From the IMG/VR virus record IMGVR_UViG_3300042691_039146, positions 1-42,818 of that record: 42,818 nucleotides of DNA. The stretch is one strand, 5' to 3'. A program made the position numbers and the translations under genes. A model generated the notes under the pieces. It was not told the origin of the DNA, did not search any database, and saw nothing but the letters and a program-made list of their open reading frames with translations. Below, piece by piece: positions 1 through 42,818 of this stretch (position 1 is the stretch's first letter; each line of letters opens with the position of its first letter). Origin of the DNA: a virus.

Positions 1-404
1 ATAAGATTCACCAATTAACAATGAGAGGTGGAGCAAACTTTATCGTATGTTCTCCTGACGTTGCTACAATTTTAGAATCAATCCCAGGATTCCACGTGAA
101 CGCTGAGAAAGATGCATTGCAATTTGCTGCTGGAGTATCAGTAGTAGGTTCAATCTCTAACAGATACACTGTTTACAAAAACCCTTATATGACTTCTAAC
201 CAAATATTGTTAGGATTCAAAGGTGCTAACTTCCTTGAGACTGGTGCGGTATATGCTCCGTATGTACCATTGATTATGACTCCATTAGTGTACGACCCAG
301 ATAACTTCACTCCAAGAAGAGGAGTTATGACTCGTTACGCTAAGAAAATCGTAAGACCAGAATTCTATGGTAAGATTTATGTAAAAGACTTAGCTAACTT
401 GTAA
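1..404 (+). CDS. 23: Major capsid protein, gp23-like (C-terminal part, 5' end off window)
   Basis: This is the C-terminal end of a T4-type major capsid protein. The frame is open from base 3 and runs through the Met codon at 21, so the gene starts outside the window and that Met is internal. The last ~130 residues carry the family signature: a GNFIVCSP-like stretch (here GANFIVCSPDVATIL), then GAVYAPYVPLIMTPLVYDP, then FTPRRGVMTRYAKK and VRPEFYGKIYV. In T4 this protein forms the hexamers of the head shell after prohead cleavage. The gene ends 48 nt before a strong intrinsic terminator, as expected for a very highly transcribed gene at the end of its unit. The family assignment is secure; only the left part is missing. 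Confidence 0.92.
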   Translation, partial: KIHQLTMRGGANFIVCSPDVATILESIPGFHVNAEKDALQFAAGVSVVGSISNRYTVYKNPYMTSNQILLGFKGANFLETGAVYAPYVPLIMTPLVYDPDNFTPRRGVMTRYAKKIVRPEFYGKIYVKDLANL

Positions 405-451
405 TCTTCGGATTCAGTTATTAAGTTCTAACATAATGTAGAATAAAATTA

Positions 452-477
452 GGGGGTGAGAAATCATCCCCTTTTTT
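452..477 (+). terminator. Intrinsic terminator after the capsid gene
   Basis: An 8-bp stem (452-459 with 464-471, one G-U pair) closes on a GAAA tetraloop (460-463) and is followed directly by six T (472-477). Together with the stable GNRA loop this is the strongest terminator in the window, and it insulates the capsid transcript from the methyltransferase gene. Confidence 0.9.
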
Positions 478-499
478 ATGTCTTTTTATATTTAAATTT

Positions 500-1147
500 A
501 TGAGGTTACATACAATAAAAGATAAGTACGAAATTGGAAAGATTAAAACTTATGAAGACGTTCCTGGATGGATAGGATGTGCGGAAGATATCTATAAAAT
601 TATAATTGATAAATTAGAAGATGGTGATTCAGTTGTAGAAATTGGAACATTTTTCGGTCAATCAACAATCTTTATGGCTTCTCTAATCAAACAAAGTGGA
701 AAGAATATAAAATTTGATACAATAGATTCTCTTTGGCAGATTGATGCTGATGTTAGAAGGGGCGACCATCCACAATCCTTTTATGAATATCGTTTTTCTA
801 AAGAACTTACAAACATTCCGATTGATGAGTTGATTAAAGCACACTATCGTTTATGTGGTGTTGAAGAATATATAAATCTTATGATAGGGGATAGTAGATG
901 GTTGTGGAAGTGGTATGATGAGGAATCCTTAAAATTTGTTTATATAGATGGTGATCATAATTATGATATTGTGAAAATGGATATGAACAATTGGTGGAGT
1001 AGGGTTAAGAAAGGTGGATATATGGGAGGAGATGATATAGATGCATATCCATCGGTTTTGAGAGCTATGAATGAATTAATCGAAGAAAAAGGTATAGATA
1101 GAGAAAGAGTTCAAATCTTTCCAAATTCTTTTTTAATTCAGAAATGA
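500..1147 (+). CDS. Class I SAM-dependent methyltransferase (Methyltransf_24-like)
   Basis: A 215-residue protein with the Rossmann-type SAM-binding signature near residues 43-65 (DSVVEIGTFFGQST, motif I) and the acidic strand typical of the Methyltransf_24/CmcI-like group near residues 146-155 (FVYIDGDHNYD), followed by KKGGYMGGDD. The substrate cannot be read from the sequence. Relatives in phages and bacterial surface-glycan loci often modify sugars or small molecules rather than DNA, and there is no DNA-methylase NPPY/DPPY motif. It sits alone between the capsid terminator and the neck genes, starts at an ATG with no Shine-Dalgarno, and has only a degenerate TATTTAAA element upstream (around 489). 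It could be a glycan-modifying accessory gene. Confidence 0.75.
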   Translation: MRLHTIKDKYEIGKIKTYEDVPGWIGCAEDIYKIIIDKLEDGDSVVEIGTFFGQSTIFMASLIKQSGKNIKFDTIDSLWQIDADVRRGDHPQSFYEYRFSKELTNIPIDELIKAHYRLCGVEEYINLMIGDSRWLWKWYDEESLKFVYIDGDHNYDIVKMDMNNWWSRVKKGGYMGGDDIDAYPSVLRAMNELIEEKGIDRERVQIFPNSFLIQK

Positions 1148-1155
1148 TATTTATA
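1148..1155 (+). promoter_or_regulatory. Candidate late promoter element TATTTATA (gene at 1182)
   Basis: An exact TATTTATA lies 26 nt upstream of the start codon at 1182, overlapping the end of the preceding gene's stop region. The same octamer recurs before many structural genes in this window. Confidence 0.5.
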
Positions 1156-1181
1156 CATATAATTAAAATACAAACAATTTA

Positions 1182-1553
1182 ATGGAGAACTTAGCTTCAA
1201 TATTTTTACACAGCAGAACACAGGCACATCAGTTTCACACTAAAGTATCTGGACCTGGTTCATTAGCAATTCATTTGGCATTAGAAACATATTATACTGA
1301 AATCGTTCCTATTATAGATGGTTTGATTGAGGCATATCAGGGCCAGTTTGGATTAATTCAATATAAACAAGTAAATGGTGTTGATAATAATGCAACCAAA
1401 GAAAACATAATTGCTTATTTTGATAAATTAATTGCAATATTAAAAAGAGAAAGAGAAACCGATGAATTACAAGAAAGTTGGATTCAAAACGAATTGGATA
1501 ATATTGCAAAATTGTTATATTCAACTAAATATAAATTGGTTAATTTGGCTTAA
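1182..1553 (+). CDS. DUF5856-like protein (ferritin/Dps-like fold suspected)
   Basis: A 123-residue, probably all-helical protein. The opening segment (HSRTQAHQFHTK, residues 10-21) followed by an ALETYYTEIVPIIDGLIEAYQG-type helix is the pattern I associate with DUF5856, a family found in T4-like phages and resembling four-helix Dps/ferritin proteins. His and Glu residues in the first two helices could bind metal, but a full ferroxidase set cannot be demonstrated by eye. It is 17 nt upstream of gp13, so it is probably co-transcribed with the neck genes from the TATTTATA element at 1148. The biochemical function is unknown; family recognition is from memory. Confidence 0.6.
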   Translation: MENLASIFLHSRTQAHQFHTKVSGPGSLAIHLALETYYTEIVPIIDGLIEAYQGQFGLIQYKQVNGVDNNATKENIIAYFDKLIAILKRERETDELQESWIQNELDNIAKLLYSTKYKLVNLA

Positions 1554-1570
1554 CCGCAAATAAAAATTGA

Positions 1571-2725
1571 ATGTCAGTAAACTCAAACATAAATCATTAT
1601 CCAGGTTCATCATCATTTGAAATTGGACAAACTCCATTTGGAATTTATGATGATGATAGTATCTTTGGAGATGATGCTCCAAAAGTAGCACTTTGGTGTG
1701 CTAGAAGATTGGGATATCCTATTATCGATGTGGAATTAATCGATGATCAATTTTTTGCGTGTTTCGAAGAATCGATATCGGAATATGGTGCACAAGTAAA
1801 TCAATTTAATATTCGTAATAATTTATCAATTGTTTCCGGACAAAGTACATCGACAAACTATACCGGACAATTAGTAGATGGTTCATTTGTTCCTACAATA
1901 GTAAGAATAAGTGATGCGTATGGAACTTTAGCAGGAGTTGGAGGAAGAACTGATATTAAGAGGGGTGTTATTAGTGCAAGTGCTAATACACAATCATATG
2001 ATTTAAAAGAATTTGCAGAAACACATGAAAGTGGAAGTAGAATAGAAATTACAAAAGTTTATTTTGAACCTAGACCTGCTTTATCAAGATTCTTTGACCC
2101 ATATGCAATTAGTGGTATGGGAACTTTGAATATTACACAAGAATTTGGGTTTACATCATTTTCTACTGCAACGCAATTCGTATTATTACCTTTTTATGAG
2201 GATTTATTAAGAATTCAGGCAATTGAATTTAATGACCAAATTCGTAAATCTGCTCATACATTTAATATTGTAAATAATCAATTGCAAATATTTCCAGTAC
2301 CAACTACTGATCATAAAATATTTTTTGAATATTATGTTAAAAAAGAATTTGAAAAAAATTCAATAACAACTACTCCAAATGTTATATCCGACTACTCTAA
2401 TATGAGATATAATTTTATACCTTATAGAAAAATAAATGATGTTGGAAGACAGTGGATTAGAAAATATACATTGGCTCTGTCCAAAGAATTATTAGGAGCT
2501 ATCAGAGAGAAATATAATACTATTCCTATACCTGGTGGGGAAACCACTTTGGATGGTGCGCAACTTAGAGCAGAGGCTACAACTGAAAAAGAAAACCTTA
2601 TTACACAATTGAGAGAAAACTTAGAAGAATTAAGTAGAAAAACTCAATTTGAAAATAAGGCAGCAGAGGCTCAGCAACAACTAGAAATGTTACAAAAAGT
2701 TCCACTAGCAATTTATATAGGATAA
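1571..2725 (+). CDS. 13: Neck protein gp13-like
   Basis: A 384-residue protein matching T4-type gp13, which with gp14 closes the filled head and forms the neck that receives the tail. The N-terminal stretch has the pattern of the environmental T4-like gp13 group (FGIYDDDSIFGDDAPK, WCARRLGYP, then an acidic segment ending FEESISEYG, residues ~25-75). A long helix rich in Glu/Gln (residues ~330-375) closes the protein. It is longer than T4 gp13 (about 309 residues). It is followed after a single base by the gp14-like gene, the same order as in T4, which supports both calls. Confidence 0.8.
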   Translation: MSVNSNINHYPGSSSFEIGQTPFGIYDDDSIFGDDAPKVALWCARRLGYPIIDVELIDDQFFACFEESISEYGAQVNQFNIRNNLSIVSGQSTSTNYTGQLVDGSFVPTIVRISDAYGTLAGVGGRTDIKRGVISASANTQSYDLKEFAETHESGSRIEITKVYFEPRPALSRFFDPYAISGMGTLNITQEFGFTSFSTATQFVLLPFYEDLLRIQAIEFNDQIRKSAHTFNIVNNQLQIFPVPTTDHKIFFEYYVKKEFEKNSITTTPNVISDYSNMRYNFIPYRKINDVGRQWIRKYTLALSKELLGAIREKYNTIPIPGGETTLDGAQLRAEATTEKENLITQLRENLEELSRKTQFENKAAEAQQQLEMLQKVPLAIYIG

Positions 2726-2726
2726 T

Positions 2727-3182
2727 ATGCCACGTTTTAATTCAGCCAGAGATATAAAATTTTTCGAACAAATTTCTTCGGAAATGGTTAATGATGTGAT
2801 AGAAACATTGGTAACCCTTTTCAAAGTAAATGTGTTGGAAACTGCATATAATCTTTATGGAGAATCTCTTAATAAAAAATATTATAAAGGGATGGAAACA
2901 TATTGTATGATTGAAAGAGCTGATACTGAAACAAACTATGAAGGTTATGGTTCAGATACATCTAGAACTTCTAATTTTAGATTCAACCGTCATACGCTAA
3001 TAGATAATGATTTTTATCCAGAAGTGGGTGATGTAGTTTTATTAGATGGCTCTTATTATGAAATATCAAATGTGAAAGAGGATCAATGGATAGGTGGACA
3101 AGGAATAAATAAGTTTTCAGTAATTTGTGAAACATTCTTAAGTAGAAACACTGTAATCAACTTAGAACAAATAGTTAGATAA
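2727..3182 (+). CDS. 14: Neck protein gp14-like
   Basis: A 151-residue protein immediately after gp13, the T4 position of gp14 (neck/head completion). It carries the features seen in the family: an early helical segment, NLYGESLNKKYYKG (residues ~43-56), a central Gly/Asp-rich stretch, and the EVGDVVLLDGSYYEISNVKED segment (residues ~92-112), which is typical of phage head-tail joining proteins. It is shorter than T4 gp14 (about 256 residues), so it may be a compact version. It ends in a TAATG-type overlap with the next gene, indicating translational coupling. I am more sure that it is a head-tail connector component than of exact gp14 orthology. Confidence 0.7.
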   Translation: MPRFNSARDIKFFEQISSEMVNDVIETLVTLFKVNVLETAYNLYGESLNKKYYKGMETYCMIERADTETNYEGYGSDTSRTSNFRFNRHTLIDNDFYPEVGDVVLLDGSYYEISNVKEDQWIGGQGINKFSVICETFLSRNTVINLEQIVR

Positions 3183-4072
3183 TGGCAGATAACAAATTTT
3201 CAAAAATAGTAAAACAAGATGAATCCAAAATGTTGGGAATATCCCTTTTGGATGTTGATACTATTATTGCAAATTATATGGAATTACATTTGATTCCTGA
3301 AGTTGAATCAAATGGTAATAAAATAAAAATTCCTTTAGTATATGGTAATGCTGAAAGATGGAAATCTGCTCAAAAAGATGGATATTTAAAAGATAAATTG
3401 GGAAAGATTCAATTACCAATTATTATGTTTAAGAGAAATTCAATAGAACAAAATGAATCTATGAAATTTCTTAAAGACCATAGAGTAACATATCCAACTG
3501 TAAAAAAATATTCACAAAAACATGCATATGATAGATTCTCATTATTGAATCCGGATTTTAAAAGAAGATTTGAAGCATATGATGTTAGGATGCCTAATTA
3601 TGTAACCTTAACATATGAGGTTGTATTTTGGACAGGATATACGGAACATAATAATAAAATAATAGAGCAATTCCAATATGCAAGTGAACAATATTGGGGT
3701 GAAGATACAAATTATAAATTTAGAGTAATTGTTGGTAATTTTGATAACCAACAAGAAGTGGGCGCTGGTTCGGAAAGAATAATTAGAACTAATCTTTCAT
3801 TGACTGTTAATGCTTACTTATTACCTAAAAGATTTGATACCCAACCTACTACACAAAAAGGATTCAGTATCAGAAAAGTTATTGTATCAAATGAGGTTGT
3901 ATTACAAGGTGGAGATGGTTATGATTTAAATGGAAGATTAACTACATCTTTAGAAAAACCATTGGAGAAATTTGGTTCTCAATTATTAGGAAATAAAGTT
4001 GAAACTGAATCAAATGATATATTTGGCGACCCAATTCAAACTGAAGATGGAAATGATTTAATAGCTGAATAA
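3182..4072 (+). CDS. 15: Tail completion / sheath stabiliser, gp15-like
   Basis: A 296-residue protein overlapping the gp14 stop by one base. Recognisable segments are LLDVDTIIANYME (residues ~22-34), the IPLVYGNAERW stretch, LPIIMFKRNSIEQ, and a central YVTLTYEVVFWTGYTEHNNKIIEQF (in pieces) like the strand-helix region of gp15, which caps the tail tube and sheath at the neck. The gene order gp13-gp14-here fits T4 gp15. In T4 the next gene group is the terminase and then gp18. Here an 18-kb fibre island follows instead, and gp18 resumes at 22269. The identification rests on position and pattern. Confidence 0.58.
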   Translation: MADNKFSKIVKQDESKMLGISLLDVDTIIANYMELHLIPEVESNGNKIKIPLVYGNAERWKSAQKDGYLKDKLGKIQLPIIMFKRNSIEQNESMKFLKDHRVTYPTVKKYSQKHAYDRFSLLNPDFKRRFEAYDVRMPNYVTLTYEVVFWTGYTEHNNKIIEQFQYASEQYWGEDTNYKFRVIVGNFDNQQEVGAGSERIIRTNLSLTVNAYLLPKRFDTQPTTQKGFSIRKVIVSNEVVLQGGDGYDLNGRLTTSLEKPLEKFGSQLLGNKVETESNDIFGDPIQTEDGNDLIAE

Positions 4073-4083
4073 TATAATATAAG

Positions 4084-6285
4084 ATGCCAAAAATTTCTCA
4101 ATTAAACCCAATATCTCAATTAACAACTAGTAGTATATTACCCGTTGTAGATAATGGTGCAACTCAAAATGTTACATTGAAAAGAGTAGTAGAATTCGTT
4201 AGTGCGAGTATCGATGTAACATTTGCTACTGAAATAGAGTTATTGCAAAGTGCATCTTCGGTTACATCTTCTTTAAATTCTTTTGCAAGTGCATCAATTT
4301 TATCGGTTGCAACTAAATTATCAACTTCATCTTTTGAAGCATATACCGCATCAGTTCAATCAACTAATACATCCTCTCTATTATTAACTTCATCTTTTAA
4401 TACTTTCACATCTTCTTATAAAGCCGATAGTGCAAGTTTTGATAGTAGAGTTGATAATTTGGAATTAATAAGTGTAACTCCTTTTTTATCATCATCTACT
4501 TTTAATACTTTTACTTCATCATATACGACTCATAGTTCTTCATTTGATAGCAGATTGGATATAGTTGAAGGAATAAATGTAACTCCTTTTTTAAGTGCTT
4601 CAACTTTTAACACTTATACTTCTTCAAATAATACCACTAATACAACTCAAAATAGTAGATTAAGTTCATTAGAAAGTAATAGTGGTTCTTACTTATTAAA
4701 ATCAGAGACTGGTTCATTTATTACTGAAGCGGAAACAGGAAGTTTCTTAACATCTATTCCAAATGGTATTATAAGTTCATCTGCACAAATAACTAATTTT
4801 GGATTTGCAACTACTTCATCAGTATTAAATATTGATACATCTTCATTAGTAACTACATCTTCATTTAATACATATACTGCAAGTATTTCAACTGCAAGTT
4901 TGGTGAGTAGATTACATTCAATTGAAAGTGTAAGTGGTAGTTGGATTACCGAAAGTGAAACTGGTTCATTTGCTTTAAGTGCAAATTTACCAATTGTAAC
5001 TCCGTTTTTAAGTTCTTCTACTTTTAATACATTCACACAATCTTATCAAACTGATAGTTCAAGTTTTAACACTAGAATAAATAATGTAACTGGAAGTATT
5101 GCAAGTGGAACAGTTAGTTCATCTATTCAAATAACTAATTTAGGATTTGCTACAACTTCCTCATTAGCAGTTGTAACACCATTCCTAAGTTCTTCGGTGT
5201 TCAATACATTTGCGACAAGTTCAAATACATTTACTGCAAGTGTTAATACAACAACTGCTTCATTGAATACTTTTAGTAGTTCAATTAATACATTCACTTC
5301 ATCATATACGACTCATAGTTCATCTTTTGATAGTAGGATTAACTCAATTGTAAATGGTAGTGGATTTGCAACAACTTCTTCATTCAATAGTTTAACATCG
5401 AGTTTTACAACATATAGTGGTAGTATAAACACTTACACTTCTTCAATGAATTCTTATACTGCAAGTATAAATTCAACAACCGCTTCATTGAATAGTAAAA
5501 CCGGTTCTTATGCAACAACTGGTTCAAATCAATTTAAGGCAGACCAAACTATTACGGGTTCATTGACGGTAACTGCATTAACCACAATTAGTTCATCTAT
5601 ATCCGCAAATAGTTCATCACTTTATTTGACAAGTGGTAGTAATTTATATGTTCAGAACAATGGATTAGTTGAAATTACAGGTTCATTGATAGTAAGTGGT
5701 TCAAATAATATAAATTTAGTAGTTCCTGTCTTAATAATAGGAACGGGAAGTGGAGATGAAGGTGGTGAAATAAATTTAGCAAAAGCAGTAACAAACACAA
5801 CTTTAACCGGTAGTGGTGTAACAGTTGATGTGTATAGAGATAGAGTACGAATATTTGAACAAGGTGGTGATGCAAGAGGTGTTTATATTGATTTAGCAAA
5901 AACACCTGCTGGTGTTGCCGGTGAATTATTATGGAAAGCAAGTGGTATTGTAAATGCAGGAACATTTGTAACATTAGATAATATAAAAGCAACGGTTACA
6001 ACAACAAGTAATAGAGGATTAAGTTTAGCAACTGTTGCTGGAACTGTTACAGGATATATTTCGGGTCATTATGTACTTTTAAGTGGTTCGCCAAATGGAG
6101 GTGTAAGTACGACTAGTTTATCAACAACTGCAACTTCTTCAATGTTTAGTTGGAATTTCACTAATCAAGGTGATACCTCTACTTACATTTTAAGAGATGA
6201 TACAAATAATAGAGTATATAGAATAACATTGTTAATTGGTGGTAGTTATAACAATAACTTCATTTCAATAGAAAGATTATTTTAA
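4084..6285 (+). CDS. Ser/Thr-rich tail fibre protein with SSTFNTFTSSY repeats
   Basis: A 733-residue fibre protein. The N-terminus (MPKISQLNPISQLTTSSILP, then VVDNGATQNVTL) is the common phage-fibre opening that anchors to the virion. Residues ~45-470 are repeats of the form TPFLSSSTFNTFTSS-Y-TTHSSSFDSRL with short ESETGSF links, dominated by Ser, Thr and Asn. This pattern suggests a trimeric rod. The GIISSSAQITN/GTVSSSIQITN signature occurs twice and is shared with the other fibres downstream. Residues ~520-733 are less repetitive and Gly-rich and may be a distal domain. There is no S74 chaperone domain. Start choice is clear (ATG after a TAAG-rich spacer, no SD). Host-binding fibre is an inference from composition and neighbours. 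Confidence 0.75.
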   Translation: MPKISQLNPISQLTTSSILPVVDNGATQNVTLKRVVEFVSASIDVTFATEIELLQSASSVTSSLNSFASASILSVATKLSTSSFEAYTASVQSTNTSSLLLTSSFNTFTSSYKADSASFDSRVDNLELISVTPFLSSSTFNTFTSSYTTHSSSFDSRLDIVEGINVTPFLSASTFNTYTSSNNTTNTTQNSRLSSLESNSGSYLLKSETGSFITEAETGSFLTSIPNGIISSSAQITNFGFATTSSVLNIDTSSLVTTSSFNTYTASISTASLVSRLHSIESVSGSWITESETGSFALSANLPIVTPFLSSSTFNTFTQSYQTDSSSFNTRINNVTGSIASGTVSSSIQITNLGFATTSSLAVVTPFLSSSVFNTFATSSNTFTASVNTTTASLNTFSSSINTFTSSYTTHSSSFDSRINSIVNGSGFATTSSFNSLTSSFTTYSGSINTYTSSMNSYTASINSTTASLNSKTGSYATTGSNQFKADQTITGSLTVTALTTISSSISANSSSLYLTSGSNLYVQNNGLVEITGSLIVSGSNNINLVVPVLIIGTGSGDEGGEINLAKAVTNTTLTGSGVTVDVYRDRVRIFEQGGDARGVYIDLAKTPAGVAGELLWKASGIVNAGTFVTLDNIKATVTTTSNRGLSLATVAGTVTGYISGHYVLLSGSPNGGVSTTSLSTTATSSMFSWNFTNQGDTSTYILRDDTNNRVYRITLLIGGSYNNNFISIERLF

Positions 6286-6291
6286 TAAGAT

Positions 6292-7068
6292 ATGGCAATA
6301 ACTTTTTTAAATGGATTTACAATAGGAGGTTCTACGTTAGGAACTATAAATAATCCAGCCATATCAGCGGTTCAATTATATAATGCCGGTATTCAAACAA
6401 ATGGTTGGTATTATATTAAAACTGGAATGATGACAAGTTCGATGCAAGTATATTGTAATCAAACTGATAATGGTGGTGGTTGGATGTTAATTTCTTATAA
6501 TCCATCTGGATCGACTCAATTAGGGTATCCATATCCAAATCAATATAGTGGTAGTGTAGGAACTACATTTAATAAGCATGTTAGAAATGCAGAAGATTTG
6601 TGGTATAGCGCAAGTGGAAGTGCACAATGTAATTCAGTAATGAGAATGGCATCAACTGCATCCGTTCAACCACATTTATCGAATTGTAGTATTGCACATC
6701 AGACAATTTATTCAAATCCAAATGCGTTAGATATAAATACATCCAATCCAATAACTACTGTAAAAACAGTAGGTAGTGCATTGACTGGTAGTTGGTCTGC
6801 AATAAAAGGATATACTTTTATGACAGCATCTTCTTATCCGGTAGCAGCACCACCTGATTGGTTATATGATACCTCAAACTGGTGGACTACAAATGGCCCA
6901 ACAAATGCTTATCCTGATGCACCTTATGGTAGAAGTGGAAATGCACAAGGAACGGGTGGTTGGACAAATAGAAATTCAAATCAAGTTTATGGATTATTAG
7001 GAAGTGTAACAACAACTGGAAATGCTCTAACATCCAATTTTAATACATTAGCAGTATATATAAAATAA
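6292..7068 (+). CDS. Fibrinogen-like (FReD) domain protein, probable receptor-binding tip
   Basis: A 258-residue protein whose residues ~20-130 resemble the fibrinogen C-terminal domain: NGWYYIKTG (38-46), MQVYCNQTD (51-59), then NGGGWMLISY (60-69), matching the FReD core in which a Cys-containing strand is followed by D-GGGW. Three cysteines (55, 113, 132) could include a domain disulphide. The C-terminal half has Trp/Asn/Gly-rich segments. FReD proteins bind glycans or acetylated sugars, so a tail-tip lectin is a reasonable reading. It begins 6 nt after the preceding fibre, implying that the two are made together, and it is closed by an intrinsic terminator. No signal peptide is seen, consistent with a virion protein. 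Confidence 0.68.
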   Translation: MAITFLNGFTIGGSTLGTINNPAISAVQLYNAGIQTNGWYYIKTGMMTSSMQVYCNQTDNGGGWMLISYNPSGSTQLGYPYPNQYSGSVGTTFNKHVRNAEDLWYSASGSAQCNSVMRMASTASVQPHLSNCSIAHQTIYSNPNALDINTSNPITTVKTVGSALTGSWSAIKGYTFMTASSYPVAAPPDWLYDTSNWWTTNGPTNAYPDAPYGRSGNAQGTGGWTNRNSNQVYGLLGSVTTTGNALTSNFNTLAVYIK

Positions 7069-7092
7069 CTATCTTATTATGAGTTATTTTTT
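7062..7092 (+). terminator. Intrinsic terminator after the fibrinogen-like gene
   Basis: A 9-bp perfect A/T-rich stem (7062-7070 with 7082-7090) with an 11-nt loop, overlapping the stop codon and running into T's (7087-7092). It lies just ahead of the promoter element at 7102, so it separates two transcription units. Confidence 0.7.
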
Positions 7093-7101
7093 CAACCCTT
7101 A

Positions 7102-7109
7102 TATTTATA
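7102..7109 (+). promoter_or_regulatory. Candidate late promoter element TATTTATA (gene at 7135)
   Basis: Exact TATTTATA, 25 nt upstream of the giant fibre's ATG and 9 nt after a terminator T-run. A promoter is expected here because the preceding unit has been terminated. Confidence 0.6.
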
Positions 7110-7134
7110 AAAGAATTCAATAATAAAATAATAA

Positions 7135-10100
7135 ATGGCAATTTTCCAAATACGAAGAGGTAGTGTTAGTTCCAAAGGAACTTTACAATATGGAGAACCA
7201 TATTTAGTATCAAATAATCAGAGTATAGTTTTTGGTGCTAGTGGTAGTGGGGAGATAACTTTAGTAAAATTAAATTCAGGATCTACTCCTAACTCAACTT
7301 GGGGTAATAGTGGTTCACTTTCTTTAACCGGAGATATTACTGCATCAAATGCGTATTTTGCTGGAAATGTTTTTATTAGTGGAAATCTTAAATTGGGTGA
7401 TGTAGATTCCGATACAATTAATGTTGTAGCATCTCTATCATCTTCATTAATTCCTCAAGAGGGATATATTCATGATTTAGGAAGCACATCAAAATATTGG
7501 AATAGATTATATGTAGGAACTGCATCAATTGGAGAAATAAATAATTTTGGAAACATTACTACTTTTTCTTCTTCATTGAATTCAAGAATTAATAATTTAA
7601 ATGTTGTAAGTGCAAGTGTAAATGCATATACTGCATCTAATACAACAAATATTAATGCAATTCATATCTCGACCGCAAGTTTAAATTCTTTTTCTGCTTC
7701 GGTTAGTTCAGCAACTTCTAGTTTATATTCATTCTCTGCATCGGTAAATTCAACTACTGCAAGTTTGAATACTTCAACTGCAAGTTTAAATGCTTATACA
7801 AGTTCAAATAATATTAACATCACTGCAATTCATACTGCTACTGCAAGTTTGAATTTATATACTGCATCTAATAGTTCAAATGTTAATGCAATTCATATTT
7901 CGACCGCAAGTTTAAATGCATTTAGTGCTTCGGTAATTGCAACCGGATCAATAATGAATACGTTTACCGCTTCGGTGAACATTTCAACTTCTAGTTTGAA
8001 TTCATTTAGTGCTTCGGTAATTGCAACGGGTTCTATAATGAACACCTTTACATCTTCTGTTAATTCATATACATCATCATTAAACGATGCGATTGAATTA
8101 ACCGGATCAAATGTAACTATTAAGGGTAACTTTTTAGTAAAAGGCACATCTACAATTGTAAATTCGACAACTGTTGATATTGGTGATAATATTATTTCAC
8201 TTAATGGTACTGCCGCAACTAATGGTGGTTTAATTGTTAGAGATGCAAGTGGAGCATCTACAACATCTGGTTCTTTATTGTGGGATACTACAAATGATTA
8301 TTGGATAGCAGGAAAATCCGGACAAGAAGAGAGAATAATCTTAGAAAATAGATATAATACTTTTAGTTCTTCAATTAATAGTAGAGGAGAAAATTTAGAA
8401 GCACAAACTGCTAGTTTTCATTCATATAGTAGTTCGATAAATAACTATACTGCATCAAATAATAGTACAAACTCTACTCAAAATGGTAGATTGGATAGTT
8501 TAGAAGGAACAACTGGAAGTTTGAATGCATATACTTCTTCTAATACTTCTAATATAAATGCAATTCACGCTTCAACAAGTAGTTTAAATACATCTACTGC
8601 TAGTTTGAATTCATATACTGCATCTAATAATTTGAATATAAATGCAATTCATACTTCAACTGCAAGTTTGAATTCATATACCGCTTCTACTGATTTAAGA
8701 TTAAATTCATTAGAAATTGAAAGTGGTAGTGTAAGAACAACTTATAATTCTTATACATCTTCTGCAAACGGAAGAATTGGATCATTAGAAACCGAAAGTG
8801 GAAGTATTAGAACTGATTTTAATGTACACACTTCATCATTTAATGTGGCAAGTTCTTCATTTAATGTGAGAGTGGGTGACTTAGAAAACTTTAGTGCATC
8901 ATTGAATGCATCTTATGTATCGGAAATAGAATTTGGTGCATACACCGGTTCTTTACATTCTTTTACATCTTCGGTAAACTCTACAACTTCTTCGCATGCT
9001 AATAGATTAACTGCATTAGAAAACACAACAGGATCTCTTAATACTGCAACCGCGAGTTTATTTATTTCTTCTTCTCAATTGACTTCTTCATTAATGACGA
9101 TTTCATCATCATTGAGTGCGAGAATTAATAATATTGTTGCGGGAACTGGATTCTTAGAGGATACAACTTTTGAAGCATATACTGCTTCGATGGATCTTTA
9201 CACATCTTCTGCAAATAATAGATTAACTGCGTTAGAATCATTTACATCATCGATAGATGCAACATATGCTACTGATGCAGATGTTACATCTTTAAGAGGT
9301 ACATTAAATTCATATACTTCTTCAACTGATAGTAAAATTAATTCAATCTACGTTGCAACAAGTAGTTTGAATTCTTATACTTCATCTAATGATTCTACAA
9401 ATACTTCACAAAATAATAGATTAAATGCATTAGAGTTATTTACATCATCAATTGATACAACGTATGCAAGTGATGCGGATGTAAATGCTTTAAGAGGTAC
9501 ATTGAATTCATACACTTCTTCAAACGATGGAAAAATCAATTCAATTTATTCCACAACTGCAAGTTTAAATTCATATACCGCATCAAATACTGCTAATATA
9601 AATTCAATCAATTCTACATTGAATAGTTTGAATTCTTACACATCATCAAATAATGGTGTAATTAGTAATTTGAGTGCATATACTTCATCGAATATATTAA
9701 ATATAAATGCTATTCATACTGCTACTGCAAGTTTGAATACATTTACTTCTTCTTTCAATTTAAATGTAAGTGCAATTCATACTGCTACTGCGAGTTTAAA
9801 TTCATATACCGCATCTAATACTACGAATATTAATGCGATACATACCTCTACTTCGAGTTTGAATGCATATACTGCATCAAATAACACAAATCTTTCGTTA
9901 CTTAATACTGCGACAAGTAGTTTAAATAGTTTTACATCATCTATTAATACTACTATTAAGAATAAACTTAACGCAGATGGTATAATTAGTGGTTCATCTC
10001 AAGTAACAATTTCATCTACAACTGGATATGGAACAATAATTAATCAGGCACTATTAACCACATCCGATGTTCAATTTAATTCATTAGGTGTTGGAATGGC

Positions 10101-10464
10101 AGCTAGTGCAACTGCTGGTAGAATTGATGCTACAAATGATATCGTTGCATATTCTTCATCGGATAGAAGATTTAAAACTAATATTATTCAAATTAACTCT
10201 CCTATTCAAAAGGTTAAAGAAATTGGTGGATATGAATTTGATTGGATTCCAAATATTGAGCATGGATATGAGGGGCATGATATAGGAGTAATTGCTCAAG
10301 AAATCGAAGCAGTTGTTCCGGAATTGGTACAAACTAGAGAAAGCGGATACAAAGCCGTAAAATATGATAAACTTACTGCTCTTCTTATAGAAGCAATCAA
10401 AGAACAACAAAATACGATTGAAAAATTAGAGGAAAGAATTAATAAATTAGAAGCAGAGAAGTAA
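7135..10464 (+). CDS. Giant tail fibre with C-terminal S74 intramolecular chaperone domain (copy 1)
   Basis: A 1109-residue fibre. The N-terminus (FQIRRGSVSSKGTLQYGEPY) is a fibre-anchoring motif also found in the second giant fibre. The body (residues ~150-960) is a long array of roughly 20-residue Ser/Thr/Asn repeats of the type TASLNSYTASNTTNINAIH. It is interrupted at ~320-405 by a folded cassette (NSTTVDIGDNIISLNGT, then GGLIVRDASG). The C-terminal ~100 residues are a peptidase S74 domain: the Ser-Lys dyad is Ser1009 and Lys1014 in SSDRRFK, followed by GYEGHDIGVIAQEIEAVVPE, VKYDKLTALLIEAIKEQQ and a closing coiled coil. In endosialidase-type fibres this domain trimerises the fibre and then cleaves itself off before the Ser. 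Preceded by a terminator and a TATTTATA element. Confidence 0.85.
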   Translation: MAIFQIRRGSVSSKGTLQYGEPYLVSNNQSIVFGASGSGEITLVKLNSGSTPNSTWGNSGSLSLTGDITASNAYFAGNVFISGNLKLGDVDSDTINVVASLSSSLIPQEGYIHDLGSTSKYWNRLYVGTASIGEINNFGNITTFSSSLNSRINNLNVVSASVNAYTASNTTNINAIHISTASLNSFSASVSSATSSLYSFSASVNSTTASLNTSTASLNAYTSSNNINITAIHTATASLNLYTASNSSNVNAIHISTASLNAFSASVIATGSIMNTFTASVNISTSSLNSFSASVIATGSIMNTFTSSVNSYTSSLNDAIELTGSNVTIKGNFLVKGTSTIVNSTTVDIGDNIISLNGTAATNGGLIVRDASGASTTSGSLLWDTTNDYWIAGKSGQEERIILENRYNTFSSSINSRGENLEAQTASFHSYSSSINNYTASNNSTNSTQNGRLDSLEGTTGSLNAYTSSNTSNINAIHASTSSLNTSTASLNSYTASNNLNINAIHTSTASLNSYTASTDLRLNSLEIESGSVRTTYNSYTSSANGRIGSLETESGSIRTDFNVHTSSFNVASSSFNVRVGDLENFSASLNASYVSEIEFGAYTGSLHSFTSSVNSTTSSHANRLTALENTTGSLNTATASLFISSSQLTSSLMTISSSLSARINNIVAGTGFLEDTTFEAYTASMDLYTSSANNRLTALESFTSSIDATYATDADVTSLRGTLNSYTSSTDSKINSIYVATSSLNSYTSSNDSTNTSQNNRLNALELFTSSIDTTYASDADVNALRGTLNSYTSSNDGKINSIYSTTASLNSYTASNTANINSINSTLNSLNSYTSSNNGVISNLSAYTSSNILNINAIHTATASLNTFTSSFNLNVSAIHTATASLNSYTASNTTNINAIHTSTSSLNAYTASNNTNLSLLNTATSSLNSFTSSINTTIKNKLNADGIISGSSQVTISSTTGYGTIINQALLTTSDVQFNSLGVGMAASATAGRIDATNDIVAYSSSDRRFKTNIIQINSPIQKVKEIGGYEFDWIPNIEHGYEGHDIGVIAQEIEAVVPELVQTRESGYKAVKYDKLTALLIEAIKEQQNTIEKLEERINKLEAEK
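7600..9960 (+). repeat. Fibre-encoding ~60-bp degenerate tandem repeats
   Basis: The reading frame consists of in-frame repeats of about 20-21 codons with the core TASLN-YTASN and INAIH. Copies differ by synonymous changes and by insertion or loss of units, typical of a fibre shaft that changes length by recombination. The non-repeated cassette at about 8101-8330 interrupts the array. Confidence 0.7.
10067..10109 (+). repeat. 43-bp direct repeat, copy A (fibre 1)
   Basis: This stretch, encoding VQFNSLGVGMAASA just upstream of the S74 domain, is identical base for base to 19140-19182 in the second giant fibre. The flanking S74 coding sequences are also closely related. It marks the shared 3' module and is a possible site for recombination between the two fibre genes. 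Confidence 0.85.
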
Positions 10465-10490
10465 ATATATTTAATATATCCTCTTTCTCA

Positions 10491-10498
10491 TATTTATA
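10491..10498 (+). promoter_or_regulatory. Candidate late promoter element TATTTATA (gene at 10533)
   Basis: Exact TATTTATA, 34 nt upstream of the ATG at 10533, in a short intergenic gap after the first giant fibre. Confidence 0.55.
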
Positions 10499-10532
10499 AT
10501 AGTTAAAACACTAAATAATTTATTAATTACAA

Positions 10533-10949
10533 ATGGCAGCGGGTAAATATTCATTTTCAATAGAGCAGGGAGCAACTTATCGATTTTCAATCGAATATAC
10601 CGACTCATCGGGTTCAGCAATTGATTTGGAAGGATATAACATGAAAATGCAAATTCGTTCTGATTATGCTGATAATTCAAATACTTTATATGCTACATTA
10701 ACTGATATAACTTCTTCTGTTGATAGAACGGGAAGTTATTTGTGGTTTACTGGAAGTGCTGGTACTGGAAGTTTCGGTTCAGGTTCAGCGGCTAGACTGG
10801 GACAAATAGGAGTTTACTTAAATGCTGATACAACTGCGGAATTTGATTTTGAAGAAGCATATTATGATATAGAATTATATAGTGGAGATGAGGTTTACAG
10901 ATTATTAGAAGGTGTAATAACTAATAGAAAAGAAGTAACTAGAATTTAA
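10533..10949 (+). CDS. Small beta-rich fibre-associated protein
   Basis: A 138-residue protein predicted to be nearly all beta: FSIEQGATYRFSIEYTDSSG (residues 7-26), LEGYNMKMQIRSDY, a Gly/Ser/Thr-rich middle, then EFDFEEAYYDIELYSGDEVY and a basic end. This EQGATY...GY...MQIR pattern recurs in small beta-sandwich proteins encoded among T4-like phage fibre genes. I do not know its exact role; an adaptor or fibre-base domain is plausible. Its stop is followed after two bases by the ATG of the next fibre gene, so both are probably made together from the TATTTATA element at 10491. Confidence 0.6.
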   Translation: MAAGKYSFSIEQGATYRFSIEYTDSSGSAIDLEGYNMKMQIRSDYADNSNTLYATLTDITSSVDRTGSYLWFTGSAGTGSFGSGSAARLGQIGVYLNADTTAEFDFEEAYYDIELYSGDEVYRLLEGVITNRKEVTRI

Positions 10950-10951
10950 TA

Positions 10952-11611
10952 ATGGCTAGTAATAAAGTAATTATAAATAGCGAAGCAAATTCAGTCGTAA
11001 TTTCCGAACCGGTTGAGGGATCACGAATTGTAAAAGTAATTGCTGCTGGGCCACAGGGTGCTAGAGGAGAAGGATTTAATACCGTATCATCTTCTCTTAA
11101 CGAAAGATTGGATGTATTAGAATCATATTCAGGTTCTTATACGGGTTCTTTTAGTGGAAGTTTTTTTGGAGATGCTGGAGGATTAGTTAATATACCTGCA
11201 TCCGGTGTAGTTGGATTACAATTAAATCAAATTGCAAGTGGAGATGTTACTGCATCGGTAAGTAGTGGTGGCACTTCATTTAGAATTTTTGATACAAAGG
11301 ATTTATTAAGTTTAGATGATACTGGAAAACTTTGGGTAACTGGTTCTGTAAGTGCATCTTTAATATTCGGACAAGTAGTTAGTGGTAGTGAATTAATTTT
11401 TAATAAATTAAGTACTTCACAAAGTTCGGATTCTCAATTAGTAATAGGAAATTCCTTTGGGAATTATACAAATAAACAAACAACCATATTTAAAAATGGT
11501 GATGTTATATTAAGTGGAAGTTTAATTTTAGAAGCAAAAAATGGTGTTACTGCCGTAGCAGGTGGGTTAATATACTCTTCTTCAAATGAATTTTATCTTG
11601 GTTTTAATTAA
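10952..11611 (+). CDS. Short fibre-type protein with collagen-like stretch
   Basis: A 219-residue protein with an N-terminal beta-type domain (residues 1-30, NKVIINSEANSVVISEP), a very short collagen-like AGPQGARGEG (32-41), a segment LNERLDVLESYSGSYTGSFSGS (in pieces) and the FFGDAGGLVNIPASG motif typical of long-tail-fibre-like virion proteins. The rest is Ser/Gly/Thr-rich beta repeats (SGSLILEAKNG near the end). It belongs to the same composition class as the other island genes. Precise function unknown; virion fibre or fibre-tip component inferred from sequence class and from the two-base spacing to the previous gene. Confidence 0.62.
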   Translation: MASNKVIINSEANSVVISEPVEGSRIVKVIAAGPQGARGEGFNTVSSSLNERLDVLESYSGSYTGSFSGSFFGDAGGLVNIPASGVVGLQLNQIASGDVTASVSSGGTSFRIFDTKDLLSLDDTGKLWVTGSVSASLIFGQVVSGSELIFNKLSTSQSSDSQLVIGNSFGNYTNKQTTIFKNGDVILSGSLILEAKNGVTAVAGGLIYSSSNEFYLGFN

Positions 11612-11626
11612 ATCGTATTTGTTATA

Positions 11627-11634
11627 TATTTATA
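11627..11634 (+). promoter_or_regulatory. Candidate late promoter element TATTTATA (gene at 11678)
   Basis: Exact TATTTATA, 43 nt before the ATG at 11678, inside an imperfect inverted repeat (CGTAT to ATACG). The leader that follows has no Shine-Dalgarno. Confidence 0.5.
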
Positions 11635-11677
11635 CGTGTTATAATAGACCCCAAAAATAAAAGTAAATTAATATAAA

Positions 11678-12715
11678 ATGGCAGTTTGGAAAAAAGTCAT
11701 AGTATCCGGTAGTAATGCAGAATTATTAGCGGTAACCGCATCTCAAGGCGTAGTAGTAGGTGCATCGGGTTCCTTTGTAGGATTTAACCGAATAGGAACA
11801 AACCAATCGAACACTGTATTATCAGGTTCGTTTACCGGTTCATTTGTCGGTGATGGTGCGGGATTAACTGGATTGGTATCAACATTAGGTATCACCGGTT
11901 CGGATTCTTCAACTGGTACCGTATCATTAAAAACTCAAAATTTAACCATAACCGGTGCTAGTAACGAAATTAATACAACCGTTAGTGGTCAGACCGTAAC
12001 AATTGGTTTAGTAGATAATCCTGTAATCACAGGTGATATTACAATTGGTGGTAATACCATTAGTTCATCGACTGCAACTGCAATAGAATTAAATGGTTCT
12101 GATGTTGAAGTTAGGGGTGATTTGCAAGTTACTGGTAATGATATTAAATCATCAACTGGGGCAACCAATATTACTCTAACTGCGGGAACTTTAACAACAT
12201 TTGCAGGTGATATCAAAGTTAATGGAAATGATATTAGTTCATCTACTGCAACTGCATTAACTTTAGATGGTGAAAATGTAAAAGTTGTTGGTGATTTAAC
12301 CGTTGGTGGTAATGATATTAAAGCAGGCGACGGAACTACTGCTATTACATTAAATGGTTCAGCTGTTTCGATGCCTGGAGCATTGACAGTAAGTGGTGAT
12401 TTAACTGTAAATGGTGACTTAACTTATTTAAATGTTACTAATTTAGCCGTTGAAGATAAATTTATCTTATTAAATAGTGGTTCTACAAATCCTGATGAAG
12501 CCGGTATCGTAGTAGATGAAGGAAGTGGTGTTGGACATGCATTCGCATTTGATGCAGGAAGTTTAAGATGGGGTTTTAGTGGATCTTTTGATTCATCTGC
12601 AACTTCATTTACGCCTGATGCTTATGTGGCAGCAGTTGTAACAACCGATATTCCTGCTTATCAACAAGTTGGTAATATCAGAATAGAAGGTGGAGAGATT
12701 TATTTCTATGTATAA
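11678..12715 (+). CDS. Tail fibre protein, WKKVIVSGS-type N-terminus
   Basis: A 345-residue fibre protein. Its first residues (MAVWKKVIVSGSNAELLAV) nearly match those of the gene at 13206 (MPNWKKVIVSGSEASLNNL), defining a second anchoring type distinct from the RRGS type of the giant fibres. Residues ~45-60 contain GSFTGSFVGDGAGLTGL, a frequent phage-fibre motif. Residues ~110-235 are short beta repeats of the form VNGNDISSSTATALTLDG. The C-terminal part (NVTNLAVEDKFILLNSGS, then EAGIVVDEGSG) is the same folded module as in the giant fibres (DNIISLNGT...GGLIVRDA). A structural, adhesin-like role is likely; no enzymatic motif is seen. Confidence 0.7.
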   Translation: MAVWKKVIVSGSNAELLAVTASQGVVVGASGSFVGFNRIGTNQSNTVLSGSFTGSFVGDGAGLTGLVSTLGITGSDSSTGTVSLKTQNLTITGASNEINTTVSGQTVTIGLVDNPVITGDITIGGNTISSSTATAIELNGSDVEVRGDLQVTGNDIKSSTGATNITLTAGTLTTFAGDIKVNGNDISSSTATALTLDGENVKVVGDLTVGGNDIKAGDGTTAITLNGSAVSMPGALTVSGDLTVNGDLTYLNVTNLAVEDKFILLNSGSTNPDEAGIVVDEGSGVGHAFAFDAGSLRWGFSGSFDSSATSFTPDAYVAAVVTTDIPAYQQVGNIRIEGGEIYFYV

Positions 12716-12736
12716 TAATTAAAATAAAAAAAGGTT

Positions 12737-12997
12737 ATGGGAATTTTTACAAAAAACCAAAAGGTTGTATCTACTGAATTTGAAACATCAAAAGAAGAGA
12801 TTCAACAAGAAGAACAAATCGTTGAACCAAAGAAACCAAAAAATAATGGTGGAGTAGATTTAACGATAGAAGAGTTTGAGTATCTCTTCAGTTTAATTAA
12901 AAACTCAACATTTAAAGGTACTGAATTAGAAATTATTTACAGTATCATTCTTAAATTACAAAAGAGATATTTAGAAAAAAAAGAGAAGGGTAGTTAA
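12737..12997 (+). CDS. Small acidic/coiled conserved phage protein of unknown function
   Basis: An 86-residue protein: a charged, low-complexity N-terminal half (EEIQQEEQIVEPKKPK) and a helical C-terminal half (LTIEEFEYLFSLIKNSTFKG, then EIIYSIILKLQKRYLEKK). It is one of the few genes here with a reasonable Shine-Dalgarno (AAAGG 7 nt before ATG). The C-terminal helices resemble a small uncharacterised family encoded in T4-like structural regions, but I do not recognise a function. It is the last gene of its unit: a terminator overlaps its stop codon. A soluble chaperone or scaffold-type role for the fibres is a guess only. Confidence 0.6.
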   Translation: MGIFTKNQKVVSTEFETSKEEIQQEEQIVEPKKPKNNGGVDLTIEEFEYLFSLIKNSTFKGTELEIIYSIILKLQKRYLEKKEKGS

Positions 12998-13011
12998 TCT
13001 ACCCTTTTTTT
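12986..13011 (+). terminator. Intrinsic terminator overlapping the stop codon of the 86-aa gene
   Basis: An 8-bp stem (12986-12993 with 12999-13006, core GGGTAG/CTACCC) with a TTAAT loop that contains the stop codon, followed by seven T (13005-13011). Confidence 0.88.
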
Positions 13012-13033
13012 ATTCCTTTACTAAAAAATATAA

Positions 13034-13041
13034 TATTTATT
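13034..13041 (+). promoter_or_regulatory. Candidate late promoter element (TATTTATT) before the structured RNA
   Basis: TAATATTTATTG lies 23 nt after a terminator T-run and about 5 nt before the first strand of the structured RNA at 13046. One base differs from TATTTATA, as at 22228. If it is the promoter, the RNA structure begins near the 5' end of the transcript. Confidence 0.5.
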
Positions 13042-13045
13042 GATA

Positions 13046-13203
13046 TATTGTTGGCCCGAAAGGGAAGTGGGCACATAAAGTGTAACCAACCGCGATAGAA
13101 GATGTAATTTTAAAGACTCCTAATGGTTAAATACCATAGTGTGTCATTCTTATATTCTATCGAATCCTTTTTCCAACAATACTAACTCTCAAATTGTAGT
13201 ATT
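13046..13203 (+). ncRNA. Candidate structured leader RNA / cis-regulatory switch upstream of fibre gene
   Basis: A compact fold rich in G/C for this genome. The closing helix P1 is 9 bp, 13046-13054 with 13173-13181. Inside it are a CCC-GAAA-GGG hairpin (13055-13064) with an alternative partner GGGC at 13069-13072; a short GCAC/GTGT hairpin around 13071-13082; and an 8-bp helix, 13093-13100 with 13155-13162, enclosing a hairpin with an ATGGT/ACCAT stem (13123-13127 with 13133-13137). A further 7-bp hairpin (13178-13184 with 13197-13203) ends two bases before the ATG at 13206 and shares 13178-13181 with P1, so the two compete. GTTGG at 13050-13054 can also pair with CCAAC at 13086-13090. I do not recognise a known riboswitch or tRNA. 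A non-coding leader is inferred; no homologues could be checked. Confidence 0.55.
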
Positions 13204-13205
13204 AA

Positions 13206-14792
13206 ATGCCAAATTGGAAAAAAGTCATTGTTAGTGGTTCGGAAGCTTCCCTAAATAATTTATTTGTTGATAATGCAATAACTGCTTCGGTTTTTTCAGG
13301 AAGTGCATTTACCGGTTCGTTTAAAGGAGATGGTTCTCAATTAAGAAACGTTCCTTTTGATGATGGATTACCTGATAATAATTGGGATTTTAATATTCCG
13401 GATGAAACTCCGATAAATGATTTTCATACCGCATCGAATGATTATCTTATTGATTTCCGTAATGAACTTTTAGTAGGAGACCCTGCCGGTCTTATTGCTT
13501 GGTTTGGTAATTCCGATGGTGATACCCAATTACTTCCTACAAATAATGGATTAATTATAATTGCAGATGATGAGCAACAAGGATTAGTAACTTCTCAAGG
13601 ATATAGTGGAAGTATTGTTGGTATTGGAAATGTAATGAATTATTCCGCATCAGTTGATGGAAGATTGAGAGGATTTGCTACAACCGGTTCAAATCAATTT
13701 AATGGTTCTCAGTCTATAAGTGGTAGTATAACTTTAAGTGGTAGTATTGAACATTTAAATTATATAGATTTTAATACTGCATCAGCGGCTCCTGCTTGGA
13801 AAAGCGGTAGAGTATATTGGAATAATACCGATGGATGTTTGGATGTATATAATGCAGAAGCAGATATAACCTTACAAGTTGGTCAAGAAAACTGGACAAG
13901 AGTATATAACGGAACTGCTACAACTATTACAAACGGAACACCTGTTAGAATTACGGGAGCACATGGGGATACTCCTGAAATTGAATTAGCAAAATCAATA
14001 GCGGTATCAGGTAGTGTAAATTTAGTAAATCAAATAATTGGATTAGTAACTCATAATATTGAAGCGGGAACTTTTGGATATGTTACAACTCAAGGTTTAG
14101 TAAGAGGAGTTAATACAAGCGCATTTAATGATGGTGATACTCTTTATGTTTCATCTTCAGCGGGTCAATTGACAAATCAAGCATTGGGAGCACCATATGA
14201 AATTATCCCAATCGGAGAAGTTGTAAGATCGGGGCCTGGGGGAAGTGGTATAATTTATGTAGCAATTCAACAACCATTAGATTTTTCGGATTTAAGTTCG
14301 GTATATGTTAGTGGAACATTTTCAGATGGAGATTTATGGCAATATAATGGAAGTGGTGTAAATGGTAAATGGAAACATAAATCTATTTCTCAAATTGGAT
14401 TGGCAACAACTGGTTCAAATGCATTAACGGGATCACAAATAGTAACTGGCAGTTTAATAGTAACGGGGAGTGTAACAGGAAATGTAGTAGCATTAAGTGT
14501 AGCAAGTGGAACTGCGAGTATTGATTTTAGACAAGGAACTTTTTTTACATTAACTATACCTTCCTCAACGATAACTCATATAACCGCATCTAATATGCAA
14601 CCTGGTTTAACTGCAAATTTAGTATTAACTCAACAGGCAACAACGGGAAGTGTAAGATGGGATAGTGGATTTAAATTTCCTTCTGGTTCATTCAATACCG
14701 GAAGTGCGAGTGGAAGTGCAGTTGATATAGTTTCAATGATGATGGTTAATACATCACAAATCCTTTCAGTAGGAGCTAATAGAATACAATAA
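13206..14792 (+). CDS. Tail fibre protein, WKKVIVSGS-type N-terminus
   Basis: A 528-residue fibre protein with the same anchor as the gene at 11678 (WKKVIVSGS, residues 4-12) followed by FTGSFKGDGSQLRNVPF. Residues ~45-125 form a less repetitive domain. Residues ~200-365 contain a beta-rich segment (WKSGRVYWNNTDGCLDVYN, then VGQENWTRVYNGTATTITNG and IPIGEVVRSGPGGSGIIYVA) like the distal beta modules common in phage side-tail fibres. The final 80 residues are Ser/Thr-rich strands. It starts 25 nt after the structured RNA described upstream, so its expression may be controlled by that leader. Its stop overlaps the ATG of the LamG-like gene (TAATG), so the two products are probably made in fixed ratio. 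Confidence 0.72.
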   Translation: MPNWKKVIVSGSEASLNNLFVDNAITASVFSGSAFTGSFKGDGSQLRNVPFDDGLPDNNWDFNIPDETPINDFHTASNDYLIDFRNELLVGDPAGLIAWFGNSDGDTQLLPTNNGLIIIADDEQQGLVTSQGYSGSIVGIGNVMNYSASVDGRLRGFATTGSNQFNGSQSISGSITLSGSIEHLNYIDFNTASAAPAWKSGRVYWNNTDGCLDVYNAEADITLQVGQENWTRVYNGTATTITNGTPVRITGAHGDTPEIELAKSIAVSGSVNLVNQIIGLVTHNIEAGTFGYVTTQGLVRGVNTSAFNDGDTLYVSSSAGQLTNQALGAPYEIIPIGEVVRSGPGGSGIIYVAIQQPLDFSDLSSVYVSGTFSDGDLWQYNGSGVNGKWKHKSISQIGLATTGSNALTGSQIVTGSLIVTGSVTGNVVALSVASGTASIDFRQGTFFTLTIPSSTITHITASNMQPGLTANLVLTQQATTGSVRWDSGFKFPSGSFNTGSASGSAVDIVSMMMVNTSQILSVGANRIQ

Positions 14793-15547
14793 TGGGTTTA
14801 TTTAGTACCATAGCATTTAATAATTTTCAACCTACAATAGTTGTGGGTGGTGGAGATGCTCCTTCGGGAACATTGGTAACTACTCCAACATTAAGTAATG
14901 CTAGTGTAGTTTCACAAAGTCCATTTAGTGGTGGTGGAAATGCATATTCATTAAGTGGTTCAACAACATCATATTTATCTGTTGCAGGTCAAAATGGTTT
15001 TGCCTTTGGAACAGGAGATTTTACAATTGAATGGTTTGAATATGATAGAGGAAGTTCTTCATTTCCACGTATATTTTGGTATGCAAGTAGTGCTGGTACA
15101 AATTCTCCGGTTATTGGTTTAAGTCAGGAAGGTAGTGCTGCTAGTAGAACAAATTATGTATGGACTGGTGCGGCACCAACGAGTTTGGGAAGTACGGCAG
15201 TAACAACAAATATTTGGTATCATTTTGCGTTGGTTAGAATTAGTGGTAAAATTTATTTGTACAAAGATGGAACTATAATGAATAGTGGCGGTACAAATTA
15301 TACCTCAAATTTCACAAATAATACCGCAACATTTTATGTTGGTTCTAAATCCGGTGGTGGGTTATCATCAGAACAATTTTATGGTTATATAACTAACTTT
15401 AGAGTTGTAAAAGGATTGGGAGTTTATACCGGTAATTTTACAAAACCAACATCGGCATTAACAACGATAGCAAATGCAAACCCATATGGTGGTTCTAACA
15501 CAGTTGCAATTCCAGATGGTTACACAAAATTATTATTAGTTCCATAA
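14792..15547 (+). CDS. LamG/concanavalin-A-like lectin domain protein
   Basis: A 251-residue protein. Residues ~50-225 show a Laminin_G_3/ConA-like jelly-roll pattern: a strand ending in FTIEWFEY (77-84), a central WYHFALVRISGKIYLYKDG (142-160), then FYVGSKSGG and FYGYITNFRVVKGLGVYTG (from 197). The WYHFALV...LYKDG and GYI-NFRV elements are characteristic. Such domains bind carbohydrate, so this is a good candidate for a glycan-recognising fibre tip or a decoration subunit. It is translationally coupled to the preceding fibre by a one-base overlap. The product lacks any anchoring N-terminus of its own, so it may attach to the partner fibre. Confidence 0.78.
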   Translation: MGLFSTIAFNNFQPTIVVGGGDAPSGTLVTTPTLSNASVVSQSPFSGGGNAYSLSGSTTSYLSVAGQNGFAFGTGDFTIEWFEYDRGSSSFPRIFWYASSAGTNSPVIGLSQEGSAASRTNYVWTGAAPTSLGSTAVTTNIWYHFALVRISGKIYLYKDGTIMNSGGTNYTSNFTNNTATFYVGSKSGGGLSSEQFYGYITNFRVVKGLGVYTGNFTKPTSALTTIANANPYGGSNTVAIPDGYTKLLLVP

Positions 15548-15572
15548 GATTTTGGATAATAAGAACAATATA

Positions 15573-15580
15573 ATATTTAT
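15573..15580 (+). promoter_or_regulatory. Candidate late promoter element TATTTATA (gene at 15611)
   Basis: Exact TATTTATA within TAATATTTATATA, 30 nt upstream of the second giant fibre. Confidence 0.58.
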
Positions 15581-15610
15581 ATAAACAAAAACGAAATAAA
15601 TTAAAAATAG

Positions 15611-18600
15611 ATGGCACTTAAATTTAGAAGAGGTTCGACAGCAGATAAATCCGGTTCATTAGCATTTGGAGAACCATATGTAAACACCTCACTTGGAACT
15701 TTACAAGTAGGGGGAAATTCCGGTGATTTAACTTTAGCAACGATTGGAGAATCATCCGCTGCTAATTTCTTATCAGTTTCCGCATCAACTTTTGTTTCTG
15801 CATCAACATTACACATTACTTCAAATGCAGAAATTAAAGGTAACTTAGTATTAGGAGGAAACATTACAATTGGTGACCAAACAACTGATACTGTTGCGGT
15901 AAATGCTAATTTAAGTTCATCTATAATTCCATCTTTAACAAATACATTTGATTTAGGTAGTGAAACAAATGCTTGGAGAGACCTTTATATTTCAACGGGA
16001 TCAATTAAAATTGTAAATCCTGGTACAAATACAGTAGTTGGAACATTAACTTCAAATGCAAGTGGTGATTTTAAAGTAAGTGGGCAATTGAGTGGTTCTT
16101 CGGTAGCAGGATTAGGAAATGCTCAACAATATAGTGCTTCGGTTAATAGTAGATTGGATAGTATTCAAACTACAACTGCTTCTTTATTAGGAAGAGTAAA
16201 TTCATTAGAAGTAAAAAGTGGAAGTTTAGAACAATCATTCCATACTTATTCCGCTTCTTTAAACACTTATACTCAATCAAATAATACTACAAATAATACT
16301 CAAAATAGTAGATTAAATTCTATTGAAAGTGCAACTGCAAGTTTAAATACTTATACCGCTTCAAATGATTCAACAAATGCGGGACAAGATGCGAGATTAT
16401 CATCATTAGAAACTACATCTGGAAGTTTATTAACATTCTCCTCATCAGTTGCTAATGCAATTCAGTTTACGGGTTCAAACGTAACCATTAAAGGAGATTT
16501 TTTAGTTAAAGGTACGACTACTTCAATTAATTCAACAACTGTTGATATTGGAGATAATATTATATCTTTAAATGGAACTGGTGCTACAAATGGTGGTTTA
16601 ATTGTAAGAGATGCAACCGGTGGAACAACTACATCTGGATCATTATTATGGGATACCACAAACGATTATTGGAAAGCGGGTGCAGCTGGTAACGAAGATA
16701 AAATTTTATTGGCACAAGAATTTTATACTTTTACTGCTTCAAATGCGGGTACACATAACAACCATAGTGGAAGATTAGATAGTTTAGAAACTACATCGGC
16801 TAGTATAAATTCATTTACGGCATCACAACTAACTACCCAAAATGAGCAAAATGTAAGGTTAAACACAATAGAAACCACAACTGGTAGTTTAAATACATTT
16901 ACATCTAGTACGGCACCGAGATTAACATCTTTGGAAAATGCAAGTGCAAGTATTAGAAACGATTTCAATTTATTTACTTCTTCTACTGCAGGAGTGCATG
17001 CAAATCAATATTTAATACTATCTTCGTTAGAAAATTCAACTGCAAGTTTAAATTCATATAGTGCATCTAATAATACAAACATTAGTGCAATTCATACTTC
17101 AACTGCAAGTTTAAATTCATATACCGCATCTAATAGTTCAAATGTTAATGCAATTCATACTTCGACTGCAAGTTTAAACACATTTACTTCTTCCATTAAT
17201 ACTACAATTAAAAATAAGTTAAATGCTGATGGAGTAATAAGTGGTAGTTCACAAATATTAACTGGAACGACTATCCATAGTGGTAGTTTCTTTAACGGAA
17301 TACCTGTTGTATCGGGTTCATCGCAAATAACTATTTCGGATACAACTGGATATACAACATATAGTGCATCTGTTGCAACTCTTAATGATAGTACAAACAC
17401 ATCATTGAGTAGTTCAATTTCTGCTAGTATCAGTTTATTATCTCAATCTATTGCAACATCTACAAATACATTAAGTGCATCAATTGCTGTAACTGATTTA
17501 TCTCAAAATAATAGATTAGATTCAATTGAATTAATTAGTGGTTCATTTGCAAGAACAAATAGTGCAAATACATTTAATGGTAATCAAATAATAAGTGGTA
17601 ATTTAACGATAACTCAAAACTTAATAGTTCAAGGTTCATCTTCAATTCAAAATATTACTTCTTCGAATTTAACACTTGGTTCTGCATTTGTAACTTTAAA
17701 TACCGCAACTCCGGTATCGAGATTTGCTGGATTACAAATTATAGATAGTGGTTCATCAGGTGGTTCGGGATCATTCTTATACGATGCGGTTCAAGATGAA
17801 TTTATATTTGTTCATAGAGGAAACGAAACAAACATAACATCTTCTCATTTCATAATGGGACCTGAAACTTATGATAATTTAGGAAACGAATCATATCTTA
17901 CTAATAACCGTATTCCAAAAGGAAAAGGAAACGAACATCTTAATGATTCAAATATTACTGATACCGGTACATTGATTACATTAGGTTCAAATACATCAGT
18001 ACAGGGTACATTAGTTGCAACCGGTACTGCATTAGTTTCGGGTTCTTCACAAATTGATCATAATTCAACTACTAACTATGATGCGAATAGACACATCGAC
18101 CATACCGCAGTAAGTATTACTGCAGGAAATGGTTTAAGTGGTGGTGGAACAATTGCATCTACTAGAACTCTTACTCTTGATACCGCATCGGTTCATTTCT
18201 TAGATGGTGTTAAAAAAGAACTTAATACTGAAGGAGTAATTAGTGGTTCTGCACAAATCACAACATTACCTTCGATTGATACCGATGATGTAGTAGAAGG
18301 TGTAACTAACAGATATTATTTAGATAGTAGAGTAAAAACAAAATTAAATACAGATGGTGTAATTAGTGGTTCTTCACAAGTATCACATGATTCGACAACT
18401 GGATATTCTGCAAATAGACATATTGACCATACGGCAGTAAGTATTACCGCAGGAAGTGGTTTAACCGGTGGAGGTGATATAAGTTCAACTAGAACAATTT
18501 CTATCGCAACAGGTGGTGTTACAAATGATATGTTAGCTGGTTCAATCGCAAATGCAAAACTTACGAATTCCGCAATAACAATCGCTGGTACATCTGTATC

Positions 18601-19549
18601 ATTGGGTAGTTCTATTAGTTTGGCAACTATATTGAGTACATCGGGTATGGTTAGTGGTTCATCTCAAATATCGCACGATTCTACAACGGGATATGTTGCA
18701 AATAGACACATTGACCATACTGCGGTATCAATTTCAGCAGGTAGTGGTTTGAGTGGAGGAGGAGATATATCAACGACTAGAACATTATCAATTGCAACCG
18801 GTGGTGTTACAAATGATATGTTAGCTGGTTCAATCGCAAATGCTAAATTGACTAACTCCACCATAAGTGGTATATCATTGGGTTCTAACTTAGCAACCTT
18901 AACAATTGGTACAGGATTAAGTGGAACTTCATATAATGGTTCAACCGGAGTAACGATTGCGAATACCGGTGTGACTTCAAACGTAGCGGGAACTGGTATT
19001 AGTGTAAGTGGTGCAACCGGTGCGGTAACAATCACAAATACCGGTGTAACTTCAGCAGTAGCTGGAACAGGTGTTGGTGTAAGTGCAGGAACGGGAGCGG
19101 TGACAATCTCTATCGGACAAGCAGTAGCAACTTCATCGAATGTTCAATTTAATTCATTAGGTGTTGGAATGGCAGCTAGTGCTACCACCGGTAGAATCGA
19201 TGCTACAAACGATATCGTAGCTTATTCTTCTTCAGATAAAAGATTTAAAGATAATATTAAACCTATTGAAAATCCTTTAGAAAAAATTTCTAAAATTAGT
19301 GGTAACACATTTGATTGGAAAGAAGAAAATAAAATTGAGCATGGATATGAAGGAAATGATGTGGGAGTTATCGCTCAAGAAATTGAAGCAGTATTACCAC
19401 AATTAGTTCAGACGAGAGAAAGTGGATATAAGGCTGTTAAATATGATAAGTTAGTTGCCTTATTAATTGAAGGTATTAAAGAACAACAAATTCAAATCAA
19501 CGATATGAAAGTTGAAATTGAAAATTTGAAAAGACAAAAAGGTTTATAA
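15611..19549 (+). CDS. Giant tail fibre with C-terminal S74 intramolecular chaperone domain (copy 2)
   Basis: A 1312-residue paralogue of the fibre at 7135. It shares the N-terminal anchor (LKFRRGSTADKSGSLAFGEP), Ser/Thr/Asn shaft repeats, a cassette at residues ~285-365 (NSTTVDIGDNIISLNGTG, GGLIVRDATG) and the S74 end. Unique to this copy are three tandem ~75-residue modules (residues ~810-1085; STTGYSANRHIDHTAVSI, GGGDISSTRT, GGVTNDMLAGSIANAKLT) and a VAGTGISVSGATGAVTI repeat. The S74 dyad is Ser1208 and Lys1213 (SSDKRFK), followed by GYEGNDVGVIAQEIEAVLPQ and a closing coiled coil. The fibre is expected to trimerise and lose its last ~105 residues by self-cleavage. The glycosyltransferase-like gene begins only three bases downstream. 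Confidence 0.85.
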   Translation: MALKFRRGSTADKSGSLAFGEPYVNTSLGTLQVGGNSGDLTLATIGESSAANFLSVSASTFVSASTLHITSNAEIKGNLVLGGNITIGDQTTDTVAVNANLSSSIIPSLTNTFDLGSETNAWRDLYISTGSIKIVNPGTNTVVGTLTSNASGDFKVSGQLSGSSVAGLGNAQQYSASVNSRLDSIQTTTASLLGRVNSLEVKSGSLEQSFHTYSASLNTYTQSNNTTNNTQNSRLNSIESATASLNTYTASNDSTNAGQDARLSSLETTSGSLLTFSSSVANAIQFTGSNVTIKGDFLVKGTTTSINSTTVDIGDNIISLNGTGATNGGLIVRDATGGTTTSGSLLWDTTNDYWKAGAAGNEDKILLAQEFYTFTASNAGTHNNHSGRLDSLETTSASINSFTASQLTTQNEQNVRLNTIETTTGSLNTFTSSTAPRLTSLENASASIRNDFNLFTSSTAGVHANQYLILSSLENSTASLNSYSASNNTNISAIHTSTASLNSYTASNSSNVNAIHTSTASLNTFTSSINTTIKNKLNADGVISGSSQILTGTTIHSGSFFNGIPVVSGSSQITISDTTGYTTYSASVATLNDSTNTSLSSSISASISLLSQSIATSTNTLSASIAVTDLSQNNRLDSIELISGSFARTNSANTFNGNQIISGNLTITQNLIVQGSSSIQNITSSNLTLGSAFVTLNTATPVSRFAGLQIIDSGSSGGSGSFLYDAVQDEFIFVHRGNETNITSSHFIMGPETYDNLGNESYLTNNRIPKGKGNEHLNDSNITDTGTLITLGSNTSVQGTLVATGTALVSGSSQIDHNSTTNYDANRHIDHTAVSITAGNGLSGGGTIASTRTLTLDTASVHFLDGVKKELNTEGVISGSAQITTLPSIDTDDVVEGVTNRYYLDSRVKTKLNTDGVISGSSQVSHDSTTGYSANRHIDHTAVSITAGSGLTGGGDISSTRTISIATGGVTNDMLAGSIANAKLTNSAITIAGTSVSLGSSISLATILSTSGMVSGSSQISHDSTTGYVANRHIDHTAVSISAGSGLSGGGDISTTRTLSIATGGVTNDMLAGSIANAKLTNSTISGISLGSNLATLTIGTGLSGTSYNGSTGVTIANTGVTSNVAGTGISVSGATGAVTITNTGVTSAVAGTGVGVSAGTGAVTISIGQAVATSSNVQFNSLGVGMAASATTGRIDATNDIVAYSSSDKRFKDNIKPIENPLEKISKISGNTFDWKEENKIEHGYEGNDVGVIAQEIEAVLPQLVQTRESGYKAVKYDKLVALLIEGIKEQQIQINDMKVEIENLKRQKGL
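18040..18865 (+). repeat. Three tandem modules in the second giant fibre (ISGSSQ-HDSTTGY-HIDHTAV)
   Basis: Three in-frame copies start near 18040, 18360 and 18655. Each begins with a SGSSQ-type segment, then HIDHTAVSI, a GGG turn and TRTL/I. Copies 2 and 3 additionally share GGVTNDMLAGSIANAKLTNS, nearly identical at the DNA level. The arrangement suggests recent internal duplication of a distal fibre domain. Confidence 0.75.
19140..19182 (+). repeat. 43-bp direct repeat, copy B (fibre 2)
   Basis: Identical to 10067-10109 in the first giant fibre, immediately upstream of the S74 coding region. Confidence 0.85.
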
Positions 19550-19552
19550 TAG

Positions 19553-20566
19553 ATGTTTGATGTATATTTTACCACCGGTTTAGGTAAAATCAATACGGGA
19601 GTAGATATTTGGGTAAATAATTGGTTGAGTGAAATAAGTAATAACTTAGACACTCAACCGGTTTTACTTATATATAGAAACAAACCCTCTGATTTTAATT
19701 TTGAAATACCAATTGAACACTATTGGTATAATGATGAGAATGGAAATCACAAAGATATTTTTGAAGAAAAATTTAATGAATGTAGAAGAGTAAATATTTT
19801 ACACGCTCATTATACTCCGTTTGAATTAATTGAGGAAAACTTAGATAAGTTATGGAGTTATGTAATTCATAATGATTTAAGTAGAGTTTATATTCAAAGT
19901 GGATTATCGGAATATGAATTTGGATGGATACCCCATTATTCTAAAGAGTGGGAAAATAAAATATTGATAAACGCAAAAAATAAAATTTGGGTAGGGTTAT
20001 ATGAATTATATGAAGATGTGTTTAATGGATATCAATCTATACCATCTTATTTTAATTTTATTCAAAATAAACCACTTTCGGAATCAAATAAAATAGGATT
20101 TACCAGTAGATGTGAAAGTAGAAAAAATCCATATTATTTAGATGGGTTGGAAGGATATATGTTTACTAATATTAGACCATTTCAAAAGACTTGGAAATTA
20201 GATAAAAATATAGACTTTTCAAAATTAAAAAAAATACAATTTGAAAGTGAATATAGTGAAAAATATTATGAGATGGATTGGGGAATTTCTCATTCCGCTT
20301 TTAATGCTGAACCATTTGGTTATTCAATATTTCAAAATGTAGATTGGGGTAAATTACCGATTTTAAGCAATGATTGGTATCCATCTATAAGTTATAAATT
20401 TAGAGCTAGTAATAAAAAGGAATTTCTAAATATTTATAAAGGTATTACAGAGTTATCATATGAAGAAAAGAAAATAGAGTTTCAAAATTTAAAAACTCAA
20501 CTCATTGATAACTTTGATAATAAGCATATTTGGAAAGAAAAATTAATAAAAATATATAATGCCTAG
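19553..20566 (+). CDS. Probable glycosyltransferase (GT-B type)
   Basis: A 337-residue soluble protein, not fibre-like in composition. Features suggesting a GT-B glycosyltransferase are an N-terminal GLGKINTGVDIWVNNWL segment (residues ~8-24, similar to the Gly-rich donor loop followed by a helix), VNILHAHYTPFEL (in the position of the HxH acceptor-side strand), IGFTSRCESRKNPYYLDGL in the middle, and FNAEPFGYSIFQN near the E-x7-E-like donor site. No TM segment is seen. It is wedged between two fibre genes (3 bp after the S74 fibre, 8-bp overlap with the Hint fibre), so the likeliest target is a virion fibre rich in Ser/Thr. The assignment is by pattern and needs a profile search; an unrelated fibre-assembly protein is the main alternative. 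Confidence 0.5.
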   Translation: MFDVYFTTGLGKINTGVDIWVNNWLSEISNNLDTQPVLLIYRNKPSDFNFEIPIEHYWYNDENGNHKDIFEEKFNECRRVNILHAHYTPFELIEENLDKLWSYVIHNDLSRVYIQSGLSEYEFGWIPHYSKEWENKILINAKNKIWVGLYELYEDVFNGYQSIPSYFNFIQNKPLSESNKIGFTSRCESRKNPYYLDGLEGYMFTNIRPFQKTWKLDKNIDFSKLKKIQFESEYSEKYYEMDWGISHSAFNAEPFGYSIFQNVDWGKLPILSNDWYPSISYKFRASNKKEFLNIYKGITELSYEEKKIEFQNLKTQLIDNFDNKHIWKEKLIKIYNA

Positions 20567-21845
20567 AACATCTGGAGATACCCTATCGTTAAATAGTTTG
20601 CAAGGAGCAACAGGAGCTGCGGCAAAATCATTATCATCGGCTGCCGGAACAACAACTGGACCGATAGCAATGTCTCAATTTAGTATTGATTCGGTTGATT
20701 CGATTAGTGGATTTACATATGTGAAAGAATCTACTACTGAAACTTTTACGTTGGGGTTTGGAAATGCTGGAAGCCGTTTTTTAAGTAGAGTTGGTTCAGT
20801 TAGTACAAATTTTAGTTGGTCAATTGATGCACCTTCTGAATTTAGTATTCAAAGTTCAGCCCCATATAATCCAACTGTTACTGCACAGGCTATTGGTAAT
20901 TCATCAACATTAAGTGCACCTGCTGCAAGAACAATAGGAGTTAAATTTGCAGATGGATTTAATGATCATGCATCTGGATATAATGTTAATAGAACTAAAA
21001 CCGTTTATAATGTAGATGATTATGCCGGTGCTAGTGGATTGTGTTTACATTTGGATGAAGATGTTTTAATGGCAGATGGTACTACAAAAAAAGCGGGTGA
21101 TTTAGTTGAAGGTGATATAGTTCGTTCTTATTATCCTCCTCATGTTGATACTTTAACTGATTTTAATTTCTATGATTGGACATACCATACTCCAGGAGGA
21201 ATAATGGTAGATTCATATGTTAAAGATGTAGCATATACATTTGTTGATAGATGGAATATAGTAACTACTGATAGTGGTTCGGTTAGAGGTAACGGTGAAC
21301 ATCCAATGATGGTTTGGGATGTTAATGAAGAAGTTTATAAATTTAAACCATTGGGATTAGTTCAAGTAGGTGATAAATTTATTAAAGTTGCATTAGATGG
21401 TTCGATGGAAGAAGTTGAAGTTCTTACAAACGATGTTCAAAATACAACAATAGAAGTTGTTTCAATTGACGTTGAGGAAGTGGATACTTATTTAGTTAAT
21501 GGATTTGTAACACACAATAAAGGATCAAATTCATTTGCAGGATATTCTATTTCAGCTGCACCAACCGTTTCAGTTTCAACTGTAACAATCGGCGGAGAAA
21601 CTTATAGAAGATTAACTCTTTCAACAAATAGTGCGGTAACTTCACCTGGTTCAACTGCTATTTCGGCAAACTTCTCATTCGATATTCAAATTGCATCGGA
21701 TAGTGGCTTCTCAAATATATTAGTAGCACCAACTGGATTTAGTGGAACTACATATGATTATAAGAGCGGAACGGCGATTTATGCAAGAGCTAGATTAAAT
21801 TTTGCGGGATTACAAACTTCTTATGGTAGTGGTGCAACTGCTTAA
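20559..21845 (+). CDS. Fibre protein interrupted by a Hint (intein-like/BIL) domain
   Basis: A 428-residue protein. Residues 1-161 are a beta-rich virion-type segment. Residues 162-320 form a Hint domain: the nucleophile Cys162 opens block A (CLHLDEDVLMADGTTKKAGD), block B is VRGNGEHPM with His248, and the end is VDTYLVNGFVTHN with His319-Asn320. The next residue is Lys321, not Cys/Ser/Thr, so classical splicing lacks its +1 nucleophile. This is the layout of A-type bacterial intein-like domains, which can cleave at Asn or act on other nucleophiles. Residues 321-428 resume as a fibre-type beta domain. At ~159 residues the Hint part has no room for a homing endonuclease. The start codon overlaps the glycosyltransferase stop by 8 bases. 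Confidence 0.8.
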   Translation: MPRTSGDTLSLNSLQGATGAAAKSLSSAAGTTTGPIAMSQFSIDSVDSISGFTYVKESTTETFTLGFGNAGSRFLSRVGSVSTNFSWSIDAPSEFSIQSSAPYNPTVTAQAIGNSSTLSAPAARTIGVKFADGFNDHASGYNVNRTKTVYNVDDYAGASGLCLHLDEDVLMADGTTKKAGDLVEGDIVRSYYPPHVDTLTDFNFYDWTYHTPGGIMVDSYVKDVAYTFVDRWNIVTTDSGSVRGNGEHPMMVWDVNEEVYKFKPLGLVQVGDKFIKVALDGSMEEVEVLTNDVQNTTIEVVSIDVEEVDTYLVNGFVTHNKGSNSFAGYSISAAPTVSVSTVTIGGETYRRLTLSTNSAVTSPGSTAISANFSFDIQIASDSGFSNILVAPTGFSGTTYDYKSGTAIYARARLNFAGLQTSYGSGATA

Positions 21846-21853
21846 ATAATTAC

Positions 21854-21885
21854 TATAAATATTTTTTGGAAAAACACTATAAATA
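21854..21885 (+). promoter_or_regulatory. Tandem TATAAATA elements (T4 late-promoter consensus)
   Basis: Two copies of ACTATAAATAT (21852-21862 and 21876-21886), 24 bp apart, each contain TATAAATA, the exact T4 late -10 consensus. They lie between the Hint fibre and the 84-aa gene. A TATTTATA element follows at 21908, so both orientations of the octamer are present here. Confidence 0.4.
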
Positions 21886-21907
21886 TGAGGTTATGAAAAA
21901 AACTTAA

Positions 21908-21915
21908 TATTTATA
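21908..21915 (+). promoter_or_regulatory. Candidate late promoter element TATTTATA (gene at 21948)
   Basis: Exact TATTTATA, 32 nt upstream of the ATG at 21948, in an otherwise empty 100-bp gap. Confidence 0.58.
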
Positions 21916-21947
21916 GATATACATTTTATATATAAACACGTACAAAA

Positions 21948-22202
21948 ATGGAAGTTAAAAAGTTATCTCAAGAAGAGTTACAAGAAATCAATCAAATCAG
22001 AAGTGAATATACCACTGCGTATGCAAATATCGGTTTGATTCAGGTTAAAATCAAAGAATTGGAAAGTGAAAGTTTATCGTATTACGAAACTTTAGAATTA
22101 CTAAAGCAAAAAGAAATCGAAGTATTTGAGAAATTAAAATCGATTTATGGTAATGGAACGATAGATTTAGAAACTGGAGAATTTAAAGCAACTGCGGAAT
22201 AA
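21948..22202 (+). CDS. Small coiled-coil protein upstream of the tail sheath
   Basis: An 84-residue protein, largely one or two amphipathic helices (LSQEELQEINQIRSEY, then IKELESESLSYYETLELLKQ) with heptad-like spacing, and a short non-helical tail (GNGTIDLETGEF). No enzymatic motif is present. Proteins of this size and pattern appear next to gp18 in environmental T4-like genomes, but I know of no assigned function. It has its own candidate late element at 21908, and another follows before gp18. It could be a small virion or assembly protein. Confidence 0.6.
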   Translation: MEVKKLSQEELQEINQIRSEYTTAYANIGLIQVKIKELESESLSYYETLELLKQKEIEVFEKLKSIYGNGTIDLETGEFKATAE

Positions 22203-22227
22203 ATAATGTTTCGCTGTTGATTTTAAT

Positions 22228-22235
22228 ATTTATTA
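22228..22235 (+). promoter_or_regulatory. Candidate late promoter element (TATTTATT) for tail sheath
   Basis: TAATATTTATTA, one mismatch from TATTTATA and 33 nt upstream of the sheath gene's ATG. Confidence 0.5.
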
Positions 22236-22268
22236 TAAGATTAACTTAGAAATTAAATTAGAATTAAT

Positions 22269-24569
22269 ATGGCAGAAAAAATTGTATCACCTGGTGTTTT
22301 TACGAGAGAAAATGACCTTTCTTTCTTACCACAAGGTATATCACAAATAGGTGCAGCGGTAGTTGGACCTACAGAAAAAGGGCCAGCATTCCTTCCTACC
22401 CTAATCCAAACACAGGCTGAATATGAGGCTATCTTTGGAACTCCTAAAGATTATTATACTGGATACGCAGTTCAGAATTATTTAAGAGATGCTGGTGCAG
22501 TAACGGTAGTAAGAGTGACTGGGGTAAATGGATATGCAAAAACGGGTTCAGCGGCTATTAAGGTAAGCAATGGTGTTACCGAAAGTATCGTTGCCGTATT
22601 ATTCCATTCTTCATCAAATTTCAGTTCTTCTATCTCATTAAGTGATAGTGGAAGTGGATTATTTGCATTGAACGTAAGTAGTAGCATTTATAGTGCGAGT
22701 GTTAAGGTAAGTTCTGATAATACAATAGATGATATTGTAGGTAGAACACCTAGTTTTGGAAAATTAGTATATGCTGATTCTTTCTTCAACTTAGATGAAG
22801 CGGGTTCACCTTTAAGTGGCTCAACTTTATCATCATTAAGTGCAAGCATTGTAACTTTGGATCCTCAGGATTTCACAGGAACAAGTGAGGCACCTGCATA
22901 TAGTGAAGCATCTACACCTTGGGTTAAATCTCAAACATATAGTGGTACTAGATATAATCTTTTCAAAATTCATACATTATCACATGGTGAAGAAGAGAAT
23001 ACAAGATATAAGATTCAAATCTCTTCAATCAAATCATCTAATGGAACTGATTTTGGAACATTCTCTTTATCGGTTAGAGGATATAGTGATACTGATAAGA
23101 GAAAGAGTGTGTTAGAACAATATAATAATTTGAACTTAGACCCTGCTTCTCCTAACTTTATTGCTAGAAGAATTGGTGACAGAAGCATTTCAATAGATGC
23201 TGCTGGTAAAATAACTGAAAATGGTAACTATTCAAATAGAAGTAAATACATTAGAATTGAAGTAGCTGAAGAAGGAACATATCCTTTAACTGCAATTCCA
23301 TTCGGACATGATAAATACACTATTCCTTATAAATTAGTAGCAGGTGCATTAAACGCATTCCCTTCAGTAGTTTTCACCAATGATTCTGCTGCAGATGGTT
23401 CAGTTTTCTCAAGTGGATTTGATTTTGATTCTGCTAATAATAAAAACTACTTAAAACCAATACCAGCTGGTGCTGCTAATGGTTCAAACAAAGTATTTGC
23501 ATTAGATGGCAGTGGTTCAAATTCAGTAACTAATGAATATAACGTAAATTTAAGTTCTGCTGAAACTACAAGTTCAACTGATATTGCTAAGAGAAACTTT
23601 GTAATTGCATTACAAGGTGGATATAAAGGTTCAGACCCTTCAAAAACTATTAATAAAGGAGTTGATATTGTTGCAAACAATACACAAGGATTTAATTGTT
23701 CAACTTCAACTTCAGAAGGTTCAGTAGCTTATGCAAAAGCATTAAATACAATTTCTAATCAGGATGAATTCGATATTAACTTATTAATAACTCCTGGTAT
23801 TGTGAGACAATATCATCCTTATGTAACAACTAAGGCAATTGATGTATGTGAAACTAGAGAAGATGTATTCTACATTGCAGATTTTGTAGGAGCAAGTGCT
23901 ACTATTGCTGAAGCAGTTGAGCAAGCAGCAGGAGAAGATACTAACTATGCTGGAACTTACTACCCTTGGGTTAAAACAATCGATGTAACTACAAATAAAT
24001 TGGTATCAGTACCACCTTCAGTATTAATGGTAGGTACATTCGCACAAAATGATAGATTAGGAGCAGAATGGTTCGCACCAGCAGGTTTGAATAGAGGTGG
24101 TATTAGTGGTGCTGTACAAGTAGTAAATAGATTAACTCAATCAGAGAGAGATACTTTATACGAAGGAAAAGTAAATCCAATTGCAACATTCCCTGGACAA
24201 GGTATTAGTGCATTTGGACAGAAAACTTTACAAGATAAAGCATCTGCATTAGATAGAATCAATGTTAGAAGATTGTTAATTAACTTGAAAAAGTTCGTTG
24301 CATCTACTTCAAGATTCTTAGTATTCGAACAAAATACTGCACAAACTAGAAGTAAATTTTTAAACACTGTAAACCCTTATTTAGAGAGTGTTCAACAAAG
24401 ACAAGGTTTATATGCGTTTAGAGTGGTTATGGATGAAACAAATAATACACCAGATGTAATTGATAGAAACATTTTAGCTGGAGCTATCTTCTTACAACCT
24501 GCAAAGACTGCTGAATTCATTACAATTGATTTCAACATTCTTCCAACAGGAGCAACATTTAATGTATAA
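22269..24569 (+). CDS. 18: Contractile tail sheath protein gp18-like
   Basis: A 766-residue T4-type tail sheath subunit, which polymerises around the tube and contracts during infection. The N-terminus SPGVFTRENDLSFLPQGISQ (residues 7-26), the next AAVVGPTEKGPAFLPTLIQT and EYEAIFGTP are diagnostic. Central residues ~90-480 are the variable, protruding part with Ser-rich loops. The conserved C-terminal core (LVSVPPSVLMVG, RLGAEWFAPAGLNRG, FPGQGISAFGQKTL, NVRRLLINLKKFV, FEQNT) begins near residue 575. It is longer than T4 gp18 (about 659 residues), the excess lying in the exposed domain. It precedes the tube gene as in T4. Confidence 0.95.
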   Translation: MAEKIVSPGVFTRENDLSFLPQGISQIGAAVVGPTEKGPAFLPTLIQTQAEYEAIFGTPKDYYTGYAVQNYLRDAGAVTVVRVTGVNGYAKTGSAAIKVSNGVTESIVAVLFHSSSNFSSSISLSDSGSGLFALNVSSSIYSASVKVSSDNTIDDIVGRTPSFGKLVYADSFFNLDEAGSPLSGSTLSSLSASIVTLDPQDFTGTSEAPAYSEASTPWVKSQTYSGTRYNLFKIHTLSHGEEENTRYKIQISSIKSSNGTDFGTFSLSVRGYSDTDKRKSVLEQYNNLNLDPASPNFIARRIGDRSISIDAAGKITENGNYSNRSKYIRIEVAEEGTYPLTAIPFGHDKYTIPYKLVAGALNAFPSVVFTNDSAADGSVFSSGFDFDSANNKNYLKPIPAGAANGSNKVFALDGSGSNSVTNEYNVNLSSAETTSSTDIAKRNFVIALQGGYKGSDPSKTINKGVDIVANNTQGFNCSTSTSEGSVAYAKALNTISNQDEFDINLLITPGIVRQYHPYVTTKAIDVCETREDVFYIADFVGASATIAEAVEQAAGEDTNYAGTYYPWVKTIDVTTNKLVSVPPSVLMVGTFAQNDRLGAEWFAPAGLNRGGISGAVQVVNRLTQSERDTLYEGKVNPIATFPGQGISAFGQKTLQDKASALDRINVRRLLINLKKFVASTSRFLVFEQNTAQTRSKFLNTVNPYLESVQQRQGLYAFRVVMDETNNTPDVIDRNILAGAIFLQPAKTAEFITIDFNILPTGATFNV

Positions 24570-24583
24570 TTTGAATTAAGTAA

Positions 24584-24591
24584 TATTTATA
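24584..24591 (+). promoter_or_regulatory. Candidate late promoter element TATTTATA for tail tube
   Basis: TAATATTTATATA, 17 nt upstream of the tube gene start. A separate promoter would allow extra tube protein relative to sheath. Confidence 0.5.
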
Positions 24592-24608
24592 TAAAAGATT
24601 AACATAAC

Positions 24609-25100
24609 ATGGCAGAAGTATTAGAATTTAATGAGATGTTCTATACGAACTTCGAACCAAAGATGAAAAACCGTTTCATCTTCGAAGTTGACGGTATCCC
24701 TTCATATTTAGTTAAGGCTGGTAACAGACCTACTATTCAATTTGAAAAGGTAACTTTGGATCACATCAATATCAAAAGACAATTGAAAGGTAAAGGAGAG
24801 TGGCAAGATTTAGAAATCACTCTTTACGACCCAATCGTTCCATCAGGAGCTCAGGCAGTAATGGAATGGGTTAGAACTTCTCATGAATCTTTGACAGGTA
24901 GAGATGGATATGCAGAGTTTTATAAAAAAGATGTAGATTTCTATATGTTAGGGCCAGTTGGTGATAAAATTGAACAATGGAAATTAAAAGGAGCATTTAT
25001 CTCTCAAGCTAACTTTGGTGAATTAGATTGGTCAAATGCTACGGATCCTGCAACAATCACTGTAACTCTTACATATGATTACGCAATTTTAGAATTCTAA
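24609..25100 (+). CDS. 19: Tail tube protein gp19-like
   Basis: A 163-residue protein, the same length as T4 gp19, forming the inner tail tube. Family features are FNEMFYTNFEPKMKNRFIFE (residues 7-26), the GIPSYLVKAGNRP loop, LDHINIKRQLKGKGEWQDLEI with the LYDPIVPSGAQAVMEWVR helix region, and a C-terminal LTYDYAILEF. It directly follows the sheath gene and is closed by a strong terminator. Confidence is high; this is the second half of the canonical gp18-gp19 pair. Confidence 0.93.
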   Translation: MAEVLEFNEMFYTNFEPKMKNRFIFEVDGIPSYLVKAGNRPTIQFEKVTLDHINIKRQLKGKGEWQDLEITLYDPIVPSGAQAVMEWVRTSHESLTGRDGYAEFYKKDVDFYMLGPVGDKIEQWKLKGAFISQANFGELDWSNATDPATITVTLTYDYAILEF

Positions 25101-25120
25101 TTACTCCCAATATACATTAC

Positions 25121-25152
25121 AAAAGGATATCAGAAATGGTATCCTTTTTTTT
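25121..25152 (+). terminator. Intrinsic terminator after tail tube
   Basis: A 9-bp perfect stem AAAAGGATA/TATCCTTTT (25121-25129 with 25140-25148), a 10-nt loop and eight T (25145-25152). Confidence 0.9.
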
Positions 25153-25206
25153 GTCATAGCTCATTGATTTTCAATAAAAAAATTTTAAAAATATTTTCAA
25201 AAAGGC

Positions 25207-25237
25207 TTGTTTTTTCCAAACTTATTTCATACCTTTA
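25207..25237 (+). promoter_or_regulatory. Host-type (Bacteroidetes) promoter for wHTH gene
   Basis: TTG at 25207-25209, a 20-nt spacer, then TACCTTTA at 25230-25237. This fits the Bacteroidetes -33/-7 pattern TTG-N19-21-TAnnTTTG with only the last base changed. It lies directly after a terminator and 25 nt before the ATG at 25262. Confidence 0.65.
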
Positions 25238-25261
25238 TTATGTAATCAAAAGAGATAAGTT

Positions 25262-25549
25262 ATGAATATTAATGAATTAAATTTAACGGAATTAGAATCA
25301 AAAACCCTTTCAACTTTTATTGATTGTTTGTATGCTGAACCAGGTTACTCCGATGTGGATGTGAATGATTTGAGTGAAGAATTGGGTATCAGTACTAAGA
25401 TTATTAGAGGAGCGTTGGGTTCGTTAGTTAAGAAAGGAGTTGTTACTATTAATACAAATGATAGTGGTTATGATATCATCGATTTGAATACCAAATATTG
25501 GTATTTAGTAAACGAAAATTGGGCGGAAGAAGCTAAAATGTATCTTTAA
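25262..25549 (+). CDS. Small winged-helix DNA-binding protein
   Basis: A 95-residue protein with the pattern of a MarR/ArsR-like winged helix: a first helix (ELESKTLSTFIDCLY), then VDVNDLSEELGISTKIIRGALGSLVKKGVV (residues ~37-66), in which ELGISTKIIRGALGSL is the helix-turn-helix, then a two-strand wing (VVTINTNDSGYDIIDL) and a final aromatic helix. It is probably a phage transcription regulator or a protein that remodels host transcription. It is transcribed from its own host-type promoter, isolated from the tail operon by terminators, and forms a pair with the next gene. The inverted repeat at the gp32 promoter is an attractive but untested target. Confidence 0.7.
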   Translation: MNINELNLTELESKTLSTFIDCLYAEPGYSDVDVNDLSEELGISTKIIRGALGSLVKKGVVTINTNDSGYDIIDLNTKYWYLVNENWAEEAKMYL

Positions 25550-25576
25550 TTATTAAACTTTAAAATATAAAATATT

Positions 25577-25843
25577 ATGAACTATTCAGAATTATCAAAA
25601 TTATCAGTAGAAGAATTAAGAAACATCAATTCATTAGTTGTTGACTTAATCAAACAAAAGCGTACTATTCAATCTTTAGAAAAGAAAGTGGGATTGCGAG
25701 TTGGTATGAATGTAAAAGTAAATCACCCTAAGTTGTTTGGTAAAGAGTTATCTATTAATAAGATTAACCGAACCAAAGCTACTCTAAGTGTAAAGAGTGG
25801 TGCTTGTTATGTTGTTCCGATTTCTATGATTGAAGTTGCTTAA
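25577..25843 (+). CDS. Small basic phage protein with KOW/SH3-like C-terminus
   Basis: An 88-residue protein. The N-terminal 45 residues are helical (ELSKLSVEELRNINSLVVDL). The C-terminal half (VGMNVKVNHPKLFGKELSIN, then KINRTKATLSVKSG and YVVPISMIEVA) looks like a small beta barrel of the KOW/SH3 type, a pattern I have seen in short phage proteins that may bind nucleic acid. It lies 27 nt downstream of the winged-helix gene, shares its promoter, and is followed by a strong terminator. It has no known function; a role with the wHTH protein in regulation is inferred from the isolated cassette. Confidence 0.6.
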   Translation: MNYSELSKLSVEELRNINSLVVDLIKQKRTIQSLEKKVGLRVGMNVKVNHPKLFGKELSINKINRTKATLSVKSGACYVVPISMIEVA

Positions 25844-25874
25844 TATTTAAATGAGATAGTAAATATATAAAATG

Positions 25875-25901
25875 GTAGAGAGAAATCTCTACTATTTTTT
25901 T
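25875..25901 (+). terminator. Intrinsic terminator after the wHTH cassette
   Basis: A 7-bp stem GTAGAGA/TCTCTAC (25875-25881 with 25886-25892) closed by a GAAA tetraloop and followed by seven T (25895-25901). It resembles the capsid terminator at 452, including the loop. Confidence 0.88.
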
Positions 25902-25949
25902 ATTTTCAAAAAGTATTATATATATCTATATACAAAATATAGTTTTATT

Positions 25950-26711
25950 ATGCAAGAACAAAAATACGATTATCCAACGGAAGTTATAACATTGCCATCC
26001 GAAGGGAAGGTTTATCCAGAATCAAACCCTCTTTCAAAGGGAACGATTGAAATTAAGTATATGACTGCTAAAGAAGAAGAAATCTTAGCTTCACAAAACT
26101 TAATTAAAAAAGGAATAGTTTTAGATAAACTATTCGAATCAATTATAGTTGATAAGGCTATTAATCCATCTGATATCATAGTTGGTGATAAAAATGCTAT
26201 TATGTTAGCAACTAGAATTTTAGCATATGGTCCCTCATATGAAGTTGAAATTTATAATAGTAGAGATGAAAAGGAAACGGTAAAAATCGATTTATCAAAA
26301 GTTCAAACAAAAGAAATAGATACATCTGTTTTAAGAAGAGATAATCGATATAATTTCAGAACACCATCTGGATATGATTTGGTAATAAAATTATTATCAC
26401 ATGGAGATGAACAAAAGATTGATGAAGAAATCAAAGCACTTTCTAAATTTAATAAAAGTGGAGTGAGTGCTGAATTAACAACTAGATATAGATTTATCAT
26501 AGTTGAAGTGGATGGAAAATCGGATACAAAAAGTATTGTAGATTTTATTAATAACAAATTCGTAACAAGAGATACAAGAGCATTGAGAGAGTTTATAAAA
26601 ACTTTTCAACCGGATGTAGTAATGGAATACGAATACGAAGACCCAGAAAGTGGAGAAAAGGAGGTACGCCCGATTCCTATGGGCGTAGGGTTTTTTTACC
26701 CTTCCATCTAA
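25950..26711 (+). CDS. 26: Baseplate protein gp26-like (T4_baseplate family), frame-0 part
   Basis: A 253-residue protein of the T4 gp26-type baseplate family: VITLPSEGKVYPESNPLSKG (residues 10-29), the strongly conserved YMTAKEEEILASQNLIKKG, LDKLFESIIVD, DIIVGDKNAIMLATRILAYG, a KLLSHGDEQKIDEEIKAL helix and RALREFIKTFQPDVVMEYEY, ending PIPMGVGFFYPSI. I start it at the ATG at 25950, because the longer frame back to 25872 would run through the preceding terminator hairpin. The frame ends with a TAA at 26709, but the family-type C-terminal extension continues in the +1 frame. The gene lies upstream of the tape-measure protein, where tail-assembly chaperones with recoding are usual. Confidence 0.85.
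   Translation: MQEQKYDYPTEVITLPSEGKVYPESNPLSKGTIEIKYMTAKEEEILASQNLIKKGIVLDKLFESIIVDKAINPSDIIVGDKNAIMLATRILAYGPSYEVEIYNSRDEKETVKIDLSKVQTKEIDTSVLRRDNRYNFRTPSGYDLVIKLLSHGDEQKIDEEIKALSKFNKSGVSAELTTRYRFIIVEVDGKSDTKSIVDFINNKFVTRDTRALREFIKTFQPDVVMEYEYEDPESGEKEVRPIPMGVGFFYPSI
26665..26697 (+). promoter_or_regulatory. Putative recoding site: hairpin plus T7 run at the end of gp26-like gene
   Basis: A perfect 7-bp hairpin TACGCCC/GGGCGTA (26665-26671 with 26681-26687, 9-nt loop) is followed after GGG by seven T (26691-26697), read in frame 0 as ttt-ttt-t. The +1 frame becomes open only at 26689 (a TAG lies just before) and frame 0 stops at 26709-26711, so any shift must occur in 26689-26711, a window that starts at the slippery run. 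A UUU-decoding tRNA could re-pair perfectly at +1 or -2. A terminator within the gene, or RNA polymerase slippage, are the alternatives. Confidence 0.5.
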
Positions 26712-26925
26712 TTATTCCGTTTTACTACACACTCAAATTTTTGATATATGTTATTATGGAAATGGTGGATTCACTCAATCCGAAATATATAATATGCCGA
26801 TACATTTGAGAAATTTCTACTATAATAGATTAGTAGATGCAAAAAAGAAAGAAAACGAAGCTAATAACAAAGCTAAAGTATCATCAGTTCCTAAAACACC
26901 ATCTAAAGTGAGAGTTAAGAGATAA
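26689..26925 (+). CDS. Frameshift-encoded C-terminal extension of the gp26-like protein (+1 frame)
   Basis: The +1 frame is open from 26689 to the TAA at 26923-26925, about 78 codons. It encodes QIFDICYYGNGGFTQSEIYN, MPIHLRNFYYNRLVDAKKKE and a basic tail (TPSKVRVKR). The YYGNGGF...YNMP-LRNFYY pattern is the extension I associate with proteins of this baseplate family, but there is no in-frame ATG before it: the first ATG (26794) comes after the YYGNGGF part. It is therefore best read as the tail of a frameshifted gp26 product, or as the same gene broken by a single T insertion in this phage or assembly. Independent initiation at 26794 would give only a 43-residue peptide. Confidence 0.6.
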   Translation, partial: GFFTLPSNYSVLLHTQIFDICYYGNGGFTQSEIYNMPIHLRNFYYNRLVDAKKKENEANNKAKVSSVPKTPSKVRVKR

Positions 26926-26940
26926 CTCTCATTTTAGTTT
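26910..26940 (+). terminator. Intrinsic terminator after the frameshift extension
   Basis: An 8-bp perfect stem GAGAGTTA/TAACTCTC (26910-26917 with 26923-26930), a 5-nt AGAGA loop and a T-rich tail. It overlaps the stop codon of the +1 frame, supporting a real gene end at 26925. Confidence 0.72.
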
Positions 26941-26946
26941 ATATAA

Positions 26947-26954
26947 TATTTATA
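26947..26954 (+). promoter_or_regulatory. Candidate late promoter element TATTTATA (gene at 26975)
   Basis: Exact TATTTATA 7 nt after the terminator tail and 20 nt before the ATG at 26975. It would start the tape-measure/baseplate operon. Confidence 0.6.
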
Positions 26955-26974
26955 TTCGGTAAAACATACGAAAA

Positions 26975-27241
26975 ATGAAAATTTCAAAAAAAGAATCTGT
27001 ATTGTTTAAAGAAACTCATAATAAATGGTTAAACGAAAGTAATTTTTTGGCCAAATTATTTGCTATGAGAGTAAAGAGTGCAGTTGAAAATGATAAAGAT
27101 ATTCAACAGGCTGTAAAAGATGCTGATTTATCTTTAGAAAAAACTAAAAAAAGTATTGAAAGTAGATTTGATGGAGATAAAGAAGCTGTAAAAGATGCTA
27201 TTCCAAAAGATGTAAGAAAATACTTAGGGTTTGATTATTAA
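26975..27241 (+). CDS. Small helical protein upstream of tape measure, unknown function
   Basis: An 88-residue, highly charged, probably all-helical protein (FKETHNKWLNESNFLAKLFA, then MRVKSAVENDKDIQQAVKDA) with a C-terminal IPKDVRKYLGFDY. No enzymatic or membrane features are seen. It lies 16 nt upstream of the tape-measure gene and downstream of a new promoter element, so it is the first gene of the baseplate operon. Position suggests a tape-measure chaperone or a small baseplate component, but nothing in the sequence proves it. Confidence 0.55.
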   Translation: MKISKKESVLFKETHNKWLNESNFLAKLFAMRVKSAVENDKDIQQAVKDADLSLEKTKKSIESRFDGDKEAVKDAIPKDVRKYLGFDY

Positions 27242-27257
27242 AATTTAGTATCGATAA

Positions 27258-29681
27258 ATGGCAGAACACTCACACGCACATCAAGGTCAATCGCAGCAAG
27301 AGTATAATGAATTACTTAACATGACAAAATCTATGTTAGGTAAGATAAGTGACGCCATGTCAGAATTAGATGATAAAACTGATAAAAGAAATAAAAAACT
27401 TTCTACTCAAATATCACTTACAAAATCAATAATTGATAGTATTGAGAATGAAAAAGATTTGCAAGCTGCTATAAATCTTATTAATAAAAACAATGTTGTA
27501 GTATCATCTCAAAATTTTGGTGTAAATCAAAAATTGGTAAAAACCTTTTTGGCACAAAGTGATGCATTGCAGGGTATTTTAGAAAAACACAAAGCTGCGC
27601 ATAAAATATTAGAAAAAGTTTATGGAGTTGTAGATGGTGTAAAAGATAAATTTGCAGGAGTAGTAGATAATATAGCACATGGACTTCATCACATACCACT
27701 TATTGGAGGTATGTTATCCGATGTTTTTCATCCTTTTGCCGAAAAAACCAAAAGAATGTTTGGTATTGTAGCCGAAAAATTTAAAATGGGGTTTGGAAGA
27801 GCATTTTTAGATGGTATTAAAAATGGACAAACTTTTCAAAAATCGGTTATTAGTGGTATAGGAGGAGGATTTAAATCTGCAGCCGGAATGGCGGCTAGAT
27901 TAGCGGGTATGTTAGGGCCAGTCGGAATAGCTATAATTGGAATAGGAGCGGCTTTATCAATTGGCTTTGCAAGATTCCACGCAATCGAAGAAGCTGCACA
28001 TGACTTTAAAACTACAACTGGTTTAGCTGCTGCTGATATTCATGATATCGAACATACCGTTCAGGGTGTAAGTAATAAATTTGGTTATTTAGGAGCTAGT
28101 GTAGCGGATGTATCAAAATACATGTCGGATTTTACTGAAGCGTTTGAGGGAACAGTTATTCCCGCTGAAAGTACTGTGGCATCGATTGCTGTATTAAATA
28201 AGAACTTCGGAGTTACTGCAAAATCGGCAGGAGAGGTAAATAAACTATTCCAAAATATGGGTGGTTTAAGTGAAGACCAGGCTCAATATTTAGCTAATTC
28301 AGTAGTAGAAATGTCTGCAATGGTAGGTGTTTCTCCTGAAAGAGTAATGAAAGATATGGCTGATAATGCCGGAGAAGCATATGAATTCTTTAGAGGTTCT
28401 CCGGAAGAATTGGCAAAGGCAGCCGTTTATGCAGCTAAAATGGGTTCTTCGATTAAAGATATGACGGCAAGTGCTAATAAATTGCTTGATTTCGAAGAAA
28501 GTATTTCTAAAGAATTAGAAGCATCTGCTTTATTAGGAACTAATTTAGATTTTTCAAAAGCAAGAGAATTAGCATATACCGGAGATTTATTGGGAATGCA
28601 AAAAGAGCTAACAAAAGAATTAGCGAATGTAGGTGATATAAATAAATTATCTTCATATGAAAAGCAGGCATTAGTTGATGCGACCGGACAGGAATTAGAT
28701 ACTTTATTGAATACCCAAAGAATTTACAATCAGTTTGGTGAATTAGATGAAGAAAGATTAGCTGCGGCAAACGCATTGATTGAGAGTGGTAAAGATATAT
28801 CAAAAGTTGGTAGAGATGAGTTAGAGGCTCAAACTGCTAGAATGGCAAAGCAACAAAAAATGCAGGATATGATGGGAGGTATTAGTGAAAGATTATCTGC
28901 AATAGGCACTGCATTTTCTGATTTATTTGCTCCAATAGGAAGTTTTTTAGTAATGGGATTATTTCAGGCCGTTAAATTGATAGCAGGATTATTAATACCA
29001 ACTCTTCAATTTGTTGGTTCTCTTATTAAAACTGTATTTTCTCCAATAGGATATTTGTTTGAAACTGTAAAAGCATTAGTGAATGAAGGGTTTGGTGGAA
29101 TGGTGAAAAAATTACAAGAAATGGGACCTATAATGGCTACCATTGTTGGATTAGTTGGCACATTAGCAGCAATATGGGTTATCAGTATTTTACCTACTGT
29201 AATAGCAACCGTATCTTCTTTGGCTATTGGATTATTGGGAGCATTATTTGCAGGTATTGCAGCCGTATGGACTTTTGCAGCAGGATTGATAACATCTGCT
29301 ATTGCTGCAATTAGTACAATGTCGGCTTTAACATTAGGTATCGGTGCAATTGCTATTATTGGGGGTATTGCAGCAGGAGCAGCGGCAATGAATAGTCAAA
29401 CTGAAGGTGCTACTACAAAAGCTGAAAGTGTACAGGATGGGGTTATTTCTCCAGGTGGTAGTGTAATTTCTACTTCTCCGGATGATTATTTAATAGCTAC
29501 TAAAAATCCTGGAACATTGGCAGAAACTGTTAGTCAAGGAGGAGGAACTTCTATGGAAGGTGTGATTGCGGAATTAAGAGAACTAAAAGCGGCATTTATG
29601 GCAAATAGAAATGTTTACATAGATGGTCAGGCTGTTACATCAAAAATTGCAAGTGTTGCAAGTAAAAACCCGGTAACCTAA
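27258..29681 (+). CDS. Tape-measure / baseplate hub protein (gp29-like role)
   Basis: An 807-residue protein with the architecture of tape-measure proteins: a His-rich start (HSHAHQGQSQQEY), a helical N-terminal third (MSELDDKTDKRNKKLSTQIS), a first hydrophobic segment at residues ~219-240 (GPVGIAIIGIGAALSIGF), a helical Ala-rich middle, and a long hydrophobic block at residues ~620-710 (GLVGTLAAIWVISILPTVIA, then more Ala/Gly/Ile-rich stretches) that could insert in the host inner membrane during DNA entry. The length of such proteins sets tail length. It is larger than T4 gp29 (about 590 residues). Gene position, between the gp26-type gene and the baseplate hub genes, agrees with this reading. 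Confidence 0.75.
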   Translation: MAEHSHAHQGQSQQEYNELLNMTKSMLGKISDAMSELDDKTDKRNKKLSTQISLTKSIIDSIENEKDLQAAINLINKNNVVVSSQNFGVNQKLVKTFLAQSDALQGILEKHKAAHKILEKVYGVVDGVKDKFAGVVDNIAHGLHHIPLIGGMLSDVFHPFAEKTKRMFGIVAEKFKMGFGRAFLDGIKNGQTFQKSVISGIGGGFKSAAGMAARLAGMLGPVGIAIIGIGAALSIGFARFHAIEEAAHDFKTTTGLAAADIHDIEHTVQGVSNKFGYLGASVADVSKYMSDFTEAFEGTVIPAESTVASIAVLNKNFGVTAKSAGEVNKLFQNMGGLSEDQAQYLANSVVEMSAMVGVSPERVMKDMADNAGEAYEFFRGSPEELAKAAVYAAKMGSSIKDMTASANKLLDFEESISKELEASALLGTNLDFSKARELAYTGDLLGMQKELTKELANVGDINKLSSYEKQALVDATGQELDTLLNTQRIYNQFGELDEERLAAANALIESGKDISKVGRDELEAQTARMAKQQKMQDMMGGISERLSAIGTAFSDLFAPIGSFLVMGLFQAVKLIAGLLIPTLQFVGSLIKTVFSPIGYLFETVKALVNEGFGGMVKKLQEMGPIMATIVGLVGTLAAIWVISILPTVIATVSSLAIGLLGALFAGIAAVWTFAAGLITSAIAAISTMSALTLGIGAIAIIGGIAAGAAAMNSQTEGATTKAESVQDGVISPGGSVISTSPDDYLIATKNPGTLAETVSQGGGTSMEGVIAELRELKAAFMANRNVYIDGQAVTSKIASVASKNPVT

Positions 29682-29686
29682 TTAAG

Positions 29687-31693
29687 ATGCCTACAATATT
29701 AGAATTATTTAAATCCTCAAAAGAGAATAAACAAATACCTCAAAATAAGGCAACTTCTTATATTGCTGATAGAGGTCAATTTCTTATTGATAGGGAAAAT
29801 AAATTGGGAAATTCAATTGAAAAAAGATTTGACCCTTTAACAGAAACTCGTTTAGAACAAGAGTTAAGTGGGTTAAGACCTATGAGATTGATTAATGCAC
29901 CAACTTTATATGGAACTGATATAATCAGAATTTCTACTCAAAAAACATCTGATGTAGATGCAATGAAACTTTCAAAAAATCCAAACCAACAAATCAGTTT
30001 GGGAAAGATTGGAAGATTTCTAGAAAATGCTACTAACTTTGTAAATAAAAAATTAGGTATTCCTCAAAATATTTTTCCAACTTATGTAATTAATACAAAA
30101 GAATTTAAAGAAGGAAAAGCACCTAATAAAATGATTACATTGGGTGATATAAGAAAGGATGCTAGAGGAACTGCATTGGGTAGATTCTTAAAAGAAACAG
30201 GAGCAGGTACACCTTCACAATTAGCAAAACAATCATTTGGTAAAGCGATTAATTTAGCAAAAACTACAATTAGAACCGCTCTTTTAGGAGATAGAGTCAT
30301 TCCTATAACATCTGGAAGTTTGGATAATTTCAATCAAAAATATTTTGAAGATGAATTTGATGGAACATATTCAAAATCAATGAAGGCTTTAACACAACCA
30401 GATGCAAAACAATCTTTTGATATTTCTAAGGTATCACCTATTTTTGGATTGGATAGAAGTAACACCGATGGTGGATATCCTGGATTATTTGGATTACCTA
30501 GAAAATTCGCTAATAAAGAGGCGATATATGGATTTCAATTATCATCTGGAACTGCTAATACAAAATTTGGAGAACCTACTCAAGTAGATTTAATTACAAA
30601 ATATAATTCTCCTCTTAAACCTTATTATACAACGGGTTCATTAGATACAATAGAAGCTAAATTAAAGAACAATCCTATTTTAGAATTTATTAAACCTAAA
30701 TCATTACAAAAAGGAAATTGGAAAAAAGATAAATATTCAACTGATACCACCAAAAAATCATATCATAACAATAATGAAAGAGTTTATGATAATAAATTAG
30801 ATACTAGAAGAGGATTATATTCCGATAGAGATATATTAAATCAAACTGGAAGATTAAGTGAATCTGAATTAAAAACTATAAAATACAATGGTAAAACATT
30901 GGATGAGGTTGATTTAATTCCATTGAGATTTCAGAGAGTAAATGATGGAGCAGCTGTATATTTTAGAGCTTTGGTGACTGGATTCAATGAACAATTTTCC
31001 CCATCATGGGAAAACACAAAGATGTTAGGTTCGCCTTTTAGTTTTTATAACTATAATGGAATAGAAAGAAAGGTGAGTTTTAACTTAAAAGCATATTCAA
31101 TGTCTCAAGCTGAATTGGTAATGATGTGGAGAAGATTGGAGTTTTTAGCACATTGTACATATCCATATCAGTATAATGCAGGTATAGTAGAACCAACATT
31201 GTTATATTTTACATATGGAAATATTTACAACAAAAAAGCTTGTTTTGTTGATAGTTTATCATATTCAATAGAAGATGCTGAAAATCTTTGGGAATTGGGA
31301 GGTGGATACTTAAAAACTAAAGCCGGAACATTTAATAGTGAATTCGGAGGAAAGTTTTATGCAGGAACATTAAATGGTGAAGAAAGATCAAAAGAGAATG
31401 GTAAAAGTGCTCAAGTAAATGAACTTCCATTAAATGTTGCTAATGTATCTACTGGTGTTTTCACATCTCCATCAAGTAGTATCAATTCATCGAGAAACGA
31501 AATATATGATAAAAATTTAAAACGTTCAAATATTGTAGAGGGTAATAAAAAGATTTCTGTAAGTACTGGAAATTATAATATGGAAAATTATAAATTACCT
31601 AAGATTATAAGCATAACGACAACGCTTACATTCATAGAAACAAAATCTACAACTGATTTCAATCTTTATGGATATGGTAAAAAAGTAATGTAA
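29687..31693 (+). CDS. Baseplate / tail-tube-initiator-type structural protein
   Basis: A 668-residue protein, 5 nt after the tape measure. Residues ~100-400 are moderately charged, without recognisable motifs. The conserved-looking part is C-terminal: PLRFQRVNDGAAVYFRALVT (~residues 407-426), FNEQFSPSWENTKMLGSPFS, RKVSFNLKAYSMSQAELVMM and FLAHCTYPYQY, ending ELGGGYLK. This pattern (SPSW...V.G...Y.Y.G..R...F.l.A.s..E...l...leFLA) is typical of baseplate/tube proteins next to LysM wedge proteins in contractile-tail phages, and is similar in position to T4 gp48/gp54. It overlaps the next gene by one base, so the two are coupled. The exact T4 counterpart is not certain. Confidence 0.6.
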   Translation: MPTILELFKSSKENKQIPQNKATSYIADRGQFLIDRENKLGNSIEKRFDPLTETRLEQELSGLRPMRLINAPTLYGTDIIRISTQKTSDVDAMKLSKNPNQQISLGKIGRFLENATNFVNKKLGIPQNIFPTYVINTKEFKEGKAPNKMITLGDIRKDARGTALGRFLKETGAGTPSQLAKQSFGKAINLAKTTIRTALLGDRVIPITSGSLDNFNQKYFEDEFDGTYSKSMKALTQPDAKQSFDISKVSPIFGLDRSNTDGGYPGLFGLPRKFANKEAIYGFQLSSGTANTKFGEPTQVDLITKYNSPLKPYYTTGSLDTIEAKLKNNPILEFIKPKSLQKGNWKKDKYSTDTTKKSYHNNNERVYDNKLDTRRGLYSDRDILNQTGRLSESELKTIKYNGKTLDEVDLIPLRFQRVNDGAAVYFRALVTGFNEQFSPSWENTKMLGSPFSFYNYNGIERKVSFNLKAYSMSQAELVMMWRRLEFLAHCTYPYQYNAGIVEPTLLYFTYGNIYNKKACFVDSLSYSIEDAENLWELGGGYLKTKAGTFNSEFGGKFYAGTLNGEERSKENGKSAQVNELPLNVANVSTGVFTSPSSSINSSRNEIYDKNLKRSNIVEGNKKISVSTGNYNMENYKLPKIISITTTLTFIETKSTTDFNLYGYGKKVM

Positions 31694-31971
31694 TGAGATA
31701 TAACGTAAAAAATTTTAAAAGATTAGCGGATGGTAAAAAAGTATTGAAAACATCAATACCTAAAACTATTCCAAAAAGAGATGATGATATTTACATTATT
31801 ACTCAAGAAACTGATAGATTAGATTTATTAGCAAGTGAATTTTATAAAGATAGTTCTTTATGGTGGATTATCGCTACTGCTAATAATTTAAATGGTGTAA
31901 ATATTGGATTAGAAGCGGGATTACAATTAAGAATTCCTAAAAATAAATTTGATATAATAAATCAATATTAA
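31693..31971 (+). CDS. 53: LysM-domain baseplate wedge protein (gp53-like)
   Basis: A 92-residue protein with one LysM-like domain, residues ~32-83: DDIYIITQETDRLDLLASEF, then YKDSSLWWIIATANNLNG and LEAGLQLRIP, the two-strand/two-helix LysM pattern with the usual WW-I--AN core. In T4, gp53 is a baseplate wedge protein with a LysM fold. Short LysM proteins sit between tube-initiator and hub genes in many contractile phages. It is coupled to both neighbours through TAATG overlaps. The N-terminal 30 basic residues may be a linker to the preceding protein. Confidence 0.78.
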   Translation: MRYNVKNFKRLADGKKVLKTSIPKTIPKRDDDIYIITQETDRLDLLASEFYKDSSLWWIIATANNLNGVNIGLEAGLQLRIPKNKFDIINQY

Positions 31972-34076
31972 TGGCATTTCCTTTTTATAAAAGTATAGAT
32001 TCGTATATAGTAAGTGAATTAAGAGCTAGATCATCAAATAATAATGTTCAGCTATCTAAACTAATGCCTTGGATAAAAGCAACCACTAGTTTAGAGGGTA
32101 GATATTCAATTGGTACTGATTCATATTCAACTTTGTTTGGAGGAGGTTCAACTGATTCATATACCACTACTTCACAATGGAAATATAGACCCAACCCTAT
32201 TATAACTGATTTTTCAGTAGATTTTGCTAGTAGAGGAACATTGAGAAGATGTACATTAAAAATAAAATGTTTTACTCCTGATCAATTAAGATTAATTCAA
32301 CAAAATTTTTTAGAACCTGGTATAAGTGTGTATGTTCAATGGGGATGGAATTATTCCGTTGAAAAAAACAAAGCAATTGGCCCAACTGATGTAAGTGCTG
32401 GTACTGTTCAAAAATATAATAGAAATGCAGCTGAATTAAATAATATAAGAGCTGCTAACTATGGATGTTATGATAACTTTGTAGGTATAATAGGAGGTGG
32501 TGAATCCGTTGTTGCTGGTATTGAATTTGATGTTAATGTTAAAATGGTATCTTTGGGAGAAATTTTAATGGGTAAAAGTGGTGAAACGGTTGTACCTGAT
32601 GCAGAGGCAGAAAAAGTAAAACCAGTAAGTCATCCAAATAGTAAAGCTACTTTAGAACAAAATAGAAATACAAAACTAAATTGGGTTTATTGTTTTGATC
32701 AATTGCCAGATGAATTAAGAAATAATAATACTCTTAAAATAGAAGATACATTTAAGTATAATTCTGATTTTATAAACTATAATGAAAGTTTAGTTACAGA
32801 GGCAAAAGAAGAAACAAGTGAGGGTTGGTTTAGTGGAGATTTAACATTTAAAGGAAAATCTTTTGAAGCAGCAGATGCGGATAACCCAATTAATGGTGGT
32901 AAATTTATGAGTTTTGATGCATTTATCAAATTATTAAATGCAGCAAGAATTAAATTAATTGCAAATAATACCGTTGATTTTGCAATAGATATATCGAATA
33001 CTTACATAGGTTCTTTTTCTAGAATCTTTTCAACGGATGAAAGGATATATATACCCAATTCAACTTGTTATAATTATTTAGATGATATTATTTTATTAAA
33101 CCCATCAGGAGTTTCATCAAATACTGCATTGGATACTTCAGTAAATGGTAGGTCTTTTCCAAAAAACGGAGCAACTACTGTAACATTTGAAGGTCAATCG
33201 GTTACTTTACCTGCTGGTAAACATGGGTGGATAGGAGATGTATATATCGAAAATGAAATGGCAATTGAAGCCCTTAAAAATCAAACAACTCCAATTAAAG
33301 AAGTATTAGATGGTGTATTGAAAAAAATGGAGGATGCTGTTGAGGGATTATGGTCGTTTCAAATTTTGGAAGATAAATCTGGAACTGCTACTAAATTAAG
33401 AATTGCTGATGCAAATTTAAGAAATGTAAGAAGTGGAAACAATGGTTCTAATGTTCAAGTATTTGAAATGTTTGGTACAAATAGTTTCTTTTTAGATGCA
33501 AATTTCAATTTGGATATTCCAAAGGAAATGGCGAGTAAGGTTTATATGGAAAAATCGGTTGATAGTGTTCAATCGCCGGATGAATTAACTGGATTATTTT
33601 CTTCTAAAAAAGATGTTGTATTGGGAAAATTAAACAAAGAAGCATATGATGCAACTATTGTAAAACCTGAAGAAGAAGACCCAAAACAAAAATGGATAGA
33701 ATTTAGAAGAAACATAAAGTTATTAGTAAATCCTAATATAATTTCAGTTGCAGATATTGGAGATGGTAATATGGATGAATGGGCTATATGTGGTAATTAT
33801 TTAAATAAGAGAAAATTTAATGATATCAGAAAACAAGATTTGGGTTATACCGGTGGAGGAGAGGTTTATAATGGTAGAAGTTTGCCGGTAGGATTTGATT
33901 TTACTGTTTTAGGAATGAGTGGTTTTCAAGTTGGACATCTATTTAGTATAAAAGGATTACCGGACCAATATAGCATTAATAGAGGAGCATTTCAGATTGA
34001 AGAAATAACTCATAAGGTTGATGGTAAACAATGGATTACTGAAGTTAAAAGTCATTTTAGACCTTTTTATAAGTAA
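31971..34076 (+). CDS. Baseplate hub protein, gp27/gpD-like
   Basis: A 701-residue protein. Motifs seen: PNPIITDFSVDFASRGTLRR (residues ~75-94), then CTLKIKCFTPDQLRLIQQNF and PGISVYVQWGWNYS, the beta-strand pattern of hub proteins of T4 gp27/P2 gpD type. A long insertion follows (residues ~200-500) with an acidic, helical linker. The C-terminus returns to hub-type strands (FTVLGMSGFQVGHLFSIKGL, GAFQIEEITHKVDG, KQWITEVKSHFRP). Hub proteins form the ring through which the spike and tube connect. Coupled to the LysM gene by one base. No lysozyme domain was seen here or elsewhere in the window. Confidence 0.68.
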   Translation: MAFPFYKSIDSYIVSELRARSSNNNVQLSKLMPWIKATTSLEGRYSIGTDSYSTLFGGGSTDSYTTTSQWKYRPNPIITDFSVDFASRGTLRRCTLKIKCFTPDQLRLIQQNFLEPGISVYVQWGWNYSVEKNKAIGPTDVSAGTVQKYNRNAAELNNIRAANYGCYDNFVGIIGGGESVVAGIEFDVNVKMVSLGEILMGKSGETVVPDAEAEKVKPVSHPNSKATLEQNRNTKLNWVYCFDQLPDELRNNNTLKIEDTFKYNSDFINYNESLVTEAKEETSEGWFSGDLTFKGKSFEAADADNPINGGKFMSFDAFIKLLNAARIKLIANNTVDFAIDISNTYIGSFSRIFSTDERIYIPNSTCYNYLDDIILLNPSGVSSNTALDTSVNGRSFPKNGATTVTFEGQSVTLPAGKHGWIGDVYIENEMAIEALKNQTTPIKEVLDGVLKKMEDAVEGLWSFQILEDKSGTATKLRIADANLRNVRSGNNGSNVQVFEMFGTNSFFLDANFNLDIPKEMASKVYMEKSVDSVQSPDELTGLFSSKKDVVLGKLNKEAYDATIVKPEEEDPKQKWIEFRRNIKLLVNPNIISVADIGDGNMDEWAICGNYLNKRKFNDIRKQDLGYTGGGEVYNGRSLPVGFDFTVLGMSGFQVGHLFSIKGLPDQYSINRGAFQIEEITHKVDGKQWITEVKSHFRPFYK

Positions 34077-34079
34077 ATT

Positions 34080-34460
34080 ATGATTAGTAATTACAAAAAA
34101 TTAAAAAAGATATCTATTAAGAATAGAATACCTAGAGCTCATTTTCCTAAACCAACGAATAGAGATTATGAAATAGGCTTTATAAGAAGGTATTTTACTC
34201 AAATGAGAGCAACACCAGGAGCACCAATATTTGAAATAAACGAAGATACATTTTCGGATTATTCAAATACATCGTATTATGTTGGTGTAATGATAAATTG
34301 GAAAATAACCGGAGATTTAGAAGACAAATATACCGAAAAAGGAGAATATATTCCTTCAGTACACACTGTAAACACCTTATCAATTAGAGAAGGAGAAAAA
34401 ATATTACCTGAATTAAATTTATATTTGGTAAATACAAAACAATTTCATAGATTAGTATAG
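34080..34460 (+). CDS. Conserved small baseplate-operon protein of unknown function
   Basis: A 126-residue protein starting 3 nt after the hub gene. It opens basic (KKLKKISIKNRIPRAHFPKP), continues GFIRRYFTQ and IFEINEDTFSDYSNTSYYVG with VMINWKITGDLEDKY, and ends with LYLVNTKQFHRLV. The alternating hydrophobic pattern suggests beta structure. The tight spacing implies co-assembly with the baseplate. I do not recognise a family with certainty, and no catalytic motif is visible. Confidence 0.6.
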   Translation: MISNYKKLKKISIKNRIPRAHFPKPTNRDYEIGFIRRYFTQMRATPGAPIFEINEDTFSDYSNTSYYVGVMINWKITGDLEDKYTEKGEYIPSVHTVNTLSIREGEKILPELNLYLVNTKQFHRLV

Positions 34461-34461
34461 T

Positions 34462-34469
34462 TATAAATA
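34462..34469 (+). promoter_or_regulatory. TATAAATA element before dioxygenase gene
   Basis: A perfect match to the T4 late -10 consensus in forward orientation, ending 14 nt before the ATG at 34484 and overlapping the end of the previous gene's stop region. It may be the promoter for this gene alone; read-through from the baseplate operon is also possible. Confidence 0.4.
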
Positions 34470-34483
34470 AACAACAAAGTTAT

Positions 34484-35266
34484 ATGGCAAATTTTAAACA
34501 TCTATCGGATTTAGAAATCCAACAAATGACCTTCGATTGGAGGTATCGTGGATTCACCACATTAGACTTATTAACCGAAGAGCAATGTGATGAAATCAAT
34601 GATGAATTAGAAAGATTAAGACAGGAAAGAAAAGGAACACTTACACCCGATGGTAAAGAATGGGGAGAGTGGGATCCATTTGCATATCCTCATAAAATTT
34701 CTGAAAAGTTAGAAAAATTATTCGTTCACCCTAAAATAATTGAAGCGTGTGAATTCCTTATGGAAGGGGAGATTGTGGGTATGCAGACTTGGGCGTACTT
34801 CAAACCACCTGGACAATTAGGTAGAGATATGCACCAAAATGCGTTCTACACAGGATGTGGGCATAATGAAATTATTAATACTGCATTAGCATTGGACAAT
34901 CATGATGCTGGTAATGGTGCAGTGTGGAATTATGAAGGCTCACATAGATTACCAACTCTTCCAATTGAAGTAGATGAGGAAAGAGCTAAAACCAATCCAT
35001 CATTTTGGAGAAACGAAAGAGGTAAACCGTGTGTAATGCCAGAGGGACATGATTTCCGTAAAGTGGAAGGAGTTCTTAAGAAGGGGCAGGTCGTTTTACT
35101 TCATTCACATTGTGTTCATGGTTCAGAACCAAATAATTCAAATCGTTTTAGAAGAAATTTCTTAGGTGGATATTTGAAAAGAGGTGCGTACTTCAATCAG
35201 GGTAATCATATGAAAAGAGAGCCTATTGAATTAAAACCTTTGCAAGAAAAATATTGGAATTCTTAA
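34484..35266 (+). CDS. PhyH-type Fe(II)/2-oxoglutarate dioxygenase-like protein
   Basis: A 260-residue protein of the phytanoyl-CoA dioxygenase superfamily: an N-terminal GFTTLDLLTEEQCDEIN, the QTWAYFKPPGQLGRDMHQNA strand (residues 101-120), ALDNHDAGNGAVWNYEGSHR (136-155), the distal His in HCVHGSEPN (His212) and the 2-oxoglutarate-type Arg in NRFRRN. The iron site normally reads H-x-D; here it is His117-Gln-Asn119, so the Asp ligand is replaced by Asn. The enzyme may still act or may have a different role. Such genes are frequent in marine T4-like phages, with unknown substrates. It lies between the baseplate operon and the polymerase gene. Confidence 0.8.
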   Translation: MANFKHLSDLEIQQMTFDWRYRGFTTLDLLTEEQCDEINDELERLRQERKGTLTPDGKEWGEWDPFAYPHKISEKLEKLFVHPKIIEACEFLMEGEIVGMQTWAYFKPPGQLGRDMHQNAFYTGCGHNEIINTALALDNHDAGNGAVWNYEGSHRLPTLPIEVDEERAKTNPSFWRNERGKPCVMPEGHDFRKVEGVLKKGQVVLLHSHCVHGSEPNNSNRFRRNFLGGYLKRGAYFNQGNHMKREPIELKPLQEKYWNS

Positions 35267-35284
35267 AAATTATTCGTATATTTG
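35254..35284 (+). promoter_or_regulatory. Host-type promoter for DNA polymerase gene
   Basis: TTG (35254-35256), a 20-nt spacer and TATATTTG (35277-35284), a perfect Bacteroidetes -7 box in the extended context TTCGTATATTTGT. The start codon at 35291 is only 6 nt beyond the box, so the transcript would be nearly leaderless. Confidence 0.8.
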
Positions 35285-35290
35285 TTTCCT

Positions 35291-36532
35291 ATGGTAAAAT
35301 TCGTAGAGAACAAAATATCCGGTAGAGAATTTCTAAAAAGATACACTTCTGAAAAAAGTGTAATATTCCCTTTATTTAAAAATAGAAAAGAGCACCCCGT
35401 AGTGAATAAACTACTGGGTGCTTTTGTTTTTATCGGAGATGATTGTTATGTTTTAACAAATGGACATAACGATTCTTTGGATGCACCATTAGAAGTGTTA
35501 AAATCAGGCGAAGCCCCTAAATTTATCTTTGATAGTAAATGGTTTCTCCATAAAATGAAATTACCCAATTCACATAGTGTTGATGTTCTATATCATCTCA
35601 ATCAGTTTAAAACTTATGAATATGATATGATATATAATTCTTTCACAAAGGGGTATCGTAATAAAGATGATTTAAGTTTTATACCAATTAGTATTATAAT
35701 AAAAGGTATAGTAGATTTTGTAAATGAAAACATTAAGTATGCGAATACGAAGGGGGTTGGGGGTTACGATTTCTACAATACCTTAGTCCTACCGGAATTC
35801 CAAAAAATTGAAAGTAATGGAATCCCTACAACACATGGTTATGAATATTCCCTTTATAACAACTTTACAACCACTGGCAGACCATCAAATACTTTTGCTG
35901 GGGTAAACTACTCCGCACTAAATAAATCGGATGGTAGCAGGGATTATATCGTTTCTAAGAGGGATGAATTGGTTCAATTTGATTTTGATGGATACCACGT
36001 TCGTTTGATAGCAAATTTAGTAGGAGAACCCATCCCCGAAGAATCCGCTCATGAGTGGTTAGGAAAACAATACTTTGGGAAAGAGGTATTGAGTGATGAG
36101 GAATATCTTAATAGTAAGAAATTAACATTCCAACAATTGTATGGAGGAATAGATGTCGAGAATTTAGAGATTCCATTTTTTCAAAAGACGGATGCATTTA
36201 TCAAAAAGATGTATAAAGACTTTTTGATTAATGGGTATTTGGAAACTAAAGTAGGTAAACGTATTCCATTCCAAAAAATAGATAATCATAATCCACAAAA
36301 GGTATTCAATTATTATTTACAATCATTGGAGACCGAAACGAATGCATTTCTAATTAAAAAATTAAACAAATTGTTAGAAAATAGGAAAACAAAATTAGTA
36401 TTATACACCTATGATTCGTTTTTATTTGATGTTGATAATAGTGATATTCTAATTTTGGATGATATAGAAAAGATTTTGAATAGAATTGCACCTACCGAAA
36501 TGCTAAAAAGTAAGACTTATGGAAATATCTAA
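35291..36532 (+). CDS. Family A DNA polymerase, polymerase domain only (divergent)
   Basis: A 413-residue protein with the three polymerase motifs of family A. Motif A region: FTTTGRPSNTFAGVNYSALN (192-211), then LVQFDFDGYHVRLIANLVG (227-245). Motif B: SKKLTFQQLYGG (275-286). Motif C: LVLYTYDSFLFDVD (369-382). Motif C reads Y-D-S where the family has H-D-E, keeping the metal-binding Asp375 only. Residues ~43-90 (FVFIGDDCYVLTNGH, FIFDSKWFLHKM) look like a shrunken 3'-5' exonuclease domain without its acidic residues. T4-like phages usually carry a family B polymerase. Start: the ATG at 35291; the in-frame TTG at 35282 lies in the -7 box. It could be a replicase or a repair/primer-extension enzyme. 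Confidence 0.78.
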   Translation: MVKFVENKISGREFLKRYTSEKSVIFPLFKNRKEHPVVNKLLGAFVFIGDDCYVLTNGHNDSLDAPLEVLKSGEAPKFIFDSKWFLHKMKLPNSHSVDVLYHLNQFKTYEYDMIYNSFTKGYRNKDDLSFIPISIIIKGIVDFVNENIKYANTKGVGGYDFYNTLVLPEFQKIESNGIPTTHGYEYSLYNNFTTTGRPSNTFAGVNYSALNKSDGSRDYIVSKRDELVQFDFDGYHVRLIANLVGEPIPEESAHEWLGKQYFGKEVLSDEEYLNSKKLTFQQLYGGIDVENLEIPFFQKTDAFIKKMYKDFLINGYLETKVGKRIPFQKIDNHNPQKVFNYYLQSLETETNAFLIKKLNKLLENRKTKLVLYTYDSFLFDVDNSDILILDDIEKILNRIAPTEMLKSKTYGNI

Positions 36533-36566
36533 TACTTATATAGTAGAAAAAGTATTAAATATTTTT
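36530..36566 (+). terminator. Weak terminator-like hairpin after the polymerase gene
   Basis: A perfect 8-bp A/T-rich stem TAATACTT/AAGTATTA (36530-36537 with 36550-36557) with a 12-nt loop. Its left arm begins at the polymerase stop codon. Five T (36562-36566) follow, just before the next ATG (36569). The stem is weak and the T-run short, so it may modulate translation or RNA processing rather than terminate. Confidence 0.4.
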
Positions 36567-36568
36567 AA

Positions 36569-36964
36569 ATGAAAACACAGTTACTATGTACATTTGCGGA
36601 AAATGATAGCTTACAAGATACACTTCAAAAAGTAAGAGAAAATTATAAAATTGTTTATAACTACATTTATGTTTTACAAAATAAAACAAATTTGGAAGAA
36701 TTGTATATTACATATAATATAGATGTAGAATTTAGACCACCGGTTCAATTAGAAAATACAATTTTAGTTCATAGAAAAAAACAGTCTAACACACTTTACA
36801 CTATTAATGCTCTTAATCAACTTATTAAGGAAGAAAATGGTGGAGTTTTAGATACTAATTTTTCTTTGGACTGGGAAAAATTTAAAAACTCAATTATTCT
36901 TACGGGAGCTACCGGTATTAGAAAAATCCCTACAAGAATATTTCAAAAGATTGAATTCAATTAA
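36569..36964 (+). CDS. Conserved phage protein of unknown function (131 aa)
   Basis: A 131-residue protein between the polymerase and the 1362-aa gene. Visible pattern: an N-terminal mixed domain (LLCTFAENDSLQDTLQKVRE, then KIVYNYIYVLQNKTNLEELY), then NTILVHRKKQSNTLYTINAL, LIKEENGGVLDTNFSLDWEK and NSIILTGATGIRKIPTRIFQ. The TLYTINALN...D...LDWE...NSIILT arrangement recurs in uncharacterised T4-like phage proteins, always of this length in my recollection. No catalytic motif is evident. It ends 8 nt before the next ATG, indicating co-transcription. Confidence 0.6.
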   Translation: MKTQLLCTFAENDSLQDTLQKVRENYKIVYNYIYVLQNKTNLEELYITYNIDVEFRPPVQLENTILVHRKKQSNTLYTINALNQLIKEENGGVLDTNFSLDWEKFKNSIILTGATGIRKIPTRIFQKIEFN

Positions 36965-36972
36965 TATATAAA

Positions 36973-39900
36973 ATGATTGCAATTAGTAAAATTATTGATG
37001 AAATTTTATTGGAACATTCCGTAACTTACCCAATACCATCGTTGAATGATATTGAGCAAGTAAATCATCTTATTGAATGTGCTAATAAATTAGGATATTC
37101 TCAATACGTTCCGTTTATAAAAGAAACATTTTTAAAAGAAGAAGATAGTAAAAACCCTTCAACTCCTGTAAAAAAGGATGATAGTAAAGAAGGAGAATCT
37201 TCTGAATTTCCTGGCAAATATCATTTAGGAGGTGGATATTATTCATCTAAGCAAGGAGGAGGAGTTGAATTTAAAAATGATAATGGAAACCTTAGACCCG
37301 TAACTCCTGAAGAAAAAGCAGAATTTGAAAAGAAATCTGGAACATCGGATGAAACTCCTATTGAGCCAGATACTAAACAACCACCACAGGAAACCCCTGC
37401 AGAGGATACACAAAAGGAAGATGATATTAAAAATAATCCTGAAAAAATTTTAAATGACCCATCTGCTAGTTCTAAGGATGTAGCAAGAGCTACTTTTTCT
37501 AAAATAAAAAACGATAACCTTAAAAGAAAGCAAAAAGATGATCCAGAGTATCAATCTAAACTTAAAAAGGATGTAGTTGAAAAAAATAATCAATTAGTAG
37601 ATGATTTTAGAGAAATAGAAAGTGAAGATGGTAAATTGGATGCTGAAGTAACCGAAAACGGTTCTATCTTAATTGGGGTTGAACATGGAGAAGGAAACGA
37701 AAGTACAAAACAAATTATAGATAAATTAAAATCTTTACCAAAAGATGCAAAGGTAATGTTTGTAGGCGAAGGCGGTGTTGGATTAGATGATAATGGTAAA
37801 GTTGATTTTGTAGGAGAGCAAGCTGAAATTAGAGATGCTTTTTTAGACCACTTTGAAAATGGTAGAGAAGAAAGTTGGGATGAAAATGGAGATGTAAGAA
37901 ATTCAGATGCACCTATATTTGATGAAATTGCTAAATCATATGGTGGTGATAAAAATAAAGCATTGGCATCAGTTTGGACTAATATGGTTGGTCAAGGAGA
38001 TGATTTGGATGCGGAAGATTATCTTACCGATGAAACAAAAGAATGGATTAAAAGTGAAGCTAAAAAAGGTGGTAGTGGAGAATTTGATGGAGATGTAGAT
38101 TGGAATAATCTTTCATTAGAACAAAAAGAAGATCTTTATCAATTGAATTATAGAGATGACCAAAATTATGGTGAAACCGAATTATCTAAAGGTCAAAAAG
38201 CATTTAATGATTTTAGACAAAAGGAATTAGATAGAAAAATAAAAGACGGAGAGGAAAAGGGTTATACTGTTATTGCAACAATGGGTAATTCTCATGTTGG
38301 AATGTGGAGAGAGCGAAATAAAAATAAAAAAGATACATTTAAACCACAATCTTTAAGAAACTTACAAAAAGAATTACCTGAAGTAGATAAAGATGTATTC
38401 AATAAAGAATCTGATATAGATAAAATACCTTCTGATAAAAAAGAAGAAATATCTATGAAGATTGATGAGTTAGCATCAAAGGCGGCTAAAGGAGAAGATT
38501 TCAATCTTTGTGATATAACTGTGCCTGATACAAACTTATATTGTGATGATAATCAGGGAATACCGAGAGCAGAAATGCCTCAATTCAAAGGTAAACCTCT
38601 TCCAGGAACTCCTGCTGAAGACCTTCCAAAAGATAGCAAGGGTGAAGTAGATACCGAACCTCTTTTCAAAAAAATGTTAAAAGAGAAAGGTATTAAAACC
38701 GTAGAAACCGAATTACCATCTGATAAATTAAAGGCAACACAAAGTGAATTAGTTGGTAGTAAGGTAGCAGGAATGGCAAAAGCATTGGAAGAAGACCCTA
38801 ACAATCCAGGTATTACTGCACCAATTTATGTAAGTAGAGATGGATTTGTAATTGATGGTCACCATAGATGGGCGGCAGTTACATCTGCGGCTATCAAAGA
38901 TGGTAAACCTGCTAATATGAAAGTTATTGTTGTGGATATGGATATTAAAGATGCTATCCCAATGTGTAACCAATTCGCTGAAGAGCAAGGAATTGCTGCA
39001 AAGAAAGCCGATGCAAATGATGGGGAAACTCCTAAACCTAAAAAAGCAGACGAAACCCCTAATCAGAGAGTTTATAATGTAGGTGGTAATTATTATTCAG
39101 ATACTCCAAACGGCCCTGCACAATATATTAAAACTGAAAGTGTTGTTAAAAAAATATTTGTAGAAGAAGATGTTAAATTTTTCCATTTAATATTTGAAGC
39201 AGTTGTAACAAAAGTAGATGGTAATGGTAACCCAATTAAATTAACTGTAATTGAACCAAAAGATCAACCTGAAGCTACGCAAAAAGCTGATCAAGAAGAT
39301 AAAGGAAGTGAGCAATCAACAAATGTAACACCTGTTAAAGGTGATTGGAAAAATAAGGCACTCCAACAAATGAGTAAAGACAAATATAAAGATTCTATTT
39401 TGGATGATAATCTTAAAGAGAATATTTCTAATATTGTTGATAAAATGTTGAATGGTGTAGATTTGACAGATGAAGAAAAAGTAATAGCTAAAGATTATAT
39501 AAAAATTGTTAAAACTGATTCTAAGGTAAAACTATATATTGCATCTAAAACAAAAGGTGATTGGTCTCAACAAGGATATATCAAAGTTGAAATAGGAAGT
39601 GGTAATGCTGCTAAAAAATGGGCAGATGAAGCGAGTGGTAAATATGATGTAACATCTGGTGCATCTTCTCAGGGTGTTTTTGGTAAGAAACAAAACTCTC
39701 CTGCAAAATTAAATGATAAACGAAAAAAGGCAAAGATAGAAGAAATCGATGAAAACACCATTATGTTTAATGGTAAAAAAATGACTAAATTGCCCGTTTT
39801 ATCATTTGATGAAATCAAATCCCAACTAAAATCTGAAAATCCTAATTTAGATGAAAAGGAATTAAATAAAAAAGCGGCAATTTTAGAAAGAAGAATAAAG

Positions 39901-41061
39901 AGATATAATGATAATATTGATGCATTTAAAGAGGTAATAAGAGAAGGTGGTGGTGAATTTGAATACGTTGATTTTGGAGATGTTGATACTCCTGAAAATA
40001 GAGGTAAGGCAATACAAAATATGGTTGATATAGCACTTGAAAACTTTAAAACTAAATTAGGCGAAAAAGCTAACGTTGAAGAAAATAAAGTGGTATTGGA
40101 TACCTTAGAAAAATTAAAGAAATTTGAAGGAATTAATTTAGAAACCGATGAAGAAGCTAGAAAGGAATATGAGCAAACCTTATCAGATTTGATTGTTCAT
40201 ATGACTAATAGTAAAGACTTTAGAGATGGTGTTGCTGATTTTGCGGAATATAAAGTTGCAATGGAATTATTAGGTAGAGGATATCCTACATATTTACCAT
40301 CTGATGAAGCATTTAAAACTGCGGATGTATTGGTTGTAAATTCAGCGGAACTAAGTGATTTATCGGATAAATCAAAAGCACTTCAACTTCTTTATGTAAC
40401 ATTAGAATTCTCCGGTGGTATAAGTGTTAAGTATCAAGGAGGTGGTGCTGGAAATAGTGATGAGAAGGTAAAGAAAACTAGATTTAAAAACAATGAAACT
40501 AGAAAGAGATTAAATGGTATGTTGGCTACATATGATACTATGTATCCTAATGATAGAATGCCACCTAATTTCCCTCCATCTCAAGAAACATTAGATGAGT
40601 TAAGTGCCGTTCATGAAGATAATAAAAAATGGGCAATTGAAAATGGTATCGCTACTGAAGCTGAACTTAAAAAAGCTGAAGAGTGGGCTGATAAAAGAAT
40701 CGAAGCGGTATTAAAAACATTCACTTCAAATGGTGTTATGGATTGTATGAGTGATGATGAGAAAGCTCGTTTTAAAGAAACTATGAGGTCTTATTATAGA
40801 AACCAAAAATTAATGGAGGTTATTTATAATAATGATGCTGATTATACTTTATTTGGAAATAGTAATCAGAAAATTAAAGTTAGTAAGGGAAAAGCAGTTG
40901 CAAATGAATCGGATGTAGCAGATGGGGTTGAAGAAATTTGTTATATGAAGATTAAAGATGATGTAGGATTTAATTATTCAAAGCAAGGAGATTGTACTGT
41001 TGTAAAACCCTCTAACCGTAACCCATCTGAAATTCATTCGCATAAGCCTTCAATAAAATAA
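36973..41061 (+). CDS. Giant multidomain protein: ParB/Srx-like plus candidate TraB-like and nuclease-like domains
   Basis: A 1362-residue soluble protein with at least four parts. (1) A helical start (ISKIIDEILLEHSVTYPIPS). (2) A domain at ~230-455 with ILIGVEHGEGNE, VMFVGEGGVG and ATMGNSHVGMW, reminiscent of the GxxH/GxxHxxG layout of TraB/EreA-type proteins. (3) A ParB/sulfiredoxin-like domain at ~575-680 with VIDGHHRWAAV (His630, His631, Arg632). (4) A C-terminal part with DFAEYKVAMELLGRGYPTYL and KTADVLVV (~1085-1125), then LEFSGGISVKYQGGGAG, a possible PD-(D/E)xK-type nuclease. A GGxYYS motif occurs twice (~85 and ~703). Charged linkers rich in Lys/Asp/Glu separate the parts. It may be an injected virion enzyme; domain 3 is the firmest call. 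Confidence 0.6.
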   Translation: MIAISKIIDEILLEHSVTYPIPSLNDIEQVNHLIECANKLGYSQYVPFIKETFLKEEDSKNPSTPVKKDDSKEGESSEFPGKYHLGGGYYSSKQGGGVEFKNDNGNLRPVTPEEKAEFEKKSGTSDETPIEPDTKQPPQETPAEDTQKEDDIKNNPEKILNDPSASSKDVARATFSKIKNDNLKRKQKDDPEYQSKLKKDVVEKNNQLVDDFREIESEDGKLDAEVTENGSILIGVEHGEGNESTKQIIDKLKSLPKDAKVMFVGEGGVGLDDNGKVDFVGEQAEIRDAFLDHFENGREESWDENGDVRNSDAPIFDEIAKSYGGDKNKALASVWTNMVGQGDDLDAEDYLTDETKEWIKSEAKKGGSGEFDGDVDWNNLSLEQKEDLYQLNYRDDQNYGETELSKGQKAFNDFRQKELDRKIKDGEEKGYTVIATMGNSHVGMWRERNKNKKDTFKPQSLRNLQKELPEVDKDVFNKESDIDKIPSDKKEEISMKIDELASKAAKGEDFNLCDITVPDTNLYCDDNQGIPRAEMPQFKGKPLPGTPAEDLPKDSKGEVDTEPLFKKMLKEKGIKTVETELPSDKLKATQSELVGSKVAGMAKALEEDPNNPGITAPIYVSRDGFVIDGHHRWAAVTSAAIKDGKPANMKVIVVDMDIKDAIPMCNQFAEEQGIAAKKADANDGETPKPKKADETPNQRVYNVGGNYYSDTPNGPAQYIKTESVVKKIFVEEDVKFFHLIFEAVVTKVDGNGNPIKLTVIEPKDQPEATQKADQEDKGSEQSTNVTPVKGDWKNKALQQMSKDKYKDSILDDNLKENISNIVDKMLNGVDLTDEEKVIAKDYIKIVKTDSKVKLYIASKTKGDWSQQGYIKVEIGSGNAAKKWADEASGKYDVTSGASSQGVFGKKQNSPAKLNDKRKKAKIEEIDENTIMFNGKKMTKLPVLSFDEIKSQLKSENPNLDEKELNKKAAILERRIKRYNDNIDAFKEVIREGGGEFEYVDFGDVDTPENRGKAIQNMVDIALENFKTKLGEKANVEENKVVLDTLEKLKKFEGINLETDEEARKEYEQTLSDLIVHMTNSKDFRDGVADFAEYKVAMELLGRGYPTYLPSDEAFKTADVLVVNSAELSDLSDKSKALQLLYVTLEFSGGISVKYQGGGAGNSDEKVKKTRFKNNETRKRLNGMLATYDTMYPNDRMPPNFPPSQETLDELSAVHEDNKKWAIENGIATEAELKKAEEWADKRIEAVLKTFTSNGVMDCMSDDEKARFKETMRSYYRNQKLMEVIYNNDADYTLFGNSNQKIKVSKGKAVANESDVADGVEEICYMKIKDDVGFNYSKQGDCTVVKPSNRNPSEIHSHKPSIK

Positions 41062-41062
41062 A

Positions 41063-41094
41063 TTTGGATATTTGGTAATTTATTCGTATATTTG
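41063..41094 (+). promoter_or_regulatory. Host-type promoter for DUF1599 gene
   Basis: TTTG (41063-41066), a 20-nt spacer and TATATTTG (41087-41094) in the extended context TTCGTATATTTGT, an exact copy of the Bacteroidetes -33/-7 consensus. It begins 2 nt after the preceding stop and lies 17 nt upstream of the ATG at 41112. Confidence 0.85.
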
Positions 41095-41111
41095 TAAAAA
41101 CAAAATATAGA

Positions 41112-41471
41112 ATGGAAGAAAATATCAAATTAGAAGAAACTGCGATAGAGCATTGCGAAAGGGTGTATCCAGAAATGATGAAGGAGTTCAAAAAGATTCA
41201 ATCTGAAATGTATGAAACTTTTTGTAAGAAACAAAGAAACTATGGACCTGGTAATATTTCAGTAGGAACTGCATTACAAAGTAAAGAGGATGTAAAATTA
41301 TCACTTACAGGTCTTTGGTTTAGAATCAATGATAAAGTTCAAAGATTGAAGCAATTGGTAGTGATGGGACAGCCGGATGAAGTAGGAGAATCTATTCAAG
41401 ATACCTATGAAGATTTATCAGTTTATGGTATTATTGCTCAATTGGTTAGTAGAGGAAAGTGGGCTAAATAA
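41112..41471 (+). CDS. DUF1599 protein (nucleotide-modification-associated family)
   Basis: A 119-residue protein with the DUF1599 pattern: a first helix ending in EMYETFCKKQRNYGPGNIS (residues 36-54), ALQSKEDVKLSLTGLWFRIN (57-76), then DKVQRLKQLVVMG and GESIQDTYEDLSVYGIIAQL. The K-x-x-NYGPGNI and WFRINDKVQRL signatures are typical. The family has been linked to nucleotide modification systems and resembles MazG-like all-helical folds, but the activity is unproven. It has its own host-type promoter and a good terminator, and lies upstream of the SSB in a group of replication-type genes, consistent with nucleotide metabolism. Confidence 0.75.
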   Translation: MEENIKLEETAIEHCERVYPEMMKEFKKIQSEMYETFCKKQRNYGPGNISVGTALQSKEDVKLSLTGLWFRINDKVQRLKQLVVMGQPDEVGESIQDTYEDLSVYGIIAQLVSRGKWAK

Positions 41472-41512
41472 TTAGATAAATTACGGTTTGTAATATCTAA
41501 AAATATTTTTTT
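41472..41512 (+). terminator. Intrinsic terminator after DUF1599 gene
   Basis: An 11-bp bulged stem (41472-41478 with 41494-41500, and TTAC/GTAA at 41481-41484 with 41490-41493; a two-base AA bulge on the left arm), a GGTTT loop and, after AAATA, seven T (41506-41512). Confidence 0.72.
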
Positions 41513-41531
41513 GTTTTAATATATTCGTATA

Positions 41532-41539
41532 TATTTATA
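41532..41539 (+). promoter_or_regulatory. Candidate late element TATTTATA overlapping a host-like -7 (gene at 41566)
   Basis: TTCGTATATATTTATAG combines the TTCG-TATA-TTT context of the host-type promoters with TATTTATA, 26 nt upstream of the ATG at 41566. The nearest TTG (41511-41513) gives only a 16-nt spacer, so late use is more likely than host use. Confidence 0.45.
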
Positions 41540-41565
41540 GATGATTTCCCACTTAATTCTTCATT

Positions 41566-41847
41566 ATGAACCGTTTGTTACAAAAACTAATTAATTACTT
41601 TTTTCCCTTTAAAGAGGGAGAGTTCCCCGCAACACCAAAAGGATTTAGAGCCGCTCAAAAATGGGCTCAATCTCAACCACATTCTTATTCAGAAAATCTT
41701 TCACTTTGGGAAGAAATGTATGAACACCATATGGATGGGTATTGGACATTGGCTAAAATCAATGAACAAAAAAGATTGGCTGATAAATACAAAGGTGTAA
41801 AAGAGAATCGAAAGAATACAAAAAAATATTCTTTAAAAAAATCTTAA
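41566..41847 (+). CDS. Small basic protein of unknown function (93 aa)
   Basis: A 93-residue protein with an amphipathic start (RLLQKLINYFFPFKEGEFPA), an aromatic middle (GFRAAQKWAQSQPHSYSENL, then LWEEMYEHHMDGYWTLAKIN) and a very Lys-rich end (RKNTKKYSLKKS). No catalytic motif or membrane anchor is visible. The gene forms its own short unit, bounded by a terminator upstream and by the composite promoter/hairpin downstream. The basic tail could bind nucleic acid; nothing more can be said. Confidence 0.55.
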   Translation: MNRLLQKLINYFFPFKEGEFPATPKGFRAAQKWAQSQPHSYSENLSLWEEMYEHHMDGYWTLAKINEQKRLADKYKGVKENRKNTKKYSLKKS

Positions 41848-41852
41848 AAGAC

Positions 41853-41883
41853 TTGGAACTTAGAGATATATTTCGTATATTTG
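41853..41883 (+). promoter_or_regulatory. Host-type promoter for gp32-like SSB gene
   Basis: TTG (41853-41855), a 20-nt spacer and TATATTTG (41876-41883), again in TTCGTATATTTGT. The spacer contains the left arm of a 12-bp inverted repeat, and the -7 box forms most of its loop. Confidence 0.85.
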
Positions 41884-41898
41884 TATCTCTAAGTTTTT
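41857..41898 (+). promoter_or_regulatory. 12-bp inverted repeat straddling the SSB promoter (operator or terminator)
   Basis: AACTTAGAGATA (41857-41868) and TATCTCTAAGTT (41884-41895) are perfect complements with a 15-nt loop that holds the -7 box TATATTTG. Five T (41894-41898) end the structure. It could be an operator whose occupant blocks the promoter, a terminator for the 93-aa gene, or both. The right arm would cover the transcription start. Confidence 0.65.
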
Positions 41899-41908
41899 GA
41901 TTTGCGAA

Positions 41909-41916
41909 TATTTATA
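41909..41916 (+). promoter_or_regulatory. Candidate late promoter element TATTTATA for SSB gene
   Basis: TATTTATA lies within the perfect palindrome CGAATA-TTTA-TATTCG (41905-41920), 46 nt upstream of the ATG. It would give the SSB gene late as well as early transcription. Confidence 0.5.
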
Positions 41917-41962
41917 TTCGTAAGTAATAAACTTAAATTTTAAACTTTAAAAACTATAAATT

Positions 41963-42818
41963 ATGTCAACGAACATTGATGCAATCAGAGCCCGTCTGAA
42001 CAAACTTCAGGGCACACAAAAGACAGCCGACAGTCTATGGAAACCTTCAGTCGGAAAACACCAATTACGTTTAGTACCTTACAAATTCAACAAGGAAATT
42101 CCTTTTATTGAATTGTATTTTCACTACAACATCAACAACAAATCCTATCTTTCACCAGCTTCTTTCGGAAGACCTGACCCAATCGTAGAGTTTGCAGATA
42201 AACTTAAGAGAATGGGTGGTAAAGAAGATTACCGCGAAGCTAAGAAAATGGAGCCAAAATTAAGAACTTTTGTGCCAGTAATCGTAAGAGGATTGGAACA
42301 TGAAGGAGTTAAATTTTGGGGGTTTGGTAAAACCGTTTATCAAGAATTATTGGGTTATTTTGCTGACCCTGATTACGGTGATTTATCACATCCTATTAAC
42401 GGAAGAGATATTGTAGTAGATTACACTGCTCCAGAGGGCGGAGCATCTTACCCAACAACAACTATTAGAGTAAAACCTAACTCTACTAAATTACATGATG
42501 AAGATTCTAAAATTAGAGAGTTGTTGGAAAATCAAAAAGATATTACATCTATTTATTCTGAATTATCTTATGATGAGTTAAAGAAAATTTTAGAGAATTG
42601 GTTAAGTGGTAACACAACTGATGATACTGAAACATCTGTAACTCAAGAAACTGTTGTTGCTAAATCAGAACAATCTGTATCAGATTCATTTGATTTTGAT
42701 TCTAAACCTCATCAATTAGATGATGTAGTAGAAGCACCAAAAGCACAACCAACATCTGACTTACCTTGGGATGATGAAAAACCAGCGGTAGCTAAAACTA
42801 CTCAACAAGTAGCAGATG
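41963..42818 (+). CDS. 32: Single-stranded DNA-binding protein gp32-like (3' end off window)
   Basis: 285 codons are present and the frame is open at the window edge. The N-terminus (DAIRARLNKLQGTQKTADSL, residues 5-24) is the basic cooperativity region, including the KLQG-like segment. WKPSVGKHQLRLVPYKFNKE leads into the OB-fold core, with FIELYFHYNINNKSYLSPAS, VEFADKLKRMGGKEDY and WGFGKTVYQELLGYFADPDY. Zinc-binding Cys/His ligands of T4 gp32 are not visible. The C-terminal part from ~residue 215 becomes acidic and repetitive (TTDDTETSV, SDSFDFDSKPHQLDDVVEAP, LPWDDEKP), as expected for the tail that recruits replication proteins. The A-rich leader without SD contains an overlapping host-type and late promoter arrangement. 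Confidence 0.9.
   Translation, partial: MSTNIDAIRARLNKLQGTQKTADSLWKPSVGKHQLRLVPYKFNKEIPFIELYFHYNINNKSYLSPASFGRPDPIVEFADKLKRMGGKEDYREAKKMEPKLRTFVPVIVRGLEHEGVKFWGFGKTVYQELLGYFADPDYGDLSHPINGRDIVVDYTAPEGGASYPTTTIRVKPNSTKLHDEDSKIRELLENQKDITSIYSELSYDELKKILENWLSGNTTDDTETSVTQETVVAKSEQSVSDSFDFDSKPHQLDDVVEAPKAQPTSDLPWDDEKPAVAKTTQQVAD

Follow-up and report, generated by a model that had tools for sequence, protein, structure and literature searches.

The question raised by this locus is whether an A/T-rich octamer, TATTTATA, that recurs upstream of phage structural genes is a late promoter and, if so, in which sense it is read. The window, meaning the whole stretch of DNA analysed, is a 42.8-kb IMG/VR fragment (42,818 nt) whose genes are those of a T4-related myovirus structural region. 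It carries genes for the major head protein, head-tail adaptor, tail sheath, tail tube, baseplate wedge and hub, and tail-fibre proteins, with a gene for a gp32-like ssDNA-binding protein at its right end. Judged by the sheath (~47 to 50% identity), the named phages closest to it are Flavobacterium phage immuto (Immutovirus; complete genome of 160 kb), Mel-JY01 from Microcystis, and an uncultured phage of 484 kb. Hundreds of uncultivated contigs are closer to the window than are the named phages.

The T4 late promoter of the Straboviridae, TATAAATA, is read by gp55 together with gp33 and the gp45 clamp, and its design consists of one 8-bp box, no -35 element, and an A/T-rich downstream melting region (PMC2988020). 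TATTTATA is the exact reverse complement of this T4 box. An earlier note on the window therefore offered two alternatives: either the lineage uses a different late motif, or its late sigma factor reads the element in the opposite sense. The reading favoured here, at a probability of roughly 80%, takes ATATTTATA (core TATTTATA) as the late promoter shared by many T4-related myoviruses, a large clade of uncultivated aquatic phages that transcribe with a Bacteroidota RNA polymerase in a T4-like mode, most likely through a gp55-like sigma factor.

Occurrence of the octamer in the window

The sense strand of the window holds 12 copies of TATTTATA, of which 10 are intergenic, each located 17 to 46 nt 5' of a listed start (gaps counted from the octamer's last base). 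Two further intergenic copies have the variant form TATTTATT. These positions and gaps agree in full with those of the earlier note, and all intergenic TATTTATA copies lie in the sense of the genes. On the + strand, boxes precede two tail-fibre-like genes (7102 to 7109, 25 nt before gene 7135; 15574 to 15581, 29 nt before gene 15611), the tail tube gene (24584 to 24591, 17 nt before gene 24609), and the ssDNA-binding protein gene (41909 to 41916, 46 nt before gene 41963), where the box stands in tandem downstream of a host-type promoter. An inverted repeat upstream of 41909, whose loop is too long for the terminator scan, was noted by direct inspection. Further + strand copies lie at 1148 to 1155 (26 nt before ORF 1182), 10491 to 10498 (34 nt before ORF 10533), 11627 to 11634 (43 nt before ORF 11678), 21908 to 21915 (32 nt before ORF 21948), 26947 to 26954 (20 nt before ORF 26975), and 41532 to 41539 (26 nt before ORF 41566). 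The variant form, also on the + strand, is found at 22227 to 22234, 34 nt before the tail sheath gene (22269), and at 13034 to 13041, before a structured noncoding stretch (13046 to 13205).

The immediate context of the boxes had been described as mostly TAATATTTATA; this holds for both TATTTATT copies and for 4 of the 10 intergenic TATTTATA copies and fails for the rest, the sequence common to all 12 being ATATTTAT. A direct position after terminators, also proposed for several copies, was found at 13034 (terminator-like hairpin at 12981 to 13011) and at 26947 (hairpin at 26903 to 26937, 10 nt upstream) and is weak for 22227. The T4 box itself had been placed only at 21854, 21878, and 34462. 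That count was too low: the + strand has seven copies of TATAAATA, and those three are the intergenic ones.

A/T composition could account for such a recurrence, as the genome has a GC content of 32% and TATTTATA is made up of A and T. Counted on both strands of the entire window, the 19 copies seen against 12 expected amount to only mild enrichment. In the window's 20 intergenic segments, by comparison, dinucleotide shuffles gave an expectation of 1.0 for the 10 intergenic copies (maximum of 6 in 1,000 shuffles) and of 0.43 for ATATTTATA, which was seen 9 times. The signal thus resides in the intergenic sense strand. Two genic copies were considered as promoters and rejected: the copy at 40821 is without the leading A, and the copy at 20431 has it but falls within a gene, the following start being 120 nt away.

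Conservation and orientation in related contigs

Word discovery was carried out on ORF upstream regions from ~140 related loci, which gave 429 nonredundant regions after removal of near-duplicates. With no motif assumed, the top 8- to 10-mers were ATATTTAT, ATATTTATA, and TATATTTATA, the last being the commonest 10-mer. The strongest word, and a better core than the octamer, was ATATTTATA, with 255 occurrences against 20.4 expected; 9-mers of the same composition occurred 0 to 67 times, and its reverse complement occurred 7 times. In the weight matrix built from the relatives, ATATTTATA is essentially invariant and is followed by T-rich and then A-rich positions. The T4 box TATAAATA is near background in the same regions (7 copies versus 270 of TATTTATA).

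Matches in upstream DNA favour the sense strand by 290 to 9. The density of the box is 11.4/kb in upstream sense DNA, 0.35/kb in upstream antisense DNA, and 0.03/kb in genes, so that it is ~400-fold denser upstream of genes than within them. The earlier note had held that an equal frequency of the octamer inside genes would speak against a promoter; these densities, together with the intergenic excess in the window, are far from equal. Distances from box to start codon peak at 16 to 32 nt and range from 15 to 70 nt.

Orthologues of the window's genes were scanned within 90 nt for the pattern [AGC]TA[TC]TTAT[AT], which includes two tolerated variants. A box was present in 68/69 sheath, 76/77 tube, 10/11 ORF 26975, and 10/12 ORF 21948 orthologues, for which shuffling predicts 4.2, 2.0, 0.5, and 0.8, respectively. 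It was likewise found in 4/4 orthologues of tail-fibre-like gene 7135 and in 4/5 of gene 15611. The box persists in spite of diverging flanks; for the tube gene this holds to protein identities as low as 46%. One apparently strong case, ORF 20559 (box in 27/33 orthologues), was dropped, as the word there specifies ...IYN, a conserved C terminus of the protein upstream; owing to this confounding with coding, ORF 20559 was excluded and the genic copy at 20431 was left uncounted. Taken together, the intergenic counts, the word counts in relatives (255 versus 20), the orthologue counts, and the rarity of composition-matched words refute chance or A/T composition as the explanation, to which we assign a negligible probability.

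Among 152 orthologues representing the operon-internal genes 27258, 29687, 31693, 31971, and 34080, none has a box. This result bears on a further possibility, namely, that the box is an RNA or protein-binding element acting in leader stability, translation, replication, or packaging rather than a promoter. Such a role would fit the invariable position of the box 5' of genes and the A/T-rich leaders. A ribosome signal, however, would not be expected to vary between 15 and 70 nt from the start codon, and an element of this kind does not readily account for the lack of boxes within operons, for their position immediately after the terminators at 13034 and 26947, or for the box at 13034 that precedes a structured noncoding stretch. 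The box also occupies the same position, before the same genes, as the known late promoters of T4. We regard a nonpromoter element as improbable and take the box to be a probable transcription start signal.

Orientation holds over entire contigs of the clade, where strand ratios for ATATTTATA were 32:0, 0:20, 0:12, 0:10, 12:0, and 16:1; the 123-kb contig G005 alone has 32 sense-oriented boxes. A reversed-word control for these counts is uninformative, since reversal leaves the word unchanged. The T4 genome, taken in full, has ATATTTATA on its two strands in nearly equal numbers (6:7), in contrast to the one-sided distribution in the clade, which argues that the clade's box is read in the sense of the gene. 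The second alternative of the earlier note, a late sigma reading the T4 box on the opposite strand, draws on the exact reverse complementarity of TATTTATA and TATAAATA. Yet initiation in that sense would point away from every downstream gene, orientation is strict, and the purine/A preference 4 to 6 nt past the box falls on the gene side. Moreover, with TATTTATA and TATAAATA written in the same sense, only positions 4 and 5 distinguish them, so no inversion is needed; by sequence comparison, their reverse-complement relation is a near-palindrome effect. We therefore consider opposite-strand reading extremely improbable.

The box rule has limits. Mel-JY01 shows a much weaker signal (14 boxes upstream of genes versus 2.5 after shuffling), and the box is absent from the 50-kb part of LR756508 that was sampled. 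As such, the rule does not span the whole clade or all distant relatives.

Anatomy of the proposed late promoter and a second promoter class

The complete genome of immuto allows the box to be set against gene class. The late box, as [AC]TATTTATA, was found in 16/25 upstream regions of the structural region and in 2/28 of a small-gene cluster at 61 to 77 kb (Fisher P of 2e-5), and it also lies 5' of the terminase, portal, tape-measure, hub, and lysis operons. A host-type promoter shows the reverse distribution (1/25 versus 20/28; 5e-7), and no upstream region holds both classes. This second promoter, typically TTG-N20-TATATTTAG (or the TATATTTAG/G form), marks small early-type genes. Given its gene content, the class carrying the late box would fire late in infection. 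Unbiased word discovery, orthologue conservation, restriction to structural and lysis genes in a complete genome, and absence within operons all favour the first alternative of the earlier note, a different late motif.

The Bacteroidota primary-sigma (housekeeping) promoter has the form TTTG/TANNTTTG, with a -7 element of TAHHTTTG (PMC6847099), and on sequence grounds the host-type class of immuto is this promoter. The pattern TTG-N20-TATNTTTR is strand-biased and far above its reversed control in immuto (34:2), G012 (36:3), and G013 (2:39), while in T4 it is at background (1:1). Its one-sided, above-control occurrence in several relatives indicates that most of the clade probably uses a Bacteroidota polymerase, the host being identified for only a few isolates, among them immuto with its host Flavobacterium sp. 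LMO8.

In the window, three exact host-type promoters of the form TTG-N20-TATATTTG were found on the + strand: at 35254 to 35284, before an ORF listed at 35282 whose true start is likely the ATG at 35291; at 41064 to 41094, before ORF 41112; and at 41853 to 41883, before the ssDNA-binding protein gene, in tandem with the late box. The same tandem order, host-type promoter and then late box, was seen in G001 and G010. A scan of the window for Escherichia coli sigma-70-type promoters gave matches at or below shuffle level.

A reading without any phage sigma has to be weighed at this point, in which the box is a degenerate Bacteroidota -7 element used by the host primary sigma, alone or with a phage activator. 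In an alignment made from PMC6847099, T-12, A-11, T-8, and T-6 are common to the late box and TAHHTTTG; the commonest 10-mer, TATATTTATA, nearly satisfies the -7 element; and G012 has two sites with both a TTG at N20 and a late box. The element is nevertheless not matched, as A, rather than T and G, stands at -7 and -5 in essentially every late site chosen by its TATTTATA core. A -33 element is likewise missing from late sites: TTG at host spacing (19 to 21 bp) occurs in 13/395 versus 17/395 at a control offset, and the logo has no conserved block upstream of the box. For comparison, 20/26 host-type boxes of immuto have TTG at host spacing, versus 3 at the control offset. With the near-exclusive use of the two classes in immuto, these observations make recognition by the host primary sigma unlikely, though less so than the other alternatives considered here. 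Some immuto late sites could be dual, given that 6/28 also have TTG at host spacing. Matches to TATAAATA in immuto were rejected as independent T4-type boxes, as many overlap TATTTATAAATA.

Downstream of the late box, the DNA is A/T-rich, and among 142 nonredundant contexts, position +4 after the box is a purine in 82% and position +6 is A in 61%. If the box is set at -13 to -6, as in T4, position +6 after it would correspond to +1, a register that we infer from T4.

A candidate reader and the T4 late code

A gp55 PHROG profile search of immuto gave a sole, weak match, gp118 (78174 to 78872, 232 aa; E value of 0.008), with homologues in hundreds of contigs and in Mel-JY01, LR756508, and G005, the last of which also carries a sheath gene. 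Within the gp118 family, 24/35 members weakly match Pfam Sigma70_r2 and 14/35 match a late-sigma PHROG; T4 gp55 itself matches Sigma70_r2 with an E value of only 0.004. When the gp118 family is compared with gp55 by hhalign, broadening both profiles lifts the probability from 1% to 23% and then to 77% (P of 2e-5), and the alignment is collinear over residues 1 to 105, from the N terminus through region 2. Ordinary profile searches with hmmsearch do not single out gp118, the gp55 profile phrog_12791 has no match in the lineage, and a PDB sequence search with the gp118 candidate gave no match. Comparison to E. coli RpoD by hhalign is uninformative for the candidate and equally so for gp55. We conclude that the gp118 family is probably a remote, gp55-like sigma factor and a candidate for the protein that reads the box.

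Loci fetched independently with the sigma candidate of G005 have 86 TATTTATA and 9 TATAAATA copies in their upstream regions. The candidate was not seen in the window or in its closest relative (88 kb), both of which are fragments; the window is not long enough to include the sigma gene. A gp45-type clamp was detected in 2/22 contigs (G002 and G003; E value of 1e-15), the other records being fragments or below detection.

To our knowledge, the late-promoter codes of T4-like phages from enterobacteria, vibrios, aeromonads, and cyanobacteria all lie near TATAAATA, and the open literature searched yielded neither a published TATTTATA late promoter nor a late promoter from a Bacteroidota T4-like phage. 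The cyanophages S-PM2 and Syn9 use NATAAATA (PMC2984593), Aeromonas phage Aeh1 has a/gC at -13/-12 (PMC2988020), and upstream regions of the methylophage Melnitz gave eight TATAAATA copies and one TATTTATA copy. Like the clade, these phages place a T4-type late box before structural genes; unlike it, they retain ATAAATA or alter only the first bases, leaving the centre unchanged.

As a positive control, the same scan applied to T4 recovered sense copies of TATAAATA 5' of genes 18 (sheath), 19 (tube), 20 (portal), 22, and 24, and the few TATTTATA copies in the T4 structural region lie mostly where gene pairs diverge. The clade resembles T4 in having a single, sense-oriented 8-bp box with no -35/-33 element and A/T-rich DNA downstream, in placing it before the same structural genes (sheath, tube, and portal), and probably in encoding a remote gp55-like protein. 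It differs in the two central bases (AA to TT), in a near-invariant leading A, in a host polymerase that is probably of the Bacteroidota type, and in a gp45-type clamp seen only in some contigs. Relative to the Bacteroidota primary-sigma promoter, which these phages use for early-type genes (TTG-N20-TATATTTG/AG), the late box has part of the -7 core in common but is without the -33 element and ends in TATA rather than TTTG.

Under the favoured T4-like reading, a phage gp55-like sigma (with immuto gp118 and its homologues as candidates) would direct the host core polymerase to the box. This single box near -10, with no -33/-35 element, would recruit polymerase as in the T4 late promoter; the A/T-rich DNA downstream would serve as the melting and initiation region, and transcription beginning a few nucleotides beyond the box would give a short leader. 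Early-type and some replication genes would use the unmodified Bacteroidota promoter TTG-N20-TATNTTTR.

The clade-wide box is real and is most likely an altered version of the T4 late promoter: in a lineage with hundreds of environmental members, the box has apparently shifted while the single-box logic has been kept. The Bacteroidota host polymerase has an unusual sigma factor. We lean towards the view that a whole T4-related clade replaced TATAAATA by TATTTATA in its late code and that its gp55-like sigma, diverged and adapted to that polymerase, changed along with the box. If true, this would be a natural case of a coevolved sigma region 2 and promoter box in which the same downstream genes were retained. 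For phages of the clade, the box supplies a promoter annotation rule, with the early/late split readable from sequence alone, and gp118 offers a candidate reader gene in a cultured phage. With both immuto and its host isolated, the system is directly testable and may serve as a test case for the joint change of sigma region 2 and its box.

Box and promoter words within and beside genes

One genic copy of the late box, the putative late-promoter word found in sense orientation before structural genes, lies at 20431-20438 of the window, 120 nt upstream of the ORF at 20559. In orthologues, the word at this position is coding sequence and specifies a C-terminal IYN that is conserved. Its conservation there therefore counts as coding rather than promoter evidence. 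The TTG start listed for the ORF at 35282 sits within the -7 box of a host-type (Bacteroidota primary-sigma) promoter, and ATG 35291 is the likely start. Ahead of the start codons of the tail sheath and tail tube genes, a GGAG Shine-Dalgarno-like stretch is present in many distant relatives (e.g., loci L112, L040, and L117); the window and its closest relatives carry none upstream of these genes.

A structured noncoding stretch

The noncoding stretch at 13034-13205, preceded by a terminator and a late box, folds better than 200 of 200 shuffles (z = -2.8). Rfam gave no match for it, and blastn against the fetched related loci gave no clear relative.

Overlapping promoter words and the possible host of Mel-JY01

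At two sites in the related contig G012 (C1:61055-61087 and C1:91761-91793), a late box overlaps a host-type -33/-7 promoter, each reading TTG-N20-TATATTTATA; these are possibly fused early/late promoters. The deposited record of Mel-JY01 (PP395634.1; loci L156-L159) names it a phage of Microcystis elabens, yet it groups with a Flavobacterium phage. Its genome contains Bacteroidota-type promoters (enrichment of CGTATATTTGT; TTG-N20-TATNTTTR count, 15:6). The real host may be a Bacteroidota companion in the culture rather than Microcystis elabens.

Follow-up and report, generated by a model that had tools for sequence, protein, structure and literature searches.

The window, that is, the whole stretch of viral DNA that was analysed (42,818 nt), carries a T4-like tail module. 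Downstream of the sheath and tail tube genes it contains a gene of the T4 gp26/gp51 family, in which a second, overlapping frame continues past the stop codon, and then the tape-measure gene (Table 1). The order of tube, chaperone and tape measure was likewise found in immuto, SP-15 and LIS04, and the proximity to the tape-measure gene had already been recognized when the DNA was read without searches. Neither PHROGs nor Pfam matched the small ORF in front of the tape-measure gene; Mel-JY01 has a similarly sized ORF at the equivalent position. The ORF at 20559–21845 encodes a repetitive, structural-looking protein, within which a stretch resembling a small intein or other Hint domain (CLHLDEDVLMADGTTKKAGDLVEGDIV ... 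VDTYLVNGFVTHN) was spotted by eye. This stretch had no match in Pfam or PHROGs.

Table 1. Features of the tail module and of the predicted frameshift site in the window.
Feature	Position	Strand	Evidence or remark
Sheath gene	22269–24569		phrog_23, E 1e-74
Tail tube gene	24609–25100	+	phrog_4542, E 2e-28
Two small ORFs			between tail tube gene and chaperone gene
Frame-0 gene, predicted short form of tail assembly chaperone (T4 gp26/gp51 family)	25950–26711	+	253 aa; phrog_150, E 5e-11; relatives match PF12322; HK97 fold neighbour
GGAGG, SD-like element	26660–26664	+	starts 31 nt before the T run; infrequent in the rest of the gene
Hairpin between GGAGG and slip site	26665–26687	+	8 pairs (one G-U), loop of 7, leaving GGG; −11.4 kcal/mol; z −2.45
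Putative slip site TTTTTTT (0 frame TTT TTT TAC)	26691–26697	+	probable +1 slip of P-site tRNA-Phe; non-T7 sites of relatives keep +1 re-pairing
+1-frame extension, predicted to supply the C-terminal domain of a long product of about 324 aa	26698–26925	+	75 codons and stop; conserved; homologous to −1-frame domains and the C-terminus of gp51
Terminator-like stem overlapping the +1 stop	26903–26937	+	15 pairs, 4 of them G-C
Small ORF between chaperone gene and tape measure	26975–27241
Tape-measure gene	27258–29681	+	weak phrog_5493 and phrog_1293 matches, E about 1e-3; position after chaperone gene

Frame 0 started at the ATG at 25950 and stopped at the TAA at 26709–26711; its product ended in GVGFFYPSI, and its last codons were TTT TTT TAC CCT TCC ATC TAA. 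The +1 frame opened at 26689, after a TAG at 26686–26688, and closed at the TAA at 26923–26925. All of these coordinates, including the frame-0 end with FFYPSI and the extent of the +1 frame, agreed with those of the sequence-only reading. Its statements that the +1 segment has no upstream ATG of its own and that a terminator overlaps the +1 stop were also correct. The start-codon scan detected no ATG, GTG or TTG in the +1 frame of the window upstream of the ATG of NMPIHLR, which lies in the middle of the domain, and folding of 26890–26935 gave a z of −4.7. A strong terminator-like stem of 13 pairs (25869–25898) was seen immediately 5′ of the chaperone gene, and thus the gene is flanked on both sides by terminator-like stems.

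Relatives of the gene were collected by a protein search of viral contigs (80 loci) and a profile search (at least 80 more), and further loci came from additional seeds and named phages. From these, 187 loci with a complete frame 0 were clustered at 85% into 101 representatives. A 0-frame stop and a conserved +1 extension reaching about 60–111 codons past this stop were found in 97 of the 101. The stop fell directly after a Phe-Phe motif, or after Leu-Phe or Phe-Leu in a few representatives. Isolate genomes with this split arrangement included those of Flavobacterium phage immuto, Mel-JY01, SP-15 and RM378, and a search of bacterial genome contigs with the protein of locus L087 found no relative. 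The dN/dS of the +1 segment ranged from 0.05 to 0.22 (15 pairs, some with saturated synonymous sites) and matched the range of the rest of the gene, which indicates that the +1 segment is under purifying selection.

The T run was conserved together with the two frames. TTTTTTT (T7) was present in 87 of the 101 representatives, followed by GG, AC or AT, and the remainder of these genes had few runs of this kind (5 in 68 kb). At the Phe-Phe sites the second codon was TTT in 93 of 93 cases, compared with 77% in the remainder of the gene. Treating the representatives as independent gives a P of about 2e-11; they are related, so that the P values overstate independence. The codon preceding the run ended in G or C in 98% of the representatives, compared with 16% in the gene body, and therefore the run length is held at seven. 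A programmed frameshift at the T7, for which the sequence-only reading had proposed a comparison of homologues as a test, was supported by conservation across many lineages: both frames were kept in 97 of 101 representatives, the run in 87, and the hairpin in most of the T7-type ones.

The sites without T7 were informative about the direction of the shift. They read TTC TTT TGG (L087 group), TTC TTT TAC (L182), AAC TTT CTA (L004), TTC TTT CGT (GXN1), CTG TTT CGC (BRock), TTT TTT CAC (SP-15) and TTT CTT TGG (immuto). At each of them UUU is followed by U or C, and therefore tRNA-Phe remains cognate after a +1 step. The site of LIS04 (TTT TTT AGT) was consistent with +1 at the first UUU. The P-site codon can thus re-pair at +1 on UUU UUU U and is cognate in every variant site seen, and the A-site codons were all sense codons (UGG, UAC, UAU, CUA, CGU, CGC, CAC, and AGU). 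Two directions, +1 or −2, had been allowed when the site was first noticed, of which +1 is much likelier. A −2 ribosomal shift at the T7 would give the same C-terminal domain with one extra residue; the run permits perfect −2 re-pairing of UUU, the sites of SP-15, LIS04 and immuto are by themselves compatible with −2, and phage Mu uses such a shift (PMC5009743). However, at TTC TTT TGG, TTC TTT TAC, AAC TTT CTA, TTC TTT CGT and CTG TTT CGC the tRNA-Phe would face UCU, ACU or UGU after −2, whereas +1 gives UUU or UUC. A −2 shift therefore seems improbable.

Still less probable is transcriptional slippage on the T7, in which mixed mRNAs, some with one U lost, would yield both forms by ordinary translation. 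A homopolymer of conserved length would suit such a process, but a run of seven is short for efficient transcriptional slippage. The arrangement was moreover kept where there is no long run, at TTTCTTTGG, TTTCTATTC, TTCTTTCGT and CTGTTTCGC, and the GGAGG and hairpin described below are better suited to a ribosomal signal.

The C-terminal domain did have a start of its own in a few relatives. In L097 and L102 it had an ATG right after the stop, and the run was lost (TTC TTG and TTC CTT, respectively); in L006 it was started by a TAATG overlap. These loci, together with T4 gene 26, which is annotated with a second, shorter product (26′), lend some support to the explanation that the +1 segment of the window is a separate protein, made by an internal start or by reinitiation at a non-standard start past the 0-frame stop. 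Against this, the window has no ATG, GTG or TTG before mid-domain, no conserved start codon was found in the +1 frame of the relatives, where start positions were scattered, and both the Phe-Phe slip motif and the exact T7 would be left unexplained. We regard a separate protein as very unlikely. Across the loci, the slippery run was kept where the C-domain lacks such a start.

A sequencing error at an error-prone homopolymer, or a one-base disabling mutation in this genome, which the sequence-only reading had named as the null explanation, has a negligible probability and was refuted by the relatives: the same split occurred in 97 of 101 representatives, from many metagenomes and from isolates, none of the 187 loci examined had six T and a single continuous frame, and the identical T7 and 0-frame stop were present in the four loci nearest to the window (95% identity), each from a different metagenome, which excludes a single extra T in one assembly.

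Upstream of the run, the sequence-only reading had reported a perfect 7-bp hairpin. The hairpin was found, with 8 pairs of which one is G-U, and the other half of the signal, the GGAGG, had been missed. The GGAGG started exactly 31 nt before the run in 68 of the 87 T7-type representatives and 28 nt before it in 7, and its frequency elsewhere in the gene was 0.016 per 50 nt. Codon −10 was GAG in 76 of 87 and GAA in 1, although the gene-wide preference GAA:GAG was 1245:194, and codon −11 ended in G or C in 89% despite its variable residue. Some clade members without T7 had a GGAGG near the same place (L004, L182, immuto, and L087), and it was still present in L102, though the shift is not needed there. 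It was absent in the distant phages of Firmicutes and Actinobacteria.

Roughly 26 nt between the GGAGG and the T7 folded as a hairpin in most representatives, with stem sequences that differed by clade (TACGCCC/GGGCGTA, ATCCC/GGGAT, and ATTCC/GGAAT). The hairpin energy was below the mean of synonymous recodings in 82% of the representatives (mean −6.0 vs. −3.8 kcal/mol), compared with 37–53% in control windows; under a null of local codon usage the 82% shrank to 72%. Third positions of Ile and Gly codons on opposite sides of the stem were Watson-Crick paired in 39 of 72 representatives, against 20 expected (relatedness uncorrected). Taken as comparative evidence, these patterns give good support to a cis-acting signal upstream of the T run that is constrained at the nucleotide level beyond coding needs.

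Two other roles for the GGAGG were considered and rejected. Its pairing with a downstream CUUCC, seen in the minimum-energy fold of the window, was not general, and many GGAGG clades had CCTGAC or CCTACC instead. As an ordinary SD for an internal start it was not followed by a conserved start codon at a suitable distance. A downstream stimulatory structure was not convincing (mean z −1.0, with 9 of 44 below −2; −0.67 downstream in the window).

The gene was assigned to the gp26/gp51 family by its phrog_150 match, which was also obtained for 45 of 46 relatives, whereas PF12322 was matched by 33 of 46 relatives, the window protein itself being below threshold. T4 gp26 and gp51 are both members of phrog_150 and PF12322. 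The frame-0 part and the extension were modelled separately. In the AlphaFold2 model of the frame-0 protein (pLDDT 90), the best PDB neighbour was the HK97 tail assembly chaperone 2OB9, with a Z of 5.1 over 81 residues (next entry 3.5), a modest value, as a Z under 8 is not decisive; the match concerns the predicted N-terminal fold. Foldseek with this model gave only E-values above 1, and its top hits by E-value, PAI-1 serpins, were rejected as noise (TM-scores near 0.09). The fold match, though modest, agrees with gene order and family. The most fitting name for the gene is a tail assembly chaperone, within the T4 gp26/gp51 family. Of the earlier label, a gp26-type baseplate gene, the gp26-type part stood, but a tail assembly chaperone describes the gene better than a structural baseplate gene.

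The extension was modelled as three helices (pLDDT 80). Its relationship to known domains was traced through T4-like phages in which the second frame is −1. In cyanophage S-PM2, SAR11 phage HTVC008M and rhizobial phage phiM12, a further stretch lying in a different frame was matched by the C-terminal part of the phrog_150 profile, and inspection revealed the same Phe-Phe motif followed by a −1-frame domain (e.g., YSLAEIENMMPWERAVYVSLL in S-PM2). A similar −1 arrangement was found in KVP40 (L211), PA5oct (L194), Atu_ph07 (L193) and L107, and a U UUU UUY heptamer stood at the Phe-Phe position in all seven of these loci (L107, L193, L194, L207 of S-PM2, L208 of HTVC008M, L210 of phiM12, and L211). 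The −1-frame domains matched the gp51 C-terminus (E 5e-9), and in a profile comparison the +1 domain of the window clade matched the pooled set of −1-frame and gp51 C-domains (E 2e-8, 95%). The profile of the +1 segment was not significant against gp51 alone and became so only via the −1-type intermediates; in the fused products the phrog_150 match was not extended over the C-domain. The distant +1 extensions of Bacillus SP-15, Listeria LIS04, Streptococcus GXN1, Streptomyces BRock and Rhodothermus RM378 matched those of the window clade as a set, and that of SP-15 also did so on its own (E about 1e-6). As the C-domain is in the −1 frame in some relatives and in the +1 frame here, the same gene appears to be shifted in opposite ways in different lineages.

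Family membership and the homology of the extension to a domain that is in the −1 frame in other phages and in frame in gp51 thus identify a chaperone with a long form that very likely arises from programmed +1 frameshifting. By comparison among the loci, we infer the slippage and its frequency, the chaperone role and the way in which the upstream element acts, whereas the conservation, the selection, the family, the homology of the extension and the constraint on the upstream nucleotides were observed. We hold it highly probable that frame 0 of this gp26/gp51-family chaperone yields the short form, that a minority +1 slip at UUU UUU U yields the long form, and that the upstream element probably stimulates the slip. 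Most ribosomes would keep to frame 0 and terminate at 26711, which would produce the short form of 253 aa. A minority would slip when the P-site peptidyl-tRNA-Phe moves ahead by one base and pairs again with UUU; ACC would then be read next, and translation would go on to 26925, adding the conserved helical C-terminal domain. By analogy with lambda gpG/gpGT, the short form would serve to coat the tape-measure protein, and recruitment of tail-tube subunits would fall to the long form. The GGAGG and the intervening hairpin probably promote the slip via mRNA strain behind the P site, much as the SD-like sequence of prfB does.

How the upstream element might act can be stated more precisely, with less confidence. 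Linearly, the GGAGG ends 26 nt upstream of the run, and SD pairing works only if the hairpin shortens this path. When the hairpin is discounted, in the window clade only GGG is left between the GGAGG and the first UUU, which places the GGAGG 3 nt from the slip codon. The spacing left over was longer in other clades, and the bridging idea is therefore offered as a hypothesis. We speculate, and the proposal may well fail, that this is a new type of +1 stimulator, in which a hairpin behind the ribosome would draw a GGAGG located 26 nt upstream close to the P site. It would amount to a hairpin-bridged prfB signal with an effective spacing of 3 nt in the window clade and a sense A-site codon, used in a large T4-like clade that includes at least one Flavobacterium phage, and lineages of one gene would have reached a two-form chaperone by +1 shift, −1 shift, separate start or gene duplication. 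In Flavobacterium, anti-SD pairing otherwise matters little.

Pieces of the +1 extension were already annotated in public genomes as small hypothetical proteins in the same frame: L002 3851–3961 (immuto35A_232), L190 2311–2430 (SP15_046), L189 1998–2174 (Rm378p030), and L003 2749–2985. Annotation that is unaware of frameshifts overlooks the long form or reports part of it as a small hypothetical gene. In this family the terminal Phe-Phe motif would serve as a direct marker of the shift site, and the homologous genes allow testing of what decides between +1 and −1.

The G/GT shift has been described as conserved in long-tailed phages "except T4" (Atkins and others, 2016; PMC5009743), and chaperone genes are known to shift by −1 in lambda and P2, by −2 in Mu and very likely by +1 in HSTV-2 (PMC5009743). 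As in lambda gpG/gpGT, the gene in the window lies between tail tube and tape measure, a short product would be accompanied by a longer one through a shift near the 3′ end, and the predicted N-terminal fold is nearest, by a modest match, to the HK97 chaperone; as in G/GT recoding generally, the overlapping downstream frame has no start of its own and is conserved with the slip site (97 of 101 representatives). Unlike lambda gpG/gpGT, the protein belongs to the T4 gp26/gp51 family, has about 250 aa, and has a predicted +1 shift at UUU UUU U with a GGAGG and a hairpin upstream.

The sequence-only reading had expected that recoding in a gp26-type gene would be a new example. This was not wholly so: a passage of PMC12846349 that cites Vladimirov (2022) describes poly-T −1 signals for the TAC-N genes of T4-like phages, and several T4-like phages with −1 arrangements were found here. 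The −1-type phages S-PM2, HTVC008M, phiM12, KVP40, PA5oct and Atu_ph07 have a homologous gene, the same Phe-Phe position and a homologous C-domain, but they have U UUU UUY and the domain in the −1 frame, in contrast to the +1 frame of the window. What is new here is the upstream element of GGAGG and hairpin; the open-licence texts searched contained no +1 version that has it.

The closest parallel for the element is prfB, in which a P-site tRNA also slips +1 onto UUU with an SD-like sequence upstream. The prfB site of F. johnsoniae is AGGAGG UAU CUU UGA, with a 3-nt spacer (PMC8710568), and UUU-U as a +1 site has a precedent in prfB of some low-GC bacteria (PMC12421855). In contrast to prfB, 26 nt that include a hairpin separate the GGAGG of the window from the run, a sense codon (UAC or UGG) takes the place of UGA in the A site, and no autoregulation is implied.

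With T4 the gene shares its family, through the phrog_150 and PF12322 membership of both gp26 and gp51, and with gp51 a C-terminal domain, which is in frame in gp51 and to which the +1 extension is related through −1-type intermediates. T4 differs in that its short and long forms are encoded by two genes, whereas the window has a single gene in which the frame changes; a passage of PMC10885494 citing Vladimirov (2022) mentions that some T4-like phages have distinct TAC genes, one short and one long. As a large, mostly uncultured branch keeps the single-gene shift, the gp26/gp51 pair of T4 can be seen as a different way of meeting the same need.
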